64,000 nt of DNA from Lytechinus variegatus (Eukaryota > Echinodermata > Echinoidea > Temnopleuroida > Toxopneustidae), in contig NC_054758.1 of NCBI RefSeq assembly GCF_018143015.1, forward strand, positions 1 to 64,000, read 5' to 3'. The notes beneath the pieces were generated by a model. That model was not told the DNA's origin. It was given only the letters and a program-made list of their open reading frames with translations, and ran no database searches. Within the stretch, counting starts at the first letter, position 1. Each line of letters opens with the position of its first letter. Shown in pieces: positions 1 through 64,000 of this stretch. The position numbers were made by a program, and so were the translations under genes.

Positions 1-390
1 CCTAACCCTAACCCTAACCCTAACCCTAACCCCAACCCTAACCCTAACCCCAACCCTAACCCTAACCCTAACCCTAACCCCAACCCTAACCCCCAACCCT
101 AACCCAACCCCAACCCCAACCCCAACCCCAACCCTAACCCTAACCCTAACCCTAACCCTAACCCTAACCCTAACCCTAACCCTAACCCTAACCCTAACCC
201 TAACCCTAACCCTAACCCTAACCCTAACCCTAACCCTAACCCTAACCCTAACCCTAACCCTAACCCTAACCCTAACCCTAACCCTAACCCTAACCCTAAC
301 CCTAACCCTAACCCTAACCCTAACCCTAACCCCAACCCCAACCCCACCCCAACCCTAACCCTAACCCTAACCCTAACCCCTAACCCTAAC
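1..390. repeat. Telomere, (CCCTAA)n
   Basis: About 65 hexamers of CCCTAA run from the first base, so this is the left physical end of a chromosome with the C-rich strand reading inward. Variant CCCCAA and irregular units occur at about 30-130 and 330-380. The stretch between (about 130-330) is homogeneous. The array stops abruptly at ACATAATAG. Confidence 0.98.
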
Positions 391-540
391 ATAATAGAAT
401 TGAAGGAGTGACTTTCTCCTTTATGATAAACCTAATAGAATTGAAAGAGTGACTTTCCCCTTTATGATAAACATAATAGAATTGAAGGAGGGACTTTCTC
501 CTTCATGATAAACATAATAGAATGACTTTTTCCATTATGG
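391..540. repeat. Subtelomeric 41-bp tandem repeat
   Basis: About 3.5 copies of a 40-42-bp unit start at 391, 433, 473 and 514. The unit contains AATAGAATTGAAGGAGTGAC and CTCCTTTATGATAAAC. It directly abuts the telomere, and the last copy decays into a short (TGG)n run. Confidence 0.9.
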
Positions 541-2590
541 TGGTGGTGGTGATTTTTTTTTCTGATTGCTAAGAAAGCAAGGATGCTTGTGTAACACTCT
601 TAAGATGTAGCGTGGTAATATGGATGAGTGTTAGCTAGAGGTAAGACTTTAGTAAGAGAATCCAACTCAAAGTATATAGTTTAGATGATATTTATTCACA
701 CAGACATATATATATAAATGAACAGTCGCTTGTGGAGAACTCGGGCACTCCCCTATCAAGGCCTCAAAGGGCAGGAGCGCAGCTGTGGAGTGTAGTCCGA
801 AGACTAAGGAAAAGAACCCTGAGAATATCAAGCCCCCCTATTTTATACTCTGAGGGATGTGTTTACCCCTTTTTACTTATCTATAGAAACTGCACATGTG
901 TAGACTACTTAATGAAATATAACAAAGGACAGGTCTGGAAGATGCAGGTAACAAAGAGTAATAAATAAAGGATTGAGACGAACTAATGAAGGAAGGAAGA
1001 TTAATCTAAGGGAATCTATTGTTTGTCACTGAAGATGGTGTTTACATTTGGGTAAGGTATTGTTAACAAAGGGTAATGTGATTGTATCACTGCCTGAATA
1101 TATTGCATGGTCTAGTGATGTATACTGTGGTCAACTTCTACAAATTTGGGATGAATATTTTACTCTTACATTAGATACACCTTCTGAAAAGAAACGTCCT
1201 CGTTTCCAAATATATAAAGAATTACACTGAAAAATAATACATACTGTATATAGCCTAAGGGAATCATAGCATGCACTATACATACATGTATAACAAAAAT
1301 ATGTATGAATGTAAGGTATGACTTTGAAAAACAAATTAACATAGTGTGTATCCAAATTGCATCTCATTAATCAATGCTGCAAGTACCAATTAGAATTGAC
1401 CAACTGGCCTATAAATTTCATTATCATATTGAATGGTCTGAATTCGGAAACCTACAAACGAAATAACTGTACATGATGTATATATGAGCAAATAACAACA
1501 CAAAGTTATTAACGAAATCAACATGCAATATAAAACACACAATGTGCTCCTAAAACAAAACTCAAAAAGCTATTCAAAGGAAATAAAATTTGACAATCAA
1601 AAACATAGAAATGAAAAAGAAATTATACTGAAAAGATTGACTCTAAACTAGCCTAAGAAGAATGCGATCATCCATGCTACATAAAGAAACAGGTGAAATA
1701 AAACGACGATTACATTACATTGAAAACATACAGACATAATACATGTCTAATCCAAACTCATATTGAAGTGTGGTTAAAATAAATTAAAGCATAGCGACGA
1801 CGCTAAGTGTATAGCAATCTAAATAAAACAATGTATCAACAACTACAAAACATAACAAGGAAAATAATTGAGAAATTATCAAAACCAAATTATTTCTGAA
1901 TACTAAAGCAAAATGAAATTAACCTGTAATCCAAATTGATGAATAAACTACAGTTCAATATGTATACATTTAGTTCAAGAAAATAAGCAAGATGCATGGA
2001 TATACATTATATACTTCTCCAATTGAGGAATGTGTGATTATGTTGTGAAATAAATGCGAGTGAAATCCACAATTAGTGACAGTGATAATTAAACAAATTA
2101 AAATTGAAATACAAGTTGATCACTTTAAGTTATTGTCTGCATAGGAGGACTAAGATTCTATGGGCGAAGAAAAGTTGCTCATTCAAGAAAAAAAAAATGC
2201 AGAATAATTGTTCATCATTTATATATATATATCATCAATATTATGCACAATTGACTTGGAAAGCTATATCAACGAATTAAGTTGACGAGAATGGGTAGAA
2301 ATCCATTTTTTTTAATGTTGCAAATACTCCAATCAAGAAGGTATGATTATGCTCTAAGTTTATGCAAGAAAATATGAAAAAGTGAGCAGTGTTTGAACAG
2401 AAAATGAAAATGCTAATTTTTGGAAATGAATAGAATGTTAAAATAAGGTCAACAAGATTCGTAAAATATTTCTTCACCATGTGGAAGATGAATTAGGAAC
2501 TGCATCTGCATGATGTTGAAACAGATAGTTATTGTTTATGTAATTTTTCATGGTAAGGAATGCCATTGAAAGAGAAATGATTGAAGAAAC
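541..2590. other. AT-rich non-coding subtelomere
   Basis: I see no gene here. Short frames at 732-968 and 1048-1230 lack any recognisable domain or repeated similarity. The stretch is A-rich on the plus strand and holds a (TA)n tract near 2217. No tRNA-like or splice-bounded coding pattern was recognised. Confidence 0.6.
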
Positions 2591-3159
2591 ATCAAAGAAA
2601 ATATAAATGGTGGCCAGTCATCATAATTTTCCTTTTCTCTTTAAAACCATAAGTGTTTATTCGAATTCTATCCATAAAGTGAGACGGGAGGAGGACCAGG
2701 ACCATGAGGGAGTATGAAAGGGTGCATGCAAGAATGACAAGAACGGAGAGTGGAAAGGGGGTACATGGAGAGATGACAAACAGATGGAAGGAAGTAATAG
2801 CTATGAAGGCTAGAGGTAGGTCTCGAGAAAGGGTCCGGGGATCTACCTTGGATGTGCTCAATGCTACATGTATATTGGACGGGTCATGGGGAGGAACTGG
2901 GGATGAGAAAGTGGTGTCATGTGCAGAAGTACGGGTAGATGTCGGTGATAGTCCTATAGGAGCATGAGGGGAGGCGGAGAAGAAGTAGTAGAGTGAAGAG
3001 AAGGAGTGAAAGCATCCAAAACAGGGTTGTCAGATACAGAATAACCTGTTTGCATGTCGCATAGTGAAGGAGGATGAAGGGCTTTTAGTAATGGAGGATC
3101 AGAAAGTATGGGAGGAAGATCATGGCGATCAGTGATATCAGAGACTTGCACATGGGAGT

Positions 3160-3888
3160 TCATAGTCTTGATGCCACCATCGAGGGTGGAGGAGGAGAAA
3201 GATGGGCATCTGCTTGGGATAGGTGCTGATTTTCAGCAGAAAGAGTAGGGACTACAGAGATAGGGGAAGTTTTGTCCAAGTGACCAGAACGCAAAGAAGT
3301 ATTTGCAAAGGATGAGTGAGAGATGGCAGGATTAAGAAGGTGTATGGAAGATGTGTCCTTATCATGACTGTCAGGATTGTGAGGAGAAAATCTGTCAGTT
3401 GTGACATTCCTCTTTAATTGTTCAATGAAACGATTCTGAAACGCTATCTCGTTACATGACATCCATCTTATGTCAAGAGTCAAACATGGGTTGAAGGCGG
3501 GTGCATATTCTACTTTTGAGAAGGGAGCATTAAGTCTCAAAGTTTGTAGGAAATTATTTCCTAAGACAACGTGCTCAGTGAGGGAGTCAACAACATGAAA
3601 TAAGCACAAAATTTGATCACCGCCAAAACTTGTGGAAAGTAAGGCTGCTATTTCACCAAAGCATCGAGCACCATTGCAGTCGGTGCCAGGTGGGTGGGAG
3701 GCAGGGAATACAGGTAAGTTAGAAAGACAAGGTAAACTGTTAACCAGGTCCTTACTTATTACAGATAGGGGGCATTTATCATTGATTGCTGCAGGAATTA
3801 TCGAACCCAGTCCAAAAGATACATTTATATGAGGAATAGGAGGATATCGAACTACAATATTACCACTCCTATATACCAGTGGATCCAT
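3160..3888 (-). pseudogene. Retropepsin-like protein fragment, catalytic motif lost
   Basis: This 242-residue frame has the layout of a retrotransposon aspartic protease. The flap-to-C-terminal part includes HVVDSLTEHVVLGNNFL, matching the family pattern of a VVDSL..DVILG.DFL strand. The N-terminal strand ends in SVIS, as in family members. Where the catalytic D-T/S-G should lie, about seven residues before SVIS, the frame reads N-D-K. Activity should therefore be lost if the alignment is right. After about residue 160 the protein becomes Ser/His/Pro-rich. A second minus frame (2954-3163) begins almost at its stop and may continue the same decayed polyprotein. No reverse transcriptase is adjacent. 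A co-opted or chance frame is possible. Confidence 0.45.
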
Positions 3889-4400
3889 TAATGGTCTAGT
3901 GGAACCCTATTTGCAACTGAAGAAAATGGCATTTTCAGCACGGGAAACATACTTCAAAAACTCAAAACTGAAATGAATGATAGAAATATCAGATAATGAA
4001 ATCATTTGCACCGAGGACCCAAAACTTAAAGGTAACCTAGTCAAGCTTATATTAAGAATGACAAGATAAATATGAAACAGATAGGGGGCATTTATCATTG
4101 ATTGCTGCAGGAATTATCGAATCCAGTCCAAAAGATACATTGATATGAGGAATAGGAGGATATCGAACTACAATATTACCACTCCTATATACCAGTGGAT
4201 CCATTAATGGTCTAGTGGAACTCTATTCGTATGCAACTGAGGAAAATGCCATTTTCATCATGGGAAACATACTTTAAGAACTCAAAACTAAAATGAATGA
4301 TAGAAATATCAGATAATGAAATCATTTGCACCGAGGACCCAAAACTTAAAGGTAACCTAGTCAAGCTTATATTAAGAATGACAAGATAAATATGAAACAG
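3761..4400. repeat. 316-bp tandem duplication
   Basis: Two near-identical units, 3761-4076 and 4077-4400, both begin ACAGATAGGGGGCATTTATC. The first covers the N-terminal end of the retropepsin-like frame, including its ATG. The second unit has a 6-bp insertion near 4229 and scattered substitutions. Confidence 0.9.
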
Positions 4401-5139
4401 AACATAAACAAAAATATAACAACTGAACAAAATAAAAAAAATTATGCTAAAATATAATCCATTAAAAGCAACTAAAAGTCTAAATCCAATATAATATATG
4501 CAAAATACAGGAATATAGGAAGATATAGTAATTAGCGAAAACAATAGCAAAAACCTAAAATCAAAAGGAAGAAATTTACTTAAGTTGTCGAGAAATTAAA
4601 TCAAAATAATAAACAATTCAGCAGAAGTACGAAATCGTCCCAAAACGGATAAGGAGAGTGTATCAAGTTCAGTTTGCCAGCATGCAGGCACATCCACGAC
4701 GAAAAAGAGTATCCAGGAACACAAATCTGTTCACAGTTCAGCCTCCAAACGATAATAGAGATGGAAACAAGGATGAAAATGGTGATGACTCTGAAGATCT
4801 TGTCAAGAAAACTGGAAACTGGAATTCCCGGACAACCTAGGGAACGACGCTATATCAGGATGCAGAGGTCCAGGATAGAAGTAATAAAAACAGAGAGATA
4901 AATATACGAAGATCTCAGCTACATGTCCATGCAGACCACATACACGAGTTCAGTTGAAATTGGTTTGCTGGTAATCCTGGTATGATGAAATAACGATCAT
5001 CCGGCTCCAAGATGGCGCCCAAAATGGCCACCATTCACAGATACTGGAATAACTCACTCATTATTCACACTAAACACCACATTTGTATGTTAGAGTATGT
5101 ATGTTAGAGTTTGACTATGTTTAACTGTTGAAGCAGTGA
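4401..5139. other. Non-coding spacer
   Basis: No gene is seen. Frames at 4658-4901 have no recognisable domain. A G+C-richer motif at 5008-5028 (CAAGATGGCGCCC then AAAATGGC) recurs at 11131-11151. Confidence 0.55.
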
Positions 5140-5434
5140 AGAAATTGATTATAGATTCCCCATCTACCTCCTGTGAGCTGGATCCTCTACCGACATGGCT
5201 TGTCAAGAAATGTGTGGATGAATTGTCTCCTGTGATTGCTCGAATCATCAACCTGTCATTCAGAAATGGCCACTTTCCAAATATAAACTTCTCATATTAA
5301 CATTCAAATGTATTCATGGTATTGCCCCTGCTAATCTTCAAGAACTTGTCCAGATTCATAAACCTAAGCGTAATCTCCGTTCTGGCTCACAAAATCTTCT
5401 CTCTGAAAATCACTTAGATCTATATCCAAAAACT
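5140..5434 (+). pseudogene. LINE reverse-transcriptase remnant, left part
   Basis: Translation gives an RT segment with DPLPTWLVKKCVDEL and a following RIINLSFRNGHFP, typical of the start of CR1/L2-type RT domains. It jumps directly into the C-terminal region (ILLLTFKCIHGIAPANLQEL, then RSGSQNLLS). The middle of the RT, including the YxDD region, is deleted. The frame is then interrupted at 5434 by a complete younger element and resumes at 10837. Confidence 0.75.
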
Positions 5435-6144
5435 TTTAAAGTTACGACGTCTACATATCCTTCGCTTTTTCTACGTGAAATCTTACATTTTGATTGGCAA
5501 ATGATCATAATTTTGTTGATTTGGACATGGGAATTGTTCCTTGTGTGCTTTTGCTTCACAAATGTTGGTATCTTGTGGTGATATGACTCAAATTCTGCTG
5601 TTAAGTGAGTGAACTTGGTATACGATGTGATACCACAATATGAACATATATGTTCCGTGTAGTCCCATACATATTGTGCATCTCTATACTGGCTGATCTC
5701 ACGCTTACATAGCAATAGGCCTAGCTTGTCGCCAAGTCATCACTTTCGAATTGTTTTCTTACGGTTTGGACCATCATTACAGTACAAAACGTGATGTGAC
5801 ATATAATATGTTGGAATGATTTGATTATTGGATACAGAAGTCGTATATTTGAGGGCCATTACGGCGGTCGGCATTGCTACCAACAAGTGCAAAGGACATC
5901 CAGGTACTGACTCGTTTATACACAAACTCCCAAAAGGGATAACCATATCTAGCATTAACTTTTTCATTAGTCTTATCTGCCGATCAGGATTGCCAGGCAG
6001 TGATACCGATACTGATAATGAAATTATAGAGAACAATCTTGTGGAAATATATCCTAACTTGAACCGGACAATGATTGTTCACCATTTTGTTTTGATACAT
6101 ATGAGGCTGTACATGATGCCCAAACAAGTGGGAACATTAACCAT

Positions 6145-7364
6145 ATGAAGAACGCAGTTCGAAGTAGCTGCTTGTTATGCAAAGCAGATATTATCAATTG
6201 CAACACCAATGAAACTTTATGTGATAACTGCTCAGATTTACCCGATAGAGTAAATTCACTGGAAGTATCCATCCGTGACATCGTCACCAAACTGAGCGAC
6301 CAACACCACGTTTCAATAGATGAGAACTTGATAGGATCTACTGCCGAGAGTCCTATTAAAAGGAACAATAGAGCTCAAAGTTCCAACCTTAATGAGACTC
6401 TCGATACAGTCATTGATTTAGAGACCCCAGAACAATTCATCACTAATCCATCTTTAGATCATCAACTCAATGAGTCCAGATCTAAACTGAATGCAGTGTC
6501 AAGTTCTGAATTGCAGGATGAGCAACTAAACCCTCTTCATTGTCCAAGCATTGAAGAACAACTGAATGATTATCGGGACAAACATCAAGCTCATTATGCA
6601 TCAATAACTTCAAATGCCATAACAAATAAGAACGTTCAAACTTCAAATAAGACTGAAGTCTCGAGCAAGAACCATAAGAAGGTCGATGTACTTATCGTCG
6701 GTGACTCCATGACAAAGAGTATTGTTTCTTCTAGACTCTCCAAGAGAAGAAAAGTTCTTTCGAAATCACTACCGGTGCGCGGATCGAGGATACATTCGAT
6801 TTGATATGCTCCACTGCGACTGAATGCCAACCGGATGAACTCATACTTCATCTCGGTACTAACAACCTATCTCACGATGACGAAAATGAGCTTGTAACTA
6901 AAATGGCATCACTAGCCGACCAGGTTATTAGAACCACTTCTGTTTCTTCAGTTGCCATTTCATCTATTATTCACCGTTCGGAAGAAAAGGAAGAGGACTT
7001 CCGCAAAGTGAACAACATTAACCAAGGCCTGAAACTTTTGACCAATTAGCGTGAATGGTCCTTCGTCGACAACGACAATATTGAACCTGGCCTACACTTG
7101 ACGACAGATGGCGTTCATCTCAACGGCTACGGTGTTCGCCTACTCGCCCAGAATATAATTGCTCACCTGAGGAGCAACACACTTCGCTCGAAAGAGTGGT
7201 CTCGTCCAACTTCGAGAAATTATGCGTCAATCATGAGTTATGACCAGAATCCACATTTTCGAAACTATACGCATCAAAAGTTTCGATGGAAACCCAAAGG
7301 AAGATATTTTCCACGAGATTGGATGGACAGCCTGGACACAGCCAAAAGACTCCTAAACCCGTAA
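6145..7364 (+). pseudogene. LINE ORF1 with SGNH-hydrolase (esterase) domain
   Basis: The product is an ORF1 protein of the esterase type found in CR1/L2-group elements; such proteins bind element RNA and may act on lipids. Visible pieces, in order: a Cys-rich N-terminus (CLLCKADI, CDNCSDL), an acidic/Ser-rich linker, GDSMT near residue 190 (nucleophile Ser), LGTNNL (oxyanion block) and DGVHLNGYG (catalytic Asp/His). A one-base frameshift near 6780-6800 and a TAG at 7047-7049 split it. The last segment (7098-7364) overlaps the start of ORF2 in another frame. Confidence 0.8.
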
Positions 7365-10300
7365 TGAATGTAAAACCCAAAGCCCCACAATCTGACGTTG
7401 AATTCGAAAAAACATCAAGACCAGTATTTGAGCAAAACGCTAGTTTCGAGTCGTGCTCAACGAGTGATTTATGCGAATCGCTCGACTCCGCTCTAGCCTC
7501 TAGTAATGAATTGAGTGACTTAATTACTATGTCTCACATTGAAGACTGCAATCCTGATCTTGACGTCAAAGGAAAATACATTAAACTGGCCGATGATGGC
7601 AGCATTCCACTTACATCAAATTTCGGTCTGAGAGTCTGTCATTTAAACATAAACTCCTTACCGAATAAGTTAGAGGAATTCAAGTTTTTATTTAAAAATT
7701 TTCCGTTTGATGTAATCGGTCTTACTGAGACTCATTGCGACAATAAAGTAGGTGACAATGAGCTACAAATTGGCGGTTATGACATGCTAAGGAGAGATAG
7801 AACCAGACATGGTGGGGGTGTGATGGTTTATGTAAAAAACTCTCTCTCATATCAACACATAAAAGAAGAACTTGACTTTGGATTGGAAACGATCTGGATA
7901 AGAACCAAATTGTGGAAGGGAGCATGTCTTCTATTATGTGTTTTATATCGTCCCCCAAACTCTTCAGCTGATTTTTTCGATTCAGTGTCTGCGATGATGA
8001 GTAAAGCTTTAGATTTTGATTGTGAACTAGTAGTAATGGGAAATCTCAACTGTGATTTACAAAGTGATAATTTAGATTCTGCATCGCAAACCCTTTTATC
8101 ACTTAAGCAGGGTTCCCTTATGTCACAGTTAATCAAATCCCCCCCTCGTGTGACCAAGTATTCTAAAACACTAATAGATCACATATATTCAACATGTCCG
8201 GATGAGCACAACTCCACAGGAGTAATAAGAACCCATATTAGTGATCATTACTTGATCTACACGTGTTTAAATTGTAAAGGTTCCGATCGTGTACACAATG
8301 ATATCCAATGTAGAAACTTGAAAACATTTAATCAGGAGGACTTTGTAAATGATCTTTCAAACTTATCTTTTACTAATATGTATGGTGTAAATGACGTCGA
8401 CACAGCTTGGGAACAGTGGTACAAACAAATAATGTCAGTGATTAATAAACATATGCCATACAAACGTAAAAGAATGAGAAAAACCCCTTCTCCCTGGATC
8501 ACAGGTAAAATAATAGCCTTGATGAATAAAAGAAAGCATCTTCATATCAAAGCCCTGAAGTCTAGTTCCCCAAGTTTATGGAAAGAGTACAAAAAAGTGA
8601 GAAACAATGTAACGTGTTTGATTAAGAAAGCTAAACAAATGTATGTACAAGACTTATTGATAGAGAAGTCTGGAGACCCAGGTGCGTTATGGTCAATCCT
8701 AAAACAACTGTCCTCTAGTTCTGGACAACTTGCTATAAAATTGCTGATTGATGACAAGGAAGTCACTCAGCCTGAAATAGTAGCTGAAAAACTTAATGAT
8801 TACTTTATTGGTAGTGTTTCGAAATTGCTGGGTGACGTGGAAGAAAGTGATTTTGTGCCCACGTATACAAATATAGTAACTGACAATCCATTATCAGAAC
8901 TAAATTCTGATAATCAAAATGAAACTTTTGATATTCCTCTTATATCATACGATTTTGTTTCAAAAGAAATCGATGGCTCTTCTGTAAAAAAGGCCACAGG
9001 GCCTGATGAAATCTCGGTTAAAATTTTGAAAATGATGAAATGTTCCACATCTGTAATAGATAGTCTTATTTATGTCTTTAATCTTTCATTATCTAAAGGG
9101 TACTACCGGAAGCCTGGTGTCTTGCCAAAATTCGTCCAATCCATAAGACTGGAGAGCGATCATGTGTAGAAAACTATCGTCCAATATCCTTGTTATCAAT
9201 TGTTTCCAAGATTTTGGAGAAGTGGGTACAAAAGCATTTACAGGCACATTTATTAGATATACATTTTTTAGTGATAAACAATTTGGCTTTAGACCAATGC
9301 ATTCCTGTGAAAGTGCTTTATTGTGTATGGTCGACGATTGGGCAACTGAAGTTGACAGGAGTAAGTTTTGTGGAATAGCTTTTATTGACATGCGAAAGGC
9401 TTTTGATTCTGTAAACTATGATGTTTTACTACAAAAACTGGTTGCAATAGGATGTTTGATAATGCTATCGCATGGTTTAAATCTTATTTTTGTTTTAGGA
9501 AACAATACACAGAAATAGGAGGGATCAAATCGAGTATAAAATCAACCTCTTCTGGGGTCCCACAAGGCTCAGTTTTAGGGCCCTTACTATTTACAATTTA
9601 TATTAATGATCTGGCTTCTTGTATCAAATCAGGGAAGATTGTTGTGTTTGCTGATGATGCAACGTTGTATGTTAGTGGTAGTACCATAGAATCTGTAGAA
9701 AACCAGCTTAACTCCGCAATGAAAGAAGTATATGAGTGGACATGTAAAAACAGATTGATATTAAATGATAAAAAAACCAAAGTAATGCTTCTTGGTTCTC
9801 GCCAGCGGTTATCAACCTTGCGGGCCAAAACACTATCTGTAATAATCAATAACACTATTTTAGAGTGTGTATCCCAGCACAAATGTTTGGGCGTGATAAT
9901 TGATGATACTTTGACATTCAAAAAACATGTTGATTCAATTGTAAAAGTAATAAAACAAAAGCTTGGGTTAATTAGAAGAAACAAACATATATTTGATGTG
10001 GAACAACTTAAACGATTATACATAGGGTTCGTTCTCCCTCATGCAATGTATTGTTCAAATGTGTGGTCGTATAGATCTGAATCTAATTATAATACTGTGC
10101 AAAAACTACATAAACGTGCAGCTTACATCGTTAGCGGTTATACATGGGAAACCCCATCAGAGCGTATTTTTCAAATTCTCTCCTGGTCTTCTTTAAAAGA
10201 ATTGTACAGGAAATCTACATTATGTATGGTATACAAGTGTGTAAATGGATTAGCTCCCCATTTATTAAGTACCAAATTTATTTTTAATGATGATGTATCA

Positions 10301-10471
10301 GAGCGTATAACACGAAGAACTAATAAATTAATGCTACGAGCCCCGAAATTCAAAACGCAGTATTACAAAAATACATTTATACCGGTAGGCATAAGTGAAT
10401 GGAACTGTTTATCCCAAGACACTCGATCTGCACAATCATTAGCAATATTCAAACGTCTTCTGAATTCTTGA
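7286..10471 (+). pseudogene. LINE ORF2: AP-type endonuclease and reverse transcriptase
   Basis: It encodes the target-nicking endonuclease and the RT of element A. Endonuclease signatures: HLNINSLPNK, TETHCDN, YRPPNSS, and ISDHYLIYT with the catalytic SDH. The block usually read as GDFN is GNLN here (near 8040), so a conserved Asp is Asn. RT blocks: NYRPISLLS, FGFRPMHS, FIDMRKAFDSV, GVPQGSVLGPLLF, FADDATLYV and LGVIIDDTLTF. The frame is open from 7286 to 9169. It then shifts twice between 9169 and 9452 and returns to the original frame through to 10471. The first ATG at 7286 may not be the native start. Confidence 0.88.
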
Positions 10472-10836
10472 AAATAATCCCACACCATTTATATCTTAAT
10501 TGTATCTTATTTGTAAAATTTGTTTTCGCTTATGTCAAATGTAATCATAATGTTGAATTTATGTTACAAGTAAGTCTGCAGAGTGTAATGGGGGGTGTGT
10601 GTGTGTGTGGGTTTGGGTGCTTCTGTGTGTTTGTGTGTTTCTGATGAGGATTGGGACTTTTAAAGGTTTATTTCTTGTATATTTTGCATATTATGTATTT
10701 TATAATTTGTATGTATTTTGATTAACAGGGCCCAATTGCAAACCAGCTTTTTATCTTTGTTAATGTTTTTTATCGTGTATAGCTGAATTGGTCACCCTGT
10801 ATAAAGATGTGAAATAAATAAATAAAATAAATAAAT

Positions 10837-11045
10837 AAAACTGTCAAGACCAAATCATATGGGGATCGGGCAGCACAATGGAATTCTTTCATCGACATTA
10901 AGAAATATTACCCAGCTTGAGAAATTCAAAGTTCAATTAAAAACCCACCTTTTTCAGAATGTTTGATTTAGTCACTCGCGCATAGAGACCTGTAGGTGTT
11001 ATGCGTATTTAAGAAATGTACTATTATTATATTATTTATTATTTC
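10837..11045 (+). pseudogene. LINE reverse-transcriptase remnant, right part
   Basis: Continues the 5140-5434 remnant after element A. SYGDRAAQWNS and NITQLEKFKVQLKTHLFQN are the usual last residues of CR1/L2-type ORF2 proteins. The 3' end follows with GCGCATAGAGACC and a TATTATTATATTATTTATT tail, as expected for this group. Confidence 0.75.
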
Positions 11046-11351
11046 GGTACATATTTATTGGTTTAAAGAGGTAAAAGATCTAGTGATACTGGTAAGAGTA
11101 AAAATAAGCAGACTAGGGTACCTAAAAATCCAAGATGGCGTCCAAAATGGCTGCCGAAGCCTAAAAATCAACCATTCATCTGTTACTTCTTTTAATGTCT
11201 TTAATTTTGTTTCTATTTAATTCTATTTAATTTCTTAAGCCTATTTTGGCCTAACGCTCTTGGCCTAATTGTATTCCTCAAACATAAAATTATTGTTGTT
11301 CAAATCTGTTAATGACCAATAGGTGTAATTAATTCCTCAAACATAAAATTA
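11046..11351. repeat. Start of degenerate ~90-bp minisatellite region
   Basis: From about 11270 the sequence enters loosely repeated units with CCTCRTACATRTATAAATTAG and CATGACCAGTTTAGGTACAA. These units recur at 17930-18130, 19800-20170, 23370-23590 and 26690-27060. No coding potential was recognised. Confidence 0.55.
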
Positions 11352-11631
11352 GTAATGTAAATAAAAATAATCCGCTTTTAAATGGTGCTCATCAGAACAA
11401 CATGTCTAAGCGCTCTACAGATATTACCGTTTCATGGCCAGTTTGAATACAATTATTGTATTCCTCGTACAAGTATATAAATTAGCCTTGGAAAAAGCTG
11501 TGTCATTACCAATTTTGTTCCTCATACATATAAATTATCAAATCAATTGCTTGAGATCGTTACACTGGGAGTTTACAAAAGGAGAAGACGTATAATTTTA
11601 CTAGGAAAAACGTTTGCCGTGAAATAGTTCA
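11352..11631. repeat. 280-bp direct repeat flanking BEL element, left copy
   Basis: Begins GTAATGTAAATAAAAATAAT and ends GAAATAGTTCA, exactly at the 5' LTR. The right copy lies immediately after the 3' LTR at 17930-18158. The left copy has about 51 bp that the right copy lacks, near 11540-11600. Confidence 0.9.
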
Positions 11632-12448
11632 TGTCGTGTACAGGATAAGGTTTTTTTTTGTAATTTCTAATTTCTTTTGATACTGTTCTGTTTTATCTTG
11701 TAAATCGATTTTATTTAGATTTGTAGTCACCGACTGAGGGCGCATTGATTTCGTAGTCATGGGAAGCCTGTCGTTTGTCAGTTTAGTGTTAGTATTTTCT
11801 AATTTTGTGATATACAAGCCCAATGATGTAAGTATTGTTCTTGTTTATTTTGAAGTTTATTAGTTACATTATCAGATAAGCCAATTGCCATGTTGAAATG
11901 TGGTTTAATTGATTACCAATTGATATGACAAAATTATGTAAGCTTAGTGAATTTGTTCTAATTAAAACGCCGTACGTGTACGTGTATGCATTGTGTAATA
12001 GGAAGCGTACGTGGCGTACCTAGTTGTGTATGTAACTTGAATTTGGCGCCTTCGGGCACGTGATGTCTTCATTGTAAATAAGCCATGCAAACATAAATAA
12101 GTAAACGGATACGCATTTGAATATTAGTTGATTTCTTTTATTATGAAAACAGTTTTACAGAAAGGATTAATTTAGGGTACAAAATACAATAATCAATACA
12201 TAACATTTACAGTAATCAGTATGCTTATACTTGATGTGACCTTGAATCTTGTCAAGGTCATTCTTGGTTGTTGTTTGGAAATCAGTAGCCATTACTTATA
12301 GTTATATGTGTCATGACATGTCAATTTAGCTTATACAAGTTTTGTTTAATTTGTTATTAAATTGCAGATTGAACCAGTCAGTCTCATCCACATTATAGTC
12401 AAGACTCGGTCTGATACTTGGGTTTTGTTTGCCGTATCACACGTCACA
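11632..12448 (+). repeat. 5' LTR of BEL/Pao element
   Basis: 817 bp, starting TGTCGTGTACAGGATAAGG and ending ACACGTCACA. It is about 98% identical by eye to the 3' LTR, with indels near 11665 and 11790. Confidence 0.92.
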
Positions 12449-12471
12449 TCTACAGTTCAATATCAGCTTGA

Positions 12472-14520
12472 GTGTCTTCAGTGTCATCCTCCTTCAAGTA
12501 CGTCACTGCAATGGAAGGCAGCACAGATGAAGAAGTCACCTTTAAGGTCAATAGAAAGTCGGAGGATTCTGTAAAGATGGACAGTGTTAAGATGCACAAT
12601 GACTTTATGAACAGAGACGACATCAGGCCCGAAGACTCTGTGAGTCAGAGGAGTAGTAGTAGTACCACGTCAGCTAGTTGGAGACTTCGAGCTAGGGCTA
12701 GGAGAGCTGCCTTAGAAGCAGAAGTCATGGCTCTGCAAGAGCAACAAGAGCTTGAGCTTGAGGAAATCAAGTTAAAACAAAGGAAAGCTGAACTTCTTCT
12801 TAAAATGAAATTGAAGGTAGCAGAGGCAGAAGAAGCTGTTTATAGAAGTACACAGTCAGACGTCAATGTCAAAGGGAAGACTGATCCTTTAGAACAGGAC
12901 AAGACTGAAGAACCTTCTAAGCTTGAACCTTTAAAGGACAATTCAACAATGCCGGCTAAGACAAAACTGACACCAACTTGTGACAATTCTTCAACAAGTG
13001 AAAGTGATAAGATGATGGGTAAGATGCATTCTGACATTTTCCATCACTTACAGCAAGGACAGAAACAACATCAGCAGCTGTTGGAAGCTATCACCATTTC
13101 CACTGCCAACATTATGTCCTTTGATGGTAACCCTTTGAATTTTTATGAATTCATGCGGTCGTTTGACAGCGTCATTGGTAGTTCTTCATTGGACAATAAC
13201 ACCAAGCTACTCAAGTTATATCATCTTTGTAGTGGAGCTGCCAAAGACATCATCCATTGTTGTCTAATGATGCATCCAGATGATGGATACTTACATGCAA
13301 GAACGCTACTGACTGATCGTTTTGGAAATGCTTTCAAGATCTGTGATGCCTGGATCAAAAAGATCACAGAAGGACCAGTCATACAAAATGATCCAAAACA
13401 GCTGAGAGATTTCGCTGATCAGCTTAAGACCTGTGGTGAAACCTTGATGGCAATAGGAATGCTCCGAGAGTTAAGCTGTAGGAGTGAATTGGTAAAGATC
13501 ATTGAACGTTTGCCATTCCACCTGAAGAGCCGCTGGGTACGTCATGTGAAATCAATCAGAGATGTTGGAAGACAGCCTACTATCCAAGATGCAGTTGACT
13601 TTATCACTGATGCAGCGGATGAGCTCAATGATCCTGTATTTGGTGCACTTCTTACTGTAGGACCAAAGAGTGGAAGTACTGACAAAGTAAGAACCATGTC
13701 AGGTAGAGGTCAGGTGAGCGTATTTACCACTTCCGCCAATCCATCTACTCAGAACTGCATCATGTGTAATGCAAGCCATGATCTTTTTGGCTGCCAGGAG
13801 TTCAAAAACATGAATCCTGATGACCGCTTTGATTTTGCCTTCAAGAACAGATTATGTTTCAATTGCCTCTTACCTGGGCATATTTCTTCTAGATGCAACA
13901 TCAACAGAACCTGCTCTGTTAGAGGATGCGATCAAAGACATACAAAGTTTCTCCATACTGGGAGAAGGATGACATCTCCACAGCACCCTACACTTCTCAG
14001 TGCGAGTGACGCGTCTACTCAAACTGACAGCGATGTATCATCCCATGCCAGCTGTGGCGCCATGGGGGCCGGAGCTAGCAGAATCGCTCTTCCGATAGTA
14101 CCGGTCACTGTTAGTGTCCCAGGTGAAGTAGGAGGAACTATTGAGACTTTTGCTTTGCTGGATTCTGGTTCCACAAACTCATTTTGTCTGAAGGAAATAG
14201 CAGAGAAGATCCAGACAAAGGGACGAAAGAAGATCTTATCAATATCTACACTAGAAGCTCCTAACCACACCATGGAATGCGAAGAGGTGAAGCTGAGTGT
14301 AAAAGGGTCTTCTGGTACATCAAGCAAGAAGATAGATGCTGAGTTCCTTGCACGTCCAAGCCTGAATATCAGTACAGTGAACATGGCCACTGAAGAAGAG
14401 ATCTCCAGATATCAACATCTTTTTGGTATTGATCTCCAAGTGACAACAGGAAAGGAGGTATCTTTACTTATCGGACGAAGCTCTGATGCCACTGGAAATC
14501 AGAGCAGGTGCTCCAGGTGA
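12472..14520 (+). CDS. BEL/Pao gag-protease polyprotein
   Basis: This 682-residue frame starts just inside the 5' LTR; an alternative ATG at 12511 opens MEGSTDEE. Order of parts: a Ser-rich N-terminus; an Arg/Glu-rich coiled coil at about residues 70-130; a capsid-like gag region (FDGNPLNFYEFMRSFDSVI onward, residues 220-400); Cys/His-rich elements CIMCNASHDLFGC and CFNCLLPGHISSRC (CCHC knuckle); and an aspartic protease with ALLDSGSTNSF, where the catalytic DSG is intact, near residue 560. It stops shortly after the protease. The polyprotein continues one frame over, so the stop reflects a frameshift. Particle assembly could in principle still occur, but no RT is encoded. Confidence 0.88.
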   Translation: MSSVSSSFKYVTAMEGSTDEEVTFKVNRKSEDSVKMDSVKMHNDFMNRDDIRPEDSVSQRSSSSTTSASWRLRARARRAALEAEVMALQEQQELELEEIKLKQRKAELLLKMKLKVAEAEEAVYRSTQSDVNVKGKTDPLEQDKTEEPSKLEPLKDNSTMPAKTKLTPTCDNSSTSESDKMMGKMHSDIFHHLQQGQKQHQQLLEAITISTANIMSFDGNPLNFYEFMRSFDSVIGSSSLDNNTKLLKLYHLCSGAAKDIIHCCLMMHPDDGYLHARTLLTDRFGNAFKICDAWIKKITEGPVIQNDPKQLRDFADQLKTCGETLMAIGMLRELSCRSELVKIIERLPFHLKSRWVRHVKSIRDVGRQPTIQDAVDFITDAADELNDPVFGALLTVGPKSGSTDKVRTMSGRGQVSVFTTSANPSTQNCIMCNASHDLFGCQEFKNMNPDDRFDFAFKNRLCFNCLLPGHISSRCNINRTCSVRGCDQRHTKFLHTGRRMTSPQHPTLLSASDASTQTDSDVSSHASCGAMGAGASRIALPIVPVTVSVPGEVGGTIETFALLDSGSTNSFCLKEIAEKIQTKGRKKILSISTLEAPNHTMECEEVKLSVKGSSGTSSKKIDAEFLARPSLNISTVNMATEEEISRYQHLFGIDLQVTTGKEVSLLIGRSSDATGNQSRCSR

Positions 14521-15064
14521 AGTTTATGCCATCAGGACAGCACTTGGGTGGACGTTAAATGGACCACTAGGAAATGAAAGTAGTCTTCTGAATCATCAAG
14601 CTTCATCTAACTTCGTTTCTGCTACAGGAGACCTGCCGCTGAGAGTCGAACCTCAACAAACTTATAAGCAAGGTGGAGTTGATCGAGATGATGATTGCCA
14701 ACTTCCATCTCCCACCCTAACTCAGGATCTGCCAAATAATCCTCAAGTGACAAGCAGACAAGACTCCATGAAGACTCGACTGGATAAGGATGGCTGTCTA
14801 CATGTGCATCCTAACTACAGGGAGGAGATGAAGTTTTTGCTGGAGGAATCATATGCTAAGGATGTTCTTGATGCAGCTCCTGAGAAAGATGAAGGTCTGA
14901 TAGAGCTTTTCTCCAAGATCCCTGGCATCGTCAAAAGCAGGCCTTCAACAAGAGAATCGACACAGGTCTATGATGATGAAGATGTGAATTCGAAGCTCTT
15001 ACTTCTGTTGGACAGGAGGCTACAGCTACTTCCAGAAGTAACAGACCAGATGTCTCGAAGATGA
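14486..15064 (+). pseudogene. BEL/Pao pol fragment after protease
   Basis: Overlaps the end of gag-protease in the +1 frame. IRAGAPGEVYAIRTALGWTLNGPLG is split here as IRAGAPGEVYAIRTALG and WTLNGPLG; it is the segment that links protease to RT in BEL/Pao polyproteins. The following 150 residues are linker-like, and the frame ends at 15064 without any RT motif. A deletion removing RT to integrase is the simplest explanation. Confidence 0.75.
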
Positions 15065-17114
15065 CTCAGAGTTAAATGCAACCTTTAGCGGACTTTAAAT
15101 ACTAGTCAAGAGAATACTTACCTCATGTGTAAATTCGAAACGTTGAAACCTTCGCATCGCAATCTACAAATAAGTCGCCTTGTGATTGATGCCAATGGAA
15201 ACTCTTCACTTATTTTGTGACTGCTTGGAAGATTTATCCAGGCTTTCTAGGCAAGAAAGGCGTCAACCGCGGCAAATCCAAACAAAGTCTAGCATCATTA
15301 TTTCAACTATGTCAATATTGAACATTATTCTGGAAATAAATTATTCATTGTGCTAATTTAGAGCGCTAGGTCAGGACCTAATTGATCGCAGATAGAGAAA
15401 CTTGTAAAATATCCGGGTAAAATATATGCAATTTATGATAACTGGATCAACGATTGTCTTTGCGAGGAGATAATATCAATTTAGATAATCCTGTGCAGTG
15501 ATCTTTGAACTTATCGCGATATAAGCATTGTGAAGTCATTAATAATCGTCAAATTATGAAATCATATGGATTCTGTTTCGTGAAAGCATTACTATATGTC
15601 TACGAATATTTAATATCATGATGTCAACAGTGATTACGACATGTGTCAAAATATGATAATGTATATCATCACGAGGAGTTTAGAGCGAGATTGATAAGCT
15701 TGTGAGCTGGATTTAACTGGACCTTAACGCGGTCAGCGTATCAACAGTAGTCTTACCAGTACTGATATTTGATAACTGAAAACTGAACTGAGACAAGAAC
15801 TAACGTTCAATCATTTACAAGAAATAGACTTGAACTTATAAACTGATTAAGAAGGTTGTGTATCAACACATGTGGACTTATCTGCCAGAATATTCATGTT
15901 TATTCATGCATTTGTAAAAAATGTGCATGTTGTCATTTTTCAAGAAATTTGCTCAGTTGACATTAAAGATGTGACAAAGTTTATATGGGTTATGTAAATT
16001 TAGAAAATTCATAATTTCCAGTGTGAATTGTAAATTTGATTCAACAGGATTTGAGCTGCAGTCAAAACATGTATACATTTGTCTTTGTGTTAGGTCACCA
16101 TGCTAAGTTGAATGTGGTGGAAGAAGAAATTGCCAAAAAAGGGATTGTTATAGAAATTCAGGATTATTTTCGTTAGTGAGAGAATTAATATGTCATGCTA
16201 GGTAAAGTTTATGCAGATTAGCTTTATATAAAAGAGAAAGGACAATTGTGAGTTATTATATAATGATATGCTCTTCAAATGTTGGTTTAGAAACATAAAT
16301 GTTGTCAATTTGATATGATGAATGAAAGAAATGCAAATTTATTATGAAGCAGAACTTTAGAAATGTATTGAATGTTATATGCTCTTGTTAAGGCGTTCGT
16401 AGAACAGTTTGTCTTTTGTATTGTGTAAAAGGAAAATGTCAAGAGTTCAACTCTTCGTGAGAAGTTCAAGTCGGAGTTTACATTTGTATTATGCAAAAAA
16501 ATTGATGGGTTGAGAAACAGCTAGTTTTTCTGATTGCATGTTTCGCATATTATAGTAATTTTCTCATAGTGTCACAGATGTCCCTTTTTCTAAGCCAGAA
16601 TGAAGACGTCGTTTTGATTAAACATTTTCAGTGTCATTCCTGGTGTATGGAATTATAGTTAGGAATCAGTTCCTTTTGTGTCAAATGTTTACCAAAATGA
16701 TGCTTCTTCAAGCAAGCCAAGTTGGAGGCTCTGAACTTGGTGTTGTCATGGTGACGTTAAGAATGTTTGATATACATACAGTCATTGTAGTGTACTTATT
16801 GCTAGTTTGGATTTTGTAATTTTCATCTGTCCTTATGAATGCAAAAGATTTTTTGGCTAGTTAATGCAGTTTGTTTAAAATGTTTCTTCATTGTGAAAAC
16901 ATAAAATACTTAAGATAGGTTAAGGCCTAGTTAATCAACTGAAGTTGTGAATTTTGGTTTGATATAATAATATTTCAAAGGTAAATGTTATTTACAAAAA
17001 AATTGTTAATATAAGAATTCATGATGAACATAGAGAGTTTTTATGTAATTTTGATTTCGTAAAGGAATGAATAGTTAAATGCTCAGAAAGGCTTCTCATT
17101 TAAGGGGGCCGGGA
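15065..17114 (+). other. Non-coding interior of BEL/Pao element
   Basis: About 2 kb between the truncated pol and the 3' LTR has no frame with pol similarity. It is AT-rich and ends in the polypurine tract. It could be an unusually long 3' untranslated region or acquired sequence. Confidence 0.6.
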
Positions 17115-17929
17115 TGTCGTGTACAGGATAAGGTTTTTTTTTGTAATTTCTAATTTCTTTGATACTGTTCTGTTTTATCTTGTAAATCGATTTTATTTAG
17201 ATTTGTAGTCACCGACTGAGGGCGCATTGATTTCGTAGTCATGGAAAGCCTGTCGTTTGTCAGTTTAGTGTTAATTTCTCTAATTTTGTGATATACAAGC
17301 CCAATGATGTAAGTATTGTTTTTGTTTATTTTGAAGTTTATTAGTTACATTATCAGATAAGCCAATTGCCATGTTGAAATGTGGTTTAATTGATTACCAA
17401 TTGATATGACAAAATTATGTAAGCTTAGTGAATTTGTTCTAATTAAAACGCCGTACGTGTACGTGTATGCATTGTGTAATAGGAAGCGTACGTGGCGTAC
17501 CTAGTTGTGTATGTAACTTGAATTTGGCGCCTTCGGGCACGTGATGTCTTCATTGTAAATAAGCCATGCAAACATAAATAAGTAAACGGATACGCATTTG
17601 AATATTAGTTGATTTCTTTTATTATGAAAACAGTTTTACAGAAAGGATTAATTTAGGGTACAAAATACAATAATCAATACATAACATTTACAGTAATCAG
17701 TATGCTTATACTTGATGTGACCTTGAAACTTGTCAAGGTCATTCTTGGTTGTTGTTTGGAAATCAGTAGCCATTACTTATAGTTATATGTGTCATGACAT
17801 GTCAATTGAGCTTATACAAGTTTTGTTTAATTCTGTATTAAATTGCAGATTGAACCAGTCAGTCTCATCAACATTATAGTCAAGACTCGGTCTGATACTT
17901 GGGTTTTGTTTGACGTATCACACGCCACA
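17115..17929 (+). repeat. 3' LTR of BEL/Pao element
   Basis: 815 bp, starting TGTCGTGTACAGG and ending CACGCCACA. It pairs with 11632-12448. Confidence 0.92.
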
Positions 17930-18158
17930 GTAATGTAAATAAAAATAATCCGCTTTTAAATGGTGCTCATCAGAACAACATGTCTAAGCGCTCTACAGAT
18001 ATTACCGTTTCATGGCCAGTTTGAATACAATTATTGTATTCCTCGTACAGGTATATAAATTAGCCTTGGAAAAAGCTGTGTCATTACCAATTTTGTTCCT
18101 CATACATATAAATTATCAAATCAATTATCAATCAAAACGTTTGCCGTGAAATAGTTCA
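17930..18158. repeat. 229-bp direct repeat flanking BEL element, right copy
   Basis: Starts flush with the 3' LTR (GTAATGTAAATAAAAATAAT) and ends GAAATAGTTCA, continuing into TTTTCCTTGTC. Apart from one 51-bp gap it is nearly identical to 11352-11631. Confidence 0.9.
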
Positions 18159-18699
18159 TTTTCCTTGTCAATGTCACGCATAGTCCATTTTTCCCCTTGT
18201 CGTGTTATGATATGATATACTTTTACGTATGGTTGCTTTAATACTCCATTGTTCTGATGGAATTAAATGTTCAGCTTTTGCAAGTTATAATCATTTTGAA
18301 ATTGTTTCCAACATCTAGAAATTACATTAAAATTGAACTTTCTGTTTCTCAATAAATGAAAATAGTTGGAATAGCTTTCAAAAATACTTCATATTTGCAT
18401 AACAAGGTGATTTCATGTTGTTAACGTCATGTACTTGGTAAATAAATGAAAATTAGCATCGACAGGTGGTGACTGCCTAATCTTCTATGCTGAAAAGTTG
18501 TTGAGTCTATTAAAAATGCATTGCATGATAATCATTAGCTTTCATATGATGCTTTATTAACCAAAACATGCCTAAATATCAGTTTGAAAGCATTTCACAT
18601 GATAAATTCATTGCAAAACATTCTGGGATAGAAAGAGCTCCACAGTCATTTTAGAATTAAAATAATGTTCCAGGGATAAAACTGAAATGGGTTCATTTA

Positions 18700-19045
18700 C
18701 ACACCATTGTAGGATCTAGTGACTGTCACGGAGACCAATAAGATGGTTCTTCATTGGAGTAGAATGAAACCGGTTATACCATCTAGATGGTTGGGATACT
18801 CTGTTATATGTACATGTACACACCATTGTAGGATCTAGTGACTGTCATGTAGACCAATAAGATGGTTCTATTCATTAGAGTAGAATGAAACTGGTTATAC
18901 CATCTAGATGGTTGGGATACTCTGTTATATGTACATGTACACACCATTGTAGGATCTAGTGACTGTCATGGAGACCAATAAGATGGTTCTATTCATTAGA
19001 GTAGAGTGAAACTGGTTATACCATCTAGATGGTTGGGATACTCTT
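18700..19045. repeat. 120-bp minisatellite, 3 copies
   Basis: Units start near 18702, 18821 and 18941 with ACACCATTGTAGGATCTAGT and contain ACCATCTAGATGGTTGGGAT. The last unit is cut short at TACTCTTATATATC. Confidence 0.9.
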
Positions 19046-20811
19046 ATATATCTTTGTATGGATTACTTGGCACTATGTCACCAATACATACACTAAATAA
19101 TCAAGCCAAGGTGGTATATTTTTACTTGAAAATTCCAAGGATTTCATCCCGCATCACCAGTTACTATGGCAGCGTATTGTGCAGACGTCAGTGACATCAT
19201 AATGCTTTTTTACATCAATACACGTATAGGTATAATCGATAGTGAAAATGCACCTACATGACACAGTCCATGGCAGAGAAATGTCATTCATCATTTATCT
19301 GTCTTAGGAAGAGGCGCCAGCAGCAGAGTACTCATGTCAAGAAAGAGGGTCAAACCGAGGAGCTATCGTCTGAATAAATCTATGGAATAGTTCCATTTTC
19401 ATTTGGCTAGGGATATTAAGAAAAACGGGCAAAAATACAGGATTAATTCAACAGGATGTTGGCCCAGAATCCTTCTACATACACTGTTAGAAAATTTAAC
19501 CTCAAAATAAAAGAAGTTCCTGCAGCAGAGTCTCGAGAACACCTGTAATCTTACCGATTTGCGTAATCTTACAAGAAATTGGTATTTGTAGTATGGAATC
19601 TTACAAATTTCCTTGAATTAAAACATCCTTTTCCCCTTTTTAAACAGACCTGTTCTGTTAAATTACAGAAAAATTGCTGTTTTATGAATTTACAGAATGA
19701 TTCTGTTATTGCTTTCTGCAAAATCTTCTGTTTATTTTCTGTAAAATCACGTTTTTTTTTAACAGTGTATAAATTACTAAAATTTACCAAAAGGTAAGGT
19801 ATTCCTGATACATGTAAATTAATAATGTTAAGACATGTTTTTATGACCAGTTTAGGAACAATTATTTCATTCTTCTTACATATAAATTAGTCTGGTACAA
19901 AACGCTGCTGTTTCATGACCAGTTTAGGTACAATTATTGTACTCCTCGTAGGCCTACATATAAATGTGTATTCCTCGTACATGTATATAAATCAGTACTG
20001 TAAAAAATCTGTTTTATGAACAATATTGTTCGGTTTTACTACTTTTAGCTACAAATTTTGTCTTCCTTAAACTTACAACTAGTAAGAAGTTTCATGACCA
20101 ATAAAAATTAAAATTACTGTTTTCCTCATACATACATATTAATATTGAATATGAACCTGTTTTATGACCTTTTTAGGAACAATTCCTCATATGAATCAAG
20201 TACTAGTGGACGAAGCAGTTTCATCAAATCATTTCTTTATTCTCATTTTCATAATGCTCGAAATTGTATCATGCATAGAATATACCTTTCTTATTTGATT
20301 TACATCTATACAAGTCATATCAGGTGCGGATCCAGAGTTGGACTTTTACTGGGGGCTGATTACTGCTCTCTAGGGGGGATGCAGGTAGCGCGAGGTTTTT
20401 TAAATTTCTTCAAATTCAAATCAACAGAAGACGTCTCTTGCGTCTCTAAAAACTGAAATGAAGCGAATTTTTGAATAGTGATGAGAAAGAGAACAGGGGA
20501 AGATCTGAGGACAAAGATAAGAGAGAGAGAGAAAGACAGACAGACAATGCAACATAAATATAGTGTTTATCAAAATAAAATTACTCAATATGATTATCTT
20601 GTGCTTTGCGTCCTTTACTGTTATGTATCCTCTAAAATTTCTCAATTGTTATTGTTTAAAAATTAACCATCTGAAATTCATGGAAAACCATATAAAAAAA
20701 CTTCAATATTTCCTTGGCTTGCATTATTTTGAGTTTTCAACACAAATAACCTTTGCTTACATTGTACATGTAGAAAACAAATACAATTTACATGTATACC
20801 GTGCTAGGCTA

Positions 20812-21983
20812 AAGCCAGCCTGACACTTGCACGATTTTGTGTCACGCATTGGCACGACTCAAGTCGTGCCAGTGCGCAAACTAGTCGTGAACTGGCGTGA
20901 AGTGTGCGTAAACACGTCGTGACTGCGTGCCATGTCGGGACGAGAATTTTGAAATGTTCAAAATTTTGGTCACGACAAAATTTAGCGACCGGGTCGTGAA
21001 CTATGCGCAAACTGTTCGTGAACTCGTCGGGACGATGCGGGAGGATGCGTGCAAGTGCGTGGCAGTGCGCGCCATGCCACGACTGTCACGAATAGTTCAC
21101 GAACAGCTCACGTCGTGTTCACGAATAGTTCAGCACGACACCGTCCGAATCGCACAAACTCGTCGTGCCAATGCGGGAAGTGCGTAAGCTATGCGCAAAC
21201 TATGCGTGAACTCGTCGAGTGTCAGTTCGTGTCAATGTGGACACTGACGGGCACGCATTCGTGAACTATTCGTGAACTCGTCGTGAACTATGCGTGAACA
21301 AGTCGTAAACAGTGCGGGAGCCTCCCAGTTCGTGCCCCAAAATGGCACGACTTTCCACGACAAAATCGTGGCCAAAAGTCGTGCAAGTGTCAGCCTACAA
21401 TGTAGCTTGACACTTGCAGGAATTTTGGCTGCGATTTTGTGGTGGCAAGTCGTGCCATTTTGGGGCACGAACTAGCAGGCTCCCGCACTGTTTACGACTT
21501 GTTCACGCATAGTTCACGACAAGTTCACGACGAGTTCACGAATAGTTCACGAATGCGTGCCCGTCAGTGTCCACATTGACACGAACTGGCATGATGAGTT
21601 CACGCATAGTTTGGGCATAGTTTACGCACTTCCCGCATTGGCACGAGTTTGTGCAATTCAGACGGTGTTGTGCTGAACTATTCGTAAACTCGACGTGAGC
21701 TGTTCGTGAACTATTCGTGACAGTCATGGCATGGCGCGCACTGCCACGCATCCTCCTGCATCGTCCCGACGAGTTCACGAAGAGTTTGCGCAGAGTTCAC
21801 GACTCGGTCGCTAAATTTTGTCGTGACCAAAATTTTGAACGTTTCAAAATTCTCGTCTCGACATGACACGCAGTCACGACGTGTTTACGCACACTTCACG
21901 CCAGTTCACGACTAGTTTGCGCGCTGGCACGACTTGAGTCGTACCAATGCATAACACAAATCGTGCAAGTGTCAGGCTGGCTT
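20812..21983. mobile_element. Foldback element FB1, 1.17-kb palindrome
   Basis: Two arms of about 585 bp are inverted copies from end to end. The outer sequence is AAGCCAGCCTGACACTTGCA at both termini, between TA dinucleotides (20810-20811 and 21984-21985), consistent with a TA target duplication. The arms are built from dozens of copies of TTCGTGAAC, its complement GTTCACGAA, and CGTGCCA/TGGCACG variants. G+C is far higher than in the surroundings. No transposase frame is present, so it must have been moved in trans. Confidence 0.88.
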
Positions 21984-22561
21984 TATGACCTCCTTTCAAG
22001 AACTGAACTTGCCACAACACTTCACATCTTTTATCATTAAAAGAACTGACCTTCTGTGTTATTTAACACACATTATTTTTACTGCATCAATAATTTTCTT
22101 GCTTTAATACTCCATTGTTCTGATGGAATTAAATGTTCAGCTTTTACAAGTTATAATCATTTTGAAATTGTTTTCAACATCTAGAAATTACATTAAAATT
22201 GAACTTTCTGTTTCTCAATAAATGAAAATAGTTGGAATAGCTTTCAAAAATACTTCATATTTGCATAACAAGGTGATTTCATGTTGTTAACGTCATGTAC
22301 TTGGTAAATAAATGAAAATTAGCATCGACAGGTGGTGACTGCATAATTTTCTAGGCTGAAAAGTTGTTGAGTCTATTAAAAATGCATTGCATGATATCAT
22401 TAGCTTTCATATGATGCTTTATTAACCAAAAAATGCCTGAATATCAGTTTGAAAGCATTTCACATGATAAATTCATTGCAAAACATTCTGGGATAGAACG
22501 AGCTCCACAGTCATTTTAGGATTAAAATAATGTTCCAGGGATAAAACTGAAATGGGTTCAT

Positions 22562-22918
22562 GTACACACCATTGTAGGATCTAGTGACTGTCATGGAGAC
22601 CAATAAGATGGTTCTTCTTTAGAGTAGAATGAAACTGGTTATACCATCTAGATGGTTGGGATACTCTGTTATATGTACATGTACACACCATTGTAGGATC
22701 TAGTGACTGTCATGTAGACCAATAAGATGGTTCTATTCATTAGAGTAGAATGAAACTGGTTATACCATCTAGATGGTTGGGATACTCTGTTATATGTACA
22801 TGTACACACCATTGTAGGATCTAGTGACTGTCATGGAGACCAATAAGATGGTTCTATTCATTAGAGTAGAATGAAACTGGTTATACCATCTAGATGGTTG
22901 GGATACTCTTATATATCT
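22562..22918. repeat. 120-bp minisatellite, 3 copies (unit 2)
   Basis: Same repeat and same copy number as 18700-19045, with units starting near 22563, 22683 and 22803. The array predates duplication of the large unit. Confidence 0.9.
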
Positions 22919-23830
22919 TTGTATGGATTACTTGGCACTATGTCACCAATACATACACTAAATAATCAAGTCCAAGGTGGTATATTTTTACTTAAAAATT
23001 CCAAGGATTTCATCCCGCATCACCAGTTACTATGGCAGCGTATTGTGCAGACGTCAGTGACATCATAATGCTTTTTTTACATCAATGCACGCATAGGTAT
23101 AATCGATAAAAAAAATGTACCTACATGACACAGTCCATGGCAGAGAAATGTCATTCCATCATTTATCTGTCTTAAGATAAGGAGCCAGCAGCAGAGTACC
23201 CAGGTCAAGAGAAAGAGAGTCAACCCGAGGAGCCATCGTCTGAATAAATCTATGGAATAGTTCCTTTTTCTTTTGGCTAGGGATATTAAGAAAAACGGAC
23301 AAAAATACAGGATTAATTCAACAGGATGTTGGCCCAGAATCCTTGTACATATAAATTACTAAAAGGTACTAAAAGGTAAGGTATTCCTGATACATGTAAA
23401 TTAATAATGTTAAGACATGTTTTTATGACCAGTTTAGGAACAATTATTTCATTCTTCTTACATATAAATTAGTCTCGTACAAAAACGCTGCTGTTTCATG
23501 ACTAGTTTAGGTACAATTATTGTACTCCTCGTAGGCCTACATATAAATGTGTATTCCTCGTACATGTATATAAATCAGTACTGTAAAAAATCTTTTGCTG
23601 ATGTGGTTTACGGTACACCATGTGGAGTGTTATAGAAGCAGTGGATAGAAGGAGAGAGGAAGTGGATAGGCGAGAAAGTGGAGATTTGAGAATAGAGTAT
23701 TCTTTCTTGAGAATAGTCCTGAAAAGGACTGTAAACCAGAAGGAATGTTGAGTGAGAACAGCTTGAGTAGTAGAGCTGATGAGGAGATGCTGGCTTGCGT
23801 CGGCGAGTAGAGATGATGAGTAGTAGAGAG

Positions 23831-23871
23831 ACTCGACGTTTCGGACAGGTTGACTGTCCGTCTTCAGGAGT
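23831..23871 (-). ncRNA. Hammerhead-like ribozyme motif, PLE1 3' arm
   Basis: Minus strand, in order: ACTC (helix I), CTGAAGA (core), one extra C, GGACAG/CTGTCC (helix II, loop TCAAC), GAAA, C-G (helix III with A-U), GTC (cleavage triplet), GAGT (helix I partner). The layout fits a minimal type-I hammerhead with a two-pair helix III. The extra nucleotide after the core A is non-canonical. Hammerhead motifs are known in Penelope-like elements. Confidence 0.55.
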
Positions 23872-24084
23872 GAGTGTTCGCTCGGCGTGCGGCGGTACTT
23901 ATGGCGTGCGTGCGGACGTGGGGGAAAGCTCTAGGCCGGCGGTCACGGCGGGTTGACGTCGTAGGTGGCGCTCTGTGTGTGGGTCGGCGGTTTGGCGGGA
24001 AACGAGTGGGCGTCGTATGCGGACGTGGTGAGTAGACGGCGGCGTGAGTTACGGCGGCGTGTGTGTGTGTCGGCGGTGTGTACA

Positions 24085-25863
24085 TCAATGGTGGCGTTCT
24101 GTGCGTGTTGGTCGGCGGACTCGTCGGGTGAGCTTCGGCGGGAGTGAGTGGGTGGCCTGGTGTACGGATGAGGTGTTGGGTCGTCGGCGGAGGTTGTAGC
24201 GAGGTGTCGGTGGCGGTGGTTTGTGTGTCGGCGGAGTCCCTGGTTGAGTTGGTGATGCAATCAGACTGCTGTGTTGGGTAGGAGGGCTCGGTGGAGTGAC
24301 GGTGGACGGCTGGTTGTTTGTGGATTGGTTAGAAGTTTGGTGGTGACGTAGGATTGGGTGCCAGATGCTGTTGATGTGGAGGCCAGGGTCTTGAGGCACA
24401 GTGTTGTGTTGATGTATCTCAATGGCTTCCCTGACCCTTCTGGTATTCCAGTGCCGGATGTTGGTGATTAGGTGGCTCCTTTCCCATTCTATGCGGTGAT
24501 TCTCTTGTTGTGCGTGCTTGACGATGGCGGATCGGTCCCAGTCGCTGCGTCGGTGGTGGGTCTTGTGTTCTTTGAGTCTGGTGTCGAAGTCTCGGCCGGT
24601 TTCCCCAATGTAGACTTTACCGCAGTCGCAGGGGATCTTGTAGACGCCTGGTTGTTTGTTGGATGGGTGCTTGTCCTTATGAGAGTGAAGGATGGAGTGT
24701 AGTTTTCGAGAGGATTGGTGTCTGACGAGGATGTTGGCAGAGTGAAGGATGCGTTGTAGTCGGTGTGAAGTCTTGCCGATGTAGGGTAGTACTATGGTGG
24801 CGACGGGCTTGGTTTCGGATGGGTTTTCGGTGCTGTCGGTGCTGGGTTGATGGTTGGGTGGTTGAGTCTTGATCCTTCTTCTGGGGTAGTGGTTGATGGT
24901 GGTGAGTGCATTGGTCACGTGCTTGAGTTCTTGATGTAAGTGTGCCTTGTCGCTGAGTTGGTGGGCTCGTCTGATGAGAGTGTTGGCGACTGATTGGTGG
25001 ATGGACGGGTGGTGGTGTGAGCGAAAGTTGAGGTAGCGGTCTGTGTGGGTAGGTTTCCGGTACACCTGGTGAGATGGGAATCCAGACGGTGTCTTAGTGA
25101 TGAGAACGTCTAGAAATGGAATTGAGTTGTCGCGTTGGGTCTCCATGGTGAACTTGATGCTGGGGTGCTGGTTGTTGAGGTGGTTGAGAAACTGGTGAAG
25201 GTCGGGTGTGCTGTGCGGCCAGATGACAAAGGTGTCGTCGACGTAGCGGAGCCAGAGTGAAGGAGGTTTGTCCGCAGTCTTGAGTGCTTGGTGCTCAAAG
25301 TGTTCCATGAAGATGTTAGCGATGATTGGTGAGAGAGGTGACCCCATGGCTGCTCCTTGTAGTTGTTTGTAGTAGTTGTTGCGCCATTTGAAGGAGTTGG
25401 AGTTGAGACAGGTGAGGAGGAGGTCGTGGATCTGGTCTGGTGTGAGATTGGTTCTGGATGCTAGGTCTGAGTCGGTGATCAGGCGTTGCTTGATGATGTC
25501 ACATGCTTGGTCTACAGGTACGCTGGTGAAGAGGGAGACGACATCAAAGCTGACGAGTGTGTCGGAGGGCCGGATCTTGGTTTTGGAGACGACGTCTATG
25601 AAGTGCTTGGAGTTGGTGACATGGTGCTGGGTCTGGCCTACGAGTGGTTGGAGGATGTTGGCCAGATGGCGTGCTGTGTTGTAGCAGGGTGACCCACGAG
25701 TGGAGATGATAGGGCGGAGAGGAGTGTTAGGCTTGTGTATCTTGGGTTGTCCGAATAAGATAGGTGACTTGGCTGAAGACGATCTGAGTTGGAAGTAGAG
25801 TGCCTTGGGTAGTGCATCGGATCGGTGTAGGGTCAGCAGTTGTTGGTTGATTTTCCTTTCGTT
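24085..25863 (-). CDS. Penelope-like RT and GIY-YIG endonuclease, N-terminally truncated
   Basis: An open frame of about 593 codons, entered from the arm junction, with no native start. The RT part begins ANERKINQQL and contains FDVVSLFTSVP (catalytic Asp), GSPLSPIIANIFM (the frame's first good ATG, 25347) and RYVDDTFVIW with the YxDD active site. The C-terminal third carries a GIY-YIG nuclease: GVYKIPCDCG, KVYIGETGR and RLKEH. A Pro/Thr/His-rich tail follows. Such proteins copy their RNA into nicked DNA, often near telomeres. The middle and C-terminal domains are uninterrupted, so the insertion is young. The missing N-terminus means it is not autonomous as it stands. Confidence 0.9.
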   Translation of the reverse strand, partial: NERKINQQLLTLHRSDALPKALYFQLRSSSAKSPILFGQPKIHKPNTPLRPIISTRGSPCYNTARHLANILQPLVGQTQHHVTNSKHFIDVVSKTKIRPSDTLVSFDVVSLFTSVPVDQACDIIKQRLITDSDLASRTNLTPDQIHDLLLTCLNSNSFKWRNNYYKQLQGAAMGSPLSPIIANIFMEHFEHQALKTADKPPSLWLRYVDDTFVIWPHSTPDLHQFLNHLNNQHPSIKFTMETQRDNSIPFLDVLITKTPSGFPSHQVYRKPTHTDRYLNFRSHHHPSIHQSVANTLIRRAHQLSDKAHLHQELKHVTNALTTINHYPRRRIKTQPPNHQPSTDSTENPSETKPVATIVLPYIGKTSHRLQRILHSANILVRHQSSRKLHSILHSHKDKHPSNKQPGVYKIPCDCGKVYIGETGRDFDTRLKEHKTHHRRSDWDRSAIVKHAQQENHRIEWERSHLITNIRHWNTRRVREAIEIHQHNTVPQDPGLHINSIWHPILRHHQTSNQSTNNQPSTVTPPSPPTQHSSLIASPTQPGTPPTHKPPPPTPRYNLRRRPNTSSVHQATHSLPPKLTRRVRRPTRTERHH

Positions 25864-26381
25864 GGCCTGGCCTCCACATCAACAGCATCTGGCACCCAAT
25901 CCTACGTCACCACCAAACTTCTAACCAATCCACAAACAACCAGCCGTCCACCGTCACTCCACCGAGCCCTCCTACCCAACACAGCAGTCTGATTGCATCA
26001 CCAACTCAACCAGGGACTCCGCCGACACACAAACCACCGCCACCGACACCTCGCTACAACCTCCGCCGACGACCCAACACCTCATCCGTACACCAGGCCA
26101 CCCACTCACTCCCGCCGAAGCTCACCCGACGAGTCCGCCGACCAACACGCACAGAACGCCACCATTGATGTACACACCGCCGACACACACACACGCCGCC
26201 GTAACTCACGCCGCCGTCTACTCACCACGTCCGCATACGACGCCCACTCGTTTCCCGCCAAACCGCCGACCCACACACAGAGCGCCACCTACGACGTCAA
26301 CCCGCCGTGACCGCCGGCCTAGAGCTTTCCCCCACGTCCGCACGCACGCCATAAGTACCGCCGCACGCCGAGCGAACACTC

Positions 26382-26422
26382 ACTCCTGAAGACGGACAGT
26401 CAACCTGTCCGAAACGTCGAGT
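26382..26422 (+). ncRNA. Hammerhead-like ribozyme motif, PLE1 inverted arm
   Basis: Exact mirror of 23831-23871 in the inverted 5' arm, so it is read on the plus strand. Any transcript crossing the whole element could pair the two arms and mask both motifs. Confidence 0.55.
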
Positions 26423-27352
26423 CTCTCTACTACTCATCATCTCTACTCGCCGACGCAAGCCAGCATCTCCTCATCAGCTCTACTACTCAAGCTGTTCTCA
26501 CTCAACATTCCTTCTGGTTTACAGTCCTTTTCAGGACTATTCTCAAGAAAGAATACTCTATTCTCAAATCTCCACTTTCTCGCCTATCCACTTCCTCTCT
26601 CCTTCTATCCACTGCTTCTATAACACTCCACATGGTGTACCGTAAACCACATCAGCAATTGTACATGCCACCATGCAAACCTTCAAACAACATCTGTAAA
26701 AAATCTGTTTTATGAACAATATTGTTCGGTTTTACTAATTTTAGCTACAAATTTTGTCTTCCTTAAACTTACAACTAGTAAGAAATTTCATGACCAATAA
26801 AAATTAAAATTACTGTTTTCCTCATACATACATATTAATATTGAATATGAACCTGTTTTATGACCTTTTTAGGAACAATTCCTCGTATGAATCAAGTACT
26901 AGATGACGAAGCAGTTTCATGATCAGTTTAAGTACAATCATTATGTTCCTCATACTTATAAATTAGTATTGTAAATAATCATTTCATTAACATTAACCAG
27001 TTTAGGTACAATTATTTTATGTCATACATTTATAAATGAGTTGGCCCATTGTAATGATCAAATTAATGAGCAGTATAAGAACTGTTTATACATTGATCAT
27101 ATCTAGGTTGTATCAGCCTGAGTGAAGAGGTCACCTTTAGCTTAATAAGTTTATTAGTTCACCTACCGAATCTTGTCACTGACTGCTTGTAAGAATGATT
27201 GAAGATCCTTCTGAGGCTTTTCATTGAATATGAAATTTCCTTTGCTGATCTGAGGGAAAGAACCCTGAAAGAATAGAAGCATCATTGGAAATAGTAATTC
27301 ACCAAATCATTTCTTTATTCTCATTTTCATAATGCTCAAAATTGTATCATGC

Positions 27353-27782
27353 ATGCCCGTCAGTGTCCACATTGACACGAACTGGCATGATGAGTTCACG
27401 CATAGTTTGGGCATAGTTTACGCACTTCCCGCATTGGCACGACGAGTTTGTGCAATTCAGACGGTGTCATGCTAAACTATTCGTAAACTCGACGTGAGCT
27501 GTTCGTGAACTATTCGTGACAGTCATGGCATGGCGCGCACTGCCACGCATCCTCCTGCATCGTCCCGACGAGTTCACGAACAGTTTGCGCATAGTTCACG
27601 ACTCGGTCGCTAAATTTTGTAGTGACCAAAATTTTGAACATTCCAAATTCTCGACCAGGCATGGCACGCAGTCACGACGTGTTTACGCACACTTCACGCC
27701 AGTTCACGACTAGTTTGCGCGCTGGCACGACTTGAGTCGTACCAATGCATAACACAAAATCGTGCAAGTGTCAGGCTGGCTT
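27353..27782. mobile_element. Foldback element FB1, right-half copy
   Basis: Matches 21555-21983 and ends in the same terminus AGGCTGGCTT next to TA. The left half is missing: homology starts abruptly at TGCCCGTCAGTGTCCACATT. The same flank (TTTATGACCT...) follows as in unit 1. Confidence 0.9.
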
Positions 27783-27859
27783 TATGACCTACTTTCAAGA
27801 ACTGAACTTGCCACAACACTTCACTTCTTTTATCATTAAAAGAACTGACCTTCTGTGTT

Positions 27860-28378
27860 GTACAACGCCTACTTAGCTTGTTGTACGCGATCAAATGGGA
27901 GGCTGAATGTCACACATTCGTACCATTGCACACAAGACGTACCATCCAAAATGTACTGTTCAAAATGTACCATTGCACGGCCTTAGGAGGTGACGTCACA
28001 ATGCGATTTCATTGAATAAGGCCGGGGAATAAGGTGACAATGCGCGTACAGCCCGCTGGCTAAATGCGCAATGCTGTCCAAAATCATGCGCGCTTGTGGG
28101 ATTTTCCTTTTCACTTTCAATATTTTTGCTCCCTTTTCATAGATTACTGGAGGAAAAAACTCTTGTTTTTTTTTAAATATTTTCGCTAGATTCCGAGGCG
28201 TTGTACAACACAAATAGCGAATATTCTTATTAGTGCAATGGTGCGAGATTTCGCATTCGGTGAAAGAAATAAACGTTCTATTCAACTCGGCTAACGCCTC
28301 GTTGAATAGAGCATCTTTCTTTCACCTCCTGCGAAATCTTGCACCATCGCACTCATGCCTATTCGCTATTTCTATATT
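27860..28378. mobile_element. 519-bp insertion with two inverted repeats (MITE-like)
   Basis: Absent from the equivalent place in unit 1 (near 22064). It contains an outer pair GTTGTACAACGCCT / AGGCGTTGTACAAC (27856-27870 and 28195-28210). A second hairpin follows (about 28212-28372) with arms carrying AATAGCGAAT, TGCGAGATTTCGCA and GAAAGAAA. It may be two adjacent MITEs or one composite. No coding capacity. Confidence 0.6.
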
Positions 28379-28540
28379 ATTTGACACACATTATTTTACT
28401 GCATCAATAATTTTCTTACTTTTAAACTCCATTGTTCTGATGGAATTAAATGTTCAGCTTTTGCAAGTTATAATCATTTTGAAATTGTTTCCAACATCTA
28501 GAAATTACATTAAAATTGAACTTTCTGTTTCTCAATAAAT

Positions 28541-29214
28541 CTAACAAACCAATGCTTCTACATGGATTTTGCCTCAAAGCAAATTCACAAATGGACAGGG
28601 GGGTATCTACTCGCCAATGGAAGTCCCCCCCCCCTACCCCCGGGTTCTCATCATTTCATCAAACAGGATACATGTAATTTAAAAATTCCACCACTCTTTC
28701 CTATCCTTACTCCTCCATCTTTCTATTTCATAATATCTAATAGTCTCCCCCAAAAAATATATTATGCCTCCTCTCTATCTTTACATCTATCATAGAGCTA
28801 TTACAATAGCTCTATGCATCTATCATTCTAATAATAATAAGCATTAAAGGTATTATTTAACTTTGTGAGCAGCCGATTTAAAAAAAATCTCAAATCATGA
28901 TGAAACATGTGTACAAGTGCATGTATTAGAACTAATAAACCCTGTAAACAACCATTATTGAGAATGAAACAAAGCTAAAACTAGAAGGCAAACCCCGATT
29001 TTGTAAATAGGCGTCTTATAGATACCTGAATAGTACACATAAGTGTATGGGATGAAATTAAGATGGTGTTTCCGGTCACTTTATATTTCAATTTTTGAAG
29101 CACTAAATAATTATTTTCGAACGCAATTTTTTCTAGGCTTCATTTTGGTAACATATCACAGACACAGGTGACAAGTGTGACCTTCTAGCTCAGATTTTTA
29201 AAAGTCAAACCAAT
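28541..29214. other. Non-coding spacer
   Basis: Nothing recognisable apart from a C-run (28628-28640) and a short inverted AGAGCTATTGTAATAGCTCT near 28795. Confidence 0.55.
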
Positions 29215-29672
29215 GTTAATCAATCACTTTAATTTATATAGCACAGCTTTTATATGGATATATTCAGCTGCGCTTGTTCAGAGCTCGTTTTACTTATTTT
29301 GGTCTACATAGCATATTTTCTTAACTAAAGAGATATGTTTTTAATTTTGATTTGAAGACAGCCAAGGATGGAGAGTTTCTTATATCAATTGGCAGGCTAT
29401 TCCACAGTTTAGGGGCAGCAAGTGCAAATGCACGTTTGTGAAATGGTATCTGAAACAATAATTTATCTGTGGTACTTCCCAGGCTTCGACTGTGTAAATG
29501 AGTTTTAAGTTTTAGTAATTCTGTAATGTAATGTGGGGCTTGAGCGATTGATGATTTATATACAATTAACAGAATTTTGAATGAAATTCTTTGACGTACA
29601 GGCAACCAGTGAAGTTCTCTCACAATGGGTGTAATGGAACTGAACTTTGGGACACGGTATATAAGTCTTGCA
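29215..29672 (-). pseudogene. 5'-truncated CR1/L2-type LINE, RT C-terminus
   Basis: The minus frame 29321-29672 reads RLIYRVPKFSSITPIVREL, HWLPVRQRISFKIL, and KLWNSLPIDIRNSPSLAVFK. This is the standard end of CR1/L2-group ORF2 proteins. The rest is the 3' UTR with GCTGTGCTATATAAATT. The frame is open to its stop at 29321. Everything upstream of the RT C-terminus is missing, as usual for 5'-truncated insertions. Confidence 0.85.
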
Positions 29673-30860
29673 CATGAATGTCTACAATGTCTACATTGTT
29701 AGACAAACTTTGCATCATAAATCCTTTTTCCATGGTAAACTGTTATAAAATCTAAATTTAAAGTTGACTGCGATATGGGTCTCTTTAAAAATGTTTCCCT
29801 TTCTGATTAAATTATATTTATTATGTAAAGAATAAGCATTAATATCTGAATTAGACACCTAGATGTTTGTGAGGGCAATAGCAATTAATAATAAACATTC
29901 CTGATACCTTGAAGCAATGTAAAAAGAGCTCATATTGTTCTCTAAAGGTTAGATGGTTTATTTGATAGAATGTCAAATTTATCTTTAATATGAAAATAAA
30001 CAAGATGACACCTGTCTAGATGTTTAATAAATGTACACAGTAATTCCTAACATTTGACAGGGATGTATAAAATTCGGAGTTCACATGTCATTATCCACAG
30101 GATAGAGTCTCACTTTCTTAAGTTTTATTTTTCATCCCAATTTTTTATTCACTATGTAAGTGTCAGGGAGATTCCCTAAAATGTGTACAAGTCATTAACA
30201 ATTGTTATCATGTTAATTACATTCATGTACATGCTCCCCTTCATTTGACTATTTCTGACTTTGGTTGACTACAAGGTCAAGTACACAAAAATTGTAAACA
30301 TCTAGACAAATGGAATGTAAATTACTTTCTGGAGTTTACTAGTTGGTAGAGCATATTAATGGATTGCACCATTAGTTCAACATGAATAGCTCCATGCATT
30401 AATACAGATCATGTGCATGTATAGTGTTTGTCTTTGTAGAAAAGTCATGAATATTTTTCTTTTACCAAGTTCACAATTTTGAAAATTCTACAAATACATG
30501 TAGTTCCTTTCTCTAAAAAAATATTGGATTTCATTCTAATTTCTATTCAGCATTATTAATTGAAGTTGCTGGTGTATAACATCCAGGAAGTAGGACTGTG
30601 ATTCATTTAGGGCACTATTTCAATCATGGTTAACCTTATTATGACCATCAGAGACAAGCACTACATATAATTCGGCAGACTGTTCATTGCAGCATTTGAT
30701 ACTGGGGTAAATTTCCATTTCTTTGCTAGACCTTCAAATTGTGCTCCTAGTAGCTTCCAAACAGAATTAAAGAATTTGAAATTCAGTAAACTATCCTGTA
30801 CTGACACTTCAATCCAATTTGCAGCCTGTCAATATCCACTATTCTATTTCAAACAAAGTT
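29673..30860. other. Non-coding, AT-rich
   Basis: No gene, LINE segment or structured repeat was recognised. It may be intron or 3' flank of the LRR gene to its right. Confidence 0.5.
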
Positions 30861-30959
30861 TATTGAAAGACCATTCATAAATTATTATATCCTATAAAGC
30901 AAAATAAATAAAGCAAACAAGCAAAACACACAAACACCCATAACCAATGCATTAACATA

Positions 30960-31070
30960 GTATAAGAACTCGATGTTAAGTCAGTAAGATTGGGCATAAT
31001 ACACAGTGCTTCTGCTATGTCACTGAATGAGATTGTTGACAAGTCTATTGCTTTCAACACACAAACGTAT
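30960..31070 (-). pseudogene. Degenerate LRR exon
   Basis: The minus frame reads VLKAIDLSTISFSDIAEALC followed by IMPNLTDL. This matches the IAEALC..PNLTDL core of an NLR-type leucine-rich repeat and the same part of the five intact exons. I find no clear donor after it and no DQEEFY second repeat. It may be a decayed or diverged, possibly terminal, LRR exon. Confidence 0.5.
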
Positions 31071-31938
31071 ATCTTTCATTACAAACATATAATTTAAAGT
31101 TAAAACAACCGTATTACAACTATTCATTTCTAATATAAATTATGAGTGCTATAAAGCCATTGAGATGTATATTCTACAGATATATGTCATCAGACACCAA
31201 CTCACTAAACATAGGTTGAGTAGGACAAAAACATATTTATTGTCTTGCCAACAGATATATGTACCAGTAATGTTGATTGAAAAACATTAATTTGAAACTG
31301 ATGTCAAGTTTTAAGGCAGGTATTTATCTTCTACAATATGTGAGTCAGCAAGAAAACAGTATGTTCATATTCATATCCATTTTCCATTCTAGCTTTTACC
31401 CTGCATACCATCTCAATCTAAACCACCTGGTCATTGTTCATTTCATCCTATTATTATGTTCCATGTATACACTCAATGTAGCTCTCACTGTACTGTATAC
31501 ATTGTATGTATCATGGTCAATATCACTCTCATACACATACCACATGCACCTCTGATATTCAATGATCTACTTTCTCTCCCACCTTTTTGAAGCTGATATT
31601 TCTCTTTATATCTTCCATGTGTATTATCATATTAGAGATGACTAGGAAGAATCACATATGGATAAAGTTAAAAAGGTTTCCATGTTTCAACATCAATCAT
31701 AACCAAACACTTGAAGATATGACAAATTTGTCAATTACAGCATACTTGTGCATTAGAACCAAATTTAAAAAAGAAATCTCATCTAGTCTCCTTTATTTAT
31801 AAACACTCTCAAACAATATTTCTAAGTAGCATGAAATATGTTCTTTAATGTATTTAACACAATAAAATTAGATAAACACTTTTTCAATATTCCAAGTTTT
31901 CCAAACATGATGTGAGAATAAAGTAGAGGCAGACATAC

Positions 31939-32106
31939 CTTCAAGGTTGAAGCCTTCTCATTAAGATGAGAATATAACTCCTCCTGGTCACAAATGTCAC
32001 TTAGTTTCAGGTTAGTCAGGTTAGGTAGGGAGCATAAACATTCTACTAGGTGATGTAAAGAGGCTGATGATAGAGGCATATAACTCTCAATCTTAAGAGT
32101 ATGGAC
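31939..32106 (-). CDS. LRR exon 1 (leftmost intact)
   Basis: A 168-bp internal exon encoding 56 residues, spanning two 28-residue leucine-rich repeats of the NLR (ribonuclease-inhibitor-like) type. The acceptor is TGTACACATGTAG before 32106; the donor is TTGAAG/GTATGT at 31939/31938. Only phase 0 is open. Residues 1-30 include VHTL and LCSLPNLTNL; the second repeat starts DQEE and ends LNEKASTLK. Variable-site residues: K5, E7, S8, Y9, M10, C23, K34, S36, D37, I38. LRRs of this sort sense ligands or partners in innate-immune receptors. The specific receptor class is inferred from the repeat consensus alone. Confidence 0.8.
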
Positions 32107-32310
32107 CTACATGTGTACAAAAAATGATCATTAAACACACATGTACATATCAGATGGTATGATCATGCTGCAATGCTTCAAGTTAAACTGGTTCAAAAAT
32201 GTTTGAAACATAAATTAACATTTTAGCCTCCATACCTGTTTAGGCTTCACATCTTTTCTGTTGAGGTATATTTTGTTTAAGACTACACATTTTTAATACC
32301 TATGAATTTT
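32107..32310 (-). other. LRR-unit intron remnant upstream of exon 1
   Basis: Homologous to the sequence right of the other exons (TGTACATATCAGATGGTATG). It ends at ATGAATTTT (32302-32310), the 9-bp target word duplicated at the far side of PLE2 (37213-37221). Confidence 0.75.
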
Positions 32311-32326
32311 AAGAGAATCAAAAGTG

Positions 32327-32365
32327 GCCTAAGCTTTCGATCCTAGCAGAATCTTCTTCGGAGGC
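32327..32365 (-). ncRNA. Hammerhead-like ribozyme motif, PLE2 3' end
   Basis: Minus strand, in order: GCCT (helix I), CCGAAGA (core, with U4 changed to C), one extra A, GATTC/GGATC (helix II, loop TGCTA), GAAA, G-C plus A-U (helix III), CTT (cleavage triplet), AGGC (helix I partner). All three helices differ in sequence from the PLE1 motif yet pair. The U4 to C change would be expected to weaken cleavage in this copy. Confidence 0.5.
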
Positions 32366-33280
32366 AAAATGACAAACATATAAGGTGGAACAACCATAAT
32401 ATAGACCACAGACATTCAACAGCAACACTGGAGCAAGGAGACAAAAGGGGCATTAGTGAGAAAAGATAACCAATCAGGTTAATGAAGGCGATGAAAGAAA
32501 AGGAGTAGGCAAACACAAAGGGAAGTAGGTGTAAGGCCAAAGAAAGACCTCAAGACAAGAGGGATTAAGATAATGAGGCAGGCAACATCAAACAGGATCT
32601 GGAACAAAACAGTGATAGAGGGTATGAGGAAGAGATGAATGACAAGAGAATTTGTGAGAGGTGGGTCAAACAGGTAACAAAGAAAGGCATAATAAACTTG
32701 TGCATAAGAGTTAGAAAAAGGGAAAGAGAAGGGAACAACTGATAGTGTGCAAAAGACATAAGTATGTATGATAGAGCATTAAACAAACTAGAAGAAGACA
32801 ATAAATGTAAAAATAAATCTGTAAGTATAAAAGTATCCAAAAAGAAAAAAAAAATAAATATATATACAAATGGTGTAACTGATATTGTAATCCACTGGGT
32901 GTGAGGGGAAAAAACACAAGACTATAAGATAGAAAAAACCCTGTATATATGGAAGGGAAGCAAATTGCCTAAAAGTGTAAAAGCAAATAAAGAAGCTGAT
33001 GCTGTATGAGAGAGGGGGCCTATTGGGGGGGGGGGGGGGACATAGTAAACATGAAAAAAAGCAAAATAAATAAGTGATAAATCTAAGAGGTGAAGGGAGA
33101 GGGAAAAAAATATTTATATGAATAAATGTTATATCGCCTGAATAAGGGAGGAAAAATAGGAGCTGAGCTTGTATGAGATATGGGAGGAAAGTAGAGGCAG
33201 AAACTAAAATGTAACTAATCTAAAAGAGCTGAGGGAAAAAAACATGTGTATACAAATGGAAAGTGGATAAGAAGGATTAA

Positions 33281-33913
33281 TCAGTCGTTCCCCTCTTGGA
33301 TGTTCAGGCCATGAGGTTGGATGGTGCGAAGTCGTCTCATCCAGAACTTCTCTCTGCTAGTACGGACTGAGTCAGGACGGGTACCTAAAGATTTGATGCC
33401 CTGTAGCATCATGTCAGTGATGGAGTGGTTGGGAAGGTTAAAATGGCGGCCAACTGGAGTGTCCAGCTTTGCTGTGTTGACGGTGGATCTGTGCCCGTAG
33501 AATCGTTTCTTGAGTGTGGTCTTGGTTTCCCCTACGTATTGTACCCTACAAACTCTGCAAGTGATGAGATATACAACATTAGTGGTAGTGCAAGTGATGT
33601 TGCCCTTGGTTCGGTGAGAAAGGCTGGTAGAGTTGCTGGTGAGAGTGTCGCCCTCGTGAATGTGTATTTCACATATAATACACCTGTTGCTGGTGCATTT
33701 GAAGGCGGGTGCCATGCTGTATGGGAGAAGAATGGTTAGTGAGGGAGGGCAATTCAGCACGAACAATGAGGTCACTGAGATTCGGTGGGCGTCGGTATGC
33801 TACAATGGGAGTATCGGGAACGGCCTGTTGGAGACGATCAGAAGTGTGTAAAATGTGGTGGTTATGAAACAGGATTTTACGGAGAGGGGGTAGATTGGGA
33901 TGGAAGGTGGTCA
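33281..33913 (-). pseudogene. PLE2 RT C-terminus and GIY-YIG endonuclease
   Basis: Starts at the foldback junction with VTTFHPNLPPLRKIL and continues to VAYRRPPNLSDLIVRAEL, the conserved end of a Penelope-type RT. A frameshift near 33700-33745 leads into the nuclease: CTSNRCIICEIHIHEG, VVYLITCRVCRVQYVGET and LKKRFYGHRS, with Cys pairs and the YVGET form of GIY-YIG. It ends INPHGLNIQEGND-like at 33281. Dead through the frameshift and the upstream insertion. Confidence 0.85.
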
Positions 33914-33916
33914 CAA

Positions 33917-36684
33917 TAGTCCAGGATAGAAGAGGCATAACCTTGTTTTTTATATATACAATATTTTTTGATGGTTTCTTGTCAATTTGAGGGTGCTGAT
34001 TACAAATCTGGATGATGCCACTCGTGTAACCTTGAGCATTTTCCGCAAATTGGCAAAATCCAATATGGCCGCCAAAATATGCAAATAACCCATGAAAATC
34101 ATAAAATTTTCCGCACATTGGCTATGAAATGCATGCAATTGTGTGGCAGGAGTGAAATACTCTCTAAAAAAATAATTTTAAACAAAGTATTTATTTTTCT
34201 GATATTCAAAATGGCCGCCATAGGTCATTGTATACCTTATTATGTACAATATGAATAGGGAAAACTAATTTTCACAAAAATGAGCACTAAACTGCAAAAA
34301 ATCCCTATGTATGAACAAAGTAATATATGCAAATCATTATTACTAACGAGATATATCATTTATAATGTCATGTATGAGAACATTGCTGTATTTTGATATC
34401 TAAAATAGCCGCCACTGGCCCAAACAGTATTGCCCACAATGGCAATGGGGGCCAAAAAAATCACAAGAGTGATCACTGAAATGCTTATTATGAAGATTAA
34501 ACAGGTGGAATACTGACTATAAACATAATCATTAACGAAATATATTATTTATGTGCCATGTATGTGGTGAATGTTGCATTTTGATATTCAAAATGGCTGC
34601 CAAAGGCCTTAAAAGTATAATGCACAATGAAAAATGGTAGAAAGGAAATCACAAGAGTGAGCGCTAAAATGCATATATATATGTGATAAATTAATTGGAT
34701 ACTGTATAAAAACGTATTTTCGAACGAAATATATCATTCAGGTTTCAAGTTTGTGAAAAATACTGTATTTCGACTTTCAAAATGGCCGCCATCGACATTA
34801 ACTGTATTATGTACAATGCAACGTGGGAAACCAATATTCATAGAAGTGAGTACCATAATGCACGTAACAGTGATCTATGAGTAAAATATTGTCTGAAAGC
34901 ATGATTTCTAATAAGATATATCATTTATTCTGCCAGGTAGCTGATAAATACGGTTATTTAAAAGTCAAAATGGCCGCTACAGTCCATTACGGTATTATTC
35001 ACAATATGAATGGGAACAAATCATTTCAACATAATTTAGCTTTGCTTGGTCAAATGGTGATGTATGAGTGGAATGTTGTCTGAAAACATGATTTATAACA
35101 AAATATATCATATCTTATGTAATTTAGGTGATAAATACTGTATTTCAACATTCAAAATGGCTGCCATATGCCCATTTTGTGAACATTATTTGTCTCCACC
35201 CAAATTGTATATCATACGATAAGTGCCTATGGTGGCCATTTTCAATTTTAAAAATGCAGCATTTATCACCTTAATTACACAACATTATGATATATCTCGT
35301 TAGAAACCATGGTTTTAGACAATAATTCACCCTTACATCACAATTAACAATTATATGCAATATTTAGAGTCGAGCAAAGCCAAATTCTGTCAAAATTATA
35401 TGTCCCATGTTACAATGTACACAATACTTTTAGGACCTATGGCAGCCATTTTGGATTTCAAAGTACAGCATTTATCATACCTCCACCATATCCACGACCC
35501 ATATGTGATGTTTTTAGTTAGAAATAATGTTTAAGACAATATCTCTACTCGTACATCACAGTTATATGCATTTAATGATTCTCACTCTTGTGAAAATAAG
35601 CATCCCTGTTCGCATGTTACGTAATTTAGTTAGGGCTAGTAGAGGTTATTTTGAATGTCAAAAAAAGTATTTATCATCTATATGGAAGAAGAAATGCGAT
35701 GATTAAAAAAAAGTTTTCAAATAACGTGTTACTCATACAACAGGATTATATGGATGTCATAGTCTAGCATAATCCAAATTACATGTCCCAATTCATATTG
35801 TAAATAATACTGTTAGGGCCTATAGGGGCCATTTTGAATTTCATAATACAGTATTTATCTCATGTATGACTAAAGAAATGATATATCTTGCTATAAAACA
35901 TGTTGTCAGGCAATATTTTACTCATAGATCACAATTACATGCATTTTATGTTTCTTACTCGTGTGAAAATTAGTTTCTCCATTCGCATTGTACATGATGA
36001 ATATAGGGGCTATGGCGGCCATTTTGAATTTCAAAATACACCATTTATCACATAAATGGCATATTTGTTTTAAGTCAGTATTCCACTCGATTATCTTAAT
36101 AATATGCATTTTAATGCTCAATCTTGTCATTTTTTGGCCCGGCCATTGCCATTGTACATAATACTCTTTGGGCCAGTGGCGGCTATTTTAGATATCAAAA
36201 TACAGCAATGTTCCCATATTTGACATAATAAATAATATATCTCATTAGTAATGATGATTTGCATATATTACTTCCTTCATAAATTGCGATTTTTGTAGTT
36301 AAGTGTTAATTTTGGTGAAATTAGTTTTCCCTATTCGTATTGTACATGATAGTGTATACAATGGCCTATGGCGGCCATTTTGAATATCAGGAAAATAAAT
36401 ATTTCTTCAAAAATTATTTCTTAAGATTGTATTTCACTCCTGCCATGCAATTTCATGCATTTCACAGCCAATGTGTGGACAATTTTATGATTTTCATGGG
36501 TAATTTGCATATTTTGGCGGCCATATTGGATTTTGCCAATTTGCGGAAAATGCTCAAGGTTTCACGAGTGGCATCATCCAGATTCGTAATCAGCACCCTC
36601 GAATTGACAAGAAACCATCAAAAAATATTGTATATATAAAAAAACAAGGTTTGGTCAATTTTCTATGGGGCCTATCCTGGACTA
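33917..36684. mobile_element. Foldback element FB2, 2.77 kb, with ~187-bp subrepeats
   Basis: Bounded by the inverted 13-mer TAGTCCAGGATAG and a CAA duplication (33914-33916 and 36685-36687). The two arms are inverted copies to the centre near 35200-35300. Each arm is a chain of about seven diverged units with the landmark CAAAATGGCCGCCAT: left near 34060, 34210, 34402, 34590, 34780, 34967 and 35152; right, reversed, near 35228, 35445, 35828, 36013, 36175, 36370 and 36518. No protein frame. Removing it restores the PLE2 RT reading I-P-L-V-T-T across the junction. Confidence 0.88.
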
Positions 36685-36687
36685 CAA

Positions 36688-37205
36688 GTGGTATTCTGTC
36701 GGTAGTCTTCTTGTCACTTTTAGGTTTGAGAACTTCAGATCTAGGGAGAACAAACTTTGTTGATTGTCATTTGCCAGTTGGACTGCCCTGGCCCCGTGGC
36801 CTCTGGCACAGAGATGTTTCAGCAAATTCCTGGTATGGAAGGAAAAATCAGGGGCCTCGGAGCAGATACGGCGAAGTCTGAGGGCTTGACTGTAAGCGAT
36901 GCCGGTTTTGCAGTGACGGGGGTGGCAGCTGGATGAGTGGAGGTACTGGTGGGTATCTGTACAGGGTAGTGGTGATACCGTTAGGCCTTTTCTGGACTGT
37001 GACATCAAGGAAGTGGGTTTCCTGTTGGGAGAAATCAGAAGTGAATTTGATGGTCCTGTGGAAGGAATTGATGTGGTCATTGAATGTGTGGAGGCTATCT
37101 TCCTCCCTGGTCCAGATGAAGAAAATGTCGTCTATGTAAAACGCCACCGAATCCATGGGCGACAGGGGCAGAATCTAACATCTGCTGTTCCAGCTTGGTC
37201 ATGAA
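36688..37205 (-). pseudogene. PLE2 reverse transcriptase fragment
   Basis: Minus frames give FMTKLEQQML, then FYIDDIFFIWT (YxDD active site), HRTIKFTSDFS and THFLDVTVQK. After a frameshift near 36960 comes TDTHQYLHSSSCHPRHCKTG followed by YSQALRLRRICS. All are Penelope-type RT blocks. The N-terminal half, through motif B, is missing at the 5' truncation point (37212). Confidence 0.85.
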
Positions 37206-37221
37206 GAGACCAATGAATTTT

Positions 37222-37790
37222 GAAAGAATGAATTATTACAGGTAATATATGCACCCTTATTCTACATTACATCATCACTTTTAACAATTATGAGATATCA
37301 TGAAAATGATTAATTTAAGATCATACATAAGACCATAATAATATCAGATACTCTGTGATATGTTTGTTACTTCATATTTGTGTTCTATTTTCAGTAACCT
37401 TTTACCCTACATACCATCTCAATCTAAACCACCTGGTCATTGTTCATGTCAGCCTATTGTTATGTTTCATGTATACACTCAATGTAGCTCTCACTGTACT
37501 GTATACATTGTAACTATGTATCATGGTCAATATCACTCTCATATACATTCCACATGCACCTCTGATATTCAATGATCTACTTTCTCTTCCACCTTTTTGA
37601 AGCTGATATTTCTCTTTATATCTTCCATGTGTATTATCACATTAGAGATGACTAGGAAGAATCACATATGGATAAACTTAAAAGGTTTCTGTGTTTCTAC
37701 ATCTAAATCAACCGTATCCAAACATTTGGAACATTTATCAACTACAGCATGCCTGTAAACTCCAACCCAATTAAAAAAAAACACATATAG
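37222..37790 (-). other. LRR-unit intron with conserved block
   Basis: Homologous to the intron left of exon 2 in the other units, including the 240-bp block at 37390-37635. No exon signature. Confidence 0.75.
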
Positions 37791-38009
37791 TGGGTGTTGC
37801 AAGAATATATCTGCGATCAATTGCAAATATTCTGTTGCAAATTTACAACTGATCGATCAACGTTAGTCATAGCAAATCAGATTAATCTTCTTGTTTCAAG
37901 GAGCAAATTAGCAATCAATCACTAATTTGAAATTAACTGCAAGAGACATGATTGATTTAGGGACCGAAAATTGACTTGCAATTGATCACAAGTTTCTTGC
38001 AACACCCCA
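37791..38009. mobile_element. 219-bp MITE
   Basis: The ends are inverted: TGGGTGTTGCAAGAA at the left, TTCTTGCAACACCCCA at the right, with GATCAATTGCAA continuing the arms to about 35 bp. It is absent from the matching place of the neighbouring LRR units. A short TAG/CTAG context flanks it; the target duplication is not clear. Confidence 0.8.
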
Positions 38010-38147
38010 CTAGTCTTCTTTATTTATAAAAAAATCTAAATAGTATAAAAAATATGTTCTCTGATGGGTTTAACACTATACAAAAAACCCACTGCATTAT
38101 TCCATATTTTCAAACATGTTATGAGTATAAAGTAGAAGCAAGCATAC

Positions 38148-38315
38148 CTTCAAGATTGAAGCCTTCTCATTCAGATGGGAATAGAACTCCTCCTGGTCAG
38201 AATTTCCTCTCAGTATCAGGTTAATCAGGTTAGGTAGGGAGCATAAAAATTCTGCTAGGTGATGTGAAGAGGCTGATGATAGAGGCTCATAATGATTAAT
38301 CACAAGAGTATGGAC
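38148..38315 (-). CDS. LRR exon 2
   Basis: Same structure and phase as exon 1; acceptor CATGTAG, donor TTGAAG/GTATGC. Distinct residues: V5, N7, H8, Y9, E10, A21, F23, I34, R36, G37, N38, S39. Cys39 of the other exons is Ser. All structural Leu/Pro/Asn positions are kept. Confidence 0.8.
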
Positions 38316-38402
38316 CTACATGTGTACAAACATTGATCATTAAACATACATGTACATATCATGGAGGGCGCTATATCGACATGGAGGGTGCTATATCGAC
38401 TA

Positions 38403-39062
38403 ATACCAATCAATTCAATTCAATTTTATTTATATCACTTCCATCAAACAAAAACAAATTGTATACCATATATATAAAAATAAGTATTTGTATCCATTGC
38501 AAAGAAACAAAAATAATAATACATATGTTGTGAAAAAAAAACTTACACGATTTGGGCAACACATTGGAGGTTTTAAATAAGTATACTATTTTTCAATAGA
38601 AATTAAATTAAGATGGAAATGGAGGGACCCACTAAAAAGCAATGCTTGTACAATGTGGGCCCCTCAAAAATAGATAACAAAACCAATAACAGAGTACAAA
38701 TACAGACATATGTAATCAAATGAGAAAAAAAATAAATGAGAGAGAAATAATACTCACAAAATATAAAAAACGAAGATATCAAAAAATATAGTTTGTATAG
38801 GACAAAACAACCCGTCCTAAAATATATCCACCCTTCCCCCCCCAAAAAAAAAAAAGAAAAGAGAAAGGGGAGAATGCCCTGAGAAGATGGATGGGTGCTG
38901 CTAAACGTAGGTAGAACACATGCCATCGTGGACTCAAGCAAACTGGATTCAATGTGTATAAAAGGAGAAAAAAATATATAAAATGACCTGGAAAGAATAA
39001 AATGCGCGAAAAATGTGATTGATGCCGTAAATAAATAAATAAGCGGTAGGAAGGCGGATAAT
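38403..39062 (-). mobile_element. 5'-truncated copy of LINE E (3' 655 bp)
   Basis: Reverse complement of 58800-59455: the same 3' UTR, the G/C homopolymer and the (AATTG)n tail. No coding sequence is left. Two nearby GGAGGGYGCTATATCGAC repeats (38365-38400) adjoin its tail end. Confidence 0.88.
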
Positions 39063-40640
39063 CATAATTTTGCTGGTGAATTTTCAAAGTAAAATCTGTT
39101 ATTTTTGCAACTTTTATATAATTTCGGACTCGTTGTATCAAACTATTTTGTTGGACTAACCGTGCAATCTACTTCGAGTGAAATTTTGGACATCAGCATG
39201 TATCCTAGAAGTGCGAGTAAACGTCACAAAAAGAAGCGAGGATCATCCAAAAAAGACCATGATGTCCTGGGCAGCCCAGTGGCCCGAGGGCAACTCACAT
39301 GTCCGAAGAGGATGACAACTCTCCTTTTGCTGGTCGGCCACCCAAATCGCCGACCACTCCAGGGCCTATTCATCTTGAAGACTTGAATGAAACTCTAACC
39401 ATGAACGCATTGTCAAAGCCCTTGGTAATCAGAAAGTGATTGATACAATAACAAAGACTGTAACAAAAGCTATCCTGGATACAGTGACCCAAAGGGTGTA
39501 TCAATCACTGGACTACGACGTCCAAGCGAAACTTTCAAAGATTCAAAAACTCGAAAAAAAGAAATAGATGATGTAGTACGCACGTCTGTGCAACTCATAA
39601 GCTATATTGTGAGCAAGCAGCAGAGTGCCATTGGAAGGAGCGCCAGCTACGGCAGAGGACCGACCAGAGCAGTTGCTTTTCATGGCTTCGAATCGTTAAG
39701 ACGTACCTCTGGAATCGTCGGAAATCCTGAATCCGTTGAGTAATCGGACTTTTTGGATCGATATTTGGGCAGAGTGTGTTCGAGTGATCACCACCTGGTC
39801 AACCTTGGGCACGTTTTGGGGAGTCTCGAGCTACGGAAAGAACTTTATTTTCACCTTACTTTTTCGTCTTGCACTTTCATATTTCGCGGTGCATTACATA
39901 ATACATGGGCCCATGACTCGTTGCTGAATTAAATGTTAACAATATCCCTGATGCGGAACGTAAAGTGGAGAATCTCACACTTAAGACACAAAGTGCTCTA
40001 ATCAGATATTTCAAAAGGACTCATAGATTTCAAATTGGCTGCCCGGATGGCAACCATCTTAACAGGGTGTAGTCAAGAGTAAAGAGAACTAAACTTTAGC
40101 AAATTATTACTTTCGTGACCATAATACCTTGCTGAGCAAAGTGTATATAATTATTCATATTTTTCGGGGGTAATTCTTTATGATGTTTTCACCGAATTAA
40201 TCTATGTGTGCACCTTTATTGTCACTTTCACTTTATCACATGGCCCTTGAATGTCAGTATTTACTCTACTATAAATGTTTTCGCTTTTAAAAAAATGATA
40301 ATGTTGATATGGTTCCGATCGATTTGACATAAATTTGCACCTGCGGAATTTAAATCAAGTTCCACGAGGTATTGGATAGAGCGCCCCCTGCTTACTTCTT
40401 CTTCTTCTTAGATTGGTTTGAGTGGCGATTAGTCATATTTGACTATTGTCGCCATTTACTCTATTAATAAAAAATCTCACTTCTCACATAATAAAAATTA
40501 TTACCAATACATATGTGAAATATTTTTCATGTGCATCCTTCTAATATGAAAAAGGGATAATTATGGTATAGTTTGCCGTAAATGGCGTAACTCTAATCAA
40601 AATGGCATATAAACAAATCTTCACCAAAAACAAACCGCTA
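39063..40640 (+). other. Unrecognised segment with a weak ORF1-like frame
   Basis: From 39199 a frame reads MYPRSASKRHKKKRGSSKKD. After a shift near 39300 it continues with an acidic, Pro-rich stretch and an amphipathic SKIQKLEKKEIDDVV to about 39715. A basic start followed by a coiled-coil-like part resembles a LINE ORF1, but no RRM, zinc knuckle or esterase block follows. The rest (39930-40640) shows nothing recognisable. Confidence 0.3.
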
Positions 40641-41005
40641 GCTCAGTTCCAACTAGTTGCGCTTGCCCTGTCCTTTCAAGATGCAATCATACCGGTCAGC
40701 ACGGTACATTGTGCCGATTTTTCGGACGTAAATGCCTAGGTCACCCATGCATAGACGAGGGGGCGCTAGTGTACCTGTGATTACAGATGGGTTAAACATT
40801 AAAATAATTTGTTTCTTTTTTTTAAAAAAAAACATCAACAAGGCGAAAACACTTGTAGGCTTTGTTAGTTATATGTGCAGAACATATTGTATATATTATA
40901 TCATACATTATTATGTATATATATATATTTTTTCTTTTCACATTACTTGTACAATCATATCCTTTCATATTTCTTAATAAACAATACAATATAAAAAATA
41001 GTACA

Positions 41006-44000
41006 TCATTCCTTACTGAAACGTTTCGTTCTTGAAACGAAACGTAAAAGTGCTTTCTGTATCCCTGGATCATCTTTTTTTAAATACTCCATTATTTGTC
41101 CAGGCTGTGATTCATTCAAATCTACAAGGAGCATTGATCTTTCAATTATATATTTTGGACAATGTAAAAGATAATGTCTGACAGTTTCTACCTCACGACA
41201 TGTATCACAAAACCCTGTTTGATGGATCCCTAATCTATGTAGATCTTGGTTAAGACCAGCGACTCCAAAACGGAGACGATGGAGCACAGTTTCCTGTCTC
41301 CCTAGATTACATTTATATGTGGGTAACACTGATGGTTGCAACTCTTTCAGTGCTGAGTTAGTTTTATTCCATCTTTCTTGCCAAACTATCTTACAACTTT
41401 TTGAAATAAGTTGCATAATCTTGATAATGTTATTTGATTATGAATTTCTATTTTGTTTGATAAAGCTTTTTTTTGCGCAGGAGTCTGCTATTTCATTTCC
41501 TTTTATTCCACAATGACCAGGGATCCACTCTAGGTATATATCTAAACCTTTATATTTTAGTCTTGTAGAATAGTCAGAATTAGTAGGATCGTCTTTCCGA
41601 TTCTGTAAAGATAAAAGTGCACTTAATGAATCACTGAAAATAACAACACCTGTATATATATCTAAATATTCTATCCATTCCAGTGCAAGAATAATCGCAA
41701 TCAATTCCGCCCTGTAGGAGGAGGTGAAATTAGATAACCTTTTGCCTTGGTAAAAAGCAAAATAAGGTACGTAGAAAGCGGCTGAACTAATTCCCTTTTC
41801 AGGAGCTTTGGATCCATCAGTGTATATATGGAATTGGTGTAACCATTTTGTATGTATCAGTTCCAAACTCAGTTGTTGCAATTGTATTGGATGGTCCGAT
41901 TTCTTAATTTGTGAACTTAATTCAGTAGATATAACTGGTGGACAAAATAACCAAGGGGGAAAGGCTGGAGAAATAATATTTTCAATACTAATTTCTTTTC
42001 CTATCTTGGATTGAAGCCTATAACCAAACGGTTTACTAACGTTCTTACCTTTAAGATAATCGAACTGCCAACATGGTTTGATACGTGTTATTAATGGGTG
42101 ATTACTATGTCTTTTTATATTTTGTCTGTACTTGCTTGATAACATTTGCCTTCTTAAATCTAAAGGAGGTTCTCCCATTTCCACCTGCAGTGAAACTAGC
42201 GATGACAACGGCAGCCCGCCAGCACATATTCTGAGTGCTTGATATTGCACCGAGTCTAACAACTCTTTTGTAGTTACTGGAGCACTATCATAAGCTTGAC
42301 AACCATAATAAAAAATTGATCTAATAATTGCCCTGTAAACCATGAGTAAGGACTTAGATGAATTTCCCCATTTATTTATTTATTTATTTATTTATTAGAA
42401 CATATTTAATCAGGTACAAAAGATCAGTATAAAACTGTTTTTCATCAATGACCTGATGAAAACATAAAGAATAACACAAATCATCATATCATACATGAAA
42501 ATATAGTCAAAATCTAAATCAAAGATTTAGTTCCTGTTAAACTTCGCAATATATTTAGTTTCCTTTTACTTCTTGAAACTACGTTCTCTATATGGGGAAG
42601 CCAAGACAATTTGCTATCAAATATCATTCCTAGGAAACGGTGATTATTTTTATAAGTGAGTATACTCCCTTCAAACTTGACTGTTGGAGGTGTAACGTTT
42701 GTAAGCTTAGTGAAAAATACCGGAACAGTCTTCTCAATAGAAAAATTGAATCCCCAGTCTTTAAACCAGGTACATAATATATCTAGATAAGTTTGTATCC
42801 TTAATCTAATATTCTCTACATTTTTTCCAGAAAACCATATTGCACAATCATCAGCATATATGGATATTGTCACTTCAGGATCAATTGGAATATCTCTCAT
42901 CATGACATATTTCCTCCTATACCACATTGAGCTAGTTTGTACAGTAATCCATCAATCCAAAGACTGTCATAAGCCTTTTCGACATCCAAAAATACTGCAA
43001 GAGTGTGCTCACTGCAATTGATAGATTTTTGAATGTCATTTTCTAATAAAACAATATTGTCAGTTGTACTACGACCTTTTCTAAAACCGCTGATGAAATT
43101 AGGCAATAAGTTATTTTTATCTATGTACCACTGCAATCTATTTTTTATCATACGCTCTATAACTTTGACAAAACAAGATGTAAGTGATATTGGTCTGTAA
43201 GAGATAACGTTTTTTGAGTCCTTACCAGATTTCAAGATTGGCACTGAAATTGAGTGTTTTAGAGAACTCGGGATATCCCCAGATTCCCATATTCTATTAA
43301 TAATGTTCAACATAATTTCTTTTGTGTTTTTTGGCATATTTTCGTATACAATGTATGGAATATTATCTTTTCCTGGAGCAGCAAATTTAGTAGATTTAAC
43401 TGCTTTCTCAAATTCATTCATCGAGAAAGGTTCATTAATGACATGTTCATTTTGGTAGAAAGAGTTTTGTACTTCCTTTGTTAATGTTTTATTGATATCT
43501 TGTTTTTTGTGTCCTAAGGATTGGAAAAAAGTTCCAAAAATCTCTACTCTCTCTGGTAAGGACGTAATGGCTTTACTTTTCTCAATCAAAATAGGCATAT
43601 TTTGTGATTTTTTGACAGGTACGCCATTTAAACGTTTTATACATGACCATATCTTTGTCTCTGGCATGAATCTGTCTAGTCTTCTGCAAAAAGCTTGCCA
43701 ATATTCTCTTTCCGCTTTCCGGAGAACTCGTTTGGCTTCTGCCTTCTTTTTTTTGTATTCGTTAATTCTATCAAGTGTAATTTTTCTTGCTAGATGGTTT
43801 CTTATTCTATTTCTTTCTTTAATCTTTTCAGTACATTCCTTGTTCCACCATGGGACAGGATTTTTTCCTGTCTTTCTTTTTTTTGGAATTGCTTCATGAA
43901 TACATTCTTTCAAGCGTTCCATAAATGTATGAAAAATGTTCTGAATATCATCTTCAGAATTCATTATTTCATTTTTTTATAACATTTTCACATTTGTATG

Positions 44001-44766
44001 CAAATATGGGCCAGTTAACATTCTTAAAAAGAGATATGTTCATGAGACATGTTATCTTTGGCCTGATTACTTAGATTTACATGATTTTTTCCTTTCTTTC
44101 CAAGTGTTATTTGAATAATAATTGGAAAATGATCACTCCCAAAAGAATCTTCCATAACCTTCCATATCGCCTTACCGGCCAGTGATGGGGAGGAAATACT
44201 CAGATCTAAGCACGAAAGTTTTCCAGTACAAGGATCAAGTCTAGTTCCTGTTTTATCATTCAATACTATGAAGTTATTCTCATATATAAATTGCTCAATG
44301 GCTTGTCCATTTCTGTCGGTTTTGTCACTGCCCCAGAGGGTACTATGGGCGTTGAAATCACCTAAGATTATTAGGTTATCTGTTTCATTAACATTCTTCA
44401 ACAATGTGTTTAGAATTGATTCGTTTAATCTTTTGCATGGATTATAAAGTTGATAATAGATATTATTTTATTGGTGACATATATGTTAACTTGTTGTAAT
44501 TCTAGACTTGGATCATTGATTGGATCTTCGTACTTAATCCTATCGTGGATATATATTGCACAACCCCCTCTTCGCTGACCTTCCCTATTTCTTGGAAGGC
44601 ATGTATAATTTGGAATACAAAGTGAACTATTATCATAAAACCACGTTTCTTGAACACAAATTAAATCATATTCTTTATTTGTTTTTAAATGATTAAGTAG
44701 CTCTTGTCCGTGCCCTAATAAGCCCTGAGAATTCCATTGAAGGATGGAAAGTAGGGCAAAGAACAT
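41006..44766 (-). pseudogene. I-type ORF2: endonuclease, RT, RNase H
   Basis: In order on the minus strand: endonuclease LQWNSQGL, CVQETWF, GDFNAHSTLW and GSDHFPI (44766-44024, one frameshift near 44415, stops near 43990); RT FAAPGKDNIPYIV, SYRPISLTS, FRKGRSTTDN and LDVEKAYDS (43964-42900); then YADDCAIW and FLGMIFDSKLSW (42927-42514). The stretch holding the PQGS block is deleted at about 42910. After a small insertion comes RNase H: YTDGSKAPEKG, ELIAIILALEW, FSDSLSALLS and PGHCGIKGNEIADSCAKK (42343-41438). The end is a Cys/His motif, CDTCREVETVRHYLLHC (41416-41006), after another frameshift. Confidence 0.88.
42372..42527 (-). mobile_element. Short LINE/SINE 3' end inserted in element C
   Basis: About 155 bp on the minus strand ending in (AAAT)n breaks ORF2 between the RT and RNase H. 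The coding sequence on either side joins as TGTK / WGNSS, so the insertion is clean. The body contains CATCAGGTCATTGATGAAAA. Its family was not recognised. Confidence 0.7.
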
Positions 44767-44776
44767 GAAGAAAGCG

Positions 44777-46201
44777 TTAGTTCCTGCGTTGTTGAGTTAT
44801 GATTTCCTTTTTTTGTTGCCGCAATCTTCTTGCAGCAGTTAAAATTAAAGCATTTATTTCTTCTTCTTCTCTCCCTTCAGTTAATGACATAATTAATTGA
44901 CATATAAAAACAACAATTTGCTCATCACTGGCTAGACTTATGAAATTAGGTGTGGTATTCTTTGCCGATGTACCGGCTGACCTGGTAGCCTGATCTTTAA
45001 ATTCAGACAGTGGTGTATCCCTTTGTTGGGTGTTGACAGGAAAGTTAGTCTCCATAGGTAGTTCGCTTGGAACCGTTGCTACCTGTGGATTTGTAACTTT
45101 ACTCTGGTTATCTGTTACATAGGTTTTTACTCTTACCTTAGGTACTGATTGGGAAAATTCCTTAGCATCATCAGTGACTGTCTGTGTGACTTTTTGTTCA
45201 CTTTGTGTTTTCCAGACCTGGGATGCTTCAGCATAATATGTTAGCTTTCTTATTATCTTTATTTCTTGAACTTCTTTTGCTTTTTTGGCTGCTGGCATCC
45301 TTTGAATGCAGCGGAGTGATCACCTCCACAATTGACACATATTGGTGTCAATTTCTTCTGGCATTGATCAAAATTATGATGATCTCCACATCTAACACAC
45401 CTAATCTGAGATCTGCATATGTCAGCAGTGTGACCATACCTTTGACACTTAAAACATCTGGATACAGGAGGGATATATGGTTTTACTGTAAACATCTGGT
45501 AGCCTAGATTGACATTATGAGGGAGATCTGCCAGACTGAAAGTAAGAATCACACTCCTCATAGGAATAAAAATAGGCTGATTATTATCAGCACCTTCTCT
45601 TTCTTTGTCAATTTTGTTTCTTTGGTCTTTCTTTACTATTCTTTTTCTGGTCTCTCAATTCTTCAAGAATATCCTCTTCTGATGTTTTAGTTGGGACACC
45701 ATATATCACTCCTTCAGTTCCCGACCTACTTTCCCTGACCTTTACTGGTATATTGCCTATGTTTTGAATCTGTGAGATGGATTTCATCTGCTTTAGGTTG
45801 ATACATTTTACCAGCAACCCAGTGCTAATGGGTTTAATAAACTCTACTGGTTGTGAAGTCACATCTCTGATCGCTTTTTTTTCTTTTATTTTACTTTTAA
45901 GGGATCAATATTCCTTAAATTCAATTTCTTCTGTCTATCTATAGGTGCTATAAATAGCTTGAAATCAGACAATCTTTTGGTAGAAGTAAAACCTGGAGTA
46001 CGATATGATGTATTCGAGTCAGAGCCTGATGATGCGTTTTGATTGATATTTTCAATTGTAATATCATCACTCTTTTCTCTTTTTCTTTTTTCTGGTTGGT
46101 AAGAAGTGTTTTTTTTTCGACGGTCTTTGTATCATCCAGATTTCTTCATCCGTACTCGTTATTGTATGGTCCGGCTCGGATGCCGCCGGCCCAGTCGCCA
46201 T
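44777..46201 (-). pseudogene. I-type ORF1 (gag-like, three CCHC knuckles)
   Basis: The ATG at 46201 opens MATGPAASEPDHTITSTDEE; the frame then shifts in an A-rich run near 46110 and again near 45610. Nucleic-acid-binding knuckles: CFKCQRYGHTADIC, CVRCGDHHNFDQC and CVNCGGDHSAAFKGC (45500-45290), followed by a Lys-rich stretch and a Gln/Thr-rich tail ending QQRRN just before ORF2. In related elements this protein packages the RNA. The copy is inactive. Confidence 0.8.
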
Positions 46202-46350
46202 GATTGGCCTTTGGTAAAAGGGCGGGAAATTTGAATGTTAGTACGGTACGTATATAGGTGCGACCTACGACATAAAGTAAGTGTGAAGTGCTAAAAAAAG
46301 CCACAAATGCTCGCTTACCTGTCACTTGACCATAGGAAGGATGTTCCAAA

Positions 46351-47459
46351 TGCACAATTCAGTCTAACAGCGCGATATTGGTAATTTATAGAATTTTTCT
46401 GATATTTTCGGAGATAGTGAGTTGCACGTCCTACTAGTTGCACGTCCTACGATGTCAAAACTCCGTTTGAGAGACATAGGGAATACAATTTTATTGTACT
46501 CCTGAGGACGCCCTCGAAATGCACCTCGAGCGGGCTTGTCAGGATAACGTACTATACAGGGCAGGAGAGGTGGTCTTGCACAATTTCCTGTGAACTTTTC
46601 TTTCCTTTCTTTCTTTTATTTTTCAAACTGACATAATTTGAACAAAGAAATTATCATATTTTGAAAAAAAAGAAAAGCATATTTATAAGGCAACAATAGT
46701 CAAAACTGACTAGTTTGCCTATTCAAAATAACAACAACAACAACGTTCTCGGCTGTGTTATGGCCATATGGACATTGACTTTCACATACACGTACGTACT
46801 CGCCGTACATACTTCGTCTTCCGCGTACGTCCATCCGCGGAGCTGAGCCACTATGCGGTCGGTTGGCCGCAACGCTCTCACTCTGGATTGACTGCGGAGC
46901 TGAGCCCTCCAGATTCATCTCAGACTTCGCTACGGAGCTTCCACTTCGCGCACCCCGGTCCGTCGGCGTGCCTCCTATCCTTTCCCGCATAAAGCCTAGA
47001 TCAAGTCGGGACTCAACAGCTCTGTCAGCCAGTGTGTGTGTATTTGAGTTTTGTCAGACGTGTATCAATCAGATATGATTATCTACGTCTGGGACCGACC
47101 TTTAACGTCACCATCCGAAAGACGTGACCAGGGCTCGAACCTCTGCATCAATTTGTAACTTCCCCACAGCTTGGATTACAGGCGCACGCACAACGCCCAG
47201 TGTCAGCCAGTGGACTTGTCGAAGCCTTTTCTACCCAATATCCAGGTGAGACTCAGTTTTCTGAGAACTTACTGCTTTTAATATCAGTTTATGCTCTCTG
47301 CTCACACAGATTCTCTTTGTAACATCAAACATGGTTGCCGACTATTCATTCAGTCACGTCAGTGCAACGTAGGATTTATGATACCTTTTCTATTCTTGCT
47401 GTAAAATATTATTTATCGTAGACTAAGCCCAAACTGCGGTCTACGTATACAACAATGAT
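46351..47459. other. Spacer with G+C-rich promoter-like segment
   Basis: No gene recognised. At 46740-47240 the G+C content rises sharply, and CGTACGTAC-type words and two GCGGAGCTGAGCC repeats (46835 and 46890) appear. Its position just before element D suggests a 5' UTR/promoter of that LINE, but it could be unrelated. Confidence 0.4.
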
Positions 47460-47519
47460 CTACAGAGAAAAGTAGCAATTTCGGCAGCAGAAATCGAAGA
47501 GCTGGAAAGTTATAGTCGA

Positions 47520-47878
47520 CGGAACTGTCTTTTCATTCAAGGATTAAAAGAATCAGCAACGAAGATACAACGAAATGATTGTGAAACTTACGAAAGAGAA
47601 GCTGCAAATCAACATGGTCGTCGAGGTTATCGACAGATCCCACCGTCTTTACCCAAGGAACCCTGATGATGCAACGCATTATCCGAAAATTTTGATAGTG
47701 AAATTTGCGCGATACAAAGTGAGAGATGATTTCTACAGGTCTCACACAAAACTGAGAGGGAGCAAGATCTTCATCAACGAGCATCTAACTAAGAAAAGGC
47801 AAATACTTTTCAACAAAGCTCGCAAGTGTGAAAAGGTGAAGAAAATCTGGACAAATGACTGTTCTCAAGAGGGATGAC
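47520..47878 (+). pseudogene. LINE ORF1 remnant (RNA-binding C-terminal type)
   Basis: NCLFIQGLKES, then VEVIDRSHRLYPRNPDD, YPKILIVKFARYKVRDDFY and KIFINEHLTKKRQILFNKAR. This is the order seen in the RRM/C-terminal part of many LINE ORF1 proteins. The N-terminus and one frame junction near 47570 are disrupted. Confidence 0.65.
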
Positions 47879-47978
47879 AAAAAGGTGGGGATCTCATCTG
47901 AACGTGATATTGAACAGTTATTATAACTTGTGTCCCGTACGTTCTCCCATCCGACTAAAAATCCACTGACTAGAACTT

Positions 47979-50466
47979 ATGTCCCCAAAATATCCTTGCC
48001 TCAAATGTTCGAAATCTGTCAAGAATAACCAAAATGCTATTCTTTGTGTGAGCTGCTCACATTGGATTCACCTCTCGTGTTCATCGGTTGATCATGATTT
48101 TTTTCATTCTTCATTGGGTTGGGTTTGTAACAAATGTACTTTTAATGAATTACCCTTCTATCTAGAATCTATGGTTGACGATTCTGATAGTACTGTGACC
48201 AGAGACACAATAAGCACATTTTCTGGAAAAGGATTGATAAGTAAAAATATTAGTATTGGTAAAGGGTTTGTACTATCTCATTTAAATGTACGAAGTCTCC
48301 GAAACAAAGCAGACCATATCTGTCATTTTTTTATCGCAAAATATGGTTGAAGTATTTACAATGTCTGAGACCTGGTTAGATGAAACAATCGATGACCAGC
48401 AGGTGAATATTGAGGGATATATTTTGTAATCTTTGTTTGTATCAGTCTCCAACTGTTTTAACAAGGAAGTATTGTGTACAATAAACCGAAATGAATGAAT
48501 GAATGAATGAAAAAGATGAAGCAATCGCAACCATGGCTTGTATGTATTGTATATAGACCTCCTAACAGTACTATGGATTTCTTTGAAAAGTTGGAAAATA
48601 ATATTAAAAGGGCTCATGATTTTACATCCAAAATAATTGTTCTAGGTGACTTAAATTGTAATATGCTGGTAAAAAACGTCTTTTCTGCAAAGATTAAGAA
48701 TATGTGTGATTATTTCAACTTCCATCAGCTTATTAATGAACCACGAGAGTAACACCTAACCACTCGATCCAGTATTGATCTTATTTTCGAACCGTCCATT
48801 GAAAGTAGGTTCAATTCAGATGTAATCCCTGTGGGGATTAATGATCACTCCTTGGTATATGTCAATTTGAAGAAAGATTGTAATAGGAATAAGCCAGCGG
48901 TTAGTAAGTTTTGATCTTTCCGCAATTTCGACCGAACCAGGTTTTTAAGTGATGGGGAAAAAACTAATTTGGTCCTTTTTTATAGCATTTCAGATGTTGA
49001 ATATTCATGGCAATATTTCAAAACGTGTTTTAATGAGATATGCAATACGCATGCACCTTTTGTAAGTGTTCGTAGAAAAATCAACGGGTCTCTTGGATAT
49101 CTGACGATTATTTGAAATTAGCAAGGGAACGAGATTCCTTTAAGGCAAAATTCGATCAATCCGGTAAGGATTGTGATTGGAATACATACAAAAAGAAAAG
49201 AAACTCTGTAAATAATTTAATAAAAAGTTAAAAAGAGAATACTATTTTTCTGAATTTAATGAGAACGTTGGTGACCCTCGCAAAATGTGGAAAACATTGA
49301 AGAAAGTTTTGTTTAAGAAAAGTTCGGGAGACGTTATCGAGTTGATCCAGATGGACAGGTGATTGCTGAATCTGAGCGTGTTGCATCTATATTCAACGAT
49401 TATTTCACTCAAACTCCGGGTCGATTAAACGTTGAACCCAACTCGGAGGAATTACATGAATTGACTGATAAAACTTTGCATACGTTCAAATCACAGAGGA
49501 TTTTGTCTTCAAAGAACTCTCAAAATTATCTGTTTTTAAATCTAGTGGCATTGATAATTTACATCCACATCTTTTGAAGCTTGCTTCACCATTCATAGCA
49601 AAGCCTATTACCCATTTGTTTCATTGTTCAATCTCAAGTGGTATTGTCCTGCTGAGTGGAAGAGTGCACGAGTAACGCACATTTTTAAGGACGGTGACAA
49701 GAAAATCCTTCCAATTATCGGCCGATTTCGGTTCTTTCACATACTGTAAAATCTTAGAAAAAAGCGGTACACTCGCAATTGTATGATTATCTCAATGATA
49801 ATGGCCTTCTAAGTGATAGGAAATAGGGCTTCCGCCCGCTCACTCGACAGGAACAGCTCTAGTTGAAGTAACTGACTTCTTACTGAGGGGAATCAATAAA
49901 GGACTTATCTCTGGTGCTTTATTCTGGACTTAAAACGCGCATTTGACTCAGTAAATCATAAAATTTTGCTGTATAAATTAAGCAAATATGGTATAAAGGA
50001 TAGAGAATTTGAATGCTTTGAAGGCTATCTAGCTGATCGAGTACAATGTGTTCTAGTTAATGGTGCTCAGTCTGGTTTAGATCTGTTAATTCTGGAATCC
50101 CACAGGGATCAATATTAGGGCCCCTCTTGTTTACAATTTTTATCAATAACCTTTGTAATTTGCCCTACTGTGAAAATACTAAAATTTGTTTGTACGCTGA
50201 TGATGCAGCAATATTTTGCCAAGGCAAGGAAATTGCAACTGTTGAAAAAACACTTAAACATGAGTTCAAAAAGAAATTGATCACATTGAAAAGGAGGATG
50301 ACTTAACATTGAATATCAAAAAGTGCAAGCTTATGCTATTTGGAACTAGAAATCGCATAGAAATAAAACTGTTTCTCTGACTATAGAGAAAGTGTGATTG
50401 AGTTTGTAAATGAATTTAAATATCTTGGTGTTGTACTTGATAATTGTCTAAAGTGGGATTAGACCA
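47979..50466 (+). pseudogene. CR1-type pol with PHD-like finger
   Basis: It opens MSPKYPCLKCSKSV with the Cys/His spacing CLKC...CVSC..H.HLSC...VCNKC of a PHD finger. It then reads HLNVRSLRNKADH (endonuclease start), MSETWLDETI, YRPPNSTMDFF, GDLNCNM and GINDHSLVY. RT blocks in several frames: GIDNLHPHLLKLA, NYRPISVLS, GIPQGSILGPLLFT and YADDAAIFC. At least eight disruptions, plus a LINE-tail insertion at 48422-48512. Confidence 0.8.
48422..48512 (+). mobile_element. Tiny LINE 3' tail with (TGAA)n
   Basis: About 90 bp ending AATAAACCGAAATGAATGAA, inserted between the ETW and YRPP parts of element D's endonuclease. Confidence 0.6.
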
Positions 50467-50930
50467 ATAAACTTTCAAAGTTATGATGGCAATTCAACAG
50501 ATACCCAATTCAGCCAAAGTTCATTGACCCTAAATGACCTTTGACCTTAATCATGAGACCTGAAACTTGCACAAAATGTTCAGTGATGCTTGATTACTAT
50601 TATGTCCATGTTTCATGAATCAGATCCATAAACTTTCAAAGTTATGATGGGAATTCAACAGATATCCCCAATTCGGCCAAAGTTCATTGACCCTAAATGA
50701 CCTTTGACCTTGGTCATGTGACATGAAACTCTACTGGATGTTCAGTAATACTTGATTAACATTATGGCCAAGTTTCATGAACTAGGTCCATATACTTTCT
50801 AAGTTATGATGTCATTTAAAAAACTTAACCTCAGGTTAAGATTTGATGTTGACGCCGCCCCGTCGCCGTCGGAAAAGCGGCACCTATAGTCTCACTCTGC
50901 TATGCAGTTGAGACAATAAAACGACAAAAA
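50467..50930. repeat. ~163-bp tandem repeat with DR1 motifs
   Basis: Two-plus units share AAACTTTCAAAGTTATGATG, CAAAGTTCATTGACCC and TGACCTTTGACCT (50535-50547 and 50698-50710). The last unit continues into a G+C-rich end with GACGCCGCC and GAAAAGCGGCACC. I recall similar repeats as common in marine invertebrate genomes; that is memory, not a search result. Confidence 0.8.
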
Positions 50931-51819
50931 AAATATCAGATGGTATGATCATGCTGCAATGCTTCAAGTAAAACGGGTTAAAAAATGTGTTGATAAGGCT
51001 AACGTTTGTGTCACAACATAACATTTTAGCATCCATACCTGTTAGGCTTCACAGCTTTTCTGTTGAGGTGTATTTTGTTAAAGGACTACACAGATCTATT
51101 AATCTTGAAAGAATGAATTATTACAGGTACGGTAATCTCTGTACCCTTATTCTACATTACAGCATCACTTTCAACAATTTCTGAGATATCACGAAAATGA
51201 TCAATTTAAGATCATACATGTAAAGACCATAATAATCTCAGATACTCTATGATATGTTTGTTACTCCATATTTGTATTCTATTTTCAGTAACCTTTTACC
51301 CTGCATACCATCTCAATCTAAACCACCTGGTCATTGTTCATGTCATCCTATTGTTATGTTTCATGTATACACTCAATGTAGCTCTCACTGTACTGTATGT
51401 ATCATGGTCAATATCACTCTCATACACATACCACATGCACCTCTGATATTCAATGATCTAATTTCTCTCCTAACTTTTAAAAGCTGATATTTCTCTTTAT
51501 ATCTTCCATGTATACCAATTTTATGAGATGTCTTTTAAAACTCACAGATGGACAAAGTTGTTAACAATTTCTTACTTCTGCATCAATCATAACCAAACAC
51601 TTGATGATAATATTTTTCAATTACAGCATACCTGTGCATTAAATTTCCAACATATTTACTCATCTAGTCTCCTTTATTAATGCACACCCCTTAATACATG
51701 TAGTATTAAAAAAACATCTGTTCTTTAATGTATTTAACGCAATAAAATTAGATAGAGGCAAGTTTTCATTATTTCATGTTTTCAAACATGTTATGAGTAT
51801 AAAGTAGAAGCAAGCATAC

Positions 51820-51987
51820 CTTCAAGGTTGAAGCCTTCTCATTCAGATGAGAACAGAACTCCTCCTGGTCACAAAATCCACTCAGTGTCAGGTTAGTCAG
51901 GTTAGGTAGGGAGCATAAACCTTCTGCTAGGTGATGTGACGAGGCTGATGATAGAGGCTCATTATTCCAAATGTCAAGAGTATGGAC
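51820..51987 (-). CDS. LRR exon 3
   Basis: Acceptor CACATGTAG before 51987, donor TTGAAG/GTATGC at 51820/51819. Distinct residues: D5, W7, N8, N9, A21, G23, T34, S36, F38, C45. Aromatic residues at sites 7 and 38 are unique to this exon. Confidence 0.8.
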
Positions 51988-52193
51988 CTACATGTGTACA
52001 AACATTGATCATTAAACATACACATACATCAGATGATATGATCATGCTGTAATGCTTCAAGTTAAACTGGTTCAATAATGTGTTGATAATGCTAATGTAC
52101 ACTGTATGCATAGATGTATTTCACAACATAACATTTTAGCATCCATACCTGTGTAGGTTTTACAGCTTTTCTGTTGAGGTGTATTTTGTTTAA

Positions 52194-52796
52194 AGGTCAA
52201 ATCCACCCCAGAAAAATGTTGATTTGAATCAATAGAGAAAAATCAGACAAGCATAATGCTGAAAATTTCATCAAAATCGGATGTGAAATAAGAAAGTTAT
52301 GGCATTTTAAAGTTTCGCTTATTTTCAACAAAATAGTTATATGAACGAGCCAGTTACATCCAAATGAGAGAGTCGATGATATCACTCACTCACTATTTCT
52401 TTTGTTTTTTATTGTTTGAATTATACAATATTTCAATTTTTACGAATTTGACGATTATGACCTCCTTGCCTGAAGCACAAAATGTTAAAATAATGGAATT
52501 CCATGTGTTCAGGGAGGAATGAAACTTCATTTCACATGACAATGACGAGAAAATAAAAATATTTCATATTTCATATAATAAAATACAAGAGAAATAGTGA
52601 GTGAGTGATGTCATCAACTCTCTCATTTTGATGTAACTGGCTCGTTCATAAAACTATTTTGTTAAAAATAAGCGAAACTTTAAAATGCCATAACTTTCTT
52701 AATTTACATCCGGATATGATGAAATTTTCAGTGTTATGCTTGTAGATTTTTTCTCTTTTTATTCAAATCAAGTTTTTGTTCGGGTTGACTTGTCCT
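52194..52796. mobile_element. 603-bp palindromic MITE with TTAA target
   Basis: TTAA lies at both edges (52190-52193 and 52797-52800). The termini are AGGTCAAATCCACCCC and, reversed, AGGACAAGTCAACCCG. The arms stay complementary for roughly 250 bp (GTTATGGCATTTTAAAGTTT; AGTGAGTGAGTGATGTCATC). The neighbouring LRR units lack it. TTAA suggests a piggyBac or Kolobok partner. Confidence 0.88.
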
Positions 52797-53531
52797 TTAA
52801 GGACTACACATTTTAATACCAATGAAATTTGACAGAAGAGATTATTACCGGTAATCTCTGTACCCTTATTCTACATTACAGCAACACTTTCAACAATTTC
52901 TGAGATATCATGATAATGATATCAATTAAAGATCATACATGTGAAGACCTTAATAATCCCAGATACTCTGTGATATATTTGCTACTTCATATTTGTATAT
53001 TTTCAGTAACTTTTACCCTGCATACCATCTCAATCTAAACCACCGGGTCATTGTTCATTTCATCCTATTATTATGTTCCATGTATACACTCAATGTAGCT
53101 CTCACTGTACTGTATACATTGTATATATCATGGTCAATATCACTCTCATACACATACCACATGCACCTCTGATATTCAATGATCTACTTTCTCTCTCATC
53201 TTTTTCTTTTTCTTTTCTCTTGATATCTTAAATGTGTATTATCATAAGAGATGAATAGGAAGAATCACATATATAGATAAAGTTAGAAAGGATTCCATGT
53301 TTCGACATCATAACCAAACACCCGAAGATAATGACAATTTCTCAATTGCAGCATACCTGTGCATTAGAACCAAATTATATTTAAAAAAAATCTTAAACCC
53401 TCTCAAACAATCTATCAACCAGCATAAAAAATTATGTTCTCTAACATATTTAAACACTATAAAATAAAAAAAACACTGCTTTATTCCATATTTTCAAACA
53501 TGTTATATGTATAAAGTAGAAGCAAGCATAC

Positions 53532-53699
53532 CTTCAAGGTTGAAGCCTTCTCATTCAGATTAAAACAGAACTCATCCTGGTCACAAACTCCATCTACTAT
53601 CAGGTTAGTCAGGTTAGGTAGGGAGCATACAGCTTCTACTAGGTGATGTGAAGAGGCTGATGATAGAGGCTCATTATTCCCAATCTCAAGAGTATGGAC
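53532..53699 (-). CDS. LRR exon 4
   Basis: Acceptor CACATGTAG, donor TTGAAG/GTATGC. Distinct residues: E5, G7, N8, N9, A23, V24, I34, V35, D36, V38. In the second repeat D42, C45, F46 and N47 differ from the common E, Y, S, H. It is the most diverged of the five in the second repeat. Confidence 0.8.
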
Positions 53700-53961
53700 C
53701 TACATGTGTACAAACATTGACCATTAAACATTCATGTACATATCAGATTGTATGATCATGCTGTAATGCTTCAAGTTAAACTGGTTCAATAATGTGTTGA
53801 TAATGCTAATGTACACTGTATGCATAGATGTATTTCACAACATAACATTTTAGCATCCATACCTGTGTAGGTTTTACAGCTTTTCTGTTGAGGTGTATTT
53901 TGTTTTGGACTACACATTTTAATACCTACGAATTTTGAAAGAATGGATTATTACCGGTAAT

Positions 53962-55503
53962 TAGTTACGATACAAATATTTTCTCGTGATTAACCTAAAA
54001 TCTCGATCTTTTCCTTTCTGTTTATGCAAATACACTGTCCCGATATTCCTTTGAAGAATTTGCTTCGATTCACGCCTCAAACTGGCACCATTTGGTTAGA
54101 TAAGTCATTTGTCTACATGATAAAGGAGGGACTCTCTCCCTCCCAAATATTTCAATTAACGCTAAATAGATCAGTGCGTGCACACCATGACCATTGTGAA
54201 CCAGGGTCTTCAGGCAGTTAGTATCATTGCTGTATTCACATTATTTGTATTAACTCTTCTTTCCTTCCCACATATTTTGCCCTCAGGCTCATACCAATCT
54301 GGAATTCGTTCAGGATTATTTTTTTACAACATATTAGGGACGGGTCCAAGAGATTTACACCATTACATTTCACATTCACTGGTTATTTTATGATCCCTCC
54401 TTTTGAAACTATTCTTTCTAAACGCTCCTATCATGAGGAATTGATTTCGAGCCCAATGCGCAGAAGACTTTAATCCTCCTAATAATAGAGGGTAGCCTCC
54501 ATACGATCCCTCGCATCACTGCAACCTATTACGCACAGTACTTCATACATTCACTCTGGGTCATGACCCATCATGGTCGTTTGGTTCTCGTTTTCCAAAT
54601 AATTTAGATATTGAGAACTAGCCGACCCTGTTGGGTCGTGACCTATAGTTTATTGTTCTATCAAATCTGCTAATTCCTTCTCAATGAAGTCTTCAACGAT
54701 TATTCAAATCGCTCATCCAGTTGGAAGTATTACGACCTCCGCTCACACCCGATTATGTTTACAGTACCCATCAAAACAGCATCTTATCAGTGTGGGTAAG
54801 CCTTTTCACACATGATTCCATACTCTGTTTTAGTAATGCTAGAACCAAAATATACACAAATGTTACTTTAATTTCAAGGAGATACATTTTGATTATTTAA
54901 ATGCAAAACTTTTTCCCACTTTATCCATTTGCATCTGACCTTAACTACTTGTTATCAATAGTCAGAGTTCTTATTTTTTTCAATTTTCTTAGGATATGAT
55001 TTAACACTTTGCTATTGAATGCGTATGATTTATATTAATTAATTTCTGCTCCATACTTATAATAGGGTGTAATTTCAAAAAAGTATACATTTTCGTTTTT
55101 GTGAAATCGGGTTCTCGCTTGAACCTCCCTTACATGATACGTCATTTTCATTTACCATTATTTTGCTCTCTACTGCCCTCTACAGGTGCCTTCGTGGGCT
55201 CAAGCAACGGACAATACACATGCTCAAAACTGCGGCTTGTTCACCCTTCAATACACAATAAGCGGACTTCCTTTGCCTCTTCTCTCATCATGCTCAAAGG
55301 TTCCCTGAACCGCCTTTCTGTATCGTGCTTTGTATGTTGTAAGTTCCCTTTCTTTTCGTTTCTGCTTCAGTACCTCTTCTCATTCATGCACGTGACTATT
55401 GTATATCTGTTCCTGACCGGGACTTGTATTTCAGATTTCACTCTTCCTGTTATAGACATTCTAATGTCAACTAAAAAATTGTGTTTTCTGATTTTTCTTT
55501 AAT
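53962..55503 (+). other. 5' leader of LINE E
   Basis: No ORF1 domain recognised; short frames at 54024-54393 and 55101-55502 lack zinc knuckles, RRM or esterase motifs. It presumably holds the internal promoter. Confidence 0.5.
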
Positions 55504-58500
55504 ATGGCAAATTCGGTAGATACACCATTCAATTCAGTTAACGATGATGACTTTCTTGACTTGTTTAGGCCATCCTTAGTAGAAAGTGAATCAGACATAA
55601 ATCCTCATATTACTTCCTTTGAAAACCATGTTACAGACAAATTTAATTCTTCGTCACAAGAGTTGAATTATGATTTTGACACTGATAACCAATTTCAAAG
55701 TCCATATTCTGAATACATCACCCATAACCAATTTAATAATGTTGTTAAGGATTATGATAACTCATCTTTTTCTCTTATACACCTTAATATTAGGAGCATT
55801 AACAAACACTTTGATGAATTACGGTTACTTTTAAATAATCCCACCATGCAAACATTCTCAGTAGTAGGTTTAACCGAAACATGGCTTTCTCATGATACAA
55901 GCCTTCCATTAGCTCTCGATGGATATGATCTTTTAGTTAACAACAGACAAAATAGGGTGGGTGGGGGCGTTGCGTTATATGTTTCACAATCATATGATTA
56001 TGTAGTTCGAGACGAGCTTAACAGCATGACTGATACAATTGAATCTCTTTTTATTGAAATTACTATCCCCAACAGCAAAAACATTATCATAGGTGTTATA
56101 TACAGGCCTCCGAGTTCGAACATCAAATCATTTTTAGATCATCTCTCTGACTTGGTTAAAAATCCAATTTTTTATAGTAAAAATTGCTTTATAATGGGCG
56201 ATTTTAATATTGATTTATTAAAACAAAATAATGTTACACAAGATTTTTTGGAAATATTTCTATCCGCTTCTTACTTACCTTTAATATCTAAACCAACACG
56301 CATAGTCAATGAATCCGCTTCTCTTATTGATAATATTTTCTGTAATGTTCTTCCCCCACCCGATTCCTTCATATTACTCTCTGATATCACAGATCACTTC
56401 CCTGTTTCGACTAATTTCTCTTTAAAAGACAGATTCAATAACAATAGCCGTCCACTAAAACGAAGAATAACACACGAAAATATAGCTCGTCTGGGTGCTA
56501 GTTTTGACGATGCTGATTGGTCTTGTGTTTTTGATAGTAATGACGTTAACTTGTCCTTTGAAAATTTTATGAATATTTTTAATCTACACTTTGACAATTA
56601 TATTCCGAAACTTAGAGATAAGCCATCTAACTACAAAACATCACCGAAGCTTCCATGGATTTCTAAATCGCTCTTGCGTTCGATAAATAGAAAAAATAAC
56701 TTATATTATAGATACAAAATGAAACGGTCTGAGCAATCCAAACTTAAATATACTTGTTATAAAAATACACTGACAAAGATTATACGTTTAGAAAAGAAAA
56801 GATATTTTACTAATCAGTTACAACTTTACAAGCGTGATATGCAAAATACATGGAAAATTTTAAAACAAGCAATGAATATATCAAATAATAAATCCAATAT
56901 TACAAAAATTAGATCTGGCGATGTCATTTTTGAAGATTCTCTCCAAATTTGTAATATCCTGAATAATCACTTTTCTTCAATTGGGGAAAATCTTGCAAGT
57001 AATATTCCTCCCGCAGCAAAACACTTTTCTGAATTTTTAGGCCCACCAAATTCTAGTTCAATGTTTCTCGCTCCAACTTATAATCAGGAGATAATTAATA
57101 TTGTTTCTGATTTCAGTTCTAAAAAAGTACAGGACATGATGACATCAATAATTTTCTTCTTAAGGGGGTAATATCGTCAATTGCGGATCCCCTAACTCAT
57201 ATATTCAATCTGTCACTTCTTAACGGCATTGTTCCCGAGAGCATGAAAATAGCAAAAGTCATTCCTTTGTTTAAAAAGGGTGACAAATTAGATGTTAATA
57301 ATTACCGCCCAATTTCTTTGTTATCTACATTGTCGAAAATACTAGAAAAGATTATTTATAAAAGAACTATTAATTTTCTCAAATCAAATAATATACTTTC
57401 AAATTCCCAATTTGGATTTAGGGAAAAGCATAGCACTACACATGCATTATTGAGTTTCATTGAAAAAGCGGCACATTCAATCGATAAATCTTCTCATTTA
57501 ATTGGTTTGTTCCTGGACTTCTCCAAGGCCTTCGACACATTAATCATGATATTTTACTAAACAAATTACATCATTATGGAGTGCGTGGGAAGGCCTTGGA
57601 GTGGTTCAGGAGCTACCTCTTGAATAGGAAGCAATATGTCTTTTTAAACGGATGCAATTCTCAAATGAAAAGAAATAATTGTGGAGTTCCACAGGGTAGT
57701 CTTTTAGGCCCGATTTTGTTTATAGTTTATATTAATGATTTTTGTAGATCATCAGATGTTCTTTCTTTCATTCTCTTTGCGGACGACTCTAACTTATTTT
57801 TTTCACATAAAAATCCTCTTCACCTTGCCAATACAATCAACTCTGAACTAAAAAATGTCACCCAATGGATAAGAGCAAATAAATTGTCAATAAATTTACA
57901 AAAAACAAAATATATGTTGTTTAGCAACTCTATTAATACACTTCCTGTTGATATTATTTTGGATGGAACTCCCTTGGAAAAAGTATCCCATATTAAGTTT
58001 CTTGGAATAACAGTCGATAATAAGCTCTCATGGAAATTCCACATAGATAACATATGTAAAACTATTTCACGCAACATTGGTATAATTAACAAGCTTAAAT
58101 TTTGTTTACCATTATCGTCCCTGCTTACATTATATTCATCCCTTATATTACCGTATTTAAATTATGGAATTTTAGCGTGGGGCAACACACATCAAACACT
58201 CCTAGACAAATTACTCCTATTACAAAAGAAATCTCTACGTGTCATATGTCACAAAGCATATTTGTCTCATACTGACACATTATTTTTGGAACATAAAATA
58301 TTGAAAATTAAAGACTTGTATTTGTTCAATCTCGGTCAGTTTATGTACAATTATAACAATAACAACCTCCCAAATGTATTTCATTCAATGTTTCCAAAAA
58401 ATCAATCCATTCATAACTATCCAACAAGGCGATTGGGCGAATTCCATTTACCACTTCTAAGAACTTTGCTGGCTCAGAACACATTTATATATGAGGGACC

Positions 58501-58681
58501 GAAGTTATGGAACTCACTTCATAATGATATAAGAACTGCAAAATCTTTGAACTCTTTTAAGACTAAATTCAAATTATCTCTATTAAAATCTTATAATGTA
58601 TCCTCAAATTTAATCTTATTCATCATCTCTGTCAAGAGGTTAGTCATCATTTTTACTATAAAGACTATAATTAAAACATAA
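55504..58681 (+). pseudogene. LINE E endonuclease-reverse transcriptase, two single-base breaks
   Basis: Starts MANSVDTPFNSVNDDD after an in-frame spacer. Endonuclease at about residues 90-300: LIHLNIRSINKHFDEL, GLTETWLS, GVIYRPPSS, MGDFNID and DITDHFPVS, all key acidic/His sites present. RT: NYRPISLLSTLSKIL, FGFREKHSTTHALL, FLDFSKAFDT, CGVPQGSLLGPILF, FILFADDSNLF and FLGITVDNKLSW. It ends with KLWNSLHNDIRTAKSLNSFK and a short hydrophobic tail. One base is missing in an A-run near 57125 and one near 57540; otherwise it is open. The damage is small enough that recent activity, or sequencing error at the A-run, is plausible. Confidence 0.88.
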
Positions 58682-60159
58682 ATCATCCCTTTTTTTTATT
58701 GAAAAAAAAAAATCTGACACAAGTCCTTCCCAATTGTGCTCGGTTTTTAACCTCATATATTATTTGTGTCTATCCTCTCATCTTTTTTCTCTTTCCTGTC
58801 CGCTTATCCGCCTTCCTACCGCTTATTTATTTACGGCATCACATTTTTCGCGCATTTTATTCTTTCCAGGTCATTTTATATATTTTTTTCTCCTTTTATA
58901 CACATTGAATCCAGTTTGCTTGAGTCCACGATGGCATGTGTTCTACCTACGTTTAGCAGCACCCATCCATCTTCTCAGGGCATTCTCCCCTTTCTCTTTT
59001 CTTTTTTTTTGGGGGGGGGGGGTGGGAAGGGTGGATATATTTTAGGACGATTTGTTTTGTCCTATACAAACTATATTTTTTGATATCTTCGTATTTTATA
59101 TTTTGTGAGTATTTCTCATATATTTTTTTCTCATTTGATTACATATGTCTGTATTTGTACTCTGTTAATGGTTTTGTTATCTATTTTTGAGGGGCCCACA
59201 TTGTACAAGCATTGCTTTTTAGTGGGTCCCTCCATTTCCATCTTAATTTAATTTCTATTGAAAAATAGTATACTTATTTAAAACCTCCAATGTGTTGCCC
59301 AAATCGTGTAAGTTTTTTTTTTCACAACATATGTATTATTATTTTTGTTTCTTTGCAATGGATACAAATACTTATTTTTTATATATATGGTATACAATTT
59401 GTTTTTGTTTGATGGAAGTGAAATAAATAAAATTGAATTGAATTGAATTAAATTGAATTAATCTATGTACCCTTATTTTACATTACAACAACACTTTCAA
59501 CAATTTCTGAGATATCATAATAATGATATCAATTAAAGATCTATGTGAAGACCTTAATAATCCCAGATACTCTGTGATATATTTGTTACTTCATATTTGT
59601 ATTCTATTTTCAGTAACCTTTTACCCTGCATACCATCTCAATCTAAACCACCTGGTCATTGTTCATTTCATCCTATTATTATGTTTCATGTATACACTCA
59701 ACGTAGCTCTCACTGTACTGAATACATTGTATGTATCATGGTCAATATCACTCCCATACCACATGCACCTCTGATATTCAATGATCTAATTTCTCTCCTA
59801 ACTTTTAAAAGCTGATATTTCTCTTAATCTTCCATGTGTATTATCATAAGAGATGACTAGGAAGAATCACATATATGGATAAAGTTAAAAAGGATTCCGT
59901 GTTTCGACATCATAACCAAACACCTGAAGATAATGAATTGACAATTTCTCAATTACAGCATACCTGTGCATTAGAACCAAATTATATTTTTTAAAAAATC
60001 TTATATAGTCTCCTTTACTTATAAACCCTCTCAAACAATCTATCTAACCAGCATAAAAATTATGTTCTCTAACATTTTTAACACTATAAAGTAAAAAAAA
60101 ACACTGCTTTATTCCATATTCTCAAACATGTTATATGTATAAAGTAGAAGCAAGCATAC

Positions 60160-60327
60160 CTTCAAGGTTGATGCCTTCTCATTCAGATGAGAATAGAATT
60201 CCTCCTGGTCACAAACTCCTCTCAGTGTCAGGTTAGTCAGGTTAGGTAGGGAGCATAAAGCTCCTACTAGGTGATGTGAAGAGGCTGATGATAGAGGCTC
60301 AACATTCCGAATTTCAAGAGTATGGAC
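60160..60327 (-). CDS. LRR exon 5 (rightmost intact)
   Basis: Acceptor CACATGTAG before 60327, donor TTGAAG/GTATGC at 60160/60159. Distinct residues: E5, R7, N8, V9, G22, A23, T34, R36, V38. It is the first of the five to be translated. Its upstream intron holds the 1.68-kb DNA transposon and continues out of the window. Confidence 0.8.
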
Positions 60328-60701
60328 CTACATGTGTACAAACATTGATCATTAAACATACAATGCATATCAGATGGTATGATCATGCTGTAATGCTTTA
60401 AGTTAAACTGGTTAAAAATGTGTTAAGGCTAATGTTTGCATAGATGTACATGTATTCACAACAGAACATTGTACCTGTTTAGGCTTCACAGCTTTTCTGT
60501 TGATGTGTATTTTGTTTATAAAAGACATTTTAATACTTATGAATTTTGAAAGAAGGAATTATTACATGTAATATCTGTACCCTTATTCTACATGATACAT
60601 GTAGCATCACTTTCAACAATTTCTGAGATTTCATGAAAATTATCAAATTAAGATCATACATGTGAAGACCATAATCATCTCAAATACTCTGTGATATATT
60701 T

Positions 60702-62383
60702 GGGCAGGTCCAAGCTATTTGACTTGTGACGTACGGGGCATTTAGAAACTTTAAAGTTGTGTAACATAAGAAATAAATGCACAACAGAGAATCTTGGAAG
60801 GCCAGTCATGCCCTCTTTATTCATGAAAAAAATAGTGATCTACGATTCCATTAACGATGTAATATTTTAATTAATATGCACTGTGACGTACGGGACCACA
60901 CGAAAAATGATTTTTTTTTTTTTAAAGTTTGTCATTAAAACTCTGTGAATTGGAATAAGCTGGAAATCTCTTATTATCATGTTTTCATCTTGTATCTTAT
61001 CAAGTTTCATTAGCCATGAATGAAATGATAGAACTCATTGTTGTTATTATGTAATAGCTCAAAATATAAACAACCGCGTTGTGACGTACGGGACATGTGA
61101 CGTATATATATGGGACATTTGTCCATGTGTAAAACGAATGGGGAAAGTGAAATTTCATCAAAATTTATAATTAACTTGATGCAAACAAAGTAAGAAAATT
61201 TGCACATGCATTATCGTGATTGACTTCTTAAATGGCACACACTGAAAGAAAACATAGCAAACACTTATAAATATTATAAACGACCTTATAAATATTATCT
61301 AAGATGACTTGCAAATAATTCCATGTGTTAAACGAATGGGGAAATTGAAATTTCATAAAAATTTATAATTAACCGGATGTAAACCAAAGTAAGTTTTACA
61401 TGGATTAGTATGATTTATATATATTTCTATTATAGTGTATGATCAAACAAAGCATAAAAAAAATTGTTACCTAATAATTATGAAAGATTTAATTAATAAC
61501 ATAACTAATTAATAATAATTAATTGCTGATGTGGTTTACGGTACACCATGTGGAGTGTTATAGAAACAGTGGATAGAAGAGAAGTTGATAGGCGATAAAG
61601 TGGAGATTTGAGAATAGAGTATTCTTTCTTGAAAATAGTCCTGAAAAGGACTGTAAACCAGAAGGAATGTTGAGTGAGAACAGCTTGAGTAGTAGAGCTG
61701 ATGAGGAGATGCTGGCTTGAGTCGGCGAGTAGAGATGATGAGTAGTAGAGAGACTCGACGTTTCGGACAGGTTGACTGTCCGTCTTCTTTGCTCCTTATT
61801 GAAAAAATAACCCTAATTAAAATTACATAGAAATCCTATGGTGCCGTCCCGTACGTCACACATTTGTCCCGTACGTCACAAAACTTAATTAGCCTAAACA
61901 TGAAATTAATTCATTAAATTCACTTTAATTTTTGGATATATAGTAATATAAATTAGAACTCTCCAAAGTTTGAAGAAAACTGTTCAACTTTTTCTTAATT
62001 AGAATATAAAAAAACATATGCTAAATCGTGACGTACGGGACACTGCCTGTTGGACACCAGTTAATTAACTTAATTAATTAGTTTTCAAAATCATTTTATT
62101 CTAAAATGTTTGCATGAACTTAGCACAACAAGTCCCCACAGAAATATTTTCAAATTTATAATTTGCATTATCTGCAGATCAAAAAATGTGAGGTCCCGTA
62201 CGTCACGCTTATTAAAGATTTCTTGGAATCGTGACCTTGGCATTCATTAACTTTACATTTTCAGAAGAAAAAAATATAGGGCAAAAAACTTTGGAGTATA
62301 AGCTTTAAAATGACACACAATATGCTAGATTTAGGCAAAGATTTAATTTGGGCTTCAGAGGGGACAATAGCTTGGACCTGCCC
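60702..62383. mobile_element. 1.68-kb DNA transposon with repeated GTGACGTACGGGAC motif
   Basis: Perfect 18-bp terminal inverted repeats GGGCAGGTCCAAGCTATT lie between ATTT duplications (60698-60701 and 62384-62387). The interior has GTGACGTACGGGAC or its complement at 60726, 60883, 61081, 61846, 61866, 62028 and 62193, plus a variant at 61097. No transposase frame. A 265-bp Penelope end is nested inside. Confidence 0.87.
61523..61787 (-). mobile_element. Penelope-like PLE1-family 3' end, solo fragment
   Basis: Matches 23595-23865 with a few indels (one near 61579). It starts at the same terminal TTGCTGATGTGG and ends within the hammerhead-like core (GAAGA kept, CT lost). Nested in the DNA transposon. 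Confidence 0.88.
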
Positions 62384-62885
62384 ATTTGTTACTCCATATT
62401 TGTATTATATTTTCAGTAACCTTTTACCCTGCATACCATCTCAATGTAAACCACCTGGTCATTGTTCATTTCCTCATATTATTATGTTTCATGTATACAC
62501 TCAATGTAGCTCTCATTGTACTGTATACATTGTATGTATCATGGTCAATGTCACTCTCATACACATACCACATGCACCTCTGATATTCAATGATCTACTT
62601 TCTCTCCCACCTTTTTGAAGCTGATTTTTCTCTTTATATCTTCCATGTGTATTAACATATTAGAGATGACTAGGAAGAATCACATATGGATAAAGTTAAA
62701 AAGATTCCATGTTTCTACATCAACCATATCCAAACACTTTATTTTCATTATATAGCTTTTCTGTTTAAGTGCATGTATTATGTTAACACTAAAACCTCTG
62801 AATATTGAAAGAATTAAATTGTTCAAAATCAATTATCTTGGTTATGTAGTGTTGGCATTATATAATATAAACTGCCTTATTCTTG

Positions 62886-63190
62886 TGGAAGCGCAGTGGT
62901 GTAGCGGTTCTGACTCTCGCCTTGTAATCAGAGGGTCATGTTTTCGAATCCCACCATGGCCTAGCGTCCTTTGGCAAGGCATAAATCAACACTTTGCCAC
63001 TCTTACCCAGGTACTAATTGATTGAGTACCGGTAGGAAACAACCATCATTGTGGTTGGTTTAGCAGGTGTTCACCTAATAAAAACAGGCTGCTTAAAGAT
63101 TAATTAAGTGAATGGGTAATAATAATTGTGAAGCGCTTTGAGAATTCGTAGATTGATAAAGCGCTATATATGCCAATTATTATTATCTCA
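62886..63190 (+). mobile_element. tRNA-derived SINE
   Basis: The tRNA-like head has an A box TGGTGTAGCGG (62897-62907), an anticodon-loop CTTGTAA (Thr-TGT-like, 62921-62927) and a B box TTCGAATCC (62943-62951). The latter two thirds are not tRNA. The tail, with GCGCTTTGAGAATTCGTAG, AAAGCGCTATATATGCC and (ATT)n, resembles CR1/L2-type LINE 3' ends, suggesting the partner that mobilises it. Confidence 0.8.
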
Positions 63191-64000
63191 AAACAAATTT
63201 GGATGATTTAAAAGTTTACAAAAGCCTGTAATTGATGTGACCTATAATTACTTTTCAATACAAAGAACTAAAATAATTTCAAACATTCTTTCAAGAACAA
63301 CATGTGCTGCTACTGCATGTCTACATAGATGTATTCCATTTTCAGAAGCCTTCACTCTGCAAACCATCTCAATCCAACCCACCTGGTCATTTTTCATTAC
63401 CTTCACTCTATGTATAAGTATATTCCCTGTTCATGGACATTGTCATTCAATATCACTCTCATACAAATACCACATGCACCTCTGAAATTCAATGATCTAC
63501 TTTCTCTCCTACATGTAACTTTTAAAGCTAACAATATTTCCTTTTTAACTTCCATGATTATAAAGTATTATTAATTAAAAGATGTCTAGGAAGACATGGA
63601 TAAAGCAAAAAAAACACGATTCCATGTTTCTGCATCAATATAAAACTTGAAAGTATAACACATTTTAAATTGCAGCATACTTGTGCATTAGAACCCAATT
63701 TTTAAAAGATCTCATCTTATGATCTAGTATCCTTTATTTATTAGCACTCTCAAATAATATTGTCTACATACATGTAGTAGCATAAAAATTTGTTCTTAAA
63801 TGTATTACCCTGAACAATTACATTTTTCCATATTGGTAACGTCATAAAAAGGGCAGCTGCCAAAATAATTATAAAAAAAATGAAATATCTTAATGGTTTG
63901 TGATGATTTATTTTCACCAAACGATATGAAAAAATTGTTCGCATATGACATCAATCAAATGCTTAATAATAACTTTGTTTATTCATTATGATGGATTTTT
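63191..64000 (-). other. Diverged LRR-unit intron
   Basis: Contains a more diverged copy of the conserved intronic block (63345-63560) and the following GCATACTTGTGCATTAGAACC element. No LRR exon is visible before the window ends, where the sequence leaves the unit homology near 63835. Confidence 0.6.

Follow-up and report, generated by a model that had tools for sequence, protein, structure and literature searches.

How animals without rearranging receptors achieve specific recognition is an open question, and several described systems bear on it. The available portions of the published accounts put the NLR genes of Strongylocentrotus purpuratus at more than 200, with Death-domain NLRs dominating in sea urchin (PMC13043383, PMC12909245). 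Human NLRP3 carries two LRRs on each frame-neutral 171 bp exon, which can be skipped or added in frame (PMC6642158), and the zebrafish NLR-B30.2 family comprises hundreds of NLRs in which one NACHT exon precedes LRRs on single exons, with an LRR number of 0-6 in most groups and with gene conversion (PMC4852459). Outside animals, brown-algal LRR-ROCO genes have tandem same-phase LRR exons with exon shuffling and selection on four concave-face sites (PMC11378527). In the fungal het-d/het-e NLRs, which vary in repeat number, concerted evolution keeps the repeats similar, with unequal crossing-over as its proposed route, but a small set of interface codons diversifies (PMC12222747).

We analysed the first 64,000 nucleotides of Lytechinus variegatus contig NC_054758.1 (C19; hereafter the window). 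A bindin-core match of 95% fits an echinoid genome, bindin being a marker of sea urchins. CCCTAA repeats fill roughly the first 390 bp of the window, whose first 500 bases contain 51 copies, and this bears out the near-telomere location given in the first-pass annotation. That annotation also listed five open 168-bp exons of phase 0/0 in a common splice context, and direct reading of the sequence agrees (Table 1). Each is an open 56-codon frame flanked by ...ACATGTAG and GTATG, with stops in the other five frames of its interval. The exons share 68-84% protein identity in pairs (tblastn E about 1e-20 to 4e-27), far above chance, and exon 1 is up to 95% identical to copies on a second contig, C6. 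We call the repeats LRRs because of their repeat pattern and the linked NACHT and Death exons described below; profile support is marginal. The profile search suggested earlier for the repeat succeeded for the five exons joined (LRR_4, 27.2 bits against a cut-off of 27, E 4e-6), barely above the threshold, but not for the three scanned singly, which matched no Pfam LRR family. The joined exons of one C6 array fell just under the same cut-off, at 26.2 bits. Sequence searches for PDB relatives gave a best E of 0.83 in one case and nothing up to 0.1 in a second, and Rfam returned 0 matches on the window.

Table 1. Features of the LRR exon array in the C19 window, listed in the direction of the minus strand.
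Feature	Position	Strand	Description
Array leader	62385..63871	-	unit-like intron without 168-bp exon (62385-62742) and more divergent piece (63321-63871)
Insert, leader to unit 1	60703..62384	.	self-comparison
Unit with exon 1	59459..60702	-	blastn self-comparison
LRR exon 1 (transcription order)	60160..60327	-	168 bp, two 28-residue LRRs, phase 0/0
Insert, units 1/2	53962..59458	+	non-LTR-type retroelement: endonuclease 55492-57168, RVT_1 57488-58678
Unit with exon 2	52796..53961	-	blastn self-comparison
LRR exon 2	53532..53699	-	168 bp, phase 0/0
Self-inverted element of ~0.6 kb, units 2/3	52191..52800	.	79% match to own reverse complement
Unit with exon 3	50933..52190	-	blastn self-comparison
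LRR exon 3	51820..51987	-	168 bp, phase 0/0
Insert of 12.6 kb, units 3/4	38362..50932	-	retroelement frames: RVT_1 42903-43976, RNase_H 41441-42379
Unit with exon 4	37207..38361	-	blastn self-comparison
LRR exon 4	38148..38315	-	168 bp, phase 0/0
Insert of 4.9 kb, units 4/5	32319..37206	-	GIY-YIG frame 33284-33799; inverted repeats 33939-36651
Unit with exon 5	31364..32318	-	blastn self-comparison
LRR exon 5, last in array	31939..32106	-	168 bp, phase 0/0
Downstream flank	29807..31363	-	conserved with C6 genes; degenerate LRR-like piece near 30974-31042

The exons had been placed in tandem units of about 1.1 kb, which does not describe the window: their starts lie 6.2, 13.7, 1.7 and 6.6 kb apart. 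A blastn self-comparison rules out a regular 1.1-kb array here, finding homologous blocks of about 1.0-1.3 kb around the exons with unrelated sequence in between; the units are thus interrupted by inserts, three of which bear retroelement frames. In the insert that separates the leader from unit 1, positions 61521-61787 resemble the inverted arms at 23595-26658 at about 95.6%, and the 3' intron of exon 4 differs from that of the other units (about 37780-38009 is non-homologous). The pieces of the array leader have matches in the leaders of C6 genes; a divergent LRR exon was looked for in the leader and none was seen. A search for a 3' terminal exon found none.

An NLR-type gene had been proposed, with an effector-domain exon beyond position 64,000 on the minus strand, and both predictions are supported. 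A NACHT exon lies outside the window at C19:73.5-75.1 kb, upstream of the LRR exons on the same strand (Pfam PF05729, E 5.3e-21), with Death exons at 76.5 kb (inner) and 79.5 kb (outer). The region from about 18 to 81 kb is colinear with the paralogous C6:1.301-1.327 Mb. One outer-type Death exon of C6 matches Pfam PF00531 Death (E 7e-7), while the inner type has no Pfam match of its own and was recognised by its 53% identity to the outer type. The NACHT donor (GCG|GTAAGT, phase 0) fits the LRR exons, and the phases of NACHT (1,0) and LRR (0,0), read by eye, are compatible. We infer, on the basis of their order, phase, strand and splice sites, that the window exons would be joined in splicing both to each other and to the NACHT exon. 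Read likewise by eye, the Death exons both apparently have a phase-2 start and a phase-1 end. They cannot then join in frame without an exon between them, and we rejected the label 'Death-Death-NACHT'; the two may instead be alternatives.

Similar genes are found on C6, where the region 0.2-1.65 Mb holds 12 open-frame NACHT genes with 1-8 similar two-LRR exons downstream of each, amid at least 99 NACHT matches genome-wide. We allotted 48 exons to these genes, every one of the 12 receiving some, by position alone; for the gene with its NACHT exon at 464 kb, the array is 46 kb away. Here the tandem units of about 1.1 kb are usual, with 25 of the 36 neighbour spacings at 1.08-1.13 kb and five of the 11 multi-exon arrays wholly regular. 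The idea that symmetric exons let units be gained or lost in frame also stands, as the frame-neutral exons number 1-8 among paralogues. As a route to copy-number diversity it fits the C6 paralogues, which differ in unit number and show signs of recombination, but not the C19 locus, which is irregular and probably dead. The CCCTAA repeat is absent from the first 2 kb of the C6 contig, and we therefore refrain from describing this cluster as subtelomeric. The cluster is likely the parent family of the C19 locus, which probably reached the end of C19 by copying from it.

We consider the C19 copy a probable pseudogene because both its NACHT exon and its outer Death exon are frameshifted. Compared with three C6 genes, the NACHT exon has a frameshift and then a stop ahead of the LRRs, giving an open frame of 528 aa against 600-690 aa in all 12 C6 copies (closest: C6:1321076, 94% over 512 aa). 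Translation would end before the LRRs, making this copy a pseudogene or at best a receptor lacking its sensor. Since the five LRR exons are open, the gene either died recently or still matters; under random substitution, all five stayed free of stops in 0.035 of trials, and the probability is 0.20 when only the excess of C19 over C6 is counted.

For the sequence statistics, we located exons with a pattern requiring part of codons 1-3 and codon 56. It recovered 41 of 42 exons in the 10 regions examined, all with one common splice-site and phase pattern; these regions include 37 of the 48 C6 exons, in nine of the 12 arrays. Leaving out two 180-bp exons gave a set of 39 (34 from C6, five from C19). 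The list of predicted concave codons was set after viewing the window exons and their relatives and before counting, and codons 1-3 and 56 were excluded from a pN/pS recount. Among the 34 C6 exons, pN/pS is 0.219/0.035 at predicted concave codons and 0.040/0.029 elsewhere, with bootstrap intervals for pN-pS of 0.097 to 0.268 and -0.016 to 0.040, respectively. Entropy across the 39 exons is 1.23 bits at the 11 predicted concave positions against 0.24 bits at the others (permutation p 1e-5). The correspondence is not perfect: positions 21, 22, 24 and 45 are variable (0.8-1.4 bits) off the list, and the listed positions 3 and 32 are invariant, position 3 because the search pattern fixes it. Overall, these LRR sequences look as though they have been selected for a varied predicted binding face.

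Paralogous C6 units also appear to recombine, a conclusion supported by two observations: linkage between sites decays with distance, and units are barely closer within an array than between arrays. Across the 34 C6 units, r2 falls from 0.406 (<10 bp) to 0.037 and is at background beyond 600 bp, shuffled pairs giving 0.034. Dropping three outlier units preserves the decay (0.426 to 0.039) and leaves a weak correlation across the exon of up to 0.22. The distance matrices of the 5' and 3' introns are not correlated, though each is internally reliable. Near-equal distances within and between arrays reject strong homogenisation inside each gene's own array. The units are not wholly mixed, given this residual correlation and the 8 of 34 cases in which the nearest neighbours of exon and 5' intron lie in one array (3 expected). 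Divergence on C19 is 0.077-0.149 between exons and 0.036-0.089 between each exon and its closest C6 exon.

Could the concave variation reflect relaxed constraint in a redundant repeat, with low synonymous divergence the product of recent homogenisation only? Exon pS (0.03) lies well below distal intron divergence (0.13-0.15), so the exon ratio is possibly inflated by constraint or homogenisation, and this low denominator would partly drive it. The remaining C6 codons likewise give a pN/pS near 1.4, and their bootstrap interval spans zero difference. Yet concave pN (0.22) exceeds not only pS at the same codons but also NACHT pS (0.04-0.09) and the distal intron divergence, and many residues of the scaffold do not vary, which makes this account fairly unlikely in our view. 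That the window array is mere repetitive DNA with chance open frames deserves almost no credence: the three exons scanned singly do score below the Pfam LRR families, but the variation is codon-structured, the splice-site and phase pattern is shared by all but one of the exons examined, and such exons follow every C6 NACHT gene.

Two other accounts concern the C19 copy itself. Its frameshifts could be assembly errors, or they might be rare alleles, in which case the locus would be an expressed NLR with five LRR exons and long introns. The open inner Death exon and the five LRR exons with open splice sites and frames are in keeping with this, as is NACHT pN/pS, which ranges over 0.325-0.468 in six pairs of four genes (0.335, 0.423 and 0.436 for C19 against three C6 copies; 0.325, 0.393 and 0.468 among the latter). 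Nevertheless, two separate frameshifts fall in two conserved domain exons, and all 12 C6 NACHT exons are open; we judge a functional C19 gene unlikely. Pseudogene V segments in birds serve as gene conversion donors, and by analogy the LRR exons of a dead C19 copy might feed the C6 genes. Exon 5 would suit such a role, being a mosaic: its 3' intron is 1.4% from the C6 unit at 0.41 Mb, but the exon itself differs by at least 8.9% from every one of the 34 C6 exons compared, and at 20 of 168 bases from the exon of that same unit. Shuffling within C6 before the copy moved would be just as likely to yield such mosaics, and our comparison of C19 with C6 exons traced no C6 tract to C19, so we regard a donor role as very improbable.

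We are thus reasonably confident that the C19 array is the sensor end of a probably dead Death/NACHT/LRR gene whose C6 family recombines and is under selection at concave residues. Transcribed from the minus strand, the C19 gene would extend from near C19:79.8 kb to near 30 kb. Within the family, unequal crossing-over and gene conversion would add, drop and re-pair LRR units with the frame kept, selection on concave residues would maintain diverse binding surfaces, and the NACHT engine would stay under purifying constraint. Frame-neutral sensor exons, recombination between paralogues and variation on the predicted binding face would together be checkable signs of a germline diversification system, in a cluster as small as 12 genes and 1.4 Mb. 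More tentatively, and with the balance of our judgement against it, the C6 cluster may be a recombining cassette library, in which the two-LRR exons of 12 receptors exchange via conserved exon cores to give haplotype-specific combinations of binding faces, and from which dead subtelomeric copies such as C19 are shed; it would then be an animal NLR counterpart of brown-algal LRR shuffling and of the fungal repeat NLRs. If this were true and exons were also skipped, each transcript could carry its own binding-face combination.

Compared with the systems described so far, the locus fits the echinoid NLR expansion in its host genome, its wealth of NACHT matches and its upstream Death exons, although the available portions of the echinoid accounts (PMC13043383, PMC12909245) describe no similar LRR exon cassettes, unit-number differences or inter-unit recombination. 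With vertebrate NLRs such as NLRP3 it shares two LRRs per frame-neutral exon (168 bp here, 171 bp there), but the modularity described there is tied to alternative splicing, whereas here cassettes vary from one to eight between paralogues and recombine. A NACHT exon ahead of LRRs on single exons, varying LRR number and probable gene conversion recall zebrafish NLR-B30.2, where, as far as the consulted text goes, the LRRs are not particularly variable and it is B30.2 that has diversified; here the predicted concave face of the LRRs varies. Tandem same-phase LRR exons, shuffling and concave-face selection are shared with brown-algal LRR-ROCO genes. Those combine 72-bp one-LRR phase-2 exons with a ROC-COR GTPase, whereas this animal family combines 168-bp two-LRR phase-0 exons with NACHT, and the resemblance is one of exons and not of membership. 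Like the fungal repeat NLRs, the family has sensor repeats that are much alike (a mean of 89% column identity across 32 of the 41 exons; the window exons, at 68-84%, are less so) and diversifies a few codons of an interface, here a predicted one (concave pN 0.22 against pS 0.035). The fungal repeats are WD40, however, whereas these are LRRs in separate exons with exchange apparently across genes over about 1.4 Mb, and repeat number, which varies in the fungi, is known here from one assembly and between paralogues. Modular repeats, shuffled and selected repeats, and homogenised repeats are each known elsewhere; their combination in an animal NLR appears new relative to the systems compared here.

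The window corresponds to C19:1–64000, and CCCTAA repeat makes up roughly its first 390 bp. Its five minus-strand LRR exons, each encoding two leucine-rich repeats, are exactly 168 bp long with a single open frame, phase 0 at both ends and identical acceptors and donors, just as the first-pass annotation described them. Self-comparison shows homology extending around each exon, giving units some 1.0–1.3 kb long. The regular 1.1-kb spacing also proposed there is wrong, as inserts interrupt the units (see table), and the three long between-unit inserts contain retroelement frames.

Inserts in the window and Death-exon homologues beyond it (contig C19 coordinates)
Feature	Coordinates
Insert separating units	32319–37206
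Insert separating units	38362–50932
Insert separating units	52191–52800
Insert separating units	53962–59458
Insert	60703–62384
Homologue of C6 Death exon	76764–76486
Homologue of C6 Death exon	79760–79474

Elsewhere in the window, at 24088-25878, a minus-strand frame encodes reverse transcriptase and GIY-YIG domains and is flanked by 793-nt inverted arms, 100% complementary; the whole (23595-26658) resembles a recent Penelope-like element. It falls within a local duplication, in its second copy (18233-20224 vs 22099-26920); the duplication carries a three-fold 121-bp tandem repeat twice (18694-19051 and 22559-22916). The sequence around these repeats also matches a region of contig C6 adjoining an NLR gene.

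An effector-domain exon had been expected upstream on the minus strand, and we found an open NACHT frame there, beyond the window (C19:73515–75098; Pfam NACHT, 5.3e-21). This exon ends in GCG|GTAAGT at phase 0, compatible with the LRR exons. Dispersed repeats aside, each piece of the locus is colinear with C6:1,300,995–1,327,071, which also holds the closest NACHT (94%). Two Death exons are shared with C6, where one Death exon scores PF00531 at 7.2e-7. Read by eye, both seem to have a phase 2 start and a phase 1 end, in C19 and C6 alike, so that joining one to the other would break the frame; they may provide alternative N-termini.

The C19 copy is probably a dead gene. An alignment to three C6 genes shows a frame shift near the end of its NACHT exon, followed by a stop, leaving 528 aa open vs 600–690 aa in 12/12 C6 genes; the outer Death exon (near 79.5 kb) is frame-shifted as well. 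An assembly error could also produce such shifts. The inner Death exon (near 76.5 kb) and all five LRR exons keep open frames, an outcome seen for the LRR exons in 3.5% of trials of free drift (20% under a laxer count). As free drift would be expected to introduce stops, the loss of the gene may be recent.

Searching the genome (870 Mb, 33 contigs) with the LRR exon gave at least 70 matches among 135 scored candidates: 48 at C6:218–1,644 kb, every one of them minus-strand, with another 5 in the window and 17 on C8 (all lower bounds). Allotted by position to the 12 C6 NACHT exons of the same subfamily, the C6 exons sort into one array per gene (12/12), with at least 5, 4, 2, 4, 1, 3, 4, 5, 4, 8, 4 and 4 exons. 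Neighbours lie 1.08–1.13 kb apart in 25/36 pairs. The Pfam NACHT family has at least 99 matches genome-wide. Separately, a bindin-core query found a 95% match, by which we take the genome to be that of an echinoid; it hit two loci of equal score, C13:18602033 and 24947774, which the assembly may have kept as duplicated haplotypes.

The way the C6 units vary is best explained by exchange between paralogous units, with switching near the conserved exon core. In 34 units, association between biallelic sites weakens with distance: r2 is 0.406 at <10 bp, 0.146 at 50–149 bp, 0.046 at 300–599 bp and 0.037 at ≥600 bp, with 0.034 for shuffled pairs, and site pairs showing all four gametes rise from 24/125 at <10 bp to 1643/2132 at ≥300 bp. 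Distance matrices are intercorrelated among 5' intron windows (0.6, 0.31, 0.25) and among 3' intron windows (0.17–0.72), while 5' and 3' matrices do not correlate with each other in these units (−0.14 to 0.10). Split-half reliability is 0.58–0.89 for intron windows and lower for exon windows (0.17 and 0.45). Three units with badly aligning stretches inflate some distances; dropping them (n = 31) leaves the r2 decay unchanged (0.426 to 0.039) and gives 5'–3' correlations of −0.04 to 0.22, so residual linkage may exist. Units are nearly as distant within arrays as between them (exon 0.057 vs 0.062; introns 0.143 vs 0.154 and 0.128 vs 0.129), and the nearest neighbour lies in the same array for 8/34 exons, 4/34 3' introns and 8/34 5' introns (3 expected). 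Unequal crossing-over and gene conversion, taken together, are the probable means of this exchange.

The C19 units are mixed: every exon has a C6 exon closer to it than the other C19 exons are, while some introns are nearest to one another. Window 31939-32106 and C6:417647-417814 form a striking mosaic; their 3' introns are 1.4% apart and their exons differ at 20/168 bases (15 nonsynonymous and 2 synonymous codons).

Variation is concentrated at the predicted concave β-strand positions, listed before counting but with the window exons and their relatives already in view (entropy 1.23 vs 0.24 bits elsewhere; permutation p = 1e-5; 39 exons). Residues also vary outside this list (positions 21, 22, 24 and 45), and listed positions 3 and 32 are invariant, the former fixed by the search pattern. 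In 34 C6 exons with pattern-forced codons removed, pN and pS are 0.219 and 0.035 for concave codons and 0.040 and 0.029 for the others; NACHT pN/pS is 0.325–0.468 (six pairs of four exons). These ratios call for caution, as exon pS is low compared with distal introns (0.13–0.15), the exon being part of a conserved island that takes in some 90 bp upstream of it. Concave pN nevertheless exceeds every yardstick: pS of the same codons, NACHT pS and distal-intron divergence. Among C6 units, the roughly 65 bp of intron directly upstream differ by 0.006-0.021 vs 0.063 for the exon, while the aligned 3' intron is almost fixed at its far end (0.007; 31 units). These intron stretches may be a splicing signal or a recombination core.

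Sea urchins have more than 200 NLR genes (PMC13043383), among which Death-domain types dominate (PMC12909245). Among the matches listed (titles and abstract openings, with subscription literature mostly outside), none deals with cassettes of LRR exons in the NLRs of echinoids. Human NLRP3 LRR exons are two-LRR cassettes that preserve the frame (PMC6642158), brown-algal ROCO genes combine LRR exon shuffling with concave-face selection (PMC11378527), the fungal het-d and het-e genes have homogenised repeats with hypervariable interface codons (PMC12222747), and zebrafish NLRs vary in LRR number, with the LRRs themselves described as not notably variable (PMC4852459).
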